Notes under the pieces: model-generated
Databases searched by the model: none
Told to the model about the DNA's origin: nothing
The model's input: the letters and a program-made list of their open reading frames with translations, nothing else
Shown: in pieces, positions 1 to 64,000 of the stretch
How the letters are laid out: each line of letters opens with the position of its first letter
How positions within the stretch are numbered: the first letter of the stretch is position 1
Assembly (NCBI GenBank): GCA_022496805.1
Contig: CM040103.1
Span: 9,132,001 to 9,196,000, forward strand
Origin: Pohlia nutans
Taxonomy: Eukaryota > Streptophyta > Bryopsida > Bryales > Mniaceae
Reading direction: 5' to 3'
DNA length: 64,000 nt
Made by a program: the position numbers and the translations under genes

Positions 1-59
1 AACATAAACAACGACTTGGCTGTGCTCATAAACAATGTTATGTTTATTACAGAATTTAA

Positions 60-269
60 CCCCTAAAGAACCATAAGGCCACCAGGTGGCTCCTGTTTTT
101 TTTCAGTATTTTTTATATAGATTCTTCTCTGTTTCTTTTTTAGTTTTTATTTATTCAACATATGTAACATTCTTCACTAATTCCAGTGATACAAAATTTG
201 GTCCCATCCAAATTATAATCGTTTAAACTTGCCATTTTAAGACCATGAATCCTTGGGTCCTTTTAGGGG
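60..269. mobile_element. TTAA-flanked CCCC-ended element (family B-like)
   Basis: The ends are CCCCTAAAG on the left and CTTTTAGGGG on the right, flanked by TTAA (56-59) and TTGA (270-273). The right end, read in reverse, continues with the same GGACC-AAGGATTCATGG block found at the left end of the copies near 39950 and 42355. The left interior does not obviously match those copies. There is no coding capacity. It abuts the 3' end of the ORF at 263-625 and supplies that ORF's stop codon. Confidence 0.6.
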
Positions 270-625
270 TTGAAAGACAGAGACAGAGACAGACCTAGGG
301 GTTCTTCTTTTTCGTCTTCGTCATCGGCGAGAAACGATTGCCGAAGCTCGTCGTCCTCGTCGTCAGGGAACAGGAATCCCAGCGTGAAGGAATTCTTCAA
401 CGGGCGACCGATGCTGGTCTCCAAGGAGCTTCGCCATGACTGCTTCGACTCGCACTTGGGCGACTGATTTCCAGGCGGCTGTGAGTAGGAGTTTCCTTTG
501 GGCATGCTGCTGGAGCGCGAGTATTTGCTTCCATTGTTATTCTGGGGAACTTGGCTGAAGATGTTACTCTCCGTGAAGGCCACTCGTAATTTGCGTCCCG
601 AGGGCGACCTGAAATCGTCGTCCAT
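263..625 (-). CDS. Small unrecognised ORF ending in a transposon end
   Basis: This is a 120-codon ORF from an ATG in a good context (GCCATGG). I do not recognise the protein. It begins MDDDFRSPSGRKLRVAF, has a Ser/Asn/Gln-rich middle (about residues 30-70) and a strongly acidic Asp/Glu stretch (about 88-107), and ends in an LSLSLSF repeat made by a (GTCTCT)n-like run. The last codons, Asn-Pro-stop, lie in the terminal sequence of the TTAA element at 60-269, so the present C-terminus is transposon-derived. Without the element and one TTAA copy, the frame would stop a few codons later. It may be a real small gene, the first exon of a larger gene whose other exons are left of the window, or a fragment. 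Confidence 0.45.
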   Translation of the reverse strand: MDDDFRSPSGRKLRVAFTESNIFSQVPQNNNGSKYSRSSSMPKGNSYSQPPGNQSPKCESKQSWRSSLETSIGRPLKNSFTLGFLFPDDEDDELRQSFLADDEDEKEEPLGLSLSLSFNP

Positions 626-699
626 GGCTCACCAGATTCTCATGCTTCTTTCATTTGCCTTCAAACTACACACAGGCAAAAGGAGCATCAATAAATAAA

Positions 700-1260
700 T
701 TGTTACGCAACAGATTTTCGTACTCAAACACCTCCTCTTGTGCAATGTAAGCTTCTTTCGTTGTTCTCTTCAAACAACAAGAAAAAGAAAAAAGAAAATA
801 AGGGTACATAAATAATTAACTAAATTGCGCAACACCCCAACACCCAAATGCAACTCAAACTTCCGCAACAAACACCTCCTCTTGTGCAATGAAAGCTTCT
901 TTCATTGTTCTCTTCAAATAACAAAACCAGATTCTCATTCCAAATGCCGCTTGTGCAATGAAAGCTTTCTGTCATTTGTCTTCAAACAACAAAAGAAATG
1001 GCGCAACAGTTTAAACCCAAACATCTTCTTTCATTTGTCTTCACACTACACAAAAAGATATATAAATAAACAATTAATTAAACAAATTACGCAACACCCC
1101 AACACCCAAACTCTCATCTCAAATGCAACGCAACGCCGCAACGAACACCTCTCTTCAAAAAGCAAAAGAAATTGCGCAAATGCGGCGCAACGCCCCCGCT
1201 TGTGCAATGAAAGCGTTCTGTCATTTGTCTTCCAAAACAAAACAAATTGCGCGACAGTTT
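700..1260. repeat. Locally repeated leader/intergenic segment
   Basis: A block built on CTTGTGCAATGAAAGCTTCT, followed by a TTTGTCTTCAAACAACA-like stretch, recurs at about 736, 874, 949 and 1195. Partial copies are at about 645 and 1020. Between them are variants of GCGCAACACCCCAACACCC. The copies are imperfect and spaced 75 to 250 bp apart, so this is a decayed local duplication and not a clean satellite. It lies directly upstream of the minus-strand ORF at 263-625. The GC-richer stretch 1270-1700 behind it is open on the minus strand but has no ATG, and may be promoter or leader. Confidence 0.5.
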
Positions 1261-1740
1261 AAGCCCAAAATTACGACTGAGAATTGACGATGAATTGCGT
1301 ACCGAGAGTTGGTGAGGTGAGGTTCGTTGAGTGGCTGGTTGAATGGCGTCCGTGCGCAAACAAGCTGGGAATATGCAATCGGAGCAAGATGCGGTTCGGA
1401 ATTGGGTTTGAGAGGAATTGATGAAGGTGGTGATGGTGGCGTGATTGGAGTTGGAATGGAATCGAAGCTCACTGCAGTGGAGTGAGCTTGGATTGTTGCG
1501 CGGCGACGGACGGACGGACTGGTTGCTGCAGTGAGGGAGGATCCGTATTCTGCGATTGGGTCGTATTCTACGTATGTCGTATCGTATTGTAGTATTCTAC
1601 GCTGTGGGTGAATTTCGATGTATTGGATTGGCTTTTGTTGGCTCCCGCAATTCACGCTCACAATCGCGAGGCTATCATCTTTCTGGACTCCTCTCACAAA
1701 TTGAAATCGAGCAATTCTGCCATCATCTTTTAATCTTTAA

Positions 1741-1965
1741 CTCCTAAATGTCTGAAAGCGCCTTTGCGGCCAGTAGAATATGGTGTACTTTTCTAGTATT
1801 TGGAATGGTTCTACACCTTTGATGGATTTGAGTTCAACAATGAAGCTGAAATTTTGATCAATGCGGTTCTAGTGAGCTATTGAGATTCCAATTTAGAGCT
1901 TCTTGTTGGTAGCAAATGCCAATTATACGGCCACATATCTACTATCCCCATGGGACGTTTAGGGG
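1741..1965 (+). mobile_element. TTAA element, family A, copy A1
   Basis: This 225-bp element has ends CTCCTAAATGTC and GGGACGTTTAGGGG, with TTAA on both sides (1737-1740 and 1966-1969). The interior matches copies A2 and A3 (ATGTC...GCCTTTGCGGC, then TGGAATGGTTC). It lies in opposite orientation to A2, and the two share the central TTAA. It is non-coding. Confidence 0.8.
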
Positions 1966-1969
1966 TTAA

Positions 1970-2194
1970 CCCCTAAACGTTGCATGGGGATAGTAGATAC
2001 GTTTTCAGGTAATTGGTATTTACTACCAACAAGAAGTTCTAAATCAGGATCTCAATAGCTCACTAGAATCGCATTGATCTAATTTTTAGCTTCTTTGTTG
2101 AACTCAAACTCATTAAAGGTGTGGAACCATTCCAAATACAAGAAATATATGTTGTATTCAACTTGCCGCAAAGGCATTTTTAGACATTTAGGGG
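1970..2194 (-). mobile_element. TTAA element, family A, copy A2
   Basis: This 225-bp element has ends CCCCTAAACGTTGCATGGGG and GACATTTAGGGG, flanked by TTAA (1966-1969 and 2195-2198). It has the same length as A1 and A3 and is inverted relative to A1. The junction with A1 is a near-perfect palindrome centred on the shared TTAA, as expected if one copy inserted into the target duplication of the other. Confidence 0.8.
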
Positions 2195-2198
2195 TTAA

Positions 2199-3757
2199 AC
2201 TTTCAAGGGTTTTCCCCATTTTTTGAGAACCAATCTCATCTTAGATTTTTCATTTTTTGAGAATTTTTTTGTTGCTTTTATATAAGTAATACCAAAAGGA
2301 AGCCAAAGATGTTATGATTTACCGCAATTGATTATTTTATCATTTTTTTTCATTGCTTCAAAGTAGGTCATCACAATATACTATTTCTGTTTTTTCTCAT
2401 ATTTGGTTGATGGGATGAGTTTATTTATTTTTTAAAAAATTGGATGAAATGGATAGAATTATTCATTTGACACACATCGGAGGAAAAAAACTTGATCAGA
2501 CACGAACTCATGGACTTATACATGGTCAAAATTATATTGACTTTGGATAAAGCTCCAATTTTTGATGTCTATATCTTACTATTTTCACAAATGAACAGAT
2601 TGGGATTTTTGGTCCCAATTGACCGACTTTTAGGTAATGGTGAACATTTGAGGGAGACAAGGGCCTCATTCTGGCTCGGAAGCTTGTAGAACAATAGCTG
2701 GGACAAATACTCGCATTTGACACTTCCTAGATCCCTTTTCAGAGGATTTTTTTTGAATCGAAGGTGTTCAATAAAGTTACTATTTGTCCATGGAAAAAAT
2801 TAATTTCGAATTGAAAGTACAATGATAGTTGTTCATAACAAAAAATAAATAAATCTTTGAATGGAAAGAGCGGATATTTGTAACTATATTGGACCCTACT
2901 ATACATGCCATTGGATGTCTACGTATGATATACTGTATGATATGGGGATGAAATACATCTAGTAAATGGATGAAATACAGTGTTATGGATTAGATTTTCC
3001 TGTGCTTGAGTTTCTTCTGAGGGTTCTTTGACATTATGGCACTGTCGGGGTATGGCACGTGTCAGGAGGACAGAAATAACCGGTAAAGTAAATGGATGCT
3101 AAGACACTAGAAGAAAATGGTAGTTTTTTTTACTACCCCTAGTCCCAAGTGTACAGTCGTAAGAGGATTTTCAATCGCAAGTGTAAAAATTTTGAGTCGC
3201 AAAATGAATTTTCAGTCACAAGTGTAGAAATTCCCAGTGGCAAGCGCCTTCCACTGGATAATAAAAAATATTGTTTTCTTATATTGAAATGCTGGTAGCC
3301 CTATTCAGATTTAGGGCAGGCTTCCATGTGAGCATGGGGCTGGTGAATACAACTAAAGGACAAAAATCAGGTTTCAACTTCCACCTATGTTCGGTGAGCG
3401 TTGAAAGTGAACTATGGAGCTCATGGACTATGGAGCTCATGGTGATTGAAAGAGTGCATCGCGAAAGTGAGGGATATTTTGGGGCATCTAATTTTGGGCC
3501 GGCAGGCATGAGCGAGGCATGTGCGTGGGCATATTTTAGCATGAGGCCAGGAGCGGGGCTCAGTGCCGGGTCGGTGGTGTCGGGTGAGGTTGGACAGGGT
3601 TGGCCGGGTTGGCAGATAATGTTCTTGAATTTCTCATAAAATGCACATCATACTTCATTAATTTTATTTCTACACATTTGTACATTTTTTCAATTGGAAA
3701 AACACAAAGCTCCAATAATATCTATTTTAATCCCAAAAACGTCTATTCAAAACCCAA
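2199..3757. other. AT-rich intergenic DNA, no gene seen
   Basis: The open frames here (for example 2492-2689 and 3271-3639) have no recognisable motif, no partner exons and overlap on both strands. Short 'gtcgcaagtgt' repeats occur at about 3160-3240. Nothing else is supportable. Confidence 0.5.
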
Positions 3758-3972
3758 ATGATTTTACACAAATTTTTTGTCATTACACATCAATAAACCT
3801 CAATTGAGGAGTTTTATTTTGAAAAATTAAATATCATGTGTGACTTACGTCACTAACCTAAAAAATAGAGGTTAGTGACGTTAGTAACACATGATAATTA
3901 ATTTTTCAAAATAAAACTCTTTGATTGAGGCTCATTGACGTGTAATGACCAATTTTTTTTTTGTAAAATCAT
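3758..3972. repeat. Foldback (long hairpin) element
   Basis: Nearly the whole 215 bp is an inverted repeat. The left arm runs ATGATTTTAC...CATTACAC...GTCACTAACCT and the right arm AGGTTAGTGAC...GTGTAATG...GTAAAATCAT, with a centre of about 10 bp near 3860. The arms are about 90 to 95 percent paired by eye. This is typical of a MITE-like foldback element. It is non-coding. Confidence 0.75.
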
Positions 3973-4376
3973 CCTACTGTTCAAAATGTTTATTTTATGC
4001 TTATTTTTGGTGTAAACGTAACTAATATATATTAATGTATATACTAATGTAAACAAATCCGTCGGCAATATGTTAGTCTCGGTTGATCCCCGCCGACCTA
4101 GCCCGACTACACTGAGCGCATCGACGCAACTCGAGCCCACTGACCTGATTTTCCCCCATCCCGTCATGATCTCGTCATTAGACCCTTTTTTCAAAAAAAA
4201 TTATGCTTCATCACAACATCGGGGCAACCTTGACCCACCATTCTATCCAAATGCAAGAAACCAATTGGTTTGTATGATTTTCAAAAAAACCGTTTAAAGT
4301 CACTCACTTTGTTTTCTCAATGTCAGTTTATTGCATTGCTATATGGAAGTAACCAATTATGGTATTTCTACCTTAA

Positions 4377-5312
4377 CCCCTAAGCGCTCAAACGACCATT
4401 TTCTGGTCGCTGCCCGGAAAAAACGGGCTGCCCGAAACAAAAAAATATTTTTTTGAAAAAATAAAAAATATTTTAAAATACTACATCAAGTCTACTTTCC
4501 AACCCAATTTGAATTATGGCAATCCGAGTTAAACTCCACCCGGGAGAATTTTTCAAAGTAGATCACCTCAACATTGTCTTAGTGTTACAAAATTTGCTAT
4601 TTGGGGAAAGTAATGATGATTCCTCCATCGTTTCTCTTGCTTTTTTGAAGTTTACGACATATAGCCCAACTTTAACCAATCGTACTAAGGGCCGGTTTAC
4701 ACTACGGTGGAGAAGGCCTCCGGTCGGTCAAGAATGCTTGGCCAAGACATGGTTATATGAGGCAAATGGTGGATGTGCCGGAGAAGAATGAAAGGCAATA
4801 AAATATTTTTAATCACTTGGGCTTCTCCGGAGGAGGAGTTTCTTCTTCGGCCTCAAGAGGCCGGACAAGAAACTCCTCCGGAGAAGCCCAAGTCCAAAAA
4901 GTGCTGCCATGTAGGCGGCCATGTCATTTTATCATCCATGAGAAATCTTCACCACCATTCTTGTCTTCATCTAGTGTAAACACCTTCCGGTGAAGAGTTG
5001 CAATTTCGGCCAATCACAGTTTAGAATCGCCCTTTTTTTCATGACCGGTGGACTTCTCCACCGTAGTCTAAACCGGCCCTAAATTTTGAACTCTAAAATT
5101 GAAAATTATAATTTATACAAATTTTCAAAGGTTAATGCTTTTAAATTCATTAAAAAATGATTTAAAGATTATTTTGGAATTTTGACCATACGGATAATTT
5201 GTAAAGGTGATACTCTACATTTTGTCTATTGAACCAACCTTCATCAAACATATGGAAGGCACATATTATAACACATCTATGTTTTGTCCAATACCCCTCG
5301 GGCTTTTAGGGG
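4377..5312 (-). mobile_element. TTAA element, family C, copy C1, with nested MITE
   Basis: The ends are CCCCTAAGCGCTC and GCTTTTAGGGG, flanked by TTAA (4373-4376 and 5313-5316). It is reverse in orientation to C2 and C3 at 33412-34508. Removing the nested 391-bp MITE (4689-5079) and one TAA leaves about 542 bp, matching the 544-bp C3. A small hairpin, GACCATTTTCTGGTC, lies just inside the left end and recurs in C2. Confidence 0.82.
4689..5079. mobile_element. Tourist-like (PIF/Harbinger) MITE nested in C1
   Basis: The inverted ends are GGGCCGGTTTA and TAAACCGGCCC, continuing as ACTACGGTGGAG / CTCCACCGTAGT, flanked by the direct repeat TAA (4686-4688 and 5080-5082). A GGGCC start with a TAA/TTA target duplication is characteristic of Tourist/Harbinger elements. 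The homologous uninterrupted site in C3 reads GTTAAATTTT, which supports the insertion. A second, perfect inverted repeat (CTTGGGCTTCTCCGGAGGAG and its complement, 4816-4892) sits in the middle. Confidence 0.85.
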
Positions 5313-5316
5313 TTAA

Positions 5317-7420
5317 AAGGATAGAATTCTTTTTGATTGGTTGATAGTAAGTTCTATGAATAGAACTGAGGTAAAGAGATAGAATATTTTGTGTGTTTAG
5401 CAATAAAACTAAAATAAAAGACTAGAAGATCTTTTAGACATAAATAGTTTGGAACTTTAGTTCTAAATATGGATAATTAGGAGGAATATAAATACTAAGC
5501 TCGGGGAAGAAAAGAACTCTATTTTATGTGCTTTCCTCTACGGTTGGAAGGAAGAGTCACCATTGCATTGAATTTTATTGTATTATATTTTGATTAATTT
5601 TAGTATTGAACCGTTGAAGGTTTTTTAGACCTCTAAGCCTCAAAAGAAATGTTTGACGGTTTACCTATGGATTTTCTAAGTTGACTTGTGCCTTTTCAGC
5701 TCGGGTGAGTCACTTTTCATATATTTTGGGTACCACGTGCGACGAGGGGGTGTTTTTTGGGGGGCTATTTGCCTCCTAGCTAAAATTAAAAGGACCCCTG
5801 TGATTACTTAATGGGAAAAAATGGCCTATATTATGGACTCTATCATTTTTTATAAAATAGTAACCAATGCAATTTTTATATGCTATCTTCCTTGTAAAGG
5901 CTTAAATATAATCTAAAAGTAACATGACTTTAAATTCAGGTGGACATAATTGAGCTTTCATCCACTTCTAAACTTACTTTTCGTCCACCGCTCAGCTGAC
6001 CGCCCTTTCCTACCAACTGTGCTCCAGCTGTTTCCTCCCCCAAAACAGACTGTACTCAATTTTATACCTTGGATCCCATTCGCAATTCCCTAAATTACAT
6101 GTACTAAAATCATAATGGACCAGAATTGTGGTGTACCTAAATTATTTATAATGACATGTACTCTTTCATTGCATTCTATCTTATTTGTAATTTTTTTTAT
6201 AAATTCTTATAAATTTTACCTATGATGAATAAAACCCATGCTATTTTCTGCCGCACGTTGTTTGTAAAATGCAGTAAGTGACCCACCCAAGCTTTTCAGT
6301 TGTTGTATATTTGTTCAACTTGAAATCTAACTTCAACTTACCTATGCAAATGAAGAAATTAATTTATGACTTAGTTTGGATGTTTGACAATGTGTTACAA
6401 TTAGTGATAGCATCACAAATATGTAGGATATTCTAAAATGCCATTTTTGAAATGATTGTGCTATTAAAAAGTCCATCAGTGTAAATTTGACATGAATATT
6501 GTACAATTTTATTTTTTTAGTATATAATTACTCCCTTTATCCCACTAAAACACTTTACTTTCACTAAAATCTATGGCTTAAATTTAATCACATGATTACA
6601 GAGGGAGTATGTTAACTGTGATGCAAATTTATAGAGTAAATGAGTACAAAGGAAATATTTTGACTACCTGAAAGTCTATACATGATCAAAATCCATGACA
6701 ATAATCCGTGATGAACATGATCAAAATCCATAGATTAAACTGCGAGATTGTGTGCAATGCAACCAAAAATAATTCTAGTTCAATTTTTAAAAATTCCTAA
6801 AACAACTTAAATGGACAATTTAAGGACATTCTAAAAATCACACAATACTCTTAGGGCCAGTTTAAAATATACACCAAGAGTTGTGACCAAGAAAAATGAA
6901 TTATTCTCATGGTCACACTACCATCATAGAGTGACGAATAAAACTGAGTATTGATTTGAAACTTTTCCATTCAAACAACCATACTATGAGCATCCAAATA
7001 GGCAAAGTTCAAAAGTGAATATGTAAAAGTTGTAGTATGCGACATATAACACATTACTATGGAAATTTGAAGAAAAACTCAATTGTGATTTGAAAGAAAA
7101 TGAATTCCAAAGTTAGCCATGTTTAAAACTCGATTTTGTGTACTATAATTTGGAACTACTTTAAATTTTGTCAATTTTTTCTTATAGCTTCAAAAAAGCT
7201 TTTTGTGCCTTGGCATGTTGGTAAATATACATCATTTTATGTTGTTGTACACAAAAACGGAAGGTAGTTGACATTTATAGAATTAAAAATATTCACAATT
7301 TGACAAATATGCAAATGATATTGGTTCTCATGATATTTAAATATTTTTTTGGAATTGTGAGCATGGGACTGCATTGGCCATTGTATAGAGCATAGGTTGC
7401 AACATGAACCATTGTTACAT
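5317..7420. other. AT-rich intergenic DNA with short repeat remnants
   Basis: No gene is supported. A short Stowaway-like unit is visible at about 6531-6608, with ends TACTCCCTTTATCCCA and GAGGGAGTA. The segment just after it (about 6600-6740, 'gtatgtt..ctgtgatgcaaat..catgatcaaaatcc') is repeated at 38530-38660. A degraded GGGCCAGTTTA end lies at 6853, but I could not define its partner. Confidence 0.45.
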
Positions 7421-7821
7421 CTTATTTGTTAAAAAAAAATCGATAACCTCTCGAGTGAGAATTAGGTTTCCTTCTCAATTGACCCAATTCTCCCTCAAGA
7501 CTCGAGAGGACACTACATTGGCACCAAAACTCACAAAAATTGATGCCATGTAGGTACATTGAACTTTGACCTGTAGTTGAAGCCCGAGAGGCCAATATCC
7601 GGCTTCCTTGCAATCTGATTGATGGAATTCAACATACTCTCGACCTTCAGCCACAGTGTAAACCGCCCCGCCCCTTTAGTTTGAGACATGCAATCTCAAA
7701 GATATTTCACAAAAGAATCAAGCAATCAAATTGACTGTGCATCACTTGTTCTATGAGTGTTGTCACTGGAAAAAGCTGTTTCAAGTACTGAATGTTACTG
7801 ATGTACCTCAAGTCGTTATCA

Positions 7822-7892
7822 GTACACTCAAACCTCTTCAATCTGGGTCCCATTGTAGAGAGGGTCATTATAAAGAGGTTTGCGTGTACCTG
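7822..7892. repeat. Short inverted-repeat element
   Basis: GTACACTCAAACCTCTT pairs with AAGAGGTTTGCGTGTAC about 70 bp apart. The same terminal sequence and inner 'gggtccca' occur in a longer copy at about 46548-46705, so this is a small MITE family and not a chance palindrome. Confidence 0.5.
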
Positions 7893-8780
7893 AGAGCCAC
7901 AGATCAATCATTCAATGTCCACTCGTTTAGATTTTACCGGTAATTTCTTGATGCCAATACCATTCGTCCTTTACTTCAATCATGTGGCTTCAATTAACAA
8001 ACCAAACCTACATGAGCAAATAGTAAGTGACAAATCCCAAATAACAGGATGTCCAACAGTAGCACGAAATATGAAACGAACTCGAGCTATTTTATTTTCA
8101 AACGACTTCACTTATGCTAACAGAAACATCAATACCCTAACAATAACAAAATAACAAAAGCAAAACTTCTTCGATGCAACTTATTAAAAATCATGATCTC
8201 ATGTAGATGGTAAGAACCACTCCAGCAAGATCCGAGAACAGACATTCAAATACTCCTCAAATTTCCATGTGAAATAGTTTAGACACGAAGGCCACAGGAG
8301 CACAGTGCCCTGTTCTTCTACTTCACTACCCTGAGAGCAATTGCTTGGACGCCTCTGGGCAGAACTCAACACCTACCAAGAATTTCAATGAAGTGGGTAG
8401 CTAATGTTAATCAATCACCTAGCTAAGCTACTACTTAAATTGTCAAAGTAGTCGTACTGTTTTCCCCTCTATAAATTCTGCCAAGTAGCACTGTATACAG
8501 TGCGCTTGCAAACTCCTTTTAAATGAAGAGATCGACAAGGTACTGCTGCAGAGGCGGAATGCTTTCATCAACTCGATGGCATGGGACGCCAAACAGGTAC
8601 AGAAAAAACATTATCGGGACCCCAAATGTTCACAATCCAATCCGGCATGATGAGCTAGGTTGAAGCTAACAGAGTCAGTGTGATGTACAATGTTGGTATC
8701 AATTAGACTGTAAGGAATAATGAGTTGAGAAAAAACAAACTTCCAAGTCATAATAAGAGCATTTGGCCTCTGCACACCTG

Positions 8781-11700
8781 TTATTGCGATTCCGCAACTT
8801 CAGCCCTCCAAAACTGTTTGGTCGCAACAAAAATGCGTTCTCTACCTGCTGTTCCTGGTTCGCTGTCAAAAATTTCGTATTTCCATTGTATGGCTTTAGC
8901 AACTTTGGAAACTCGTGCAAGCATAGTAGGAGTATCCCGAATTATAACTGTTCCTTCTGGTCGTAAAATCCGGTCCATCTCAATCATAACCTCTGCTAAA
9001 CTGCACCTGAATATTTGAAACAAAGATGGTTAGAATTTACCCACAACTGCCTACATTGCACAATTTAAAGAATTGCATATTAAACAAAATAAATCATTGA
9101 CATGAAAACCACTTCAATTAGAGTAGAAAATAAGGTATTGTAATTATCAACACTGACTGTCCAAGTTTAACAGTTCATGAGAAGCCCATGCACGTAGACA
9201 GACTGGGTTTCATGTAAAATTAGACATCCTGTTTCAACCCAGCATCATTTTCCTTTGTCAAAGGGTTTCATGCCATCCTGTAACATGCTTCAGGGAGGAA
9301 TGTTAGTATGCGAGAACAAACCTCTTGTCCAAGGTGGTGAATGGTTGCATGGAAGCCACGTGCAATAAATCGTATGTCCGTGGATAAGTCGAGAACGCCT
9401 CACACCTGTCCTCTCAAATAAAAAAAACTGTTAGCCTCTGTGAAGTAGTAACAAACTATATACGCGCTTCTGTAATAGACTCGTCTGTCACCTAGTTATT
9501 AGTTTGAACCAATTAATTATAGTTTAGCCTTGTCATGAACATTGTCCATAAACTGGTGTGATCTAATAAAAAAGCTGGTAACCTGATACACACTTAATCG
9601 AGAACTCCTCGTTGAGTGATAATCCTCCACACAACCTAACTCATTCATTCCTGGTTTAGAGCATGCAGGTTGCCAACCCTATTCATGCACATTTGAGATA
9701 AAATCAAGAATTTAGAGAACTTGCCAGTCATGAAGAACTCCGATAAGCCCTCGATCATAGATTGCGTTCAAAGTATTTGGAACAGAGGTTGGCACTACAT
9801 TCATCACCCATACAGGATCGTCGCTGGCCATCAGATTGGCTGCAAAACCACCATATTGTGCATTCATGTCCATCATGTTGCGATATTGCGGTGTTCCAAA
9901 TCCCAGCTTCAACGTCTGCATGTGAACAATACAGATTAGTCTTTCTTCTGTTTATTTTCACATGCCTCCTGCGCTAGGAAGCTATTGAACACTTGACCAT
10001 GCAACATGTGTCACTAATGAAGCCACATAGAAGTAATCATAAACAATCATAGACTGAACCTCAAGAGGCTGAAAAAACCATGATGATGCATCTCTTGCGA
10101 TGGAATGTGAAACGAAAAATGCCAAGAACGAACCTCTTTGTAGTATCGAATTCGACGACGCCATCTCCTTGTATCCTTATCAAACTCCAAGCTATCACCA
10201 CTCAACGCTTCCGAAAGACGTTTTGGAATGGTTTCTAGACGTTTCCGCCAATGTGGCTGCTCACCAAATTCCTCAGCCTGCGTCTTGGGGAGTCGAGTAA
10301 TACACTCACCCAATCGGACATTCCTGTCAAGCAGAAACATTACAACAAACCGTTCAGTGGTGATGCAACAGGAAAAGAATGATACCTTGAATGAGAGGCC
10401 GCATTGAAACTTTTAAAATACAGGTAAATATGACCAGCAACATGCGAATTGAGCTGAAACTCTATTGAGTAAAAAAACGCAGTAGAAACTCCTTAAATAG
10501 CAATTGAATTACTAACCACGCATTGTCAGGGTCATCTCCTCTACAAAAAGGAGGAATCTGCTTCTCATGAGTCCGGAGACATGACGTGTTTGTGGTTTTT
10601 TGCCAGATAGCTGTTTTATCTGCAGTAGCGACTGTAGTGTAGCACATCTTCTCAGCAACCAATTCCTGAAGAGCCTCATAGTCCCTCTCTTTTCCCGGGA
10701 AGTTCACGGGAGGGCCAGATAATACAAAGTATCCGCCAGGTCGCAGCAGCCGGTCAATCTCAATGAAGTAAGAACCATCTGCATAGAACCATTTGTTAGT
10801 CCCACCCATTCGACGATGCAGACAGATTTAATACTCATCCACTACTGTCCAGCATGCCTAAGCACGTTATCCTCAGCCAAAGCCTGATATTTGCTCAGTT
10901 ACAAACGTTCAAATATGGAAAATAACTCGAGGTTCTACAAAATGCACAAGAAAATCTGAAGACAAGCGGACTGCAGTGTTTCATGCTGGCAAAGCACCAG
11001 GACTACAATTAATTCTACAATCGATGACTGGGGATAAGGCACCAACTTAAAAATATGTACAAAAATTTCTTGCAACGATTAGATTAGGTTCAATTATCCA
11101 ATTCCTATCAAAAAAAACACTTATAATGCTGATCTCGGACAGTTCCTCTTGTTCTCAGTTCAAAACTTAGCTGACGACCATGCAGTTGAGCAATACAAAA
11201 CAAGATACATCTCATACTTCAAATTAAAGAGAGATATCACCGTAAGTCCATGAACTTCCAAAGATGAAACAGAAGTCGACAACATATAATAGTACCGAGA
11301 AAAAGTGCCACTAAATACAAGATGCGTTGCATTCCATATGTGCAAAACAAGAAGGTAAGAATTGAAGACATACTGAATCCAGCAAATGGTACGAGGCAGC
11401 GCGAGCAGTGGATGAGGTCAAACGACAATGAAGGCAATGGAAGGCGTTGTGTGGCGAGCATGCCAACAAAAGCTGGCAGGCCTCTCTCCAGAGCAAACTG
11501 AATCTGTGCCTTGAACGAATCACGTGGAGCAACCGACATTGTGATCACTTCCTTTTCTATCAAATGGGCCCCAAAGCTAGCCACCTGCAGATAAAACACT
11601 TCATTTCATTAATGCAATCCAGACGGTAGGAGAGAATTTTTTTAGACCTTTTAATCTTGTGATAAATGACCTATGGATACTTTACGAAAGGAATATAATC

Positions 11701-13535
11701 AAGACCCTCCACAACTACAGAGTGCTATTGCAAGTCATAATTGCATTGTGTAGTTTGCCAATTTAACTAGTAAGACTAGTAACCAAATTCATTACTATCC
11801 TTGTGAGATAAACAACATGAAAATGCGAAGTAATAAAAGGAACATACCCCGCAGCCTATATCCAAAGCGGTGCGAATAGCACCAGTTCCCAAGGGAATAT
11901 ACATTTCAAGCATCTTCACGTACCCCTCCCCACCTTCGGGAAACATAGTTCCACCACCTGGAAACACGAAATAATCACCCTCTTGGATCATCCAGCCTTG
12001 ATCTGATTTCAGCTCCGCTATCTTGTTGTGTGGCGTATTATTGAACCATATCTGAAAAGAATCCAGTAGAAGAAGGATCTCTCAGCTGCTTGAATTCTCA
12101 CTAACATTACCACAAATGATACATAGCCTACTCCAGGAAATCAGTACCAGCTGTGGCAGCTTCAGATTGGTTCTAGGAAGTACAGTTACAACCCGTAATA
12201 TATTTTCCTATGCACACAATCTTCATAGTGTGTTCCAAATCTTTCTAGACAACTCCTCCTCGTCTCTTTCTATTCTCAACTCTCCATAGTGTACTAATAA
12301 GACTCTACTAATATGTGACATGTGTCGTGGACTATGCTAGATAGAGTACTCCATGGGCTCGCCCCGTCGTGTAGTGGGTGCATGCTAACACCTCGATTCG
12401 GAGATAGATACATGCCGTAGAAGAGCCCATGGAGTACTCGATCTAGTACCTTGAAATGTTACATCTAAATCAATAGGGCACCAAACAAAACCGAGTGCTT
12501 ACTTTCTGTAGACTTTCGGGCCATCGGACAGGAATTTGGTAGTCAGGAGGAGGAGGGATGAGGCATCTCAATTTCTCTTCCACGGGCGGACAGTGGCGTT
12601 CTCGATAATGGTTACGCTCCTTTGTAAACTGTTTTGCTCGCTTAGGGTCATGACACGGCATGATATCAGCAAGCCGGACAGGACACGATTCAACAAGAAG
12701 ACTCTTTTCCACCTGCTCCCAAAAATCTGTCAACAATCCACAGGAAGACGGTTACCACATCATAAAGGAGAGAATTGGCTACTGGTCTCATGTAATCTCA
12801 CAATTACATACCGGTATACGCTAGCTATTATATGACTCTGGAGATGTATGCAGTCTTCATCTCCCTTTGAAACTCTTCCTATAATATGATGTCCGATTAC
12901 TTGCGTTTGAGCAGGTCACGAATTCTAATTTCGTGTCCCTCTCTTTCGTGAAAAACAGCGTTTACTTTTTTAGCCTACCGACGAAACTAAGATCAAGAAT
13001 TTTCATCACAACGTTGATGAATCTTCAGAAATATTGAAAAAATAGGTTTCGCACACAAATGACTTTTAAAAGCGTGCCTTCTATAAGACAAATGGCATTG
13101 GCACATGTGGGAAACGACGCCAAATGAAAATGTAAGCATAAACCTTAGCATCATGCCTAACATCATTCTTTGGGCATTTTAGAAATTATCCATACAGTCG
13201 ATCTCCAAAAAAAACTTCATTTCTTTCCCGAAATAGTAAATTTTAAACACTAGGATCATACTCGACACTCGTGCTCTTTTACAGATTAGAAAAGTTTAAT
13301 GTCCATTTGGAATATAACCCGATTTTGGTCACTTAGGGTTAAAACAAGGCTCACCAGAACTGGTAGGGTCAGCTCGTGTGGCAGCATCCAGCTCTTTCTG
13401 TCCGACAGCGGCCAAGGAATCCCCAAGCGTGGTGAAGATGAGCATGAAAAGAATAATCAAAGCAGCCATCATAGTGAAAATGACAATGTCTAGCAACTTC
13501 CATTGCGGCCCCACCGGCTTCTCCCGCTTTGTCAT
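8781..13535 (-). CDS. QUA3: QUA3/PMT13-type pectin (homogalacturonan) methyltransferase
   Basis: This is a putative S-adenosylmethionine-dependent methyltransferase of the plant DUF248 family, a type II Golgi membrane protein that methyl-esterifies pectin. Nine exons join in frame (13535-13355, 12726-12503, 12051-11848, 11584-11374, 10778-10517, 10323-10134, 9915-9725, 9405-9322, 9006-8781) to give about 590 residues; the Arabidopsis relative has about 600. The order is: short cytosolic tail, membrane segment ([20 protein letters not shown]), CHDP and YRERHCP motifs, GGGTMFP, the SAM-binding [38 protein letters not shown], then the second half with [40 protein letters not shown] and [10 protein letters not shown]. 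The match to Arabidopsis At4g00740 is close throughout. I chose the Met at 13535 because the family tail is short; the Met at 13580 would add 15 residues. Intron 7 is of the GC-AG type. Confidence 0.94.
12337..12446. repeat. Short foldback inside QUA3 intron 2
   Basis: Arms of 24 bp (CTAGATAGAGTACTCCATGG... and ...CCATGGAGTACTCGATCTAG) differ at one position and enclose about 62 bp. It sits between exons 2 and 3 of the methyltransferase gene, clear of the splice sites. It is probably a small MITE. Confidence 0.6.
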
Positions 13536-13749
13536 CTTCCTCCGTACGATTACTACCAATCTCAAACACTCCGGCTTCACTCAATCAATAAATATCAGAA
13601 CCTGCATAATGAAAGTATCTCACTTCATAGCCCTAATTATCCAGATCGAATCCCTTCGTCGCAGCAGCTTCCCCATACTGTAATTCCAAAACAAAAAAAC
13701 ACCTGTAAAACAAACGTGTCAGTGAAAAATCACTACCTCCTCTAAGAAA

Positions 13750-14620
13750 GACAAATGCAAGCAACTAGAAAAGCAATCAGAAAACTCACTTGAACATAAA
13801 TGGGAGCTTCAGTACATTGTGAAACCTAAATACTCCGGACTAAATCCGAATGACAAATTGTTCGCAAACCTCGAGGCCGCTCCATAGGACTAAATTAAAC
13901 CCTACGAAGAGAAGATCCTGAAATTATTACTATCACGGGAAAGAAATGACGTTTTCACCATGAAGTTTTTTCGTGAGATATAATTTCTAACATCTTTTCT
14001 TTTTAATGAAAACTTCAAAAAAGTTGAAGAAGCCATGATATTTTATAGTACACCTAAGTTTTTGCCTCACATTCAAGCAACTAGAAAAGAAAGCGAAAAA
14101 TCACTAAGAAAGAAAATGGGAGCTTCAGTACATTGTGAAATCTAAAATGCTCCGGACTAATTGAACAAATCCGAAAGACGAATTGTTCCCCGAGGACACA
14201 AGCCTCGAGGCTGCTCCATAGAACTAAATTAAACCCTACGAAGAGAAGATCCTGAATTTTTACTATCAAGGGAAAGAAACGATGTTTTCACCATGAAGTT
14301 TTTTCTTGAGATAGACCGTATGAATAATTTCTAACACCTTTTCTTTTTTATCAAAACTTCAAAAATGTTGAAGAAGCCATAATATCTTATAGTATTTGCC
14401 TCACATTCAAGCAACTAGAAAAGAAATCGAAAAACTCAGAAAAATCACTAAGAAAGAAAATGGGAGCTTCAGTACATTGTGAAATCTAAAATGCTCCGGA
14501 CTAATTGAACAAAACCTAAAGACGAATTGGTTGCTCCCCCGAGGCTGCTCCATAGGACTAACTTAAACCCTACGAAGAGCAGATCGGAATGGCTCTCGAT
14601 CCAACGAGTTAGGGTTCCAT
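13750..14620. repeat. Three tandem repeats upstream of QUA3
   Basis: A unit containing GGGAGCTTCAGTACATTGTG, then CTCCGGACTAA, CTCGAGGC, CTCCATAG and AACCCTACGAAGAG occurs three times, the first block starting at 13802, 14118 and 14462 (spacings of 316 and 344 bp). The copies have diverged by small indels. They lie between the QUA3 start codon and the GC-richer stretch at 14620-14920, so they may cover promoter, 5' leader or leader intron. I cannot place the transcription start. Confidence 0.65.
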
Positions 14621-14939
14621 TTTTATGAGGGATTTCGAGTGAGCAAGTGAGTTCAAAAGCAAAAAAACGGCGGCAAGTTAAGTAAGGGAGTTGCAATGAG
14701 TAGTGAGTTAGTAGTTGTACCTGCAAAGCAAAAGAGCAGCAGTAGCGGATCTCCGTTTGCAAAGCGAGCTTGGTGATGCGCCTCCACTGAATAATGGAGG
14801 AGAAAAAAAAGAGTGAGCATCGCCTGCCTGGGCTGGGAGCTGCAAGTAGGCAGGCTTCACCTGAAGAGGAAGGAACCTTCCGTGGAGAAGGAAAAGGAAA
14901 AGGCAAGGGAAACAAGGAGGCTTAACTTTTACTTTTTAA

Positions 14940-15290
14940 AAAATTTATAAACATATGCAGGCTTTCATGGGTGGGTGAAAGCGGTTCGAAGACATGATCC
15001 ACCCATTTTGGTACGAATGGAAAATAAACTCTTGGATTCATTCATTTCGGAAATCGATTGGTAGATTTCACTTTTTCGGCACTCCATCTATAGATGGCTA
15101 GAAATTCCGGTCCTCTTATGAGGCCGACGTGAATAAAGTGTCTCTTCGTAATGCCAATGACCAAATATTCACTAGATAAAGGGCATATTGTGCAAAACTA
15201 TTCTTCTCTTCTGAGAATCGACACTTTAGTGATCAATAACGATCATAAGTAACCAGAAACTAAAGTTTTAGCGATGTTGGCGGGTATATT
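14940..15290. other. Intergenic DNA, nothing recognised
   Basis: No coding motif, repeat or RNA gene is visible in this stretch. Confidence 0.4.
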
Positions 15291-15294
15291 AGGA

Positions 15295-15600
15295 GTTGGG
15301 CCTCAGTGGGGTATCGCCAAGTCATAAGTTCTGTGGTTGGTTGGGTAAGGACTGTGTTTGCCAGTTATATGGTCCGGGTTCGATCCATGTTGGGCTCGTA
15401 TGAGCAATGATGTGGTAGACGTGATTTGGCTCTCCATCTATACGTGGAACCATGACCTAAGGATGTTTTTATATGTAAGCAACTAGTAGGTAGGAAGAAA
15501 AAGACAAGAAGTGAAGTCTCAACTTCTATTGGGTCCTTTATTGAATCAATCATCATGAAATTGAGGTTCCCACTTCTATCCACATGGGTATGCTCCCGGT
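15295..15600 (+). repeat. Possible tRNA-derived SINE
   Basis: GGGTTCGATCC at about 15376 is a good RNA polymerase III B box. About 40 bp upstream, TGGTTGGTTGGGTAAGG resembles an A box. The spacing fits a tRNA head. No intact tRNA cloverleaf or poly(A) tail could be drawn, so this is a candidate SINE or tRNA fragment only. Confidence 0.35.
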
Positions 15601-15679
15601 GAACCTCTTGTTTAGTTGAGATGGAACTTTTTCGTAAAGAGGTCCTAATTTTGTTTTGAACCTATAGCTAAGGGTACAT

Positions 15680-15787
15680 TAACTATGGTCCACAACAAAT
15701 AAATTTGAACAAAAGAAAGTCTACAATGGACCTATTCAAAACAGCTATATAAAATGAGACCAATCTTGCTTCTTGGTTCTTTAAGGG
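15680..15787 (+). mobile_element. Partial TTAA element, family B
   Basis: The right part of the family B consensus (AAATTTGAAC..AAAGAAAGTC, ACCTATTCAAAAC, GGTTCTTTAAGGG) is present and is followed by TTAA (15788-15791). The left end is missing or too decayed to place. Confidence 0.55.
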
Positions 15788-15840
15788 TTAACCTTTAAGT
15801 AAGCATCCACACTAAAGATGTTCGGTTAAAGCTCTTTAAT

Positions 15841-16126
15841 CTCGGGGGGTTCACTGGAAAAAATTTAGAAACAACGTGCGATAAAAAATAGGGTCCAATA
15901 TATTCATTGTAGATAAATTTTGTAAAAAATGTACATGTAAAATAGGGGATTTTTAAAAAGTGAAACATGTTTACATGTAAAATACCATCACATATAATAT
16001 TCTCAAGCTTTTTACATGTAAAATACCATCACCTTATAATATTTTTTGCAAGGTAAATAACCCCCCAAATAAATAGGTCATTATCGCACGTGTATGCAAA
16101 ATATACAAGGGAGTGCTCCCCCCGAG
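15841..16126. mobile_element. hAT-like MITE with 8-bp target duplication
   Basis: This 286-bp element has inverted ends CTCGGGGGG and CCCCCCGAG and is flanked by the exact 8-bp direct repeat TCTTTAAT (15833-15840 and 16127-16134). A second inverted pair lies just inside (ACGTGCGATAA / TTATCGCACGT). The 8-bp duplication points to the hAT superfamily. The interior is non-coding and contains repeated ACATGTAAAATA blocks. Confidence 0.75.
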
Positions 16127-16853
16127 TCTTTAATTCCTTATATTTTTAAATGTATTAATATTATTATAGGTATTTTCCTCATATAAGTTATTGTTAAACC
16201 AATTTAATTTGAATTCTTTTCTAATAATTATATAAATAAATATGAAATTTATAAGAGTTTTTCAAAGTTTATTTCTTGTAAAAATCATAGTAATTACAAA
16301 TGCTTAAAGTAGTATGATTTTTTGAGAGAAAACGTAAATAATAGCGATGAACAACAAGGCATAGGTGGCATGCTTTTTGAGCTTACATGAAAAGAAATTC
16401 AATAGAAAAACAATTACTGCAATATATATTGGAACTTTGGATTTTTGAGCTTTAAAGCATTGTAAGAAAATGCAGTTTTAACAATTTCAAAGAATGGCAA
16501 ATTGGACTAAAAAGTAGGAAATAACCCCTACACTTTTTTAGTTGAGAACGTTTTCATTAGAAATTAAAAACTAAATAAAAACCAACGTTTAACTACAAAA
16601 CAACCAAGCATAGCCCCACGAGGCTCCTTGCACGAGTAGGGTGTCCACCAAAAATAAACAAAAAAGGGGCTGACGGATTGCTGTTTATTCCGCCCGGGAT
16701 GAATGCTACCATATTGGTCTTTTTTAATTAGGGGAATTAGTGTGCGTTGACTTGGTGTGAGTGATGTTAATTTTTGAATGTGCCGGGTTGCGTATGACCG
16801 GTGGGCTGTGCATCTTGACCCTGAATCCATGCATACAGTATTTTGAATCTTTT

Positions 16854-17248
16854 AAGGTAGACGACCTGTTTCTGATCAGGCCCCCAATCACGCAGTATAG
16901 GGCGACCTATTTCCGTGAATAGGCCTGCATTATTTTCGAATTCATTCGTATACGGTGACGGAAACATGTTTTTTCTTAATATGGAATAGTTGGCGCCAAG
17001 AATGGAAACTTGTTGCCGAGTTAGTATGATATCATGTGTTCTCGAAATCTAGTTTTACAGTTCTTGGAAATAGGTCAGCCTATATTGTGAGAACGGGTTG
17101 GAGAGAATCTTCACTTTGAAAATTTGTTAAAAAATATGTGACCTTCTTCAAATCTATTTCCCTACACTGCAAAATTATTTGCCTATTCGTTACTCCACCG
17201 AAAGTATGCTAAATTGCTTAAGGTGATCGGAAACAGGTCGTCTACCTT
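16854..17248. mobile_element. Inverted-repeat element (AAGGTAGACGACC ends)
   Basis: The ends are AAGGTAGACGACCTGTTTCT and AAACAGGTCGTCTACCTT, inverted over about 25 bp with one mismatch. The length is 395 bp. The target duplication is not clear. The small open frames inside have no recognisable motif. Confidence 0.6.
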
Positions 17249-17287
17249 ATTCCATCACTGGTTTCCAGCAGTGCACTTTTTTTTTAA

Positions 17288-18146
17288 ACCCTGTCCCAAT
17301 TTAACACTGCTTCAGTTCGAAGATGCGTTATGATATATTTTATGAATAATAAAAAATGGAGTTGATGTACAAATTTAAGTTGTAAATAGAGTTAACTGAA
17401 AAGAAGGCCATGGAACCTCCCTTTCCAACCTCCTTCTAATCTCTCTTTTGAGCTCTATTTGGGTTAAATAGTGTCGTGTCATAACTTGTCCCCTTGTGGG
17501 CCATGGGCTTGGAGCTTTGGTAGGAGGTGTGGAAGTTATTGCGAGGTGTGGAGAATAATGACAGTGGCTTGCTTTAGATTGTCTCCCAACTCATCATGAA
17601 CTAGTTTTCGGTCTATTTATATATTTCAATATGAGTTCAAGAGGAGTTCAAAAGGAGTTTGCTAAAACTCTTCTCTTTGAGGTGACTTTTCGGTAAACTC
17701 TAATGTCAACGTGAAGATCACATATGTACGGTTGGATTGATTCATTTTATTCGTAATTCATAATTAATTTTTTCTAAATTTTCTTTTGAAATTCAATGAA
17801 AAATCTCAAATTAACCAAAAACAATAATTAAAATTTATTGTAATGCATTTGGAATGACCTGCACTAGGAGATGGTATGATTTCCATTACTTTATTTTACT
17901 TATTTTGGAAAACTATGTTTAAAGTCTCACTTTTTGAACTAAGAATGAAACTTCATATAAACTAATTTTTCTATTTTTAAAAATCACAATATCTTATTTT
18001 GAAGATACATACTGACATATGATAGTCAACTAGCACAAGTACCAAGAGAAATTTGGATGGATGAAACTACCCATGTTTGTAGTAGAGATAAATAATCTAA
18101 ATCTGTTCATCGTCCTCCATGTGAACGTACGAGACACGTCAAAGGA
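17288..18146 (-). mobile_element. TTAA element, family D, copy D4, with nested element
   Basis: The ends are ACCCTGTCCCAATT and CACGTCAAAGGA with flanking TTAA (17284-17287 and 18147-18150). The interior matches D1 and D2 in reverse, including GGAGTTGATGTACAAA, TACGGTTGGATT and ATAGTCAACTAGCACAAG. Removing the nested piece (17389-17700) leaves about 545 bp, close to the 535-542 bp of D1 and D2. It is the most diverged copy. Confidence 0.72.
17389..17700. mobile_element. Element nested in D4 (GAGTTWACYGAAAAG ends)
   Basis: The inverted ends are GAGTTAACTGAAAAG and CTTTTCGGTAAACTC, flanked by TA on both sides. It interrupts the family D homology of D4, which resumes directly after it. The same left end (TAGAGTTAACTGAAAAG) recurs at about 53925, so it is a repeated family. 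The superfamily is uncertain. Confidence 0.6.
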
Positions 18147-18150
18147 TTAA

Positions 18151-18990
18151 TCCATGAAAGACTAAGGGGTGTTGAGCTTAGCTCTTGTTTTTTTGAGTAG
18201 CTATTGTAACAAGCTCAATTTCTCATTAGTGTGGGATAATTTTAAAGATCAACACCATTGAAATTAAAGAAAACTTATGTAATTTTCATTTAAAAGAAGA
18301 ATCACTAAAAATCGCACAATTTTTGAGAAAATGCCAACATTGAGAAGATCAATGGAACTTGTTCGGGATATTTTATACCTACACTGAAACCAAAAGTACT
18401 CCAAAATTTATGAAGTTTTTAATTTTATTGTGCATAGAGATCATTATTTTGAACATGTGAAAAAAATTGACGTAGTTTGTCCAGAATTCATCATACAAGA
18501 GACATATATTCACTCATACTCTATTCAAATTGTGTACATCTTGTATAATCAACTTTATTTTATTTTAGTGCTACTTTTGGATCCAAATGTACACGATGTT
18601 TTTGTGTCAAAGATCATGGATGCATAAGTCTTAGTACAAGTTAGGGTTTGAGATTTGATGCTACCACAAAGCAGAGAATGATGCTACCATCGTGGCAAAA
18701 AACACCAAGTCCAGCTCATTTTTGTACTCTTGAATAAGTGTTCTATTTATTCAAGGCCTCACATCACAACCCAGTAAGAGAGTTCAAAATACTTTGTCAA
18801 TCAGTCAAGATTCCACTTCTTACTCAAGAGTCATATAGTACAGGATGTAGTGCTGAAATTAATTTATTGCTACACAATGCTCAGAATTCATCATACAAGT
18901 ACACAAACAGAGGTACTTAGAATACAGGTACAATATATGAACCGACAGAGTCATACATAATTACCCCAGAAGTGCTTCTCTACTAGTTAT
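18151..18990. other. Intergenic DNA and likely 3' flank of VTC2
   Basis: No gene is supported. The last 200-300 bp are presumably the 3' untranslated region of the minus-strand VTC2 gene, but I see no clear polyadenylation signal to fix its end. The ORFs at 18430 and 18738 look random. Confidence 0.4.
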
Positions 18991-18995
18991 GTCTC

Positions 18996-21981
18996 TTACC
19001 CTTCAACACCTTCATGATTCGGTACAACAGCATCCATAGAATCAACTTTGAGGATGCCGTTGGCAGGAAGACTCTCTTTCTCCAAGAGATTGAAAGATCC
19101 ACAAACAGTTGGCTGGACAACAGTGGAGTTAGAAGCTCCCTCAAAAGCTGCCTTCAAGCATTCTGCCTTCACTTGTTCGAAACGCTCAAGGGGGAGTGAA
19201 ACCTCAGCCAAGAGTTTCCACGCATAGTCCTCCGTTGCAAGGTCGTAATCCTTCCGTCGCTTGAGCACGATGTGGCCACTGATTTCCCACACAGCAGGGT
19301 TCACCTGCGTCTCTAGAATCTCTTGATCCACCTCGCCTCGGGCCTGCCTCTCAGCAAAGCACTGTGGAAGGACGAAGACTCTAGAGCCTCTATCAGTGAT
19401 GAGCACGTTGTAAGGGATGTTCTCGTTTTGAAGATAGACGCAGGCGTTGGCAACGGCGACAGAGAGATCCTCGATGCTGTTGCACATCTCGAAGACAAGA
19501 CCCCTGACTGGAAACTTGCTGAGCTCGTACACTTTCACGCCACCTTTCTTCCTGCCGTAAGGTACTCTCGTCGTGGGTGCTCTCTCAATGGGGAAGGGAG
19601 CAGCAAGATAGTACGCCTGCATGATCAAAAACTCTTAGTTAGAACCATAAGGCACGGAACTGATTTCGGATTGTGTGGCTGTAGACGAGCCTCGACATGC
19701 TTCACCTTTAAAGGACCAAAGATTCATGGTTTTAAAATGAAAAATTCAATTGATCATATTGGGAAAATTATGATTCAAATAAGACCGGATTTTATATCAC
19801 TAGAACAAAGCATGTGTTGATCAAAAGACATAGAAATTTGAATAAAAAGAAGTCTACATAGGACCTATTCCAAACTGCTATGAGAATCATGAAGCCCAAT
19901 TTGGGCGTCTTTGTCCTTTAGGAGTTAACTTTCGTGACAGGAAATTACTAGTCATTTTGATCATCAGCGGTTCAGATAGAGAAACTCCAGCAGTCGAATT
20001 ACCTGAAAGTGCAAATGGTTGATTGTGGCGAATGCACCCAGGCTGTTGTATCCCAAGCGGAAGTACGGGTTGTTTGCCTCGGCAGCCATGTGCAGAGCTA
20101 ATAGGAATGAATCTTGATCAATTCGTTGCGGCAAGCGATCCAACACGCGAGGAACCAGCAGGACGTGTCCATATTCGATCGGACTAACCTGTAAGTGTCC
20201 TTAAATGTCAAAAAAGGGAAAGAAATGCAACACTGGAACTGCAGGTATGGTCGAAATCCACAACCACGAACAGAGGATGCGATTATGCATAAACCTCTTC
20301 ATACGTATATTAAAATCAAAGTGTGTATCCCAAAATAAAGACATATGCTTAGTAGTATTTCACGCAAGGAAGAGCTCAGGAATTTAGGCGAATCAGAACT
20401 TACATTAATGGCAACCACGTTGGGGCTGCTTAGCACTGGAGCTTTCTCGTAGTATTCGCTTATATCATCTTCGCTCGGTCCAAACTGGAACAGGACTTCC
20501 TCTTGACCAACTTTTGTAAAATTAAACTTCTTCGGATCGAAAGGCTGGAGGACCTGGTCAACTCGGAATTCCGTCGGCCGCTTCTGCAAATGTCTGCCCT
20601 CATTCAGCTGTGCAATGAAACCGTATTCCCCAGGAAGCATCTGCAGCAAGAGGCAAACTATTGTTCAACTTTCATTCACGAGTCCCTTCGTGTGTAAAAC
20701 AAGCGCAGCAGTCTGTAAAGAAATTTAATTCACTGGCATAATGTCCTAGCCAGATGTACGTGCATGAGATCTTCCATATTGAAGCCATCTTTGATATACT
20801 AGACCAATTTCATCGATAAACTCTCATGACAACTACAAAACCATTACAGAAAAAATAAATCCTAGAATACCGGAAAATCTCTGCACCACGTCTTCAACCA
20901 CGACGTAAAAAGTAAAAAGAATTCGATTATTGGAATGACTTGTGATGTATTTTAATTTGTTTCAAACACAAACGAATGACATAAGATGTAGAAGTGGTCA
21001 TACCTTAGTCTCACAAGCTGTCACGTCATAACGGAAAAGCCCCCGGACCATACGATCTTCCCACTGTTCAAGAGAGATGCAGATTTAGAAACCATATCAC
21101 CAGTCAAGCTGCAAAAAAATACGGAGAGTACAAAAAAATGGGTACAAAGCATAAACATTTATACATTGGGGATGGGACAGTTCCCATATGGCAAATAGGT
21201 AATTTTCCCCAGATGGCCAATTCCCAGATGAACCTTTTCTGTACATTTACAATCGCCCATTTACCCAATCTACATGTACAATTGCCCATTTGCCATGTAG
21301 AGACGGTCCAGAAACCCCTGTTCACCGTCAACGAGTCATACCTGTGCGAGGAGCAGTTCATCTAGGAAATAACTCTCTTTTTGGGAATCATCCGTCCCGT
21401 AGTCAATAGAATCTCCAATATCACCCGGTACACAGTGGTCGTCACTACCAATGTGCGCCCTTTTGTTGGAGCCCTGAGTTCGCTTAATACCGAATGTGTA
21501 TAGCGGCAACTTAGCTCCTGTAGATGAATCATTCAATTCAATCAAGACATTGGTTTCCAGCAATTCAACACATGAACATCACCCTGGAAGAGGAAGGACA
21601 TAACCCCCAGCTTATCACCGACACCACAAGGAACCCTGACCATATTACCAAGCACTATTTGGTACAAGAATGATGGTATATTCTTGGTAATCACTTGCTA
21701 AATTGAACAAACACTTGCAAAACTTGCTATAAACAGCAGTTTGGCAGTAATGTTTACTTCCCCGTGAATTAGACAAGATTTCCTGTGCACTTCCGTGTGC
21801 GAATGAGAACAGCCTACACATACAGCTTCATTTCGGGGATGTCGTGACAAGTACGAGGAAAAGAAAAGATTTACTAACCAGGAATGCAACAGTTGCCGAG
21901 GCAATCTCGACCGCAGCCAGGTGCTTGCTCCAGCTGCTGGTGCATGGAAACCATTGTCTCCACCCTCTTGATGGTCAACAT
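18996..21981 (-). CDS. VTC2: GDP-L-galactose phosphorylase (ascorbate synthesis)
   Basis: This enzyme converts GDP-L-galactose and phosphate to L-galactose-1-phosphate and GDP, the committed step of the plant ascorbate pathway. It acts in the cytosol. Six exons join in frame: 21981-21879, 21517-21342, 21063-21004, 20640-20404, 20188-20003, 19616-18996, giving 460 residues; relatives have about 440. Exon 1 starts MLTIKRVETMVS and ends GCGRDCLGNCCIPG, both family hallmarks. Later landmarks are WEDRMVRGLFRYDVTACETK, GEYGFIAQLNEGRHLQKRPTE, QPFDPKKFNFTKVGQEE, SPIEYGHVLLVPRVLDRLPQ, the histidine triad HLHFQ (catalytic), and LETQVNPAVWEISGHIVLKR. VTC2 and VTC5 cannot be told apart from this sequence. 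Intron 5 carries a TTAA element. The GC-rich leader upstream holds a candidate regulatory upstream ORF. Confidence 0.94.
19705..19924 (+). mobile_element. TTAA element, family B, copy B2, in VTC2 intron 5
   Basis: It contains the family B blocks AAAGGACCAAAGATTCATGG at the left and TTTGTCCTTTAGGAG followed by TTAA (19925-19928) at the right. The left terminus is decayed (CACCTTTAAAGG). It lies in the intron before the last coding exon, about 90 bp from the acceptor of that exon. Confidence 0.65.
21120..21310. other. Insert-like segment in VTC2 intron 2
   Basis: This part of the intron contains several variants of the phrase GCCCATTTGCC / GGCAAATAGG / CCCAGATGG on both strands. It looks like a small decayed inverted-repeat insertion. 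No clear ends can be defined. Confidence 0.3.
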
Positions 21982-21989
21982 TTTCGAGC

Positions 21990-23690
21990 TCGTCTTCTCC
22001 CTCCTTGCTTGCAAAAGAGGAGAAAACAACTTGCCCTGGTGCGTCCCCTAAGGGAACGGCAACCAGGAAGAAGTTGGAGTGACGACCTCCTCCGGCAAGA
22101 GCAGAAAGGTCGGAAGGGCGACCGCCTTCGCTGGGGGTGGCCCCCCGGCCGCCGTGCAAGGAGGGAGAAGACGAGAGAGAATGGGACAATTGAATGCCTG
22201 CGGGGTAGAAGTTTTCACTCATACGGACACCGTGGTGGCTCTTTTGCAAAGCCGTGATGGAAAACCGAGGTGCGCTTCCGAAACCAACTTTGCTCCTTGA
22301 GATGCCAGCGTTGACAACCACAAACACCACAAATCCCACCACTTCGAAGCCTGCCGAGTATTCAACGATACAGAACCGCAAATTTAAATCACACACTAAC
22401 ACTCAAACCCCTGGTTACGGCGAATGAACGACCCTTCGCTAACAACAGCCAGGAGAATCGAACTCACGATCGGAATGAAATGCGAACACGCTCACACCAC
22501 AAGCTTCTACTCCCTCACCAGAGTTACCGCATCTATCTTCTATCTCCTGAGCACGAAGCTAACTTCACGAACATTCTCTGCCTCCTTCACACAGTCTGAC
22601 GAGTCTGCTCAAGGAAGAAGGACATGGATATGCGATGTGCGATGTGATGAGCTGAAGTTCGTTACGCTGCAGCTCTCTTCAGTGTTCTCCACAGAAGAAG
22701 CTTAGGTTGTTCATACGTTTATAGCTGTCGCACGAACACAGAGACGAAGCAAGCAGGCATGATAATTAGAAACGTACTCACTTTTCCCTTATCAGAAAAA
22801 GTGAGGTCGGCACGATTCCACCACAAACGCGCGGCGAATCACGTACACCACAGGATATTCGCTTTCAACAAGGTAAATAAGATAAAAGCGGCCAGGCGTC
22901 AGCCACCAGCCGCTGCCACCTTAACCACCACTGCATCAGCCAGACAATATCCAAGGATACAAATCGATATCGAACTTTCGAAATTTTGTGACAGAACTAC
23001 TTACCTTACCTTTACTTTCTATAACAACACTGACAAGATCACATGCTCTTTACAAAAAATCGGAGTGCTAATTCCCAGTGCAGTTGGAAACGCCATAGTC
23101 GCCACGAAAGACGAAACAAAATTCCAAAACATTCTAAAACGTCCACTTGGAAATAGAATAACTTAACCAGAAGTAGTATTATTACCTCGGACTCCCGACG
23201 ATCGCTGACCATCGAAAATTGTACAAAGGAAATTACTACTTGCGGATTCTCAAAAATCGTGTCACCGCTGAATCCTGCGCATCACACACATCGATTTTTT
23301 ATAATCCGAAACAGAATTAAACTAAAAAATATTCTTAAAAACTAGAAAGAATAATCAGAAAAAGTATTACCGCTGACTCTCGATGACGCCTAACGATTGA
23401 AAATTGACCTACAGCCACAGAATCGGAAAACCTTCCGTCAAGGCGTGTACGTAAGTTACTTTGCCATTTCCTCACCAAAAGAAACCGAATTTTTTACAGG
23501 AAAAAATGTGTGCAAATACTCCGTCATTTCTTCATCGTCGACATCATCGGCATCGTGGTTTCGCGTGAATGGTCGCGAGAGAAAAGGCAAGCTTTCCAAC
23601 GAAAGGCGATGGCGATGGCTTGTGTACACACACGAAAAGGGAGGGCCAGGGTTTAGGTGGACTGGATGAGAAACGGTGGATGAATGAAGG
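21990..23690. promoter_or_regulatory. GC-richer leader and promoter region of VTC2
   Basis: Base composition rises clearly here compared with the flanking DNA and CpG is frequent. The region includes the 5' leader of VTC2 (minus strand) and probably a leader intron and promoter. Several long frames are open on both strands, as expected of GC-rich leader DNA, but none shows a recognisable protein. I could not place the transcription start. Confidence 0.4.
22048..22155 (-). promoter_or_regulatory. Candidate non-AUG upstream ORF of VTC2
   Basis: In the VTC2 leader, upstream of the main ATG, a frame different from the main one stays open after a stop at 22221-22219 and ends at TAG 22050-22048, about 66 bp before the main start. 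An in-frame ACG at 22155 would give 35 residues ending SSWLPFP; the frame could start further up for at most 56 residues. GGP/VTC2 genes are known to carry a conserved leader ORF that begins at a non-AUG codon and lowers translation when ascorbate is high. Position and frame fit. The exact start codon and peptide conservation are inferred. Confidence 0.5.
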
Positions 23691-26050
23691 ATGAAGTCCA
23701 GGTGTGGTTCAGAAAGGGGTGGCCATTAGTGTGGGGCGCACATGGAAGGCCGTATGGGAGCTTCTTAGGCAACTTTCATTTTTTTACTTTTTTTAGTTCT
23801 AAAGGGAGGCTTTGAAGAAACTGATGACGAAATTGATGACTGTTGGCCACCCAGATTCACCGTCCATCTTTGTTCATTGCAAGGAAGACAATTCCATATA
23901 AAATTTAAGGCAGAGACACTCAAAAAAAAATCAAAGTGCAAGGTAAGTTATCACCCAAAATCGATTCCAAATTTTTGAACATAGGATTCTACAAACCGGT
24001 CCAAAATGCTTTTTGAATTGATTAATATAAGTACTATAATAGTGGAAGAAGTTGATTGGTTGGCAGAAATTTCTACACAAGTGACATTGAGTTTGGTTGT
24101 TAACTCCTATAACACGCAATTTTCTATTTTTTCTCTTGGCCAATTTCAAAATTTTCATAACAAAAATTTGAATATTGTTTGTTTTTATCGAAAGGCCTAG
24201 AAAACATGGTGGAGGTTGCAAGCAAGCTAGAACAAAGCATTGACCTTGTGATTTAATACGATGATAGTGCTATTCTTCAATTCCACTCATCTTTATTCTA
24301 TTGTTTGCACCTTGTTCTTTACTCCTTCGACTTGTATTATGTTGATTTTTTGATAGAAACTAAAACACAATAAATATTTAATAGCAAGGAATCCTATGCA
24401 ATAACTCCAATACATAAATACTAATTCAATACGTACAATACATAATTATTAATTCAAAAAAATTCAAAATGACCGTCTTCTAAACATTAGACTCTTGTTT
24501 CCTTTAATACAAAGATTAAGGAAGAAAATAGAATTTTACCTTGTCAAACAGATTTGGCCGCATCAATGCAAAATATTGTAGAGCCATATTTTTGTACCAA
24601 TTTTTATCTTCCAAATTGTGGGAAACGCTAAAAAATTTCAAATGATATAAGAAGAACAAAAGAATTTGAAAAAAAAAAACCAAAATAAATAGTAAAAGAA
24701 ACGCAACATTTATTGTCAAAAAATAATACAGTGGCATATACTAGTACTGGGGTCGGTAGCGGTGAAGATGCCCCCGGTACTGGGGTCAATACTACATGAT
24801 AAGGAGCCGGTAGAAATAGAAGGTCCTGTAGAGATAGAAAATGATAAAAGGCCAGCAAATGGCCCTCAACTGTTTTTGCCTATAACTCACTTTATAGTTT
24901 TTTTTTAAAAAAATCTTCTAATTCTTTGTTACTAATTATTTTAACACTCAAGCACTATTTCCTAATTATACTACTTGCACTAAATACTAAAGAAAAGGAA
25001 ACACAACACATCAACAAAATACACTCATTTTTTTGGATTTTTTTAATAAATTGAAACAAGTCCAACCCATTAACACAAATTGCCATTCAAGTGGACTTTT
25101 TAGTACTACACTAACACTTTAAAGAAAGAAGTAGAACTAGAGTAGAGTTAGTAGAAAAGAAAGAGTAGAGATAGTGATAGAAAGAATTGTAGAAAAGGAA
25201 GTAAAAAGTGTTTTTTGAAGGCCTCCATGTAGCTATTTATAAAGTCACGACCAAGGATTTTAGAAAAGCTTCTTCAGAACCTTCTTCGAGCATCTCACCA
25301 TTTAAAATAGTATTCCTCCTACTCCAAGATGTTAATTCGTGCAAATTAATTAATCATCCCCAATTACTCTGGCCGAGTTGATAAATTTTGCATTGAAAGT
25401 CTGATTATCAAAATAATTGCGCCATTAGATTTAGAAGGCCAAATTTAGTTGAGGAGGATCTCTAAACTCCCGAAAAATAATAAAAATATCACTTTGAAGC
25501 TCATTAGTCAAATCAAAACTCTCTATGCTCCCTACGCTTGATTTGTGGGTTTTTTTTTTGAAAAGAAATTGTCATCAATGATCCTAAAATGATCCACAAC
25601 CTTTGAAAGCCTTGTCTCTATGCTCCAATTGCCCTCCTTATGCTCCCGGGATGTTTTACAAGACTTTAAGCAACTACTATATTGCCTAAATTTACCTACC
25701 TCTTTAAGTCTTGTAATTTTCAGATTTGTAGGTTAACTAAAAAGCGTTGTAAAGAGTTTATGGTGATTTTATTGAGATCTTAAATGATAAAACCTTAATT
25801 TTTACTAATGTTTTCATCTCATGTCAACTGCCTAAAATAATTTTTAAATAATTAAAAATAGTAAAAAAATCACCAAACCTTCTTAACACCTTTTTAAGGT
25901 ATTTAGGTTTTTTTTGGTAATAATAAGGGAATTTCCTAATAGCTAGAGGATTTATGCTGAGTTACGGTTTATACTAAATAACTAGATTTAATACATAAGT
26001 CCCTTATTAACTACCACATCATTTATAGGTGGACAATTTCCAACCTTATA
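23691..26050. other. AT-rich intergenic DNA, no gene seen
   Basis: No recognisable coding or RNA gene. Short GTACTGGGGTC repeats at 24740-24790 may be a transposon remnant. Confidence 0.4.
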
Positions 26051-26059
26051 TACATCTTT

Positions 26060-28660
26060 ATGAAGCTCATTCTAGGAGAGAATAACACCACTGTGGTACC
26101 ACAAGACCTAAGAGACATGAAGATAAGGGAAGATTTGTGGATAAAAGACGAAGTTAAAGCTCCTACGTGCAAAGATCCTCACCGAATGAAGTTTTTTCAA
26201 CCCACGGTGCCATGGTTACTTGATACTTATGAGAAAGAAACATTTATAAGAAGGGTGAGAGCATTACAATCACCTTCTACGTTTGCTTTAAATGTGTCTT
26301 TATTTTTTGGGAGAAAAAATGGTAGTGAACTACAAAACTTAAAATCTCATGATTACCACATTTTGATGCAACATGTAATTACAATAGCATTGCGAGGTTT
26401 GTTAGCACTTGGATCTAGACAAGCTATTTATAGATTATGTTGTATTTATCAGCGCGTCGTAAGCCTTGTTCTAGATACAACATCGTTTGCACATCTTATT
26501 AATGATGTTTGTGAAACATTATGTTTTTTAGAAAAAGAGTTTTCATCCACTCTATTTACAATTAGCATTCCCTTAACTTACTATTTAGTGAAAGAGGTTA
26601 CTTTATGTGGTGTTATCCATACGCGATGGATGTATTTGATCGAAATGAACTTCAAGTTGTTAAAGAGCTTTGTGAACAATCAGGCACGACCAGAGGGGAG
26701 TATCAGTGAAACATATTGGTTGGTTAACGACTCATGCCTTCTCAACATCAACGACTCGTGCCTTCTCGTAGTGAAGATTGATCCATAGCTCAAATAAGTT
26801 CTGCAACAAATGTTAGGTATCTTAAAGAGTATATTTTCCACTTGCCAAATGTGTCGTATGAAGCTATTTTGGGCAACAATATTGATGAGTATGATAATGA
26901 TTTTCTTGAGCATCGGAGAAAAAAGGAGGTACCACTCAGTCCCCAAATTCAATGACACATTGAACAATATGTATTGGGTAACAACGTGGTATTTGAAGAG
27001 TGGGAGCGGTAAGCCTTTTAATTTTTGTATAATTATTTGAAAATTTGCAATAATGTAATTTTATCTATTCAAACTTGTAGTAACTACTTAATTTCAAATC
27101 TAATACTTAATATATCATTGTAACTTCAAAACTTAAAAAATCAGTGCTTTCTATGTACAATCAAACCACTCAATGTTCAAGAACAACTATCTATCTTTCC
27201 ACTGGTATAGAACATGGCTTCTTTCTTAGATATTTCCAATAATTAGTTCAAAATTAAGGAAATATAAAATTTGAAAAAAATAAATTAAGTCTAAATATCA
27301 ACAAGATGTGGTGCCTCAAAGTTCCTAACACAAGTTCTTGAAGTTCATGTCATGGGAGCATAGGCAACTCCTGACAAGGCCCATAAAAATATCAATGTAG
27401 GTGCATTAATATTTTTAAGGATTTAAATTTTAAATATTTTTAAATTAAAATATTTTAATTTCAAAGAATTTTAATTTTAAAGAATATTTTAAAATAAGTA
27501 TAGAATGAAAGAAATTGTAATAATCGAGAATTTGGTTGTTAAAGTGGATATAGCCGTAGGTTGAATTAGGAGTAGATTAATTGTTTATTAACTTTGTTGA
27601 ATCATTTGAATTTTGTTTTTTAGAAATAAAAATTGCTAAAGGATAGTTGATCCAAACTGCAGGTCTTATGAGGACTTCAATGTAAGGACAAGTGCTTCTC
27701 GTGAAAGATATAGAAAAGAATGGGAGTCTCAAATTTGGAAAGGTAGATTTGAATATTCACTTCAAATGAAGTTTTTGTCATTTACATAGTAGCTCAATCA
27801 AACTTTTGCAATTCAAAATAAACAATATATCACTTCTGTTTTGAAACCTAGTGACATTATTCTTGGCTTTGCAAATGATTGTCCAGCTACGGCTATGTCT
27901 TACAAAGGCATGAAAATGCGAGGCCAACACTTCCGTACAGAAGATGCTGATGAAGGTCTCTTAACTAAAGACTCATATGTTTTATATGAATTTTTAATGA
28001 AGTTAAAATGAGATGAATAAAATGACAACCCAATTAAAGATTATGTGGATATTATTGACCAAGTTCTTGAAATTGATATTTTACATATAAAAATAGTACT
28101 TGTATTATGCAAATGGTTTATGGCTTTGCAAAGACGGCCGTACACATCCATCACAACATATGAGTATGGGTTTACTATATTTAATCGCAGTAAGAACATT
28201 TCACAAACAACAAAATTTGGAAACCCATGTACGGAGCCTTCTAGTTGGGGCAGGCCTATATATGTATATTAGAAGAGAACCAAATTTGGTATTAGTTGTG
28301 GAAACAATTCCAGATTGTCCTGGACCATTGAGAAGGAACATACCTAGATAGACAAGTAGCTTTTTAGACTGTGACAGGGTGAAGGAGCTTCATGTGCTAC
28401 TTGCTAGAAAAGATGAAGGAAAAAACATCCACTTCTCAGTTAAGGCAACTCCAACATCCACAGAGAATCTAGTTGCTGCAAGACTACCAAATACAGTTAA
28501 TGACTTACAGATGGAAATAGGAAATCTAGTGGAAGATGGGGCAGAAGCTGAATTTGTCTTGGAAGGAGATGAGGAGAAAATTCCTGAAGATCATGTCGAT
28601 GGTAAATGCTTAGCTGAAGTAGAAGAAAAAATTGAAAAAAGGCTCTTTGCTAAGTAGAAT
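26060..28660 (+). pseudogene. Decayed CACTA (En/Spm) transposase with DUF4218 and DUF4216
   Basis: The ORF at 26060-26788 contains the DUF4218 region of TNP2-type CACTA transposases: KSHDYHILMQHVITIALRG, then a CETLCFLEKEF helix, VKEVTLCGVIHTRWMY, and ARPEGSISETY. Frames after this continue the homologous region in pieces (NVRYLKEYIFHLP at about 26810, SYEDFNVRTSASRERYRKEW at about 27660). At 28045-28330 is a DUF4216-like stretch (EYGFTIFNRS, ending ETIPDCPG). Stops and frameshifts separate the parts, and the DDE catalytic region was not found, so it is inactive. A 22-bp tandem duplication lies near 26720-26770. Confidence 0.75.
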
Positions 28661-30020
28661 GGCATCCAACTTTGTTGGAATTTGAGTGGTTCTAGTTTTA
28701 GCTTAATTAGCGAGATCTAGGTGTCACCTATCTTACCGGTCCTGGCAGGGTTGGTTTGTATTTTTTTTGGTTCTCTCCTTGTGCAGTAAAGGATTCCCTT
28801 TATTTGTGTAAAAAAAATTAAAAAAATTAAAAATTAAAAATTGAAGGAGACAACATGGAGAAGGATGAAGAAGATCTTGCTGATGTCGAAGACGAAATTG
28901 AATGAAACAAAAAGGGTAAAGCTAGAGCCAAAAAAGAATTGTCAACTCCAAGTAGCCATCTACCAAAAAGGTCAAGAAGACCCAATACTAGATTCCCTGA
29001 TCATCAATTGTGATAATCTGTTTTTATTCAAACTTAGTTCAAGATTATTGTTTGTACTTAATTTTTAAATTATCATTATAAAATATTTCAGATAATTTGA
29101 CTTAATTTATATTTTTAAATATTGTAAAATTTCAAACAATCATTAGTATACATCGTAATAATTAGTTGTTCGATCATATTGTTCAGTTGAAGTTGATTTT
29201 TTAATTTATTTTTCATCACACTACACCCTTCATCCAATCACCTCTGGACACTTTTACTACGCCTTAGTCAACACTTAGAAATAAAAGAATTAAACTATTA
29301 AGTGCTTCAAAATCAACTTTTGAACTCTTTAATAAATTTTCACAATTTTTGGGTTGTTTTAACTCTAAATCCCAATTAAAACTAAATTTGTTGAGTAGGA
29401 TCTAGATATCTATGGCAATCTGTTCATTTGGGATTATTATAACTCTAAGAATTATTGCATGGATTCTAGAATCAAAATGTGAATTTTATGAAAGACCAAG
29501 TACACTGTGACTAATGTGACCAATGCCTTGCTAGGGCATTAATCACATTAGTCCCAACACACTAAATCTTCCATCACTCTCACATAGAGTGGCCAAATTG
29601 TTCAATTTTTTTCTCATAGTTGGAAACTATATAAGGTACCATCATCTTAGTTTGTGCGTCCATTGAACTCTTTGATAAAATTTTCTCTATTTTTGAGTTG
29701 TTTTAGTTGTAAGTATTTTATTTCTTACAATCTCATCAAAGCATATTTGGTTGTGATTTTTGAAGCAGGTCAGCTTTAAAATCGATTATCATGTATCTAT
29801 TATTAGCCTTAACTTGTCACCATGTTTTTTCATACACGCTAAATGACTTTTATTGCATTGCGATTATTAACTTTGCTTTAACTATAGTATATAAAGGACT
29901 AATTCACTAATGGTATAACCAACTCATTTTTCTCTTCAACTTCTAATTTTCATCTATGAGTTAACACTTACATTCTTACTCTTATCCAAATATCCATTCT
30001 AACTATTCTAAAACTTCAAT
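28661..30020. other. AT-rich DNA behind the CACTA remnant
   Basis: No gene recognised. ORF 28841-29068 is Lys-rich and lacks motifs. The 3' end of the CACTA element could not be placed. Confidence 0.4.
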
Positions 30021-30024
30021 GCTA

Positions 30025-30562
30025 AATTGGACGCGTACAAAGCCTTCCGACATTGCAAAGAATCTGGGTATGCCCCGTTTTGACGATTTCAACAATTTTC
30101 ACAAAATGAAAGATCTCTGGCTACATAAAAATTTAAAGTACGGGAGATCCATGTCGCAAATTGTTAGATTGCGCGTTGTAGAACTTAGGCCATGACATCA
30201 AGCAAGATGGACGTCAAACTCTTGTAATTCTCCCTGCAAACTATTAGGTGCATTGCAATACCATACAAAATTATATTTGGGAGTTTGGCTTTGAAAATTG
30301 CATCGCTCTTTGAAAATTATACCTTAGTTTAGTCAGTAGGATATAAAGCAAGCACCTTAGCTTTTGCTAGCAAATATAAGCGTTAAATATAATATGATTG
30401 GTACAAGGTCATTTGGACAAATGAATCATTGTTTGAATTTGGAAATTACTCTTGATAGATTGGAATATGAAAAAAAACTCACACTCATGGAAGATGATGC
30501 TCCTCTTTATTTAAGTAAATTGACAACAAATTGGAGACTAGCTCATGGCATGAAGAAGTTAA
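30025..30562 (+). pseudogene. Fragmented unknown coding sequence
   Basis: A frame starting near 30020 reads PSDIAKNLGMPRFDDFNNF and KMKDLWLHKNLK before a stop at about 30195. A second frame, 30364-30570, encodes an acidic-basic stretch (DRLEYEKKLTLMEDDAPLYL). The second is cut by the TTAA element D1, which supplies its last codons and stop. I do not recognise the protein; transposon origin is plausible given the position next to the CACTA remnant. Confidence 0.3.
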
Positions 30563-31104
30563 CCCTTTAGCGCGCCGGCGTCCAGATTCTGGACGCCGGA
30601 TGAATTTCAGCAGCTCGATTTCTGTAGGTACCGGATGTTTTTCATCCATTTTTTAATTTTTTTTCATTCTTGTGCTAGTTGAATACCATTTGTACGGTAT
30701 GGATCTTCCAAATAAGATAATGTGAATTTTTGAAAAATTACAAAAGTGATTAATGTCAAGTTTCAATCTTAGTTCAAAACGAAAGACCTTAAATATGATT
30801 TTCTATAATAAGTAGAATCAAATAATGGAAACCATACCATCTCGTAGTGCATGTCAATCTAATTTCATTACAATATTTAAAAAAAAAATTGTGTTAATTT
30901 TGGATTTTTAATTGAATTTCAAGAGAAAACCTTGCAAAATTACTTTAAAAATATTAATAATAAATATGATGAATCCAACCGTACAGATGTTATCTACACA
31001 TTGACATTTACAACTTTGTTTTGTACATCAACTCCATTTTCGTTTTTCATCAACCATTTTATAACAAATCTTTGAAAACAATGTTGAATCGGGACGTTAA
31101 AGGG
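30563..31104 (+). mobile_element. TTAA element, family D, copy D1
   Basis: This 542-bp element has ends CCCTTTAGCGCGCC and GGGACGTTAAAGGG, flanked by TTAA (30559-30562 and 31105-31108). A 21-bp palindrome, GGCGTCCAGA-T-TCTGGACGCC, sits 14 bp inside the left end only. The interior is closely similar to D2 (TTTGTACGGTATGGATCTTC, AATATTAATAATAAATATG). It is non-coding. Confidence 0.85.
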
Positions 31105-31204
31105 TTAATTTTGTCTATTCATTATCAAACTAAGTCTTTAAAAATAAAAATAAATAAAAAATAAAGTGTGGAATGCAATATAGACTTTTAGGGATTGAAG
31201 TTAA

Positions 31205-31429
31205 CCCCTAAATGTCCCATGGAGATAGTATATACGCTGTCGTATAATTGGGATTTGTTATCAACAAGAAACTCTAAATTAGAATCTCAGTAGCTCACTG
31301 GAACTGTATTGATCTAAATTCCAACTTCTACTTTGAACTCAAATCCATTAAAAGTGTGCATTCATTCCAAATACAACCAAAATACAACGTATTCTACTGA
31401 CCGCAAAGGCACGTTCAGACATTTAGGGG
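31205..31429 (-). mobile_element. TTAA element, family A, copy A3
   Basis: This 225-bp element has ends CCCCTAAATGTCCCATGG and CAGACATTTAGGGG, flanked by TTAA (31201-31204 and 31430-31433). It has exactly the length of A1 and A2 and the same orientation as A2. Confidence 0.85.
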
Positions 31430-31504
31430 TTAAAATTCTTGATGGTAAACATGCTACTATACTTTAACTTTACAATCCTTTTTGAAGTCTTTACCGAAGC
31501 TTTT

Positions 31505-31726
31505 AAGGTAGGAGCACCCAATTCCAACAGTGTACTCAATGCCGATAATTTCTACACAAGGTAGTCATTTTGGAACGCAAATCTAAGCATGTCGTAGAGC
31601 TCTTATTGTTTGTTGATCAAAATGATAAGCTATCTATGATCTACCTAGATTTACGTTCTAGAATGACTACCATGTCAAGAAATTATCGGTATTGGGTACA
31701 CTGTCGGAATTGGGTGCTCCTACCTT
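31505..31726. repeat. Foldback element flanked by a diverged direct repeat
   Basis: Arms of about 100 bp begin AAGGTAGGAGCACCCAATTC on the left and end GAATTGGGTGCTCCTACCTT on the right. Inner blocks (CGATAATTTCTACAC / AAATTATCGGTATTGGG, GTAGTCATT / GAATGACTAC) also pair. A 30-bp direct repeat resembling AATC..TTTTTGAAG.CTT.ACCGAA lies just outside both arms (about 31471 and 31729), too long for a simple target duplication. The ORF at 31570-31860 is only a product of this structure. Confidence 0.65.
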
Positions 31727-32616
31727 ATAATCTTTTTTTGAAGCCTTCACCGAAAACTTCACGTCAAAATCGAAGCATTTTAAAGATTTTAAATGAGACT
31801 TTTTGTACAAAAATCACGATTTGTCCTAACTACTTAAATACATTCAAAACATTTATTTAAAATATCAAATGATGCCATTTTGGTCCCAAATTTTGATACA
31901 AAGCACATGCAAATATATTTTATTTGAAATGATTGTTTTGAAGGATTAAAAATATTATTTACTTTATACTACAATGCATACAAATGTTAAATTTAGGCAT
32001 CTTTTTTTACAAAGCACAAAAATATGAAAATAAATTTATTCAATTAAAATTTTGAGCTTGAACTGAATTAGTTTATGTCATCAAAGTGCAAATATTTTCT
32101 AATTATTATTTAATGAATTCTAGTCAACCAAAATGGATAAATTCGACAAAATTTGGAAATTTCTACATTATATATTTGTTTTTCTAATGGTTATCTCGAG
32201 TGTGATCACAATGATCATTGTTTCCACCTCACCAATCTACAAAAACTCATCCATCATTAGCCCCCAATGCTTTGATAGCTTACAATTACTATAGTCTCAA
32301 TGAAATTTAACTAGAAGGCAAACTCACATAAACTGCTGGAGTGGTTTAGGCAATGTCTGGTTTGGTTGACGTTGCTAGAAAATTCAACGTTCAAATCAAC
32401 AGAGAAGCGTTGAATTTTTTTGTTGATTCGATCGCATTGTACAAGTCAATAATCAACAAAAATCTGTTGATATTTTATGTTGATCTAGTCAAAAAATAAA
32501 AATAAAAAATAAAATAAAATAAAAAATAAAAAATTTGCCCGGATTTTTTAGGCAGGAAAACTTTTTTTGATTGCCTAGATTTTGCGGGCCAAAAAACCCT
32601 TTTTTTTTAGTTGTTA

Positions 32617-32690
32617 CTCGAGTTTAAACTCAAGACCTCACATTTATAACTCAACACTCTAACCAACTCATCAAACTTAGAATTCGATGA
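32617..32690 (-). repeat. tRNA-like SINE head
   Basis: On the minus strand TGAGTTGGTTAGAGTG matches a polymerase III A box and, about 20 bp on, GGTCTTGAGTTTAAACTC resembles a mutated B box and T-arm. The order and spacing fit a tRNA-derived head. It is too diverged to be a working tRNA. Confidence 0.45.
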
Positions 32691-32717
32691 ACAACGCATA
32701 CTTTTTTTTCTTACATA

Positions 32718-32993
32718 CCGTAGTAGGAAGGCAGGGTCGGCACTTTCATGTCGAATAATTAATTAAAGTTTGAAAAGTAGGGGTCGGCACTTTCAAAAAT
32801 AATTATTAAAAAGTTGGCTATTAATAACTAACATTGAATTTTACTAGCGGCTACACGTTTTCCTTTGTTTTTTGTCTACAATTTTTGTTGACTTCAATTT
32901 TGTTGATTTCAACAAAATACTTGATAAATTTATTTTATTTTTCGGCATTTTTTTGGGGAATTATTTTCTGCCGACCCTGCCTTCCTAGTACGG
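32718..32993 (+). mobile_element. TA-flanked MITE, family H, copy H1
   Basis: Inverted ends: CCGTAGTAGGAAGGCAGGGT and ACCCTGCCTTCCTAGTACGG, flanked by TA on both sides. A second copy lies at 44331-44627. The interior is AT-rich and non-coding; the ORF 32834-33061 runs through it. Confidence 0.75.
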
Positions 32994-33077
32994 TATACAC
33001 TTACAATTCGATGTTTTGGAACTCAGTATACTTTGGCAGCCATTTTGACATAGTAAATTAAAAAAAAAATTAAAAAT

Positions 33078-33322
33078 CTTTGGACTCTGAAAAACTGGAA
33101 AATCAAACTAAGTTTTATCTCCAAAAATTTGTTTGTGATTTTAAGCCTCCATTCCAAAGTTATAAACAAAATTCAGAGAGGGTGATTGAAAATATCAAAT
33201 AAAATATTCCTTGCTACCCTACTCTAAATTTTGTCTATTTCTTTTGGATGGAGGCTCAAAATCACAAACAAATTTTTGGAGATGAAAATTAACTTGATTT
33301 CCCAACTCTTCTTAGTCGAAAG
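33078..33322. repeat. Foldback element
   Basis: Two arms of about 90 bp: left with AAAATCAAACTAAG...TCTCCAAAAATTTGTTTGTG...GCCTCCAT, right with ATGGAGGC...CACAAACAAATTTTTGGAGA...CTTGATTT. The loop is about 60 bp. It is MITE-like and non-coding. Confidence 0.7.
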
Positions 33323-33411
33323 ATTTAAAAAAAAAGTTATTTTATTATGAGAAAATGCCCGCCAAAGTTTGCTGAGTTGTTTTTTGTTTTAATTGTGAAT
33401 GATTAAGTTAA

Positions 33412-34508
33412 CCCCTAAAAGACAAAGGGGGTAAGGGCAAAACCTAGATGTGTTATAAAATGTTACTTCGGTAACTTCAATAAAGTTTGGTCCACAAGAG
33501 AAAATGAGAAGCATGATGTTTAGTAATTATCCGTGCGGTCGAAGCTCCACAAATAGTTTTAGATGCTCATTTAATGAATTTAACCCCTAAAAGCTCAAGG
33601 GGTGTTGGACAAAACATAGATGTGTTATAATATATGTGCCTTCTATATGTTTGATAAAGTTTGGTTCAATAGACAAAATGTAGGGCATCATTTCTACAAA
33701 TTATTTGTATAGTCGAACTTCCAAAAATAACTTTATTTCGTTTTTTAATGAATTTAAAAGCATTATTCTTCAATTTTTTAATAAATTCTAATTTTCACAT
33801 TTAGACTTTAAAATTTAACGTGATTGGTAAAATTTGGTTTGTCTATTGTAAACTTCAAAAAAGTAAAAGAAATGATAGAGGGAACATCATTACTTTCCCC
33901 AAATAGAAAATTTTGTAACACTAAGACAATGTTGAAGTGATTCACTTTGAAAAATTCTTCCAGGTGGAGTTAAACTCGGATTGACATAATTCAAATTGAG
34001 TTGGAAAGTAGACTTGATGAAGTATTTAAAATTATTTTTTTATTTTTTCAAAAACTTATTTTTTGGTTTTGGGCAGCCCGTTAAAAATGAGCAGCGACCA
34101 AAAAAAGTTTTTTTGGGAGCTTAGGGGTTAAGTGCAATTACCATTTAAAATTCACCAAAATCACAATTTTTATTTTTAGCATTTGAAATTTGGTATGATT
34201 GGTTAAAACTAAACATTTTATTCTAAAATTTAAAATGGCAATTTTTTTGAATGAGTGAACATCATTAGTTTCCCAAAATAGTAAGTTTTATAACACTAGG
34301 AGTCTAGGATAATATTGAGGTCTTTGTCTTTGAAAATTCTTTAGCAAACGTCAATATTGCAAACAAAATGTATTCAAAAGCACTAAAACATGATCTCGAC
34401 CTCCAATTTAAACGAAGAATGAAAACTTGTAAAATATCATTTTCTGCCCATGGGCAATCACTGCTGTATGGGCTGCGACCAGAAAATGGTTGATCGGTCA
34501 TTTAGGGA
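33412..34508 (+). mobile_element. TTAA element, family C, copy C2, split by C3
   Basis: The left end CCCCTAAAAGAC follows TTAA (33408-33411); the right end TCATTTAGGGA precedes TTAA (34509-34512). The two parts, 33412-33583 and 34132-34508, add up to 549 bp, the family length. Between them sits another copy of the same family in the same orientation. The right end has the GACCAGAAAATGGT hairpin also seen at the end of C1. Confidence 0.85.
33584..34127 (+). mobile_element. TTAA element, family C, copy C3, nested in C2
   Basis: This 544-bp element has ends CCCCTAAAAGCTC and GGGAGCTTAGGGG, with TTAA at 33580-33583 and 34128-34131. It is inserted into C2 at a point where C3 itself shows the uninterrupted sequence (AATGAATTTAAAAGC). 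The outer copy thus has TTAA duplicated around the insertion. Confidence 0.88.
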
Positions 34509-34512
34509 TTAA

Positions 34513-36998
34513 ATTTTTTTTTAGAGTACATAGAACTTAAGCCATGGTGTTTAAATGTTGCCCAAATGAGGGTGTTTTAAATGTTTTAAGTGTTTTGAAA
34601 GTCATAATTGTGTGCTTTAGTGCCTTTCAACTTTGGGGATTATATTCACAATCTTCTTAAGAGTTTCCATAAAGAATTTAAAACCAATTGAATCTATTTG
34701 CCATGGGTGCCCGAAATTGCCCAAAAGTAAAAAAAAAAAATACCTTAAGTGCCTTAAAAGTGGAGTCCATAAATTGCAAAAGATTCCAAAGATCTCATAA
34801 TATTCCAAGGATTCCATAATATTCCAATAGGTTTCCAAAAGATTCCAAAAGATTCCAAATTCATTAAATTTTTGTTGATTTGGTCATCGTACTATTCAAG
34901 TCAATAGAAAATAGGTAGTAAACTGTTGATTTTTACAAAAAAAATTAAAATCAATGAAACCGATCATTGTAGTACCCCAAACAACATAAATCAGTTGATT
35001 TTCTATTGATTTGGTCACAATTTTCTAGTAGTGTGACATGAACTACATTAGGGTTGCTTCAACTTTAAATCAAACCAGTCTCAATGTAGTTAAACTACAA
35101 GGTGAATTCTTTTACCTTTTTCTACAAAGCAAACTCATGCTATCTCCTGCTAGTTTATCTACAATGTCCGAAGTATCAAACAATGCAACCACCAGCTCAA
35201 TGGCTGCATTGTGTTGCCAATTCAATGAGTGTTTTTCTATGTGAACTTTTTGTTTTACTCAAACTAGCAAATGTAGGCATACTAAGAACAAAAAAACAAC
35301 TATGACTAGAGAGAGAAATGAGCACAATCACGAGGCCGTGAATGTACTTCCAGAGAGAAGATTGCCCATTTGAAATAAAAAATATGGGATATCTACAGAG
35401 GATTGTTTAATTCCACTTTGAAGACAAGTTCCTAGTAAATATTCCATGTGAAATCCCCGCTAGGTATTCACTAGGGGTTCTAGGCAGGCAATTTATCATG
35501 GCCAACTATACTAGTATTTGGCAGCAAGCCGAGCCACGAGCCCATGGCTTTTGTGTAGCCAACGTCCCTGCACAATGATGATGGTAAATTCATCTCGAGC
35601 TAGTGCCTCGTTCTAATTTCAAAATTTTAATGCTTTACCAATTCATGGCCCTAGACTCATAACGCAATTGACATTGTGAGGATCTTCTTGAATTGAAGAC
35701 TACCAACTTGCAAAGCAATTGAACCTTGCCATCACCGCTCAATGACATCAACTTCATATTGTTCCTGGCCATCGACTCTTGCTGAAATATTCGAGTATCA
35801 AGCAACATCTTAATCGACTCTCATAAATAGAATCATATGGAATCATTGTTTAACTAAAAATCTCCCGCTAGTATTCCCCACTAGATATCCGCTTTTGTAG
35901 ATTTTTACTTTTGGGTTTCAGGTGTGAGACACTAAAAACAATTCCACTTCATACCTAAACCTATAAATTAAAATCTACAAAAACAAATTACAAAACTACA
36001 CCTCTCAATCTCATGAGCACGACAATCTGATCTCACCTCCGACAATTTTTATTTATTTTAAAAACACAATGTAACAGAAAAAAACCGCTCTAGTCTACAG
36101 CTATCTATACATTCAAATAGGTTGTTTGTTTGTTTTTTTTAGTTTGATACGTGAAGATCTCTCAGACTATGTGTCCCCCAGTCGCGTTCTTGGTACGGTC
36201 GGAAAGCACTCAATGAGGAAGGGTGCATGGAGTTTGTCTCGTTGCGCTTCAACCTATAGTGCAAAAGCTATAGATATTTGAATGATTTTTTCATTATCAA
36301 TCAAATTAAATTATGAAAAATAGAATATGGCAGTTTTGGATGTCATTCTTTGTATTGTTGGAAAGCTTTTGACGAGTAAGGGTGTATTGAAATTGTTTCG
36401 TAGATTTTGGACTTACAGTGTGGAAGTTATGGATTTTTAAATCAAATTTCGTCACTATAGATTGAATTAATTTATGGACAAATTATTCTAAGTAGTAAAA
36501 GCAAATGCCCAAGGAACTCTGCGAACACGGAAAAGATGGGGACTAGGGAGGACGTGGAGAGCATAGAGTACACAAATTTAGAGTGTTGGGGACATGTGGA
36601 TCACAAAGAACATTTGGGCCAACAACACAGGGCCACACTAGTCACTCTTGTACTGACATTGTGAATTGAAATCAATGAGGCAATCCCTGCCTCCTCATAG
36701 AAACCAAAAAAAAAATGGAACCAAAAATCTTACTATTTTGCAATTCCTTTTCCGACAATAACATTTCTAGTAAGATAGAAGCACCAGAAACTATTAGGTA
36801 CCAATTGTGGTCACCTATAAAAGCACATTTTTCAACTTCAGGAGTTCCCAATCTAGTTATCACAAGCATTAATTATAAATACCAAGTCAGCAATCTGATT
36901 GGACTAGAAATGAAAGACAGTTAGTGGTACACCTACTGACATCAATAGTGGTCTATGCATATTAAATTTGGAAATCGATTAAAAATTGAACTTGGTTA
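34513..36998. other. AT-rich intergenic DNA, no gene seen
   Basis: Short ATTCCA(A)AAG repeats occur at 34780-34850. The ORFs 35038-35305 and 36672-36924 overlap on different frames or strands and have no recognisable motif. Nothing supportable as a gene. Confidence 0.45.
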
Positions 36999-37002
36999 TT
37001 AA

Positions 37003-37537
37003 CCCTTTAACGTGCGAGCGTCCATATTCTGGACGCTGGATGATTTTTGTCGTGTCCCTTCACCACATACAGTGATGTTTTTCATCCATCCAAAATTTTC
37101 TTGATTCTTGTGCTAGTTGACTACCATTTGTACGGTATGGATCTTCAATATAAGATAATGTGATTTTCTTTTAAATTACAAAAGTGGTTTATGTCAAGTT
37201 TCAATTTTAGTTCAAAAAGTGAGACTTTAAACATGATTTTCCATAATAAGTAGAATCAAATAATGGAAACAATACCATGTTGTGCATGTTATTCCGATTT
37301 CATTACAATATTTAAAAAAAAACTGTGTTAATTTTGGATTTTTAATTGAATTTAAAGAGAAAACCTTACAAATTTAATTTACAATATTAATAATAAATAT
37401 GATGAATCCAACCGTAGAGATGTTATCTTCACATTGGCATTTACAACTTTGCTTTGTACATTATCTCCATTTTTGCTTTTCATCAACCATATTATAACGA
37501 ATCTTTGAAAACAATGTTGAATTGGGACGTTAAAGGG
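37003..37537 (+). mobile_element. TTAA element, family D, copy D2
   Basis: This 535-bp element has ends CCCTTTAACGTGCG and GGGACGTTAAAGGG, with TTAA at 36999-37002 and 37538-37541. The left subterminal hairpin GCGTCCATATTCTGGACGC matches D1. Similarity to D1 runs over the whole length in the same orientation. Confidence 0.87.
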
Positions 37538-37639
37538 TTAAATCTAAAGATTTATGTGCTGCAATTTTTTATCATTGAAAATCAACGTTCCATGAAGATT
37601 GAAATGCTTAAACTGACAGCAACTGTACCCGTAAGCATC

Positions 37640-38500
37640 TGATTCCTGTGTGAACAAGCTCGGTCGAACATCTCAATTCTTCAAACCCAGCAACACTTCT
37701 GGAGCCCTCAGCGAAGTCTCATAATCTGCTATAATAGGGCGAAAGCTAGTCACCACACCGAGTAGGATCAAAACCAACATCAAAAGTAAATTTGTAATCC
37801 CCATGCCACACATTGGGAAAGATAAGCACGTTGGATGCTTTCAGGACGCAATGCTCAATGTTGTCCTTGTGCAACTCTCGCATTCACAGGGAACCCTCAC
37901 ATTTTGATCTCGTGGCTAAACTTGGGGTGGGGCGTAAGAATGAGGGACTTTTATCCCAGGGCAATTTTTTATGCCCCCATGCCGGTCAAAAGCACCATTG
38001 TTTTATCCCAGTAAATCATGTTTTGCCCCGGTAAAGGCTCCAAAAAGGGAGTCAAAAATTGACCCCCACTTCCAATCTTCACTTTTGGATATAGTGCTAA
38101 ATGGGGTAAAAAAATGGAACCAAACCATCCACTTTTTACCCGGCAAAAATATTTGGGACCCCTGTGATTCCTACAGCAATCTCCAACATGATCTGCATGG
38201 CGGTGTGGTATCTGAAGGGCGGAGCCGCTGGGTTGCTGTTGTGCTCCATTTTGAGATCAATCAGCTTGCGTAAATCACCCCCAACATCTCAGCATCAGAA
38301 ATGCAAACCTGCCGTCATTCAACATCAAAATTTCACCCGCTTCACCCAGATCGTAACATCCGCGTTCATCAGCATTAGCGTAGAGGAGCATGCCGGGGGG
38401 CCATTGCTTCTGCAGATCTTCCAGACTCCATGCCTTCTTGAACACTTTCATCACAATTTTGTTTTGCCACTGAGCTCCTTCAGGACGTAGGCACATCAAA
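37640..38500 (-). pseudogene. Protein kinase pseudogene (fragments)
   Basis: Read on the minus strand from 38500: KIVMKVFKKAWSLEDLQK resembles the ATP-site lysine strand. After a frameshift at about 38275, GGDLRKLIDLKMEHNSN...TAMQIMLEIA matches the hinge and helix E of the kinase fold. Near 37890, IEHCVLKASNVLI corresponds to the catalytic loop in which HRDLKASN has lost its Asp. VGFDPTRCGD may be the decayed DFG region. Stops, frameshifts and an insertion (about 37935-38165, with ends resembling GGGACTTTTATCCC / GGGTAAAAAG) show it is dead. The family looks like soluble kinases expanded in mosses and lycophytes; that placement is an inference. Confidence 0.65.
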
Positions 38501-39349
38501 GTGTAAATCTCGCTTTGAGCTTAATCCTGTAATTACAAAGGGAGTATGTTGACTGTGATGCAAATCCATGGATTAAGTGAGTAGAGAGGGAGTATTTTGA
38601 TTGCCACAAAGTGTATGCATGATCAAAATCTGTGATCATGTTTGATCATAATCCATGGACTAAGATACTAGATTGTCTAGAATGCTCTGATGTAGTTATC
38701 AAGCGCGTGCGAAGCTTGGTTGCTGGCGGTGAATGAGTATAGTTGGAAATCATGGTTTTATTTTGGGACAAAATTTGAGTCGGTATCATGGTCTTTTTGG
38801 GGGACAGAAGGAGTAATACTGTCAAAGCCTTGTAAAGCACTCAGAAGGTTTGCTCCAATAGAAAATGACGGAGTTCACATAGTGGAATTCCCTTAAGGAA
38901 AACGGTGGAATGGAATGCACTTGTGTGAGGAAAAATAGTGGTATGGAATTCCCTCGTTGCTTTACGTAGTAGGAAGCCCTCACCCTCGTGCATACCACGT
39001 AGGAAAAACCCTCGCCCTCAAGGTTTCCCTACGCGCGGTATTCCCTCGAACGAGGGCTTCCCACTATACAATTGAGCCTAATGTAAGACTTTATAACAAA
39101 ATGAACTACAGAAGTAACTGAGTGAGCTGCGGCAGCAGCGAGCAAGTTATAATTCATACCTTCAATCTAAAGCGTCCTTAACTGTACTTGGTTATCATCA
39201 GAGGGCTCCTACTAACTCTGACACTGTAGAAAAGACCCTCTTCTACCCTAAACCCTAAACCCTAAAAACATAACTTGGGATTATGAGTAGAGGTTAAAGT
39301 TTCTCTTAACAGATGGAATAGCAGAAAGATATAATCACTGAGTTCCCAA
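38501..39349. other. Intergenic DNA with repeat remnants
   Basis: It includes a repeat shared with 6600-6740 (about 38530-38660), a Stowaway-like end GGACAGAAGGAGTA at about 38803, GC-richer CCCTCG repeats at 38950-39060, and three units of the plant telomere motif CCCTAAA at 39246-39266. No gene is seen. Confidence 0.45.
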
Positions 39350-39353
39350 TTAA

Positions 39354-39538
39354 TCCCTAAAGAATCAAGGATTCACAGTTTTATAATGACAAATTCAATT
39401 GATCGTATTGTGAAAAATACCATTCAAATGGGACCAAATTTTATATCACCGGCCAAAAAAGAAAGAAATTTGAACATGAGGAAATCCATTTAGGACCCAC
39501 TCAAAACTGTTAAAATAAACATAGAGTTGCTTGGTCTT
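39354..39538 (+). mobile_element. TTAA element, family B, copy B4 (decayed)
   Basis: TTAA (39350-39353) is followed by TCCCTAAAGAATCAAGGATTC. The right end, GGTCTTTTAAG, is worn. The interior matches B3 and B5 (AAATTCAATTGATC, GGGACCAAATTTTATATC, CTCAAAACTG). Confidence 0.7.
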
Positions 39539-39585
39539 TTAAGTAAGTACAAGAATCTAATAGATTTTTTTTTTTTAATTATTTA

Positions 39586-42500
39586 TCAAAGTCCAACTTT
39601 TCGCACGGGGATGTGCTTCAAATAGTGGTTAAAAATGAAAGTGCTCAACATGAGACCACCCCAGCTGATCATCGCGGAAGCTCCGGATAGTTCCACTTGC
39701 AAAGAAGCATCAGTCTTGTAATTACAGCAAAGCAAAATCGAATATACGCTGGGAATGACGAGTTGAGTGATCACAATCCATAGCACAGGTCTGCAATTGC
39801 ACAGATGATAAATTTTTATTAATTACCTGGTTTTAAAGGATGAAAAGAAAAAAGAAAAAAGAAAAAAGAAAATCAACAATAGTTTCTTGAGCTTGGAATA
39901 GAGCGAGGAGAAGATTATATCATGCATGCAAATGCATACCTCCGTAGATTAACCCCAAAGGACCAAGGATTCATGGTTTTAAATTGATAAATTCAATCGA
40001 TCATATTGTGTAAAATATAATTCACATGACACTAAATTTTATATCACTGGAATCACTGAAGAACACGTGCATATGTTGATAAGAAAAAAAAAAGTCAAAT
40101 TTGACAAAAGAAAGTCCACATAGAACCTACTCAAAACTGCTTAAAAAAACACGAGGTCCAATTTGAACTTCTTGATCCTTTAGGAGTTGAGGTAAACCAC
40201 CCTATTTGTGCCACTTTGAGATCATTATTCTCATCATTATTAGTGCCTTACGTTGAAAATTTTGATATGTACATATAGGGTGACGTGTGAATTGTGCCAC
40301 AAATATGGTGGCTTACCTTAATGCCTTTTGTTTCTTATTACTAAGGAGCCTACAATCGTGACCTACAATACTTAATACCTAGGTAATCAACTATTGCGGT
40401 TGTATTAAGATGTTGAGACGTACTCCCTCTGTGCGCAAATAACTGTCCTATTTCAGTGAATGTCAAATTGAACATTCTACCATGAATTATTTTTTAAATA
40501 AGAGCCACAAACTTCTGAGAGAGGTAACATTATCAACATGAAGGTAACATAATCTCGATGCAACCTCTTTTTGCTATTGTATCAAGATACCATTGGAGAG
40601 GGATTAGAAACTGATAATGCTAGTGAACATTAACTTCTTAGCAAGTAGCATTCATAGGAAGAACGGGAGGCCCTTACCCCCAGGTAGCCTGGAGGGCAAT
40701 GTAGAAATACCCCCCCCCCCCCCCCTCCCACCTACTTGTTTAGAAAGTTTGGGGGGGGGGGGTATTCTACATTGCCCTCCAGGCTACCCCGGGGGTAAGG
40801 GCCTCCCGTTCTTCTTGTGATTAACTCTTCATCAAGAAGCAAGCCTAACTCATTGTTTGGACTGTACAGACATGTATGCTCAACTTCACTTTTTCTTTGT
40901 TTTTTTGTTCAACTACCACATTGATTCTTAAATCCAAGGGCTCAAAATGGGCTTGTATTGAGATTATGTCCGGTAATTCAAAAGCAGGAAAGACTATGGG
41001 AGACAATCGCAGACCACTATCTCCCTTGCCACTGCCGTGACTTGGTAACTTGGTAGGTCCTGACCTGCAGTTATATCCCATAGTCTTGCCTGCTTTTGAA
41101 TTAGCCAGCCCTTTTCAAGTACTGAGACAACCTTGTGTTTTACCAAAATAGTTTTCAAAAAATAGGACAATTATTTCAAGACAGTTATTTCCCAAGAAGG
41201 GTTATCATTTGAATGAAGGTTGACCTGAGCGACGAAATTGTAAGCTTACTGTATGATGGCCGGGTGCTTTACAATATCCAAAAGTGTAGACTTCAGCTCT
41301 TCCAACCGTTTTTTGTTGAACTTTCTCTGCGGCCATTGGGAAGCTTCTGGATGTCCAGCAATTGCCTGAGCTTGGGCATTAGACTGCTTTGTAAGACTTT
41401 CAATCTCGTCCATCTTCCAAGAGTAACAAGAATATGATTAGTGACAGACCCGTAATTAAACAACCCTGGATTATCAAGGTAATTAGTGCACCATCACAGA
41501 GTAGAATCGGTACGGTGAAGGTTCAGAGAGCAGAACGCACTGAAGAAAACACTAGTAAAAAAGGTGCATATGTCGAGGCAAATGGGCAGCACTTGTCTAG
41601 AACTAGGCAACATTGCCTCTGCACAAGCATCGTAACGAAACATGTATATGCTTGATGTCATGATCTATATGATTGTTTACGCAAAATAAGGAACTCTTTT
41701 TTGTGACCCAACATTGTAACACTGCTAAGAACAAGTGTTCAGCAACCTCACATTGGTGAAGCCACTTGAAAGAGTGGTGTACCCTACACATACTTTGTCA
41801 TGTTCAAGTTTCTAACAGCAATTGAGTCACTCTCTTATCAACTATTCAAAAGGGAGTTAGAAACCATAACTCCTCTCCTCTTTCTTGTCACTTTTTGATT
41901 GGTTCTGACATCTAAATAAGTTGACGTGGTAAGACAAAAAGATGACATCGTTTCTCAAGAGTGCCACAACTTGCTATCAACTTAAGATATCTAAATGTTG
42001 TATATTGAAGCTTGAACCTAACATTATGTCGCCGGTCGCGGGTTTCGTGGTCCATTTCTAGATAATCCAACACTACCAATATATCATCTCTAACCATGGG
42101 AGATTACCTCAAGCTCTTCCATAAGGTCATTTACATCAGAGGTGAAAATTTCTTGGACATCTTCCTCTAAATCGGGGCTATAATTCGTTTCTAAAACAAT
42201 TTCATGATTCTCAATTCCGTGTTGTCCTATCTGAATCCAGTCTTCATCATCATGAATACGTTGTTTGTTTTCTTTAAGGACCTGTTCTCGTACTCCTGCA
42301 ATTGTTTTGCCTCAATAACACGATTTCATCGGTGACAAAATACTTTAGAGTTAACCCCTAAAGGACCAAGGATTCATGGTTTACAATACAATTTGAATCA
42401 ATCATGTTGTAATGCATACGATTCAAATGGGACCAAATACATATGATCATTGGAATCAATGAAGAACATTACATGTGTTGATTTAAAAAAAAGCAAATAA

Positions 42501-44865
42501 ATTTGAACACAAGGAAGTCCTACTCAAAACTGCTAAAAGAAACATGGGCTCAATTTGGGCTTCTTCATTCGTAAGGGGTTAATGTGGCATACCCTCATCA
42601 TGGTCAATGTTCCGAGGCAACCTTACAATTGCAATTCCACCTGAGAATTGTCGTTCTTTGACAAATACCTGCAACATATTAATTGTATCCAAATAGTCGT
42701 CCTCTTCACTAAAACTGTTCAGCATACCAAAGTAGTCTACATCAATAGGAGGTTCTTCAACACTTAGTACTTCCCTTTGATCATCATAGTTGCCTTCATC
42801 AATAGCTTTGGTCACTTGACATATTGTCTTCTCGCCAAGAGATCCACATTCAAATTGTTGCAAAATTGGGAAAATCGCTAAAAGGAGAAAAACTCCTTCT
42901 ATATTGAAATTTGCTAAACCTAGTCCAAGTCCATTGCATAAGCTACCAAGAATACCACCAAGTGCTATGGCAAACCAAGAGATTGGTCGCAAATCTTGCG
43001 CGGGATTGATCCTGGCCATCCAAGCTCACAAATTTTAAACATAAGGGCTCCTAGTCATTACATACAAATGAGGCCTGGGCATAACAATTTTTAGACTCAA
43101 AGTGTGCTTAGACTTGATGATTCGATAACTCAAACGAATAAATTATCATTTCCTAGTTGCCAAAGGGTGCACTCTACATTTTTTTTGAAAATCACATGTC
43201 TTCATAACCCCCTCTAAAATCCTCTATGTACGAGGGGATATATGTTTAAAAACCTTTGTATATAGATCTATTCCGTCCTAGAAATACATGTTTGATGTAA
43301 GTATATGTCAATATTTTCAGTTCTAAAATAAGTTTATTGTATGTATACATCATACAGCAGTGTTCAAATTAATACCTCTTTTATGTACTCACGTACACTT
43401 GTACATGTTTAGTACAGTGCACTCCCATAGTTGATTCCAAAAGACTCCCCACTTACATTGCTTAATATACTATTATGTGATTCGAGTTCCAGATTGAGGA
43501 AACTCGTGATGAAATAAATTTCAAAGAAATTACTTTTTAAAATTTATTTTTTAAATATCCCAAATAGTATTTGAACCATAAAACTGCAACGACAAGAGAA
43601 AACCTATTTGTTTCTGATGCTTCTGCAACCGTGACATCCACCACGTCGGTGGCGCTGATATGTTGAGTAGTGAGAAGCACCACCAAATAAATGAAGGATG
43701 CTCCTGAAGGGGTCTGTGCGAGCGCAACCCATGGGAGGAAGTACAAAATACTCGAAACAACCAAGTATGCGAGATGTATCTTGCCTCTGTTTTGTTCTGA
43801 CACAATTATACTACAAAACACACCAATAAATCTTGTTAAAGAGCATCTAAAAATATTATTCCAAAAACCGTAAACTGGGGTGGTTTTGTATTAAAGTTTA
43901 GGACCATAGCATTCTTCAGTGGTGAAAGTATCACCTCTAGTGACTTTTTCAACATATGCAGATTTCTAAACTTTATTACTATATTATAGTACCATAGCAC
44001 GGTCGCCACTCTGCAAACGGATATTAATTATTTTTGAAAAATAAGGTTTGTCTGCTAAAAATAGAATATATTGGTTTTTGTTTTTGAGCAAAAAATGATT
44101 GTAAATGCCCAAAATGGTTGAGAAACAATAAAATATAGATATAAATAATTTATTCTATTTGTTTCTTTATCCTTTAAAATTTTGGTTTTTTTACGTTTTT
44201 TTTTAAATCATTTTTTGGCAAACTTGCTATCATGGTACTTCTGTGTATTGGAGATATGACTTGAGTGGTGAAGAAAATAATTATACTAAGTATAACTATC
44301 CTACGAGAATCTATGAGTATTTAAGTGATACCGTACGTGGAAGGCAGGGTTGACAAAAAATGATTCCCCAAAAAAATGTCGAAAAAATAAATAAATATAT
44401 TAATTTTTTATAAAAAAAAGCCAAAATAAAATAAAATAAAAACATAACACCCAACAAAAATCGTAGACAAAAAAAATGAAATAAAACGTTTAGTTGCTGG
44501 AAAAATTCGTATGTTATCTATTAATAGCTGATTTCTTAATAATTACTTTTTAAAGTGCCGACCATCATTGTTTCAACTTTTATTAATTATTCGACATAAA
44601 AGCGCTGACCCTGCCTTCCATGTATGGTATCTAAGCATGTGTAGGGATGCAAAAAGCTACCATGAAGAATGTTATAACATTGTAATTATGCGATTTGTTG
44701 ACAAGTAAAAAAAATATACTATATAGAAATGTAGACAACCCAATTGTACCCGAAAAGAGGTTTGACACTCCAAGGAAAGAAGGTTGTTGAGATTAAAACT
44801 TGATAAAGCCGTAATGTCTCGTTCACCTCATAAGATATTCCCATCCATGCAAAGGAGCGCAAGCT
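39586..44865 (-). CDS. Folate-biopterin transporter family protein, C-terminally truncated
   Basis: This belongs to the BT1/FBT family of the major facilitator superfamily, pteridine or folate carriers of plastid or plasma membranes. Exons, in frame: 44865-44750 (RSFAWMGISYEV, FFPWSVKPLFG), 43810-43604, 43011-42593, 42295-42108, 41413-41250, 39790-39586. Hydrophobic segments include VVSSILYFLPWVALA and WFAIALGGILGSL; MISWGGLMLSTFIFNHYLKHIPVRK matches the family's eighth segment. The central cytosolic loop is unusually long (about 200 residues), acidic and spread over three exons. The frame stops at VRKVGL, where relatives continue for about four more segments, and I find no later exons. An upstream exon ending VMFNGR at about 44970-45000 with a GTAAGT donor is likely. 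Either a truncated gene or a pseudogene. Confidence 0.72.
39953..40186 (+). mobile_element. TTAA element, family B, copy B3
   Basis: TTAA (39949-39952) then CCCCAAAGGACCAAGGATTC; right end GATCCTTTAGGAG followed by TTGA. The 234-bp non-coding element lies in the last intron of the FBT-family gene. Confidence 0.78.
40659..40813. repeat. Near-perfect 155-bp hairpin with long G/C tracts
   Basis: Arms of about 65 bp (AAGAACGGGAGGCCCTTACC... / ...GGTAAGGGCCTCCCGTTCTT) are almost identical and end in a run of about 17 C and a run of about 13 G around a short loop. The high arm identity suggests recent origin. It lies in an intron of the FBT-family gene. The proline/glycine-rich ORF running across it is an artefact. 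Confidence 0.75.
40976..41102. repeat. Small foldback
   Basis: ATTCAAAAGCAGGAAAGACT pairs with AGTCTTGCCTGCTTTTGAAT around about 75 bp. It is flanked by no clear target duplication and lies in the same intron as the 40659 hairpin. Confidence 0.55.
42355..42578 (+). mobile_element. TTAA element, family B, copy B5, next to a splice donor
   Basis: TTAA (42351-42354) then CCCCTAAAGGACCAAGG; right end CATTCGTAAGGGG then TTAA (42579-42582). The intron of the FBT-family gene begins GTATGCCACATTAACCCC on the minus strand, so the element starts about ten bases past the 5' splice site. Confidence 0.82.
43988..44240. mobile_element. MITE, family G, copy G1
   Basis: The ends are AGTACCATAGCA and TGCTATCATGGTACT. 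The interior is AT-rich with AAAATAAGGTTTG and TTTTTACGTTTTT blocks shared with the copies at 46013 and 48804. It is non-coding. Confidence 0.65.
44331..44627 (-). mobile_element. TA-flanked MITE, family H, copy H2
   Basis: The ends are CCGTACGTGGAAGGCAGGGT and ACCCTGCCTTCCATGTATGG, flanked by TA. It is inverted relative to H1 and shares the inner AGTGCCGACC, ATTATTCGACAT and TTTTGTCTAC blocks. Confidence 0.72.
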
Positions 44866-45155
44866 CTGCAGAGAGTGCATGGTCCAATCAAAAATCCTTG
44901 AATGTTGCATATTTTCTCATAAATCAAAAAAATGAAAGAAAATTGTATCATCTTTTTTTAGCTCTATTTTCACTTACCCTTCCATTAAACATGACTCCTT
45001 GCAATTAATGATTCACAAAAGGGTTGAATGAGCAAGCTACAAGATTGTAACATGTTCACTTCAACCATGAGTGCTTTGTTCTTATAAGTGTGGCAAATGT
45101 GCATAATATTCTAGAATTTCACTATAGAGAAGTTATATTGAGAGCAATTAGAGTA

Positions 45156-45240
45156 TACTCCTTTTGTCCCACTAAAACACCTAAATAATTACTTTGCAGT
45201 AAACCACTTATCGGGGTGTTTTAGAAGGACATGGAGTATC
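45156..45240. mobile_element. Short Stowaway MITE
   Basis: TACTCCTTTTGTCCCACTAA and GGACATGGAGTA are inverted termini with TA duplication, and AAAACACCT / GGTGTTTTA continue the pairing. About 85 bp, a typical Stowaway remnant. Confidence 0.65.
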
Positions 45241-46012
45241 AATTTTGGCAGCTCGATTAAATAGAAGCTCTAAAAAAACAATATCAACAACTTCATCCAT
45301 GAAGTTGTTAATGAACCCATAATCACCATTGTCTGAAATTGCATCCCTAACTAAAATCCAAATAAACCTTGTCTAAAATGAATATATTCATCAGGAAAAT
45401 GTAGACCATCTAAACACCAAGCCTTAGTGTTTCAATACTTTATAAATTCACATCTTATTCCAAATTATAATGCATACTCAAGCACTATGTTTTTGGTATT
45501 CTTGAAAAATTGATATTTATAATCACATCGTGGTCCATGTTATCTTTGTACAATTTAATGTCACATTTGAAGGCAAACCTAGGACAATAAGTTTTTGTAA
45601 TACTAGGATTTAATTCTGCTGGTGAGAACTTTCTGTGGATTGTTTATACCATAGGTAAAAAAGATTTTTTTTAATTTTTTTTAATTTTTAATTTTTTTAA
45701 TTTGGGGAATTTCTATTTTTCAAAATTAATAAATAAATTTTTGGTGGAGAAGAGCATTTTGAATCATATCTACAAATTTTTCATTGTCCAAATCCTCATT
45801 TTTCAAAACTAATTCAGCATATGATAAAAGTTGTCTGATCATGTCCTTCACCTATGGTTATGACTTAAATTATTTAAGAATAAGAAAACAAAGTTTCAAA
45901 TTCAAATTTATAGAAAACAAGAAAGCAATACCATCTATGAATATATCCTATGGAGTATAAAACACACTAAGACCTCTTTAATTTGTGTCACACTCTAAAC
46001 AACCAATGTGCA

Positions 46013-46282
46013 CTACCGTAACACCATAGCAGGTTTGCCACCTGGCGAACGAATATTTATTTTTTTTGAAAAAATAAGGTTCGCCTCTTGAAAACTAAAT
46101 TTCTCAATTTTCGTTTTTTAGCAAAAAAATCAGTAAAATGACCTTAAATAGCTTAGAAATAACAAAATATTTCAAAAACTAATTTATTCTATTTTCGTTT
46201 TTCTGTCTTCAGAATTTTCTAATTTTTACGTTTTTTATTTTTAGAATTATTTCAGGACGAACCTGCTATGGTACTACGGTAG
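46013..46282. mobile_element. MITE, family G, copy G2
   Basis: The ends are CTACCGTAACACCATAGCAG and CTGCTATGGTACTACGGTAG. The length is 270 bp. It is the best preserved of three copies and defines the family terminus. Confidence 0.75.
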
Positions 46283-46547
46283 TTCAAAACACAACATTTC
46301 AAGATTCACCAATCACATGTGCAAGCAACATCTAATCTTTCAAATAGATAACAAAATGTGACACTAAAAATGCGATTTAAAAAGAATTTAGAGTGTAAAG
46401 ATCTCAAAAGCAAGGAAAAGTGATTTCATACCTGAATTAAATAAATCAATGTTATGGTACAAAGGAAATGTGCTTTGTAGGTTGTTTGTATCCACCTCAT
46501 TGGACCTCGTGACGGATTACTAAATAGATGATAAATCTTGTTTACTC

Positions 46548-46705
46548 AAACCTCTTTGATCTGATCACTTCGGGTCCCAATTTTTTCACTATGACATAGT
46601 TTGAATGTGTGACAAGTGCGCTACACTCAATGATAGTGTCACAAGTGTGTAGGATATTTTAGAATGTCATTGCAAAAATGATCACTATAAAGAGATTTGA
46701 GTGTT
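46548..46705. repeat. Inverted-repeat element related to 7822-7892
   Basis: ACTCAAACCTCTTTGATC and TATAAAGAGATTTGAGTGT are inverted ends, with GGGTCCCA inside as in the shorter copy. It is non-coding. Confidence 0.5.
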
Positions 46706-46930
46706 GAAGGGCACTCCATGATATCAATTAAACTTACTTTCGTCTTTATTTGATGGAATGTCACTTATCTTTGGAGATAAGTTTCTTTAAACTGTTGATA
46801 ATAATAAGTGAAGACTAAACCAAGGATGAATAGAATCATAGAAGTGTCTAATAAAGAGCTTGTAAAATCAACACCTAAGCGGACAAGTTCATACAAAAAG
46901 TTGGATAGGGAAATAACAAACAAGGCCAAA

Positions 46931-48800
46931 AAATGAGAATTAAGGGTTATTGCTTCGAGGGTCCTATGATTTTGAATGATAAATGGGACAGGGTCTTCTA
47001 TCCTTTGTTACATGTTTTTTTCAAATGTGTTGAAACACCTAATCCCTCATTGCCTTATACACTAGCCCTCCTTGAGCTACCTCACAAGAAAATTGTTCTA
47101 ATTGAGCTATGTTAATATAATACTAACGGAAATAAAAGACTTTTCCATAGTGAATGGCTAAAGGTAAAATATTATATCTTTGTTAAAGTCTTGATGAGTT
47201 AAGAAAACTAACAACTTTATTGAAGAAAGTCGTCATATTTTCATTGATTAATAAAATTGTGACCTATACTCTCAAAGTCTTAATTAGTTGAACAAGCTAC
47301 GGACACTATTGTATAAAAACACCTTATTTGTATCAATTAGTAATGTTATGATAAAAATTTGTTAGAGTCCTAATTAACTATTTAAACAAGATACATGCAC
47401 TTTTGAGCAAAGACATCAGGACTATTATATAATTTTTATGACACAAATTCATCTCCCATTACTATTACGCACTCTAGCAATTCCTGCAAGCACTCAAGAC
47501 ATTGTATTAGAGAATTTTGAAAAATGCAAAGACAATTGCTAAATATTTAATCAAGTGGCAATCTTTTTATTAACAATAAAAACTAAGTCACATGCTCAAG
47601 GTAAAAAGGTCCTTGATTGTATGATCATGATAGAAATTTTTTTGAAACATGAAAAAATTAAAGCTTAAAATAAACAAATAAACTAGGAATGGTACTACTT
47701 TGGGTCAACGCTTTGAGAAGCTTAATGCATGTTCAAAACTTTTTAAAGTTGAATAGATTGCAGCTATAAATTTTTATTCATTATTTTTATTTTATTTTTA
47801 AAATCAAATCACGTATTTTTAAAACTCATTTCACTTCAAGAAGTCAATTACAGAGAGGAAAATGTCAAAAAAAACAAAAAATGAATAAGTTGTGTTTAGA
47901 ATTTACTTTAAAACACTTATTAGCATACAATGTTTACTTGGCCAAAAAATATATATTCAAGTTACTATTAACGTCATTTAAGTGTAGGAAAATTCATCAT
48001 TTCACAAGAAAATTGAAAAACAAATGAAAGATGAAAACATTAACTTAATTCACCTTGGATTATAAATTACTTACTTCAATCAATTTCCTCAATATGTTTC
48101 AACAACACGGGGTGTTGGGTGTAGAAAAGAAACAAAGGCAACATGACATGGCGATTAGATTCAAAGAGAAACGTTGCATGAGATAAGTCATTCCATGAAG
48201 CTCTTCTAGAACGCTACGAGCTTTCTTTCTTTTCATAATAGAGTTCAACAGTCACGACAAGACTATGAAATTTCAAAACAACAAGTCTTACTAACATAAC
48301 ATAAGTATTGTCATATCATTGCAAATTAAAAGTATATTCTCTATTGTATAATACACAATTAGTTCATAATCTTATTACCAAAGTAGTAGGAAAACCAAAA
48401 TTAGTGTACCTATTTGATAAATAACATTTACAAAGTTTTGAATCTCTTATTGGTCACTTCTCGATTGACTAAAGTGATAATTTATCAAAATATTTTGAAA
48501 GTGATATACTAAGGTACACAATTCAACAAAAAATAATAATAAGATCATTTCCTCTAAGTTATACTATTTTAGTGTTAAATTAAATCACCAATGACACTAA
48601 ACAACTAACACCAACAATTTTGTGAAATTTCTTGCAAAAATTTATAAAAACACATATTTTTTTCATGAAAACATGGTTCTCCTTGCTATTTTGTTTTATT
48701 TTAATTCATCACACGTGGATTTTTTTTTTAAAGGCCCATCACCATTCAAGAATTGTGATCCAAAGATCACCCTTTCTACTACACCAAATGGGTTCTTTAG
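46931..48800. other. AT-rich intergenic DNA, no gene supported
   Basis: Scattered short open stretches on both strands (for example about 48100-48230, minus) are not joined by convincing splice sites. No repeat family recognised. Confidence 0.35.
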
Positions 48801-48803
48801 TAT

Positions 48804-49071
48804 AGTTTAAAGTACCATAGTACCATAGCTATGTCGCCAAAAAATAATCCAAAAAATTAAAAAGTAAAAAGTTGAACCAAAAAACGAAAATAGAATAACT
48901 TATCTTAAACTATATTGCAAGCTATTTTGGACCATTTTGAGCCAATTTTAATCTTTTTTTGTTCAAAAATTAAAACGAAGGACTTACTTTTATAAGCAAC
49001 GAACTTTATTTTTCAAAAAACATTAAATATTTGTTCATAGGGTGGTGACCCAACTATGATACTACGATATT
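48804..49071. mobile_element. MITE, family G, copy G3 (decayed)
   Basis: AGTACCATAGTACCATAGC at the left and AACTATGATACTACGATAT at the right are inverted. The interior shares the AT-rich layout of G1 and G2. It lies just upstream of the STAY-GREEN family gene. Confidence 0.55.
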
Positions 49072-49518
49072 TATCACAAAAACATACATATAATGCTGGC
49101 ATTATAGCATTCATGGTGGCGGTGCTACACTGAATATACTAATTTTCATACCACACTAAATAACCATTCGGTGTAGTGACATGGACCAACGGAATCCAAC
49201 CTGGCCGAGAAGACCGACAGCTGGCACCCGCCTCGCCAGTCGCCAATACCAACGCCGAACGGAGATACGACGCCACCCACTTCTCGTCTTACCCGACGAA
49301 AGCCGAAATTCTCGTCGCCTCACTCCGTCGAACAGGCCGCGCTGCTGCTCTCTGCTCCACGGAATTCATTTCCTTCTTGACCATGCGGTGCTCTGCTTTG
49401 CGCCGGCGACCTCGATTCATCGCAACTGAGAGCGAGCGATGGAGTATTTTTCTCGCATCAGTATTCTTCTCTGCAGCAGCATTTGATTATGGCCGGAATG
49501 TGCTCGGAATGAGAGGCC

Positions 49519-52500
49519 ATGGCCATGTCATTGCCGCCGTGTGGAGTCAAAGTGACGATCGCTCCCCCGTGCGCTCGCTTGTGTCGAGAAGACGACTCCA
49601 CTGCGGTCGCTCGTTTTCGAGGATTTTCGTTAGAAGTGGTGGATTGCGCGAGGTTTGTGTGCAGCAGGAAGAAACGGTTCAAGAGGTGTGCAGTGGTAAG
49701 ATGATATTGAGATACTGCATTGGTGCATACGGGGTTTGGTTATGCGATTTTTGATCATTTTTGGACACTTGTGAATCTGAGATGAGCGGCTTGGTTGATT
49801 CTGCACTTATTGAAAAGAAATGAGTTTACAGGGAGTTTGACGTGTAGAAACTTGCTTGCGGTGGAGTCAATGGCATTCGTGTCATCAGCTATTTATGCAG
49901 AATTTGGACGTGAATCTGAGATATCGCCCTAGCTAGCGGCTTGGTCGATTCTGCACTTGTTGAAAAGAAATGAGTTTACAGGGAGTTTGACGTGTAGAAA
50001 CTTGCTTGCGGTGGAGTCATTGGCATTCGTGTCATCAGCTATTTATGCAGAATTTAAACGTACGTATGTATTAGGTGTGGTGCATTTAGCAATTTTCGTG
50101 AAGGACGGCTTGAGTGAGTGTAAGAGTGTTGTATCGGTTTCCCGCCTTCAACATTTGTGAATTTGAGATGTCGCTCGATCTTGCACAGAGTTTGAATAGT
50201 GAATTTCATTCACGTAATCATCTATTTATGCAGAATTGAGACCTACGTATGTATCAGGTGTAGTGCATTAAGCAATTGTCGTGAAGGACGGCTCGAGTGA
50301 GTATAAGAGTGCTTTGCGCCTTCAACATTTGTGAATCTGAGATGTCGACCGATTCTGCATACATGTTTCAGATGTTGAATAGAAATGAGTTTACCGGGAG
50401 CTTGAGTGTAGAAACTTTCTTGTGGTGGAGTCAATGGCATTCGCGTGATTAGCATAATTGAGACGTACGTATGCCTTAGGTATGGATTATTAAGCAATTG
50501 TCTCGCAGGACGGTTTGAGTGAGTATAAGTGTACTCTATGGTTTTGAGTGAGGTGTTGTTGATCCGATTTTGGTCAAGCGTCACCTCCATCAATTATTAT
50601 ATATCCTATTAGTCACAGTATCATCAGACATATTGACATTCAGTTCTTAAACGTTGCCTTGGATAATTTAGCTTCACAACTAGCCTCTACCTCTTGAATG
50701 CCGGTAGAATAAAGGCACCCGAAGAATAATCGCATGCTGATCAAGGTTCTTTTTCTTTACGAACTTGAGAGTTAGATGAGAAGGTTATTTACAAAGGTGC
50801 TTTGAAACAGTCTTGAACTCATCAATAGTTAAAGAAAATCGAGACAATTCTTCTAAATTATGGTTCTTTAGAGCGGATGCTTAAGGAATTTGAATGATCC
50901 CCTGTTGCTTAATGATATAGATATGAAGGACGGGTATTGAAGTTAAAGAATTGGTGCTATCAGCAGGTCGATCATCTGTTGCAAGGGTTTCGGTTGCATT
51001 GGCGCAGCTCATCTGTTCCTCTTCAACAGAAACTATGTACATTTAATTTAGGAAAATATTCAATTTAGGGGTTCATGATAATATATGCTGAACATGCTGC
51101 GAATTTTTACAGGTGCGCTGTTGCTTCGCAAGCGTTCTCAACATCTATCTGGAAGATGCACCACTAAAGGACGCATATTCTGTTTCTAATGTCAGATGCC
51201 CTAATCACATTTTGTGCCTGCCAACAAGTACATACGAGGTTTTGAGAAGTAATTGCTTTCTCTCTCTCCGGAAGTGTATTTGTACTTGCAAAGCAAGCTT
51301 GTTTGAAATGAGAATTTCATCACCTTCGTGTCTACCAAGTATAGTAGTCAGCGCATCGATTCTGGCAATGATTCAATGTCAAACCTTCAAAGCCGATGTT
51401 TTTTTTCGTAACGATTGAGGTTAATCCTTCCTTTTTGAAAGGACATGAATCAGTATCTAATATTTTTCTTGAAACCGTGTCTATCTCCGGAAGGTTGCCA
51501 GGTTATTCAACCCGGGGGATTTTGACGCATCAAAGCTGACAGTAAGGGTTGAAGACAACGCAAAGAATATTAAACTCAAATCCGTTCACGACCTTCTACC
51601 TCGCAAGTACACTCTTACACACAGCGATGTTACAGGGGAGCTGCTTCTTTCTATCGGTCCCTTGTTTAATCGACAACAAGTAAGTGCGATAACAAATCCA
51701 GATATTCCATTCATAACAGATCGACTTTGTAGTTGTGAAGATGCCATGAAATATGTTGTGGTTCACTGTATTGCAAGCCATGTTTTAAAAGCTATTTCTG
51801 GTATTGTTTTAGAGATCTAAAGCATTTGTTCACGGTACACCTCAAGCGACTAGGTGAAGTTGGTGCTAAGGGAATTCTGGTGTCGATGAATTTGCACAGT
51901 TAACAGATTGGTATACACGGCTGATGAGGGACGAAATAGTTGGAGAATGGAGAGGAAGTGAGCAAATTTCTCTCCATGTTCACTGTCATGTTAGTGGAGG
52001 TCATGTTCTTCTCGCACCAGCTGCTCTTCGAAATAGCATATTTGAGCGAGAAATGCCTCTGGTGAGTTCTCAATCCCAACTTCATCAGGAACCAATTCAG
52101 ATAACCATATTAATGAACAACGGTGTCAACGGTGGTTTGGTATTTCGATGTTTGAACCCTGGTCCTTGAAGAGATCTAGCTAGTAATGCCTGTACAAATG
52201 TCACTGGTCTCTGCTCAGCAGCTCTAACATCGGAACTTCTTTCACCAATTAAAATGCAGGTTTTGGAAGCAATTCGGCATGGAGATAAAGACCTTCTTGC
52301 CGAATACCCAGGTTGTAGTTTCGATCTTATGTGATGTTTCTTTGTGTTAATATGGTTGGTTTTGATTTTTATTATATTCCTGAGATCCTGCAGAGCGATT
52401 AAGCTGCTCTTATGTATTAGTGAAGGCGTTCTTGGGCTTATCTTAAGGCTGCAGGGTACAGTACGATTGACATTCAAGTCAATAGTTGTGTCATTTTATA

Positions 52501-52906
52501 ATGATGCATTTGTGTAAGATAACGCTTGTCGTATGACTTAGTGATGAAATTGTTTTGTCCGGTCATTTCCTTGGGTGTTGGACTGTGATTATGAGTCAAC
52601 CACATCCAGTGAGGCTGTTGGGCATGCTAGTACCTGCATCAATGATTGCCCTCAAGTATACTTACTCTTTTTAATTTCTGGTTGTGTGTAGAACTTCATG
52701 CAAGTACTGTGTGGGTGCACTTCCACTCATCAGACCCTGCGTATAATCGGGCAGACTGTTGGGGTCCATTATTCTATGCAGCTAGTCCTATAAGGCGAGT
52801 AACTGGCAAGTTGGTCCCTTCCTGTATTTCGGAACCTTTCACACCTCTCATACTGGTAAAAGTACAAAAGGATCCTGCGGAGCTCTGCTCAGTGATGTCT
52901 CCGTAG
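49519..52906 (+). CDS. SGR: STAY-GREEN family magnesium dechelatase
   Basis: SGR-family proteins remove magnesium from chlorophyll(ide), starting chlorophyll breakdown in the chloroplast. Five exons join in frame: 49519-49695, 51494-51679, 51900-52061, 52260-52311, 52692-52906, giving 263 residues. Exon 1 (MAMSLPPCGVKV..., Ser/Arg/Ala-rich, ending SRKKRFKRCAV) looks like a chloroplast transit peptide. Core motifs follow: ARLFNPGDFDASKLTV, PRKYTLTHSDVTGELLLSI, RDEIVGEWRGSEQISLHVHC, HVSGGH, IFEREMPLVLEAIRHGDKDL, TVWVHFHSSDPAYNRADCWG. All donors are GT (GTAAGA, GTAAGT, GTGAGT, GTTGTA). The C-terminus lacks the cysteine-rich motif of true SGR proteins, so it may belong to the SGR-like (SGRL) branch. 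Intron 1 (1.8 kb) contains tandem duplications. Confidence 0.93.
49787..50540 (+). repeat. Tandem duplications in intron 1 of the STAY-GREEN gene
   Basis: A 150-bp unit starting CGGCTTGGTTGATTCTGCAC and containing AAATGAGTTTACAGGGAGTT, TGGAGTCAATGGCATTCG and ATTTATGCAGAATT occurs at 49787 and 49937, nearly identical. Two shorter, diverged copies follow at about 50160-50330 and 50340-50540. Frames across them stay open by chance. Confidence 0.7.
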
Positions 52907-53924
52907 AACTGAAAGCTTAACCTGCTGAGCAGGGTTGTTGAAAGTGTCAGTGTAATTTAGTTGGTGCTTCGTATTCGATTCACTTTTCAAGCATTCGTTA
53001 AAGGCATTCTTTTCTGGATCCAGAAAAGTGTCTGGATTCAATGGTATGCTTTGGGCATGTAACAGTATGTCACATCAAGTGAAGAAAAAGGAGTGCAAAT
53101 TGGCGCTCTGCTCTTTGCAATGTTTGCTACTCCTGCTCACATTGTGAAACTATCTGCTCCGTTGGAGGTACTGTGGTGGCACAGTCAGGTACATCACTCT
53201 TGGATTATATTTTACTCCTAATGGGCCTAAATGGGTTGATGGATATTTTCAAACTTTTGTTATTCACAATTAAAAAATGTTCTTCAGTGTGATCTTTTTT
53301 AGGAAGTGGCTCAACAAGATCATTTTACTTTGCAATGGTTGAATCTAAAATTACCAAAATGTATGTCAAATTTTGACTTTGTTGACTTTCAGACCAAAAG
53401 TGACATTCAAAAAGTGAATTTGTACATAAATTTTTTAAGTAATTATTATATCCATTTCAACAAAGTTCGCTCAAAACTTATTAACAACTTTTGAATAGAT
53501 TTTAAAAATTAAGTTTCAAAATTTATATTAAAATATCGGTTATAGCAATGGTAGATTTAACTACACAAATATAGTTTAAAATTCAAAATCTTCAACTTTT
53601 GTTTGTATGTCAATCCCAAAATATTCTTTCATATTGTATTTTATGATGAATCATTGCAAACTTTCAAAAATGAAGAGACATTGAATGTCCTTTAGAGTTA
53701 ATGACATGCTTCAAGGAAGGAGTGTGCACATTCTAAGGATTTATACATTTTGAATCTATAAAGCTTATATGTTGAATTTTAAATTTATTTTATTACAGTT
53801 CAAATGGGATTTGAGCACAGACAATAAGTATTAAACATATGTTTGTTTTATTATTTCTATTTTTATTTCTCATCGCAATATAGATCCTTGTAATTCATAA
53901 GTGAATGACAATGTTCTTCGTATT
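52907..53924. other. 3' flank of STAY-GREEN gene, then AT-rich DNA
   Basis: The first few hundred bases probably include the 3' untranslated region; no polyadenylation site could be fixed. The rest is AT-rich without recognisable genes. Confidence 0.35.
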
Positions 53925-56238
53925 AGAGTTAACTGAAAAGAGTGTCTCAAAGTAGAAAGAAACCTTAAACTCACTTTAGATTTGTTTTAAGTTCAAAAAG
54001 ATTGCAAAATTAGTCTATGGTGAGTTGGAGGATAATTTAAAGCAAGGCCTTGCAACGCCAAGGTCGTGGAACTCATGACCTCTCCAATGACTTGAGGAGA
54101 ATTCCCACAAGTCCCTCCAAGTCAAGAGACCCGACCATAGGGACTATTCATGAAGTCAACAATGAATGTCAAAAAATATAATTATAGGAAGAAAACTCCA
54201 CTGTCTTGAACTTCGCTCATGGAGTAGTTCTATTTTCAGATAATCCTTTTGTTCAAAAGTTTTGAAAAAAGCGTGGACGCATTGGTGATTCATAAGATTT
54301 AAACTTTATAAGTTTGTAATATCAAAGATTTAAATATTTATTGTTATAATGAAGACTTCCCTAATTTATTGGTTGTGTCCTTTGGACAAAGACTATAGCA
54401 TCGACTTGTGCAGTCTTACATTGATTTTGATTTCTGGAATGGAGTTTCTAATTCCTATCTACAACTGCATTTACACTGCACACAAATTGAAAGTTATTGG
54501 AGTATGGGTATGAGGCATTGGGTTTGGATATCAAATAGCTTCTTGGCCATTGCATTGCTTTGTCAATATGTCAGTGCTTCTTTGCCATCTCAATCATTTC
54601 TTCATATCAATCATACCTTCATATCTATCATTTTGTTTCATTTCTACATATGATTGTCACCATTGTCACCATTGTCATCACGAGGCAATTTGAAGGCGCG
54701 TTTTAGATTTTGGGAGGATTCAATTTGACGACATGTTTTAGGTTTCAGGAGGATTTGAAACGAAGCGATTAGGAATGAGTTGGGGAGGGGGGTTTGCATT
54801 GCATTGAGAGCTAGGAATTTTCTAAGGAATTGATTGGAAATTCACTTACACTACCAAAGTTCATTTGTAGTTGTAATTCATGTTTAATATATGTTAACAA
54901 ATTGGTCCAATCTGTCATCTTCACTTTCACCAGATTAAAAGTCATTTTGGCTCAAGATTTTATACCTTTGGATAGCATAATTTAATTTGTATTCACATTC
55001 ATTGTTTGTCATTGTTTGTTTGCGACGTTATTTTAGAAGTTTAGAAATCAAGAGACTTTTCTTAAGAGTCTCTCCTCACTGCACACAAAAAGCTTAAGTC
55101 AGTCTGCCTTCATGTTCTATTTTCATTGGCTGTGTATTGATATCAAGTGTGCCAATCTTTTCTACAAATCTTTTGTATAGATTTGATTGTGACTACACAT
55201 TGATTTCAAATAATGACAAATTTTTTTTGTTTATGGGCTAAAAATCCGGTCATTAATATGTATGTGTTTCACATAGTTTTTGATAGTTGAATCGTGTTTT
55301 ACATAATTGAGTTATTTATGTGTTTACTTGCATTCACAACAAGTCGAAGAATTTGGAACTAGAGGATTTAAATTTTTTTGGTCATTTCAAAAGGGTTTCC
55401 TGGTTACACCGTCCAACAACAAAGATGGAGAGCTCCTACTATAGTAAATTGGTTGGGTTTATACTAGAAGATTGAATTCTTTACACATGTGCTTGCAACC
55501 GTTGATTAGTTAGATACATGCTAATGAAGGGTTAGAAGGATTAAGATGATAATGAAGATATGTTAGTTAAGTTGTAGGACACTTGTTTGGCTATTTAATT
55601 AAATTCATATTATACTATTTTTAAAATCGATGAAATTTGTCAAAAATTGTCATTCTATTTTCCCATATTTTTTTGTGTAAACTTCATTTTATCATTGCAT
55701 TGTTAGACCTAGACTTTCTACCCCCACTAAAGTTTTCAAGATTCTTTCTGATGGTGTTAAATACTCTTGGATGATTTTTTAAGTAGTTTTTCTTGTTTGA
55801 TTCTTACTAAATTTTGTCATACAATGTCAAATGTCCTCTCACACCATAGTCCCAAGAAAAAATTATTGTGTAAATGTTAAGATGGTTTGTTATCATAATA
55901 TAAATATAAGCATTAGCTATTTTGAACCAAAATTAACAAGATGTCAACTCTATTTTGTTTAAAATCCAAAGGAGATGCTAGTTCAAGTGGAATTAAGATA
56001 AAACAAAAATTCTAGGATATAGTAGATTAGGTGGAATTAAGTTATGTGAGATTTTGAAGATCTAGTGCATTAATCTAAAGACGAAGCTATTTTTAAAAAT
56101 TCTTGAAAGTTGGTTAGGTGGAATTAAGTTAGGTAAGATTTGAAGACATGTGTGCCAAAGAGACCGATTTTGAAAAGAATTCAAAGAAATTACTAGTAAG
56201 TGATAAAGAGAGGAGGCCTATTTTAAAATAATTCAAGG
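53925..56238. other. AT-rich intergenic DNA, no gene seen
   Basis: At 53925 the end TAGAGTTAACTGAAAAG matches the element nested in D4; its partner end was not found. The phrase GGTTGTGTCCT...AGACTAT.GCAT.GACTT at about 54370 recurs at 57385. No gene supported. Confidence 0.4.
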
Positions 56239-56239
56239 A

Positions 56240-57280
56240 GATTAGTTGACAATGGCAAGTAATGAAGATTAAGTGACAGTGACGAGTAATGAAGGTTAGG
56301 TGATAGTGGTGAATGATGGAGATTAGGTGACAATGACAAATAATGGAAATTAGGTGATAGAGGAAAACAATGGAGATTATGTTATAGTGGTGAATAATTA
56401 AGATTAGATTACAGTAGCAAATAATGGAGATTAGGTGATCTTGGCAAGTAATGGAGATTAAGTGACAATGGCAAATAATGAAGATTACGTTATAGTGGCA
56501 AATAGTGCAATTTAAAGTAGTATGCCCAATAACCGTTCAAATTTCAGATTTGGCTAGCTTATTGGAGGGCGGCCCAGGGAATCAATTTTGGTACATGTGC
56601 AAAGTATGTTGGAATTTAAACCAATTGGAATCATTAATTTTGGATACATCTTGAATTAGTTATGAATTTTGGAAGTAGAAGCCGAAGGGGTACCAAAAAC
56701 CATTCAGTCTAAAATGTACACGTTGAGTACATTAAAAATTGGAGGTGGGGGCTATAATGTACCTCGTGCTTAAATCAAGCTATTGAACGATTTTTGGTGC
56801 CTGACGGATTTCGAGCACTCTACCTTAAGTGACAGTGGTGAATAATGGAGATTAGGTGGTAGTAGCAATTAATGGAGTTTAGGTGATAGTGGCGAACAAT
56901 GGAAATTAGGTGATAGTGGCAAATAGTGGAGATTTGGTGACAATGGCGAGTAATGGAGATTAGGTGACAATGGCAAACAATGGAGATTAAGTGACAGTGG
57001 CAAACAATGGAAATTAGGTGAGAATAGCAAATAATGGAGATTAGGTGACAATGGCGAATAATGGAGATTAGGTGATAGTGGCGAGTAATGAAGATTAGGT
57101 GATAGTGGCGAGTAATGGAGATTAGGTGATAGTGACGAGTAATGGAGATTAGGTGACAATGGTGAGTAATGAAGATTAGGTGACAATGGCCAGTAATGAA
57201 GATTATGTAACAGTGGCAAGTGATAGAGAGATTAGGTGAAAATGACAGAGTAGTGAAGAGATTAGATGAGAATGGCGAGT
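56240..57280. repeat. 27-bp minisatellite in two blocks
   Basis: Units like GAGATTAGGTGATAGTGGCG-AGTAATG (27 bp) are repeated about 10 times in 56240-56511 and about 16 times in 56829-57280, with variants GACAATGGC / GATAGTGGC and GAGATT / GAAGATT. Because 27 is a multiple of three, the minus strand reads as a 9-residue repeat (LHYSPLSPN), but this is a consequence of the array. The blocks are separated by a 309-bp insertion. Confidence 0.85.
56516..56824. mobile_element. Insertion that splits the minisatellite
   Basis: The two array blocks join in register if the 309 bp and one TTAA (56512-56515 or 56825-56828) are removed. The ends are imperfectly inverted: AGTAGTATGCCC on the left and GAGCACTCTACC on the right. 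There is no coding sequence. Its ends differ from the CCC-ended families, so the superfamily is open. Confidence 0.6.
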
Positions 57281-58939
57281 GGAGAAATGTGCTACATCTT
57301 TCTAGAAGAATGCTTCAAAAAAATTCCTCTTCCACAACTTCTTTTTTTCACTTGTTTTTTCACTTAATGTTTAAGTTTTTTGTTGGTTGTGTCCTCTCAA
57401 CAGAGACTATGGCATTGACTTCAGTTTCTCCTACTCAACTTGAAAGTCAATTCTCCTATCTACAACCCTTTTCACACATTCATGAACTCATCAAAGAAGG
57501 TTTTTCATATGTTGACGTGGTCAATTTCATCATAGTGAGCATGTCCCCCGAAAACCCTTAATTAGTTACGCCACAGCGGAATAGCCGCATAGTCGTGTGC
57601 GAGGTCGCCATAGCGTAGGAGTTTGTGCTCGAGAACTTTGCCTTACAAGATGCAACTCATGACGCCCAGCGATGACAATTCCAAGTTCTTTGCGCATTTG
57701 AAATATGATTAGCTCGAGATCGTGGAGTGGACATGAATTTTATAAATTGGATAGGGCTATGGTAAGCGGCAGCAATAAAGGTGAGCGTCGATTATAATTC
57801 CTTTTTATTTTGTTCTTTTTTATGAGAGAAGGATCTGTTGGAGTTGAATTTGTCGATTGAAATTTTCAGCAAAAATTCTCGACATAAATTTTTAAAATGT
57901 TCCGTACTTTTTTCCTTACAAGGAACATAATGCAACAAAAAGAACTGTGTACTGGCTCAATCATGCTCACATAAATAGTAGCTTCGTGTATGTGGTCTTG
58001 AGAAATTGCCTATTTAAACTCGGTTCAATTTGTCACTAGAACATGAATTCTAGAATTCCGTGAAGGGTATCAAGTAACGCCTACTTGACACGTGGATACT
58101 TACACGACAATGGGTGGTCAATTTCTTAATCTTGGACTCCAACCTATAGAAGATTTTAACTATAGTTTGTGTACATTGTGGTGCAGAACTCAAAGCTAAA
58201 GTCATGCTTATGTACGTTGTGGGTTTTCCAATTTCGTAATTGCTGAAAAATAATTCACATCTTTGGCCAAGTTTTATAAATCTACGTAACAGTCATGTTC
58301 AAAATTTCGTTTTACAACTTGGTTGAAAATATCCAAAGGTATTGAAAGAGTTTTCAAGCTTTGGTTCATATGTCACCTAGAGTGCAGGTTATAATATAAG
58401 TATCCTTGTCTCTCTATGTGACTATTTGAGGTAGAGGAAACTATTTGCTTAGAATTGTGATTCTCAAAAGATTGTGCCTACAAACGCGGAGTCAGTGGCT
58501 ACTACCATTTGTCAAAGGTGCAAATCAAGAGGAGATAAACAATCCACACAATTGAAAATTGTTCTCATAGTTGTTTGATTGTATTTTGCTAAGCTTGATA
58601 TCACCTCATACTTAATGACGATAGCTTGTTATTTTGAATTTTCATTTAGATACAATTCAATTTGGAGAGTATTTCATTACTTAGTGGATCATATGAACGT
58701 CTTTTACGTCTTAATTGAGTTATGGTTCAAGATACTTTTCTCACCCAGTTTTCTCAAACTAACTCTTTTATGTTGAACATTTGCAAGTATATTTGTACAT
58801 TTGTACAATTTGTGGAAAAAAAATTATTTTGAAGATTCATAAATTGGGCATCTATCAAAGCCAATTTATCAGGCTCCATTATGATTCTAATTTTACAAAA
58901 AAAGATGATCTAATGAAAAGTTTGCAGCTCTTCAAAGTC
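57281..58939. other. Intergenic DNA, no gene supported
   Basis: The frame 57220-57561 starts in the minisatellite and runs into AT-rich sequence; no motif is visible. Nothing else recognised. Confidence 0.4.
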
Positions 58940-58943
58940 TTAA

Positions 58944-60297
58944 CACCTTGACGTCGAAGTCCACCACCGATTTCAAAGATGTGTTCTAAAATGTTTGATG
59001 AATCACAAAAATGTAGATATGCCAAAAAATAATAATAAATAAATAAATAAAATAGTGTAAATCTCAATTTGTAGATCACATCCGTACGGTTAGATACATC
59101 AAAAAGTTATTCATAGTTTTTAAATAATTTTGCAAGGTTACCTTTAGAAATTCACTTAAAAGTCCCAAATTAACAAAAAATTATTAAAATTATATACAAC
59201 AAATTTGGAATAAGGTGCACTATGTGATGGTACAATTTTCATTATTTGAATCTACTTATTTAGAAAATCACTATTAAAGTCCCACTTTAACCCCTAAACG
59301 CCCTCACCTTCTCGAGATTTGGAGAATTTCATAAATGTCTTACACAATGTAACTAAGAACAATATTTTGAACTTGATGTATGAGTAAAAGTTGTATATTA
59401 TGAATTTTTGATTCTATCCATACGGTTAGATTTACGATTGTTGTCACCAATATTTTGTATAAAATCTGAAACTTAAAATTCAAAATCATTTTGTAAATTT
59501 ATTACAAATAAAATATTTATAACTTGTACATGAAATTTGTTGTGATTGGTTGAAATGTAATACTCTAAGTGTTGTGATTTTGAGATTTTGTGGTTGCTTG
59601 ATTTTTTGAGGTGGCTTCTTTAACCCCTAAACGTTCTCACCCTTTTTGGATTTGGCAATTTTCCAAATATGCATTATAAATGCAACTAAGAGGAATATTT
59701 TCAACTTGATGAACGAATAAAAGTTGTACATTGTGAATTTTAGATTCTATCCATACAATTAGATTTTTGATTTCTATCACCAATATTTGTGTATAAATTT
59801 TCATATTTGAAATTTAGAGCTCTTTTTGTAATATGATTACAAATAAGATATTGACAGGCTAATAATGGAATTTGTTGGGATGGGTTGAAATGTAATACTC
59901 TAAGTGTAGTGTTTTTTGGAGATTTTTTGGTTGCTTAATTTTAGTAGGTGAATTTTTCAAGAGCACTTTTAGACAAAATCTTTGAAATTTTGGGTGGAAC
60001 ACTACAAAGTTTGATTTTGAACATCATTCACTCTCTGGATGGTTGAACCTTTAGGGGTTAAACTAAGAATGAAACTTGACATAAACAAGTTTTTCATTTA
60101 AAAAGAAATCAAAATATCTTATTCTGAAAATCCATACCGTACAAATGGAAGTCAACTTGTACATATGGTAGTCAACTAGCGCAAAAACAAAGGAAAATTT
60201 GAATGGATGAAATATTATGTGGGATGTAGTCAAAAGATGGCTTACAATGTTTTCATCGTCTATTATATGGAGTATGGACGTTGGCACGCAAAGGGTT
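58944..60297 (-). mobile_element. TTAA element, family D, copy D3, split by family F insertion
   Basis: The left end ACCTTGACGTCGAAGTC follows TTAA (58940-58943); the right end GGCACGCAAAGGGT precedes TTAA (60298-60301). Interior blocks (ATCCGTACGGTTAGAT, GGTAGTCAACTAGCGCAA, GAATGGATGAAA) match D1, D2 and D4. Family D sequence stops at 59290 and resumes at 60062, with family F DNA between two TTAA copies. Confidence 0.75.
59291..60057 (+). mobile_element. TTAA elements, family F: truncated F1 joined to complete F2
   Basis: F2 (59624-60057, 434 bp) has ends CCCCTAAACGTTCTCACC and AACCTTTAGGGG with TTAA on both sides (59620-59623, 60058-60061). F1 (59291-59619) repeats the first 330 bp of F2 (CCCCTAAACGCCCTCACC, AACTAAGAACAATATTTT, TTGGTTGAAATGTAATACTC) and then stops at the TTAA of F2. 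The whole block sits inside family D copy D3. Confidence 0.78.
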
Positions 60298-60352
60298 TAA
60301 TGTGCAAGAATAGGTTTAGCTACCCTATATATCGGGAATGCTAGGATGTGAG

Positions 60353-60396
60353 CCTAGAGAGGAGAGCCTGAGGGCCTGAGAGCCTGAGAGCCTAGA
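60353..60396. repeat. Short tandem repeat (GAGAGCCTGA-like)
   Basis: About four imperfect units of GAGAGCCTGA. No association with a gene. Confidence 0.5.
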
Positions 60397-60577
60397 AAAT
60401 TTTCAATTTTTTTTGAGTTTTTTTGAAAAGGACCTATAACCGTGGGATCAATATTTATTGGATTTGTAGTGTATTTGGGCAGTAATGTAACATGGAATTA
60501 ACATGGAGTGTGTGTAGTAGAGATATCATGCTGTAGAATATGATGCAACATCTGCGATTGCCTTCCCAACACTTAGT

Positions 60578-62015
60578 TTGGGGGATGTTCACCATAGGAA
60601 CTTGGAGCTATGGCATCCAGGAATAGTGACCCTGAACCACTATCTAGCCAACACCAGTCACACCAAGCTAGACCAAACATCTCCCTGCCGCCCAAGCCCA
60701 GAAGTCCATGTAAATGACATCCAAGCTACCCTAGTGCTCCTAATACATCACGGTAGCCAAGGATATCATGGTAATTGGGCAGCAGTAAGTCCCATTAGAA
60801 CTCGCAGCAATCGGCCTCCGCCGCCACTAAAAGCTCCTGTCCACTCATGTTTGCCAAGGCTGCCAAGACCGCCAAATCCATGTCTAGGTTTAAGTGGACG
60901 TTCATCAATTCCACATTCACTGCCAACACATTCCAAAACAAGTTGCATTTTAGAACCTCCAACGCCTCTCTTGTCTCAAGTCCTCCAATTCTTCCATTGC
61001 AATCCCAGTTTTCTTTGTTTTTTGATCCTTCTACTTTTTAGTTTTACACGGTTTTAAATTCGCCTTTAATCAAACTCACGATTCCCGTTCATCTTCTTCC
61101 CTCACTCATCTCTCTCGCGTTGTCCCTGCACAGTCCCTATTTTCCAGATCTCCACAGTTTAAACTTGGAGCCATGGCATCATCTTCAAAGAAGCGCAAGA
61201 GCCCGGCCCTTTTTACGGCCTGCGCGAGATCTCGGAGTCGAAGAAATATGTTGACAATATTTGATGCGACAAGACAAACTTGACGCAGTATTGGGAGCAG
61301 ATGAAAGCTGAGATCAACATCGCACACTGCCAGGAGTTCATCGATTCCATGTGGCAAAGAGACAAACTTGAAGAACACCCGTCCGGCATGGTAGAAGGTA
61401 TTCTAGTCCAATACACACCTCGTTACTTGCATACGTTTTTTGGGTGAGATGGCACGGACGTTGTCAGTTAGAACGAATCCTGTCGACACCCAGAGCCGGA
61501 TTTGAGTTTATTTGTAGGGGACACACTAGTAAAGAGGAGATACAATGTATTTCACTTCGGCGGCACAGTTCAGCTAGAACCCTGGTTTTTGCACATACGG
61601 GGCATACTCAGCCATATCTTATTCCGGAATGACTGCAATTTTGTAGCGCCTGACCACCTTAGGTAATTCTCTTGGCCGACCAAGTTGAAAAGATGAATTA
61701 GGGCCTCATTGTAGACCAGAGCTTCAGAATCCAACTGCGGGGTTACCGGACCAAAGACAATTACTCAAGTCTGGTGGGGCCCTTCTTGTCCGCGTACATT
61801 GCGCGCTATCTCGCGCACTTCCGTAGGCACAACACACCACCGGCCATAGGCACGTTTTTGGAAGTACACCGTAAACTCTCCATCAAAGCTTGTGCTCGCC
61901 AAGACATCCCGGAACCAAGCAATAGTGTGTGGCTGGACGAACATCCGGACCAGTCATGGGATTCAATTCAAATTGAGGACCTTTGTCAGACATTTTTTTG
62001 GAAGATGTCTTGACA
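60578..62015 (+). pseudogene. Decayed, unrecognised protein-coding region
   Basis: This is a GC-richer stretch with broken frames. An ATG at 61173 starts MASSSKKRKSPA; after frame changes, TQYWEQMKAEINIAHCQEFI and EEHPSGMVEGILVQYTPRYL follow to about 61445. ORF 61444-61632 and ORF 61774-62013 (FLSAYIARYLAHFRRHNTPP, WLDEHPDQSWDS) continue. Stops and frameshifts separate them. I do not recognise the protein and found no reverse transcriptase, integrase or transposase motif. Its closeness to the tandem array suggests a mobile or repeated origin. Confidence 0.35.
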
Positions 62016-64000
62016 TATGTTTTTGGAAAGCTCTTGCGAAGGGCATTCTAACAGCATAAGACTCATTGACTTTGGACAAAAACTCCAAACATTATGGTCT
62101 GTTGAAAGCTTTGCAACTTAAAATATGAGTCTGACTATTTCAATTGAGCATAACTTTTGAAGTTTATGTCCAAACCCTAGGCCCTCCCACATAGCCCTCG
62201 CCCCTGAGACCACTGATTGATCTTCCCAGGACTCGAACCAAATGCGCCCTGGAACCATGGGGCAAAGGATCTAGGGTCAACCAAGGAGCGGGAGAGTCAC
62301 ATGAAAACACCAACCTCATTCCAAAGTCCAAACCATGCACCCCTCTACAGTCACCGTCTCGGGCCCGAGACGACTAACTGACTGTCCCAAGACCTGACTA
62401 AATGCGCCGTAGAACCATGACACTGACGATCCAAAGGCAACCAAGGAGCGGTTTTAGTCACATCAAAACACCAACCTCGTTCCAAATCCTGCATCCTTCA
62501 CAGTGGTCTCGGCCCTAAGACCACTAACTGACCCTCCCAAGACTCCAACAAAATGCGCCATGGAACCATGGCAAAGAAGATCCCATAGTGACCAAGAGGC
62601 CGAGGAATCACATGAAAACACCAACCTCATTCCAAATCCTGCACCCCTCTACAGTGGTCTCGGCTGTGAGACCTCTACCTGACCCTCCCAAGACTCAAAC
62701 CAAATGCGCATTGGAACCATTGCACTAAGGATCGAAAGGCAATCAAGGAGTCAAGGACTCATATGAAAGCACATTCAGGATCCAGAGGCAACCAAGGAGA
62801 CTACTATCTGACCCTCCCATTTCTCGAACCAAATGCGCCATGGATCCATGGTATTGATGACCCCATAGCGACCCTGGCACCAAGCATTGACATGGAAACA
62901 ACAAACTGCTGCCAAAAGCCGCACCCCATGATAGTGGTCTTGGCCCCGAGACCACTATATCTGTCCCATTCTGTTCTTGAACCGAATGCGCCATGGGACC
63001 ATAGCAGAGCTCAACCCACAGCGACCATGGCACCAAGCATTGACATAGAAACAACAAATTGTTACCAAAACCCGCACCCTTCAAGAGTCGTCTCGGCCCC
63101 AAGACTATTATCTGACCCTCCCTGTTCAGGAACCGAATGCGCCATCAGACCATGGCAGAGCTTAACCCACGGCGACCATGGCATCGACAATGGACATGGA
63201 AACAACCTATTTCCAAAACCCGCACCCCTAGAGAGTGGTCTCAGCCCCAAGACCACAGTTTGACCCTCCTTGTTCTCGGACCGAATGCACCGTGGGACCA
63301 TAGCAGAGTTGAATCCACGGCAACCATAGCATCAAACATTGACGTGGAAACAACAAACTGTTTCCAAAACCCGCACCCCTCGAGAGTGGTCTCGGCCCCG
63401 AGACCACTGTCTAACCCTCCATGTTCTTGAACCGAATGCGCCATAGGACCATGGCAGAGCTGATCCACGACCACCATGGTACCGAGTATGGACATAGAAA
63501 CAGCAACTTGTTTCCAAAATTCTGCATCCCAGAGAGTGGTCTCGGCCCCGAGACCATTATCTGACCCTCCCTGTTCTTGAATTAAATGCGCCATGGGACC
63601 ATGGTAGAGCTGAACCCACGGCGATCATGGCACCGAGGATGGACATGGAAACAGCAACTTGTTTCCAGAACCTGCACCCCTCGAGAGTGGTCTCGGCCCA
63701 GAGACCACTATCTAACCCTCCCAGTTCTCAAAACAAATGCGCCCCAAAAAGCCTTTAAGAACCTTCAGCAGACATTTTTTGGAAGTATGCCTTGTCTTAT
63801 GTTTTTGGAAAGCTCTTGCAAAGGACATTTCAACGGTATAAGACTCATTGAGTTTGTACAAAAACTCCAAAGGTATGGTCTATTGAAAGCTGCCCAGCTT
63901 CAAATATTTGTTTGACTATTTCAATTGAGCAAAAAATTTGAATTTTTTTTCGAGAACCCGCACCCCCTAGCAGTGGTCTCGGCCCCGAGACCACTATCTA
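61976..64000. repeat. 151-bp tandem array with a repeated 190-bp flank
   Basis: The phrase AATGCGCC occurs at 62241, 62401, 62552, 62703, 62832, 62985, 63136, 63284, 63435, 63585 and 63736, mostly 148-153 bp apart. Each unit holds a palindrome, GGTCTCGG-CC-CCGAGACC, then TGACCCTCCC, ACCATGG and CCGCACCCCT. A different 190-bp segment (GCAGACATTTTTTGGAAG...GACTATTTCAATTGAGCA) lies before the array (about 61985-62165) and again after it (about 63755-63935), followed by the start of another unit. The array continues past the window. Open frames across it are by-products. Confidence 0.85.

Follow-up and report, generated by a model that had tools for sequence, protein, structure and literature searches.

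Introduction

The transposon piggyBac is widely used for gene delivery in animals. Members of its superfamily encode a DDE_Tnp_1_7 transposase (PF13843), duplicate the tetranucleotide TTAA and have ends that open with CCC and close with GGG; structures have been solved for piggyBac (6x67) and piggyBat (9c0f). 'A well-defined PB transposon' measures about 2.5 kb according to one account (PMC10813416). The Daphnia element Pokey is a piggyBac element accompanied by the MITEs mPok1 and mPok2. Among plants, Tourist (PIF/Harbinger) and Stowaway (Tc1/mariner) are the comparable short, non-coding MITEs of high copy number, which have ends of another kind and, according to a review (PMC10004981), TAA/TTA or TA duplications.

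While piggyBac is well known from animals, little has been reported from land plants. In two land-plant repeat tables its share is negligible, with 1230 piggyBac entries amounting to 0.00% for the C-fern and one 75-bp element for Stipa. Other sources speak against such rarity: PiggyBac stands among seven angiosperm MITE superfamilies in one review (PMC10004981) and among plant DNA transposon superfamilies in a second, and an abstract speaks of isolation from insects, fungi and plants. Our literature search, with most subscription journals outside its scope, turned up no report of moss piggyBac elements that we recognised as such. DNA transposons make up 23.68% of the Pohlia nutans genome according to the genome paper, the main text of which does not contain the word piggyBac.

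We analysed a 64-kb stretch of DNA (the window) from this Antarctic moss, and conclude with a probability of about 96% that its short TTAA-flanked repeats are MITE-like, non-autonomous members of the piggyBac superfamily, moved at TTAA by transposases of this type that the same genome encodes in several subfamilies. They are short, non-coding and numerous like Tourist and Stowaway, but differ in their TTAA duplication and their ends. By description, Pokey, an element of an animal host, offers the same combination of a piggyBac element with MITEs. From the known superfamily members the longer transposase-bearing relatives, which include recent copies, differ in their moss host, their size (4.5-9.1 kb, n=10) and a conserved domain upstream of the transposase in 16 of 20 loci.

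Results

Five repeat families in the window

Comparison of the window with itself yielded five families, named A, B, C, D and F (Table 1; lengths include both TTAA): A, of 233 bp, with three copies; B, of about 232 bp, with six copies or pieces; C, of 552 bp, with three copies; D, of 543-550 bp, with four copies, two of them old; and F, of 442 bp, with one full copy, one partial copy and one weak relative. The preliminary description had claimed at least five such families and about sixteen copies, which was a fair count. The 17 intervals that we list occupy 7129 of 64000 bases, about 700 of which are unrelated inserts (4689-5079 and about 17388-17701), so that roughly a tenth of the window consists of the elements themselves. 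That description had overlooked the TTAA common to the first two A copies, the F pair within an old D copy, the C copy within another, and the insert in the remaining C copy, a PIF/Harbinger-like MITE flanked by a duplicated TAA.

Table 1. Repeat copies in the 64-kb window of P. nutans
Feature	Positions	Strand	Remarks
Family A, copy 1	1737..1969	-	233 bp with both TTAA
Family A, copy 2	1966..2198	+	head to head with copy 1; TTAA 1966-1969 common to both
Family A, copy 3	31201..31433	+	query of genome-wide search
Family B, full copy	42351..42582	+	TTAA at both ends
Family B, nearly full length	39949..40188	+	right TTAA decayed
Family B, decayed copy	19701..19928	+	
Family B, partial	39350..39521	+	
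Family B-like, diverged	56..279	-	
Family B, right-end piece	15693..15791	+	
Family C, older copy, left part	33408..33583	+	resumes 34132 to about 34345
Family C, full copy, 552 bp	33580..34131	+	at a TTAA within the older C copy
Family C, full copy	4373..5316	-	broken by PIF/Harbinger-like element at 4689-5079
Family D, full copy, 550 bp	30559..31108	+	empty site for nested insertions
Family D, full copy, 543 bp	36999..37541	+	query of genome-wide search; empty site
Family D, old copy	17283..18080	-	unrelated insert about 17388-17701; outer ends approximate
Family D, old copy	58940..60212	-	right-hand limit approximate; contains the F pair
Family F, copy 1, left part only	59287..59623	+	as far as a TTAA
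Family F, copy 2, full, 442 bp	59620..60061	+	
Family F, weak relative	53498..53690	-	no recognisable ends

The ends open with CCC and close with GGG, as in the piggyBac superfamily, and are strongly enriched: 19 exact motifs (TTAA-CCCCTAA[AG] or TTAA-CCCTTTA[AG]) stand against about 0.1 expected from shuffles. Over both strands of the window we counted the form TTAACCCCTAA[AG] 15 times (mean 0.08 and maximum 1 in 60 dinucleotide shuffles), the form TTAACCCTTTA[AG] four times (mean and maximum 0). TTAA precedes 15 of the 18 CCCCTAA[AG] sites, TCAA or TGAA two and neither the last one, and it stands directly before four of the six CCCTTTA[AG] sites. Nothing in our data supports a telomeric role for the end TTTAGGG, which had been noted as similar to the plant telomere unit. 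TTTAGGGG-TTAA is unlike the TTTAGGG repeats, and family D terminates in TTAAAGGG, so that the likeness is probably due to chance.

The host had been called a plant and is, more exactly, a moss. A QUA3 protein has 84% identity to its counterpart from Ceratodon and 75% to that from Physcomitrium. Scans against Rfam and for tRNAs came back empty, and the end pattern of family A had no match in viral contigs.

Duplication of TTAA at genomic A and D copies and at paralogous empty sites

A first look at the genome gave 5839 candidates for D and 2880 for A, loose numbers that are not copy numbers, and about 40 of each were scored. TTAA flanked both sides of 37 of 40 copies drawn from the best-scoring ones, namely 18/20 for D (from 40 scored) and 19/20 for A (from 41 scored; at worst 19/22, as two copies with a match 1-3 bases short of an end were skipped). 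Tabulated in this way, as the preliminary description had proposed, the A and D copies have no consistent duplication beyond TTAA, in which the outer T varies no more than the bases further in. Median pairwise distances among the picked copies were 0.09 (A) and 0.08 (D), values that are biased low by the picking.

Empty sites, all of them paralogous and from a single assembly, define the duplication. A 9.1-kb transposase-bearing element (L020+L030) lies within a D copy, with the TTAA of D on both its sides, and a copy of A (L068) occupies the same TTAA position of a second D copy. The D copies of the window provide the empty site with one TTAA, and therefore exactly TTAA is duplicated. The nested C copy provides a further paralogous empty site with one TTAA; that of F within D is less clean, since two bases and a substitution set it apart from the joined flanks.

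These sites bear on the alternative that the repeats belong to PIF/Harbinger (TWA) or Tc1/mariner (TA) as MITEs, with part of each TTAA being element sequence. One PIF/Harbinger-like MITE is indeed present in the window, but the repeats described here have neither the 3-bp TWA nor the TA duplication. We rejected both identities, which we regard as next to impossible, on the single TTAA of the empty sites, the constancy of the outer T, and a transposase-bearing element (L024) with CTAA on both sides, which was found with mismatches allowed and is bounded by its ends alone in a single copy.

piggyBac transposases within elements of the same ends

The search for longer elements with DDE_Tnp_1_7 that the preliminary description had called for was successful. 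Of 1305 first-look candidates for PF13843, again a loose number and not a copy number, 116 were scored, with E-values from 1.6e-81 to 3.1e-74, and many of these have no internal stop; the same search was silent in 14 control genomes, which says little. The transposase core of locus L018 matched piggyBac (6x67, E 3.4e-33) and piggyBat (9c0f, E 5.9e-25), and its alignment to 6x67 retains the IDE, DN-FTS and GVD blocks, which we take to hold the DDD catalytic residues. A Cys-rich C-terminal tail (CxxC...CxxC...-type, by eye) is present in 19 of the 20 fetched transposase loci, the exception being L028; zinc-finger models reached the Pfam cut-off in none of the four transposases scanned.

The ten measured elements that carry these transposases have family-type ends. 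Homology stops within one base of TTAA on both sides in L009/L017, the closest pair (99.4% identical from TTAA to TTAA), in L013/L016/L025 (89.5-97.7%) and in L012/L027, whereas in L010/L011, L018/L026 and L014/L020/L023 only the right-hand limit of homology coincides with TTAA; the boundaries of L019+L029 were set from the ends alone, in a single copy. Four diverged pairs (L012/L027, L013/L016, L009/L022, L018/L026) had a transposase dN/dS of 0.07-0.14; the ratio was 0.28, 0.45 and 0.55 in others, and 1.4 in one pair with few changes; one further pair had no synonymous change and another, at 0.055, was saturated.

Family D matches L019+L029 at both ends (48 bp at 83%; 24 bp at 96%), and F matches L020+L030 at both ends (25 bp at 96%; 44 bp at 77%, the latter almost matched, at 75%, by a different end of that stretch). 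The repeats are MITE-like in size (233-552 bp), lack of coding capacity and copy number, and two families, D and F, were shown to have the ends of transposase-bearing elements. No convincing both-end partner emerged for A, B and C among the 20 loci. A has 15-22 terminal bases in common with several transposase-bearing elements, the longest match, to two of them, being 25 bases at 84%; B agrees in 19 of 20 bases (by eye) with one end of L024; and C agrees to 75-78% with 40 bases at a single end of L018 and of L021. These three families presumably form part of this piggyBac system as well.

Kolobok and Sola3 transposons also duplicate TTAA. Their involvement as movers of the repeats would account for this duplication and for the three families that lack a both-end partner among the 20 loci, but is very unlikely, as the elements with the ends of D and F encode DDE_Tnp_1_7. 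The piggyBac assignment made from the window is thus supported both by TTAA duplication at paralogous empty sites and by the transposases: no TWA or TA duplication appeared at those sites, and the transposases of the elements with such ends among the 20 fetched loci are of the piggyBac type.

Discussion

Our data point to a piggyBac system in which the 4.5-9.1 kb elements would supply the transposases elsewhere in the genome. These enzymes, active now or formerly, would act in trans on the MITEs: they may recognise the common terminal CCCCTAA or CCCTTTA together with nearby sequence, excise the element and insert it at a TTAA, which would thereby be duplicated. Different MITE families would belong to different subfamilies, with D probably of the L019 type and F probably of the L014/L020/L023 type.

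The preliminary description had proposed mobilisation by one transposase encoded elsewhere. The location stands, but the number is probably higher, with several related enzymes at work, since the transposase-bearing element matched by D is not the one matched by F. A single enzyme that moves all five families would be consistent with the first 8-12 terminal bases, which are common to the families and the transposase-bearing elements; the longer both-end matches of D and F to different elements, and the at least five subfamilies that we read from the tree of the 20 loci, make it improbable.

The conserved domain upstream of the transposase comprises about 100 residues and, where tested, had no match among Pfam and PDB folds. 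We tentatively suggest, at somewhat less than even odds, that moss piggyBac elements form a long-standing clade of their own: large elements in which a further conserved protein region, an all-helical domain with the motif RFLWHHHAA..LGWK.RR.EG, acts in transposition and is encoded either by a first exon or by an ORF1 of its own. Some lineages of this clade could be young enough for activity and the source of thousands of MITEs. Part of the 23.68% of the Pohlia genome assigned to DNA transposons may consist of these elements. With MITE candidates in the thousands and transposase-bearing copies that are nearly identical and have open frames, such a moss would offer plant biologists piggyBac systems native to a plant for study.

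Repeat families and their common ends

Self-comparison of the window resolved five short, MITE-like families (A, B, C, D and F) with dissimilar interiors, whose full copies have their outer 8-12 bases in common, inverted at the opposite end, while further inside the two ends of one element are dissimilar. The end words TTAACCCCTAA[AG] and TTAACCCTTTA[AG] occur 15 and 4 times, respectively, on both strands of the window; 60 dinucleotide-preserving shuffles gave a mean of 0.08 (maximum 1) for the former and 0 (maximum 0) for the latter. The several families with common ends and unrelated interiors that had been proposed from the sequence alone are thus borne out, with ends far above shuffle counts. 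The 17 family intervals occupy 7129 of 64,000 bases, about 700 of which belong to unrelated inserts. The window belongs to the moss Pohlia nutans (Bryales, Mniaceae). Its minus strand also carries a QUA3-type methyltransferase gene, the protein of which is 84% identical to its counterpart in Ceratodon purpureus, 73% to that in Physcomitrium patens and 75% to one further database protein.

Families, features and transposase pairs (positions are those of the window unless a locus is named)
Feature	Position or loci	Length, value or remark
Family A		233 bp
Family B		about 232 bp
Family C		552 bp
Family D		543-550 bp
Family F		442 bp
D target TTAA (D 229-232)	37227-37230	hit in at least two, probably three D copies (L020, L068, L029): 9.1-kb element, A copy, third element with eroded left side
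A copies with joint TTAA	flanks of L056, L059, L064, L067, L071, L073, L074; 1966-1969	
Subterminal palindrome	36999-37058, 30559-30618, 4373-4432; left ends of L019+L029, L020+L030	type GTCCA-n-TGGAC or GACCA-n-TGGTC; in D, C and two transposase-bearing elements it lies about 20-40 bases in from one end
Upstream domain	L018:2987-3313; also L012, L013, L020, L028 and 11 more	
dN/dS	L012/L027	0.07
dN/dS	L013/L016	0.10
dN/dS	L009/L022	0.11
dN/dS	L018/L026	0.14
dN/dS	L010/L011	0.28
dN/dS	L013/L025	0.45
dN/dS	L014/L020	0.55
dN/dS	L009/L017	1.4 (few changes)
dN/dS	L014/L023	none (zero synonymous changes)
dN/dS	L018/L021	0.055 (saturated pair)
Insert inside C copy	4689-5079	ends GGGCCGGTTTA, TAA duplication; presumably PIF/Harbinger-like
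Insert in old D copy	about 17388-17701	about 314 bp, inverted ends AGAGTTWACYGAAAAG, apparent AAT duplication (by eye)
Open frame, DUF4218 domain	25982-26788	domain found in CACTA-type elements
Tandem repeat, 27 bp (81 bp)	56183-57331	two arrays, with open frames
Tandem array near right end	62197-63743	units of about 151 bp

Duplication of the TTAA target

Paralogous empty sites, that is, D or C copies without the nested insert, were available for five nested insertions, all within one assembly. The F pair inside an old D copy is flanked by CACT-TTAA on the left and TTAA-ACTAAG on the right, where other D copies read CACTTTTTGAACTAAG or near-identically; one four-base word was gained by the insertion, and the joined flanks differ from the other D copies by two bases and one substitution. 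The C copy at 33580-34131 lies inside an older C copy, and the joined host can be aligned through TTTAATGAAT-TTAA to two C copies with a single TTAA there. The 9134-bp transposase-bearing element L020+L030 sits between D positions 1-232 and 229-543, and D's TTAA at 229-232 therefore stands on both sides of it. At the same site of another D copy, the A copy L068 reads AAAAAGTGAGACC-TTAA-[A]-TTAA-ACATGATTTTCC, where the window's D copy has AAAAAGTGAGACT-TTAA-ACATGATTTTCC; L029 has an insert at this position that is clean on its right side and eroded on its left.

Tabulating target duplications, as the preliminary description had advised, yielded TTAA on both sides in 18 of 20 genomic D copies (19 left, 19 right; L051 has GTAA on the left and L035 lacks the right TTAA) and in 19 of 20 A copies, where the left TTAA is present throughout and the right one reads TGAA in L070 alone. 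No consistent duplication extending past TTAA was found in these 20 D and 20 A copies. The transposase-bearing element L024 has CTAA on either side, its ends being placed from one copy; if they are placed rightly, the four bases derive from the target. A copies often have their TTAA in common with another piggyBac-like end (8 of 39 TTAA sides; the corresponding counts are 27 of 1032 for the whole window and 1 of 38 among D copies), and insertions may be drawn to element ends.

piggyBac-like transposases in the Pohlia nutans genome

The suggested genome search for transposase-bearing relatives was productive: Pfam DDE_Tnp_1_7 gave 116 scored matches of 1305 first-look candidates in the 697,796,988-base, 332-contig assembly, each listed match above the cut-off and many stop-free inside, and zero matches in 14 control genomes of unnamed species. 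The core of transposase locus L018 matched the solved piggyBac transposase 6x67 (E 3.4e-33) and piggyBat (E 5.9e-25). Its closest homologue, a 421-residue protein of metagenome source, matches 81% of the query at 75% identity. Only four of 94 homologues are labelled with an organism, in each case an animal (Petrolisthes, Rotaria, Hydra, Carabus); since the others are unnamed, the missing plant name is weak evidence.

Twenty loci were fetched with flanks for detailed comparison, and 19 of them have a cysteine-rich tail. At either end, copy homology breaks off at most one base from TTAA in L009/L017 (99.4% identity over 5.0 kb), L013/L025 (97.7%), L013/L016 (89.5%) and L012/L027; for L010/L011, L018/L026 and L014/L020/L023 the boundary at TTAA could be placed on the right side only. 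From the topology of a FastTree tree of the 20 loci and 55 of the 94 homologues (those of at least 400 residues), support values left aside, we read at least five transposase subfamilies, which are intermixed with unnamed proteins and separate from the four named animal ones. Pairwise dN/dS over the transposase domain (see table) indicates that diverged transposase pairs are under constraint; for near-identical pairs the ratio says nothing.

At 16 of the 20 loci, a domain of about 100 residues is encoded by a reading frame 1.1-4.1 kb upstream of the transposase and in the same orientation; the commonest form of its motif is RFLWHHHAA..LGWK.RR.EG, and it may be a first exon or a separate ORF. 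No such frame turned up in L009, L017, L022 and L024. Pfam gave nothing at E 0.1 for four pieces of this domain. A five-piece profile found one relative, of 65 residues, among 5.8 billion proteins, in a search limited to proteins of similar length, so that copies fused to the transposase would escape it. Modelled with AlphaFold2 from five sequences, the domain is all helix (pLDDT 83, pTM 0.76), and its best PDB match is no better than E 2.8.

Likely transposase partners of the short families

Genome-wide, D and A gave 5839 and 2880 first-look candidates, which are not copy numbers; of these, 40 D copies, 40 A copies and one further, partial A copy were scored, each set including the copy from the window. 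Apart from the window's own, these are 89-92% (D) and 90-97% (A) identical over nearly the whole length. D resembles the 8509-bp transposase-bearing element L019+L029 at both ends, with 48 bp at 83%, including the subterminal palindrome GTCCA-n-TGGAC, and 24 bp at 96%. F matches the L020 element over 25 bp at 96% and, at the other end, over 44 bp at 77%, a value that another end in the same stretch almost reaches (75%). B agrees with one end of L024 in 19 of 20 bases (by eye), C with one end of L018 and L021 at 75-78% over 40 bases, and A with several transposase-bearing elements over 15-22 bases, with two of them over up to 25 at 84%.

We infer activity, trans-mobilisation and excision of these elements. 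The preliminary description had suspected one transposase encoded elsewhere; related transposases are indeed present in the genome, and D and F match the ends of different elements. The movers are therefore more likely a set of related transposases than a single one, with D and F matched at both ends and A, B and C so far without a both-end partner among the 20 loci.
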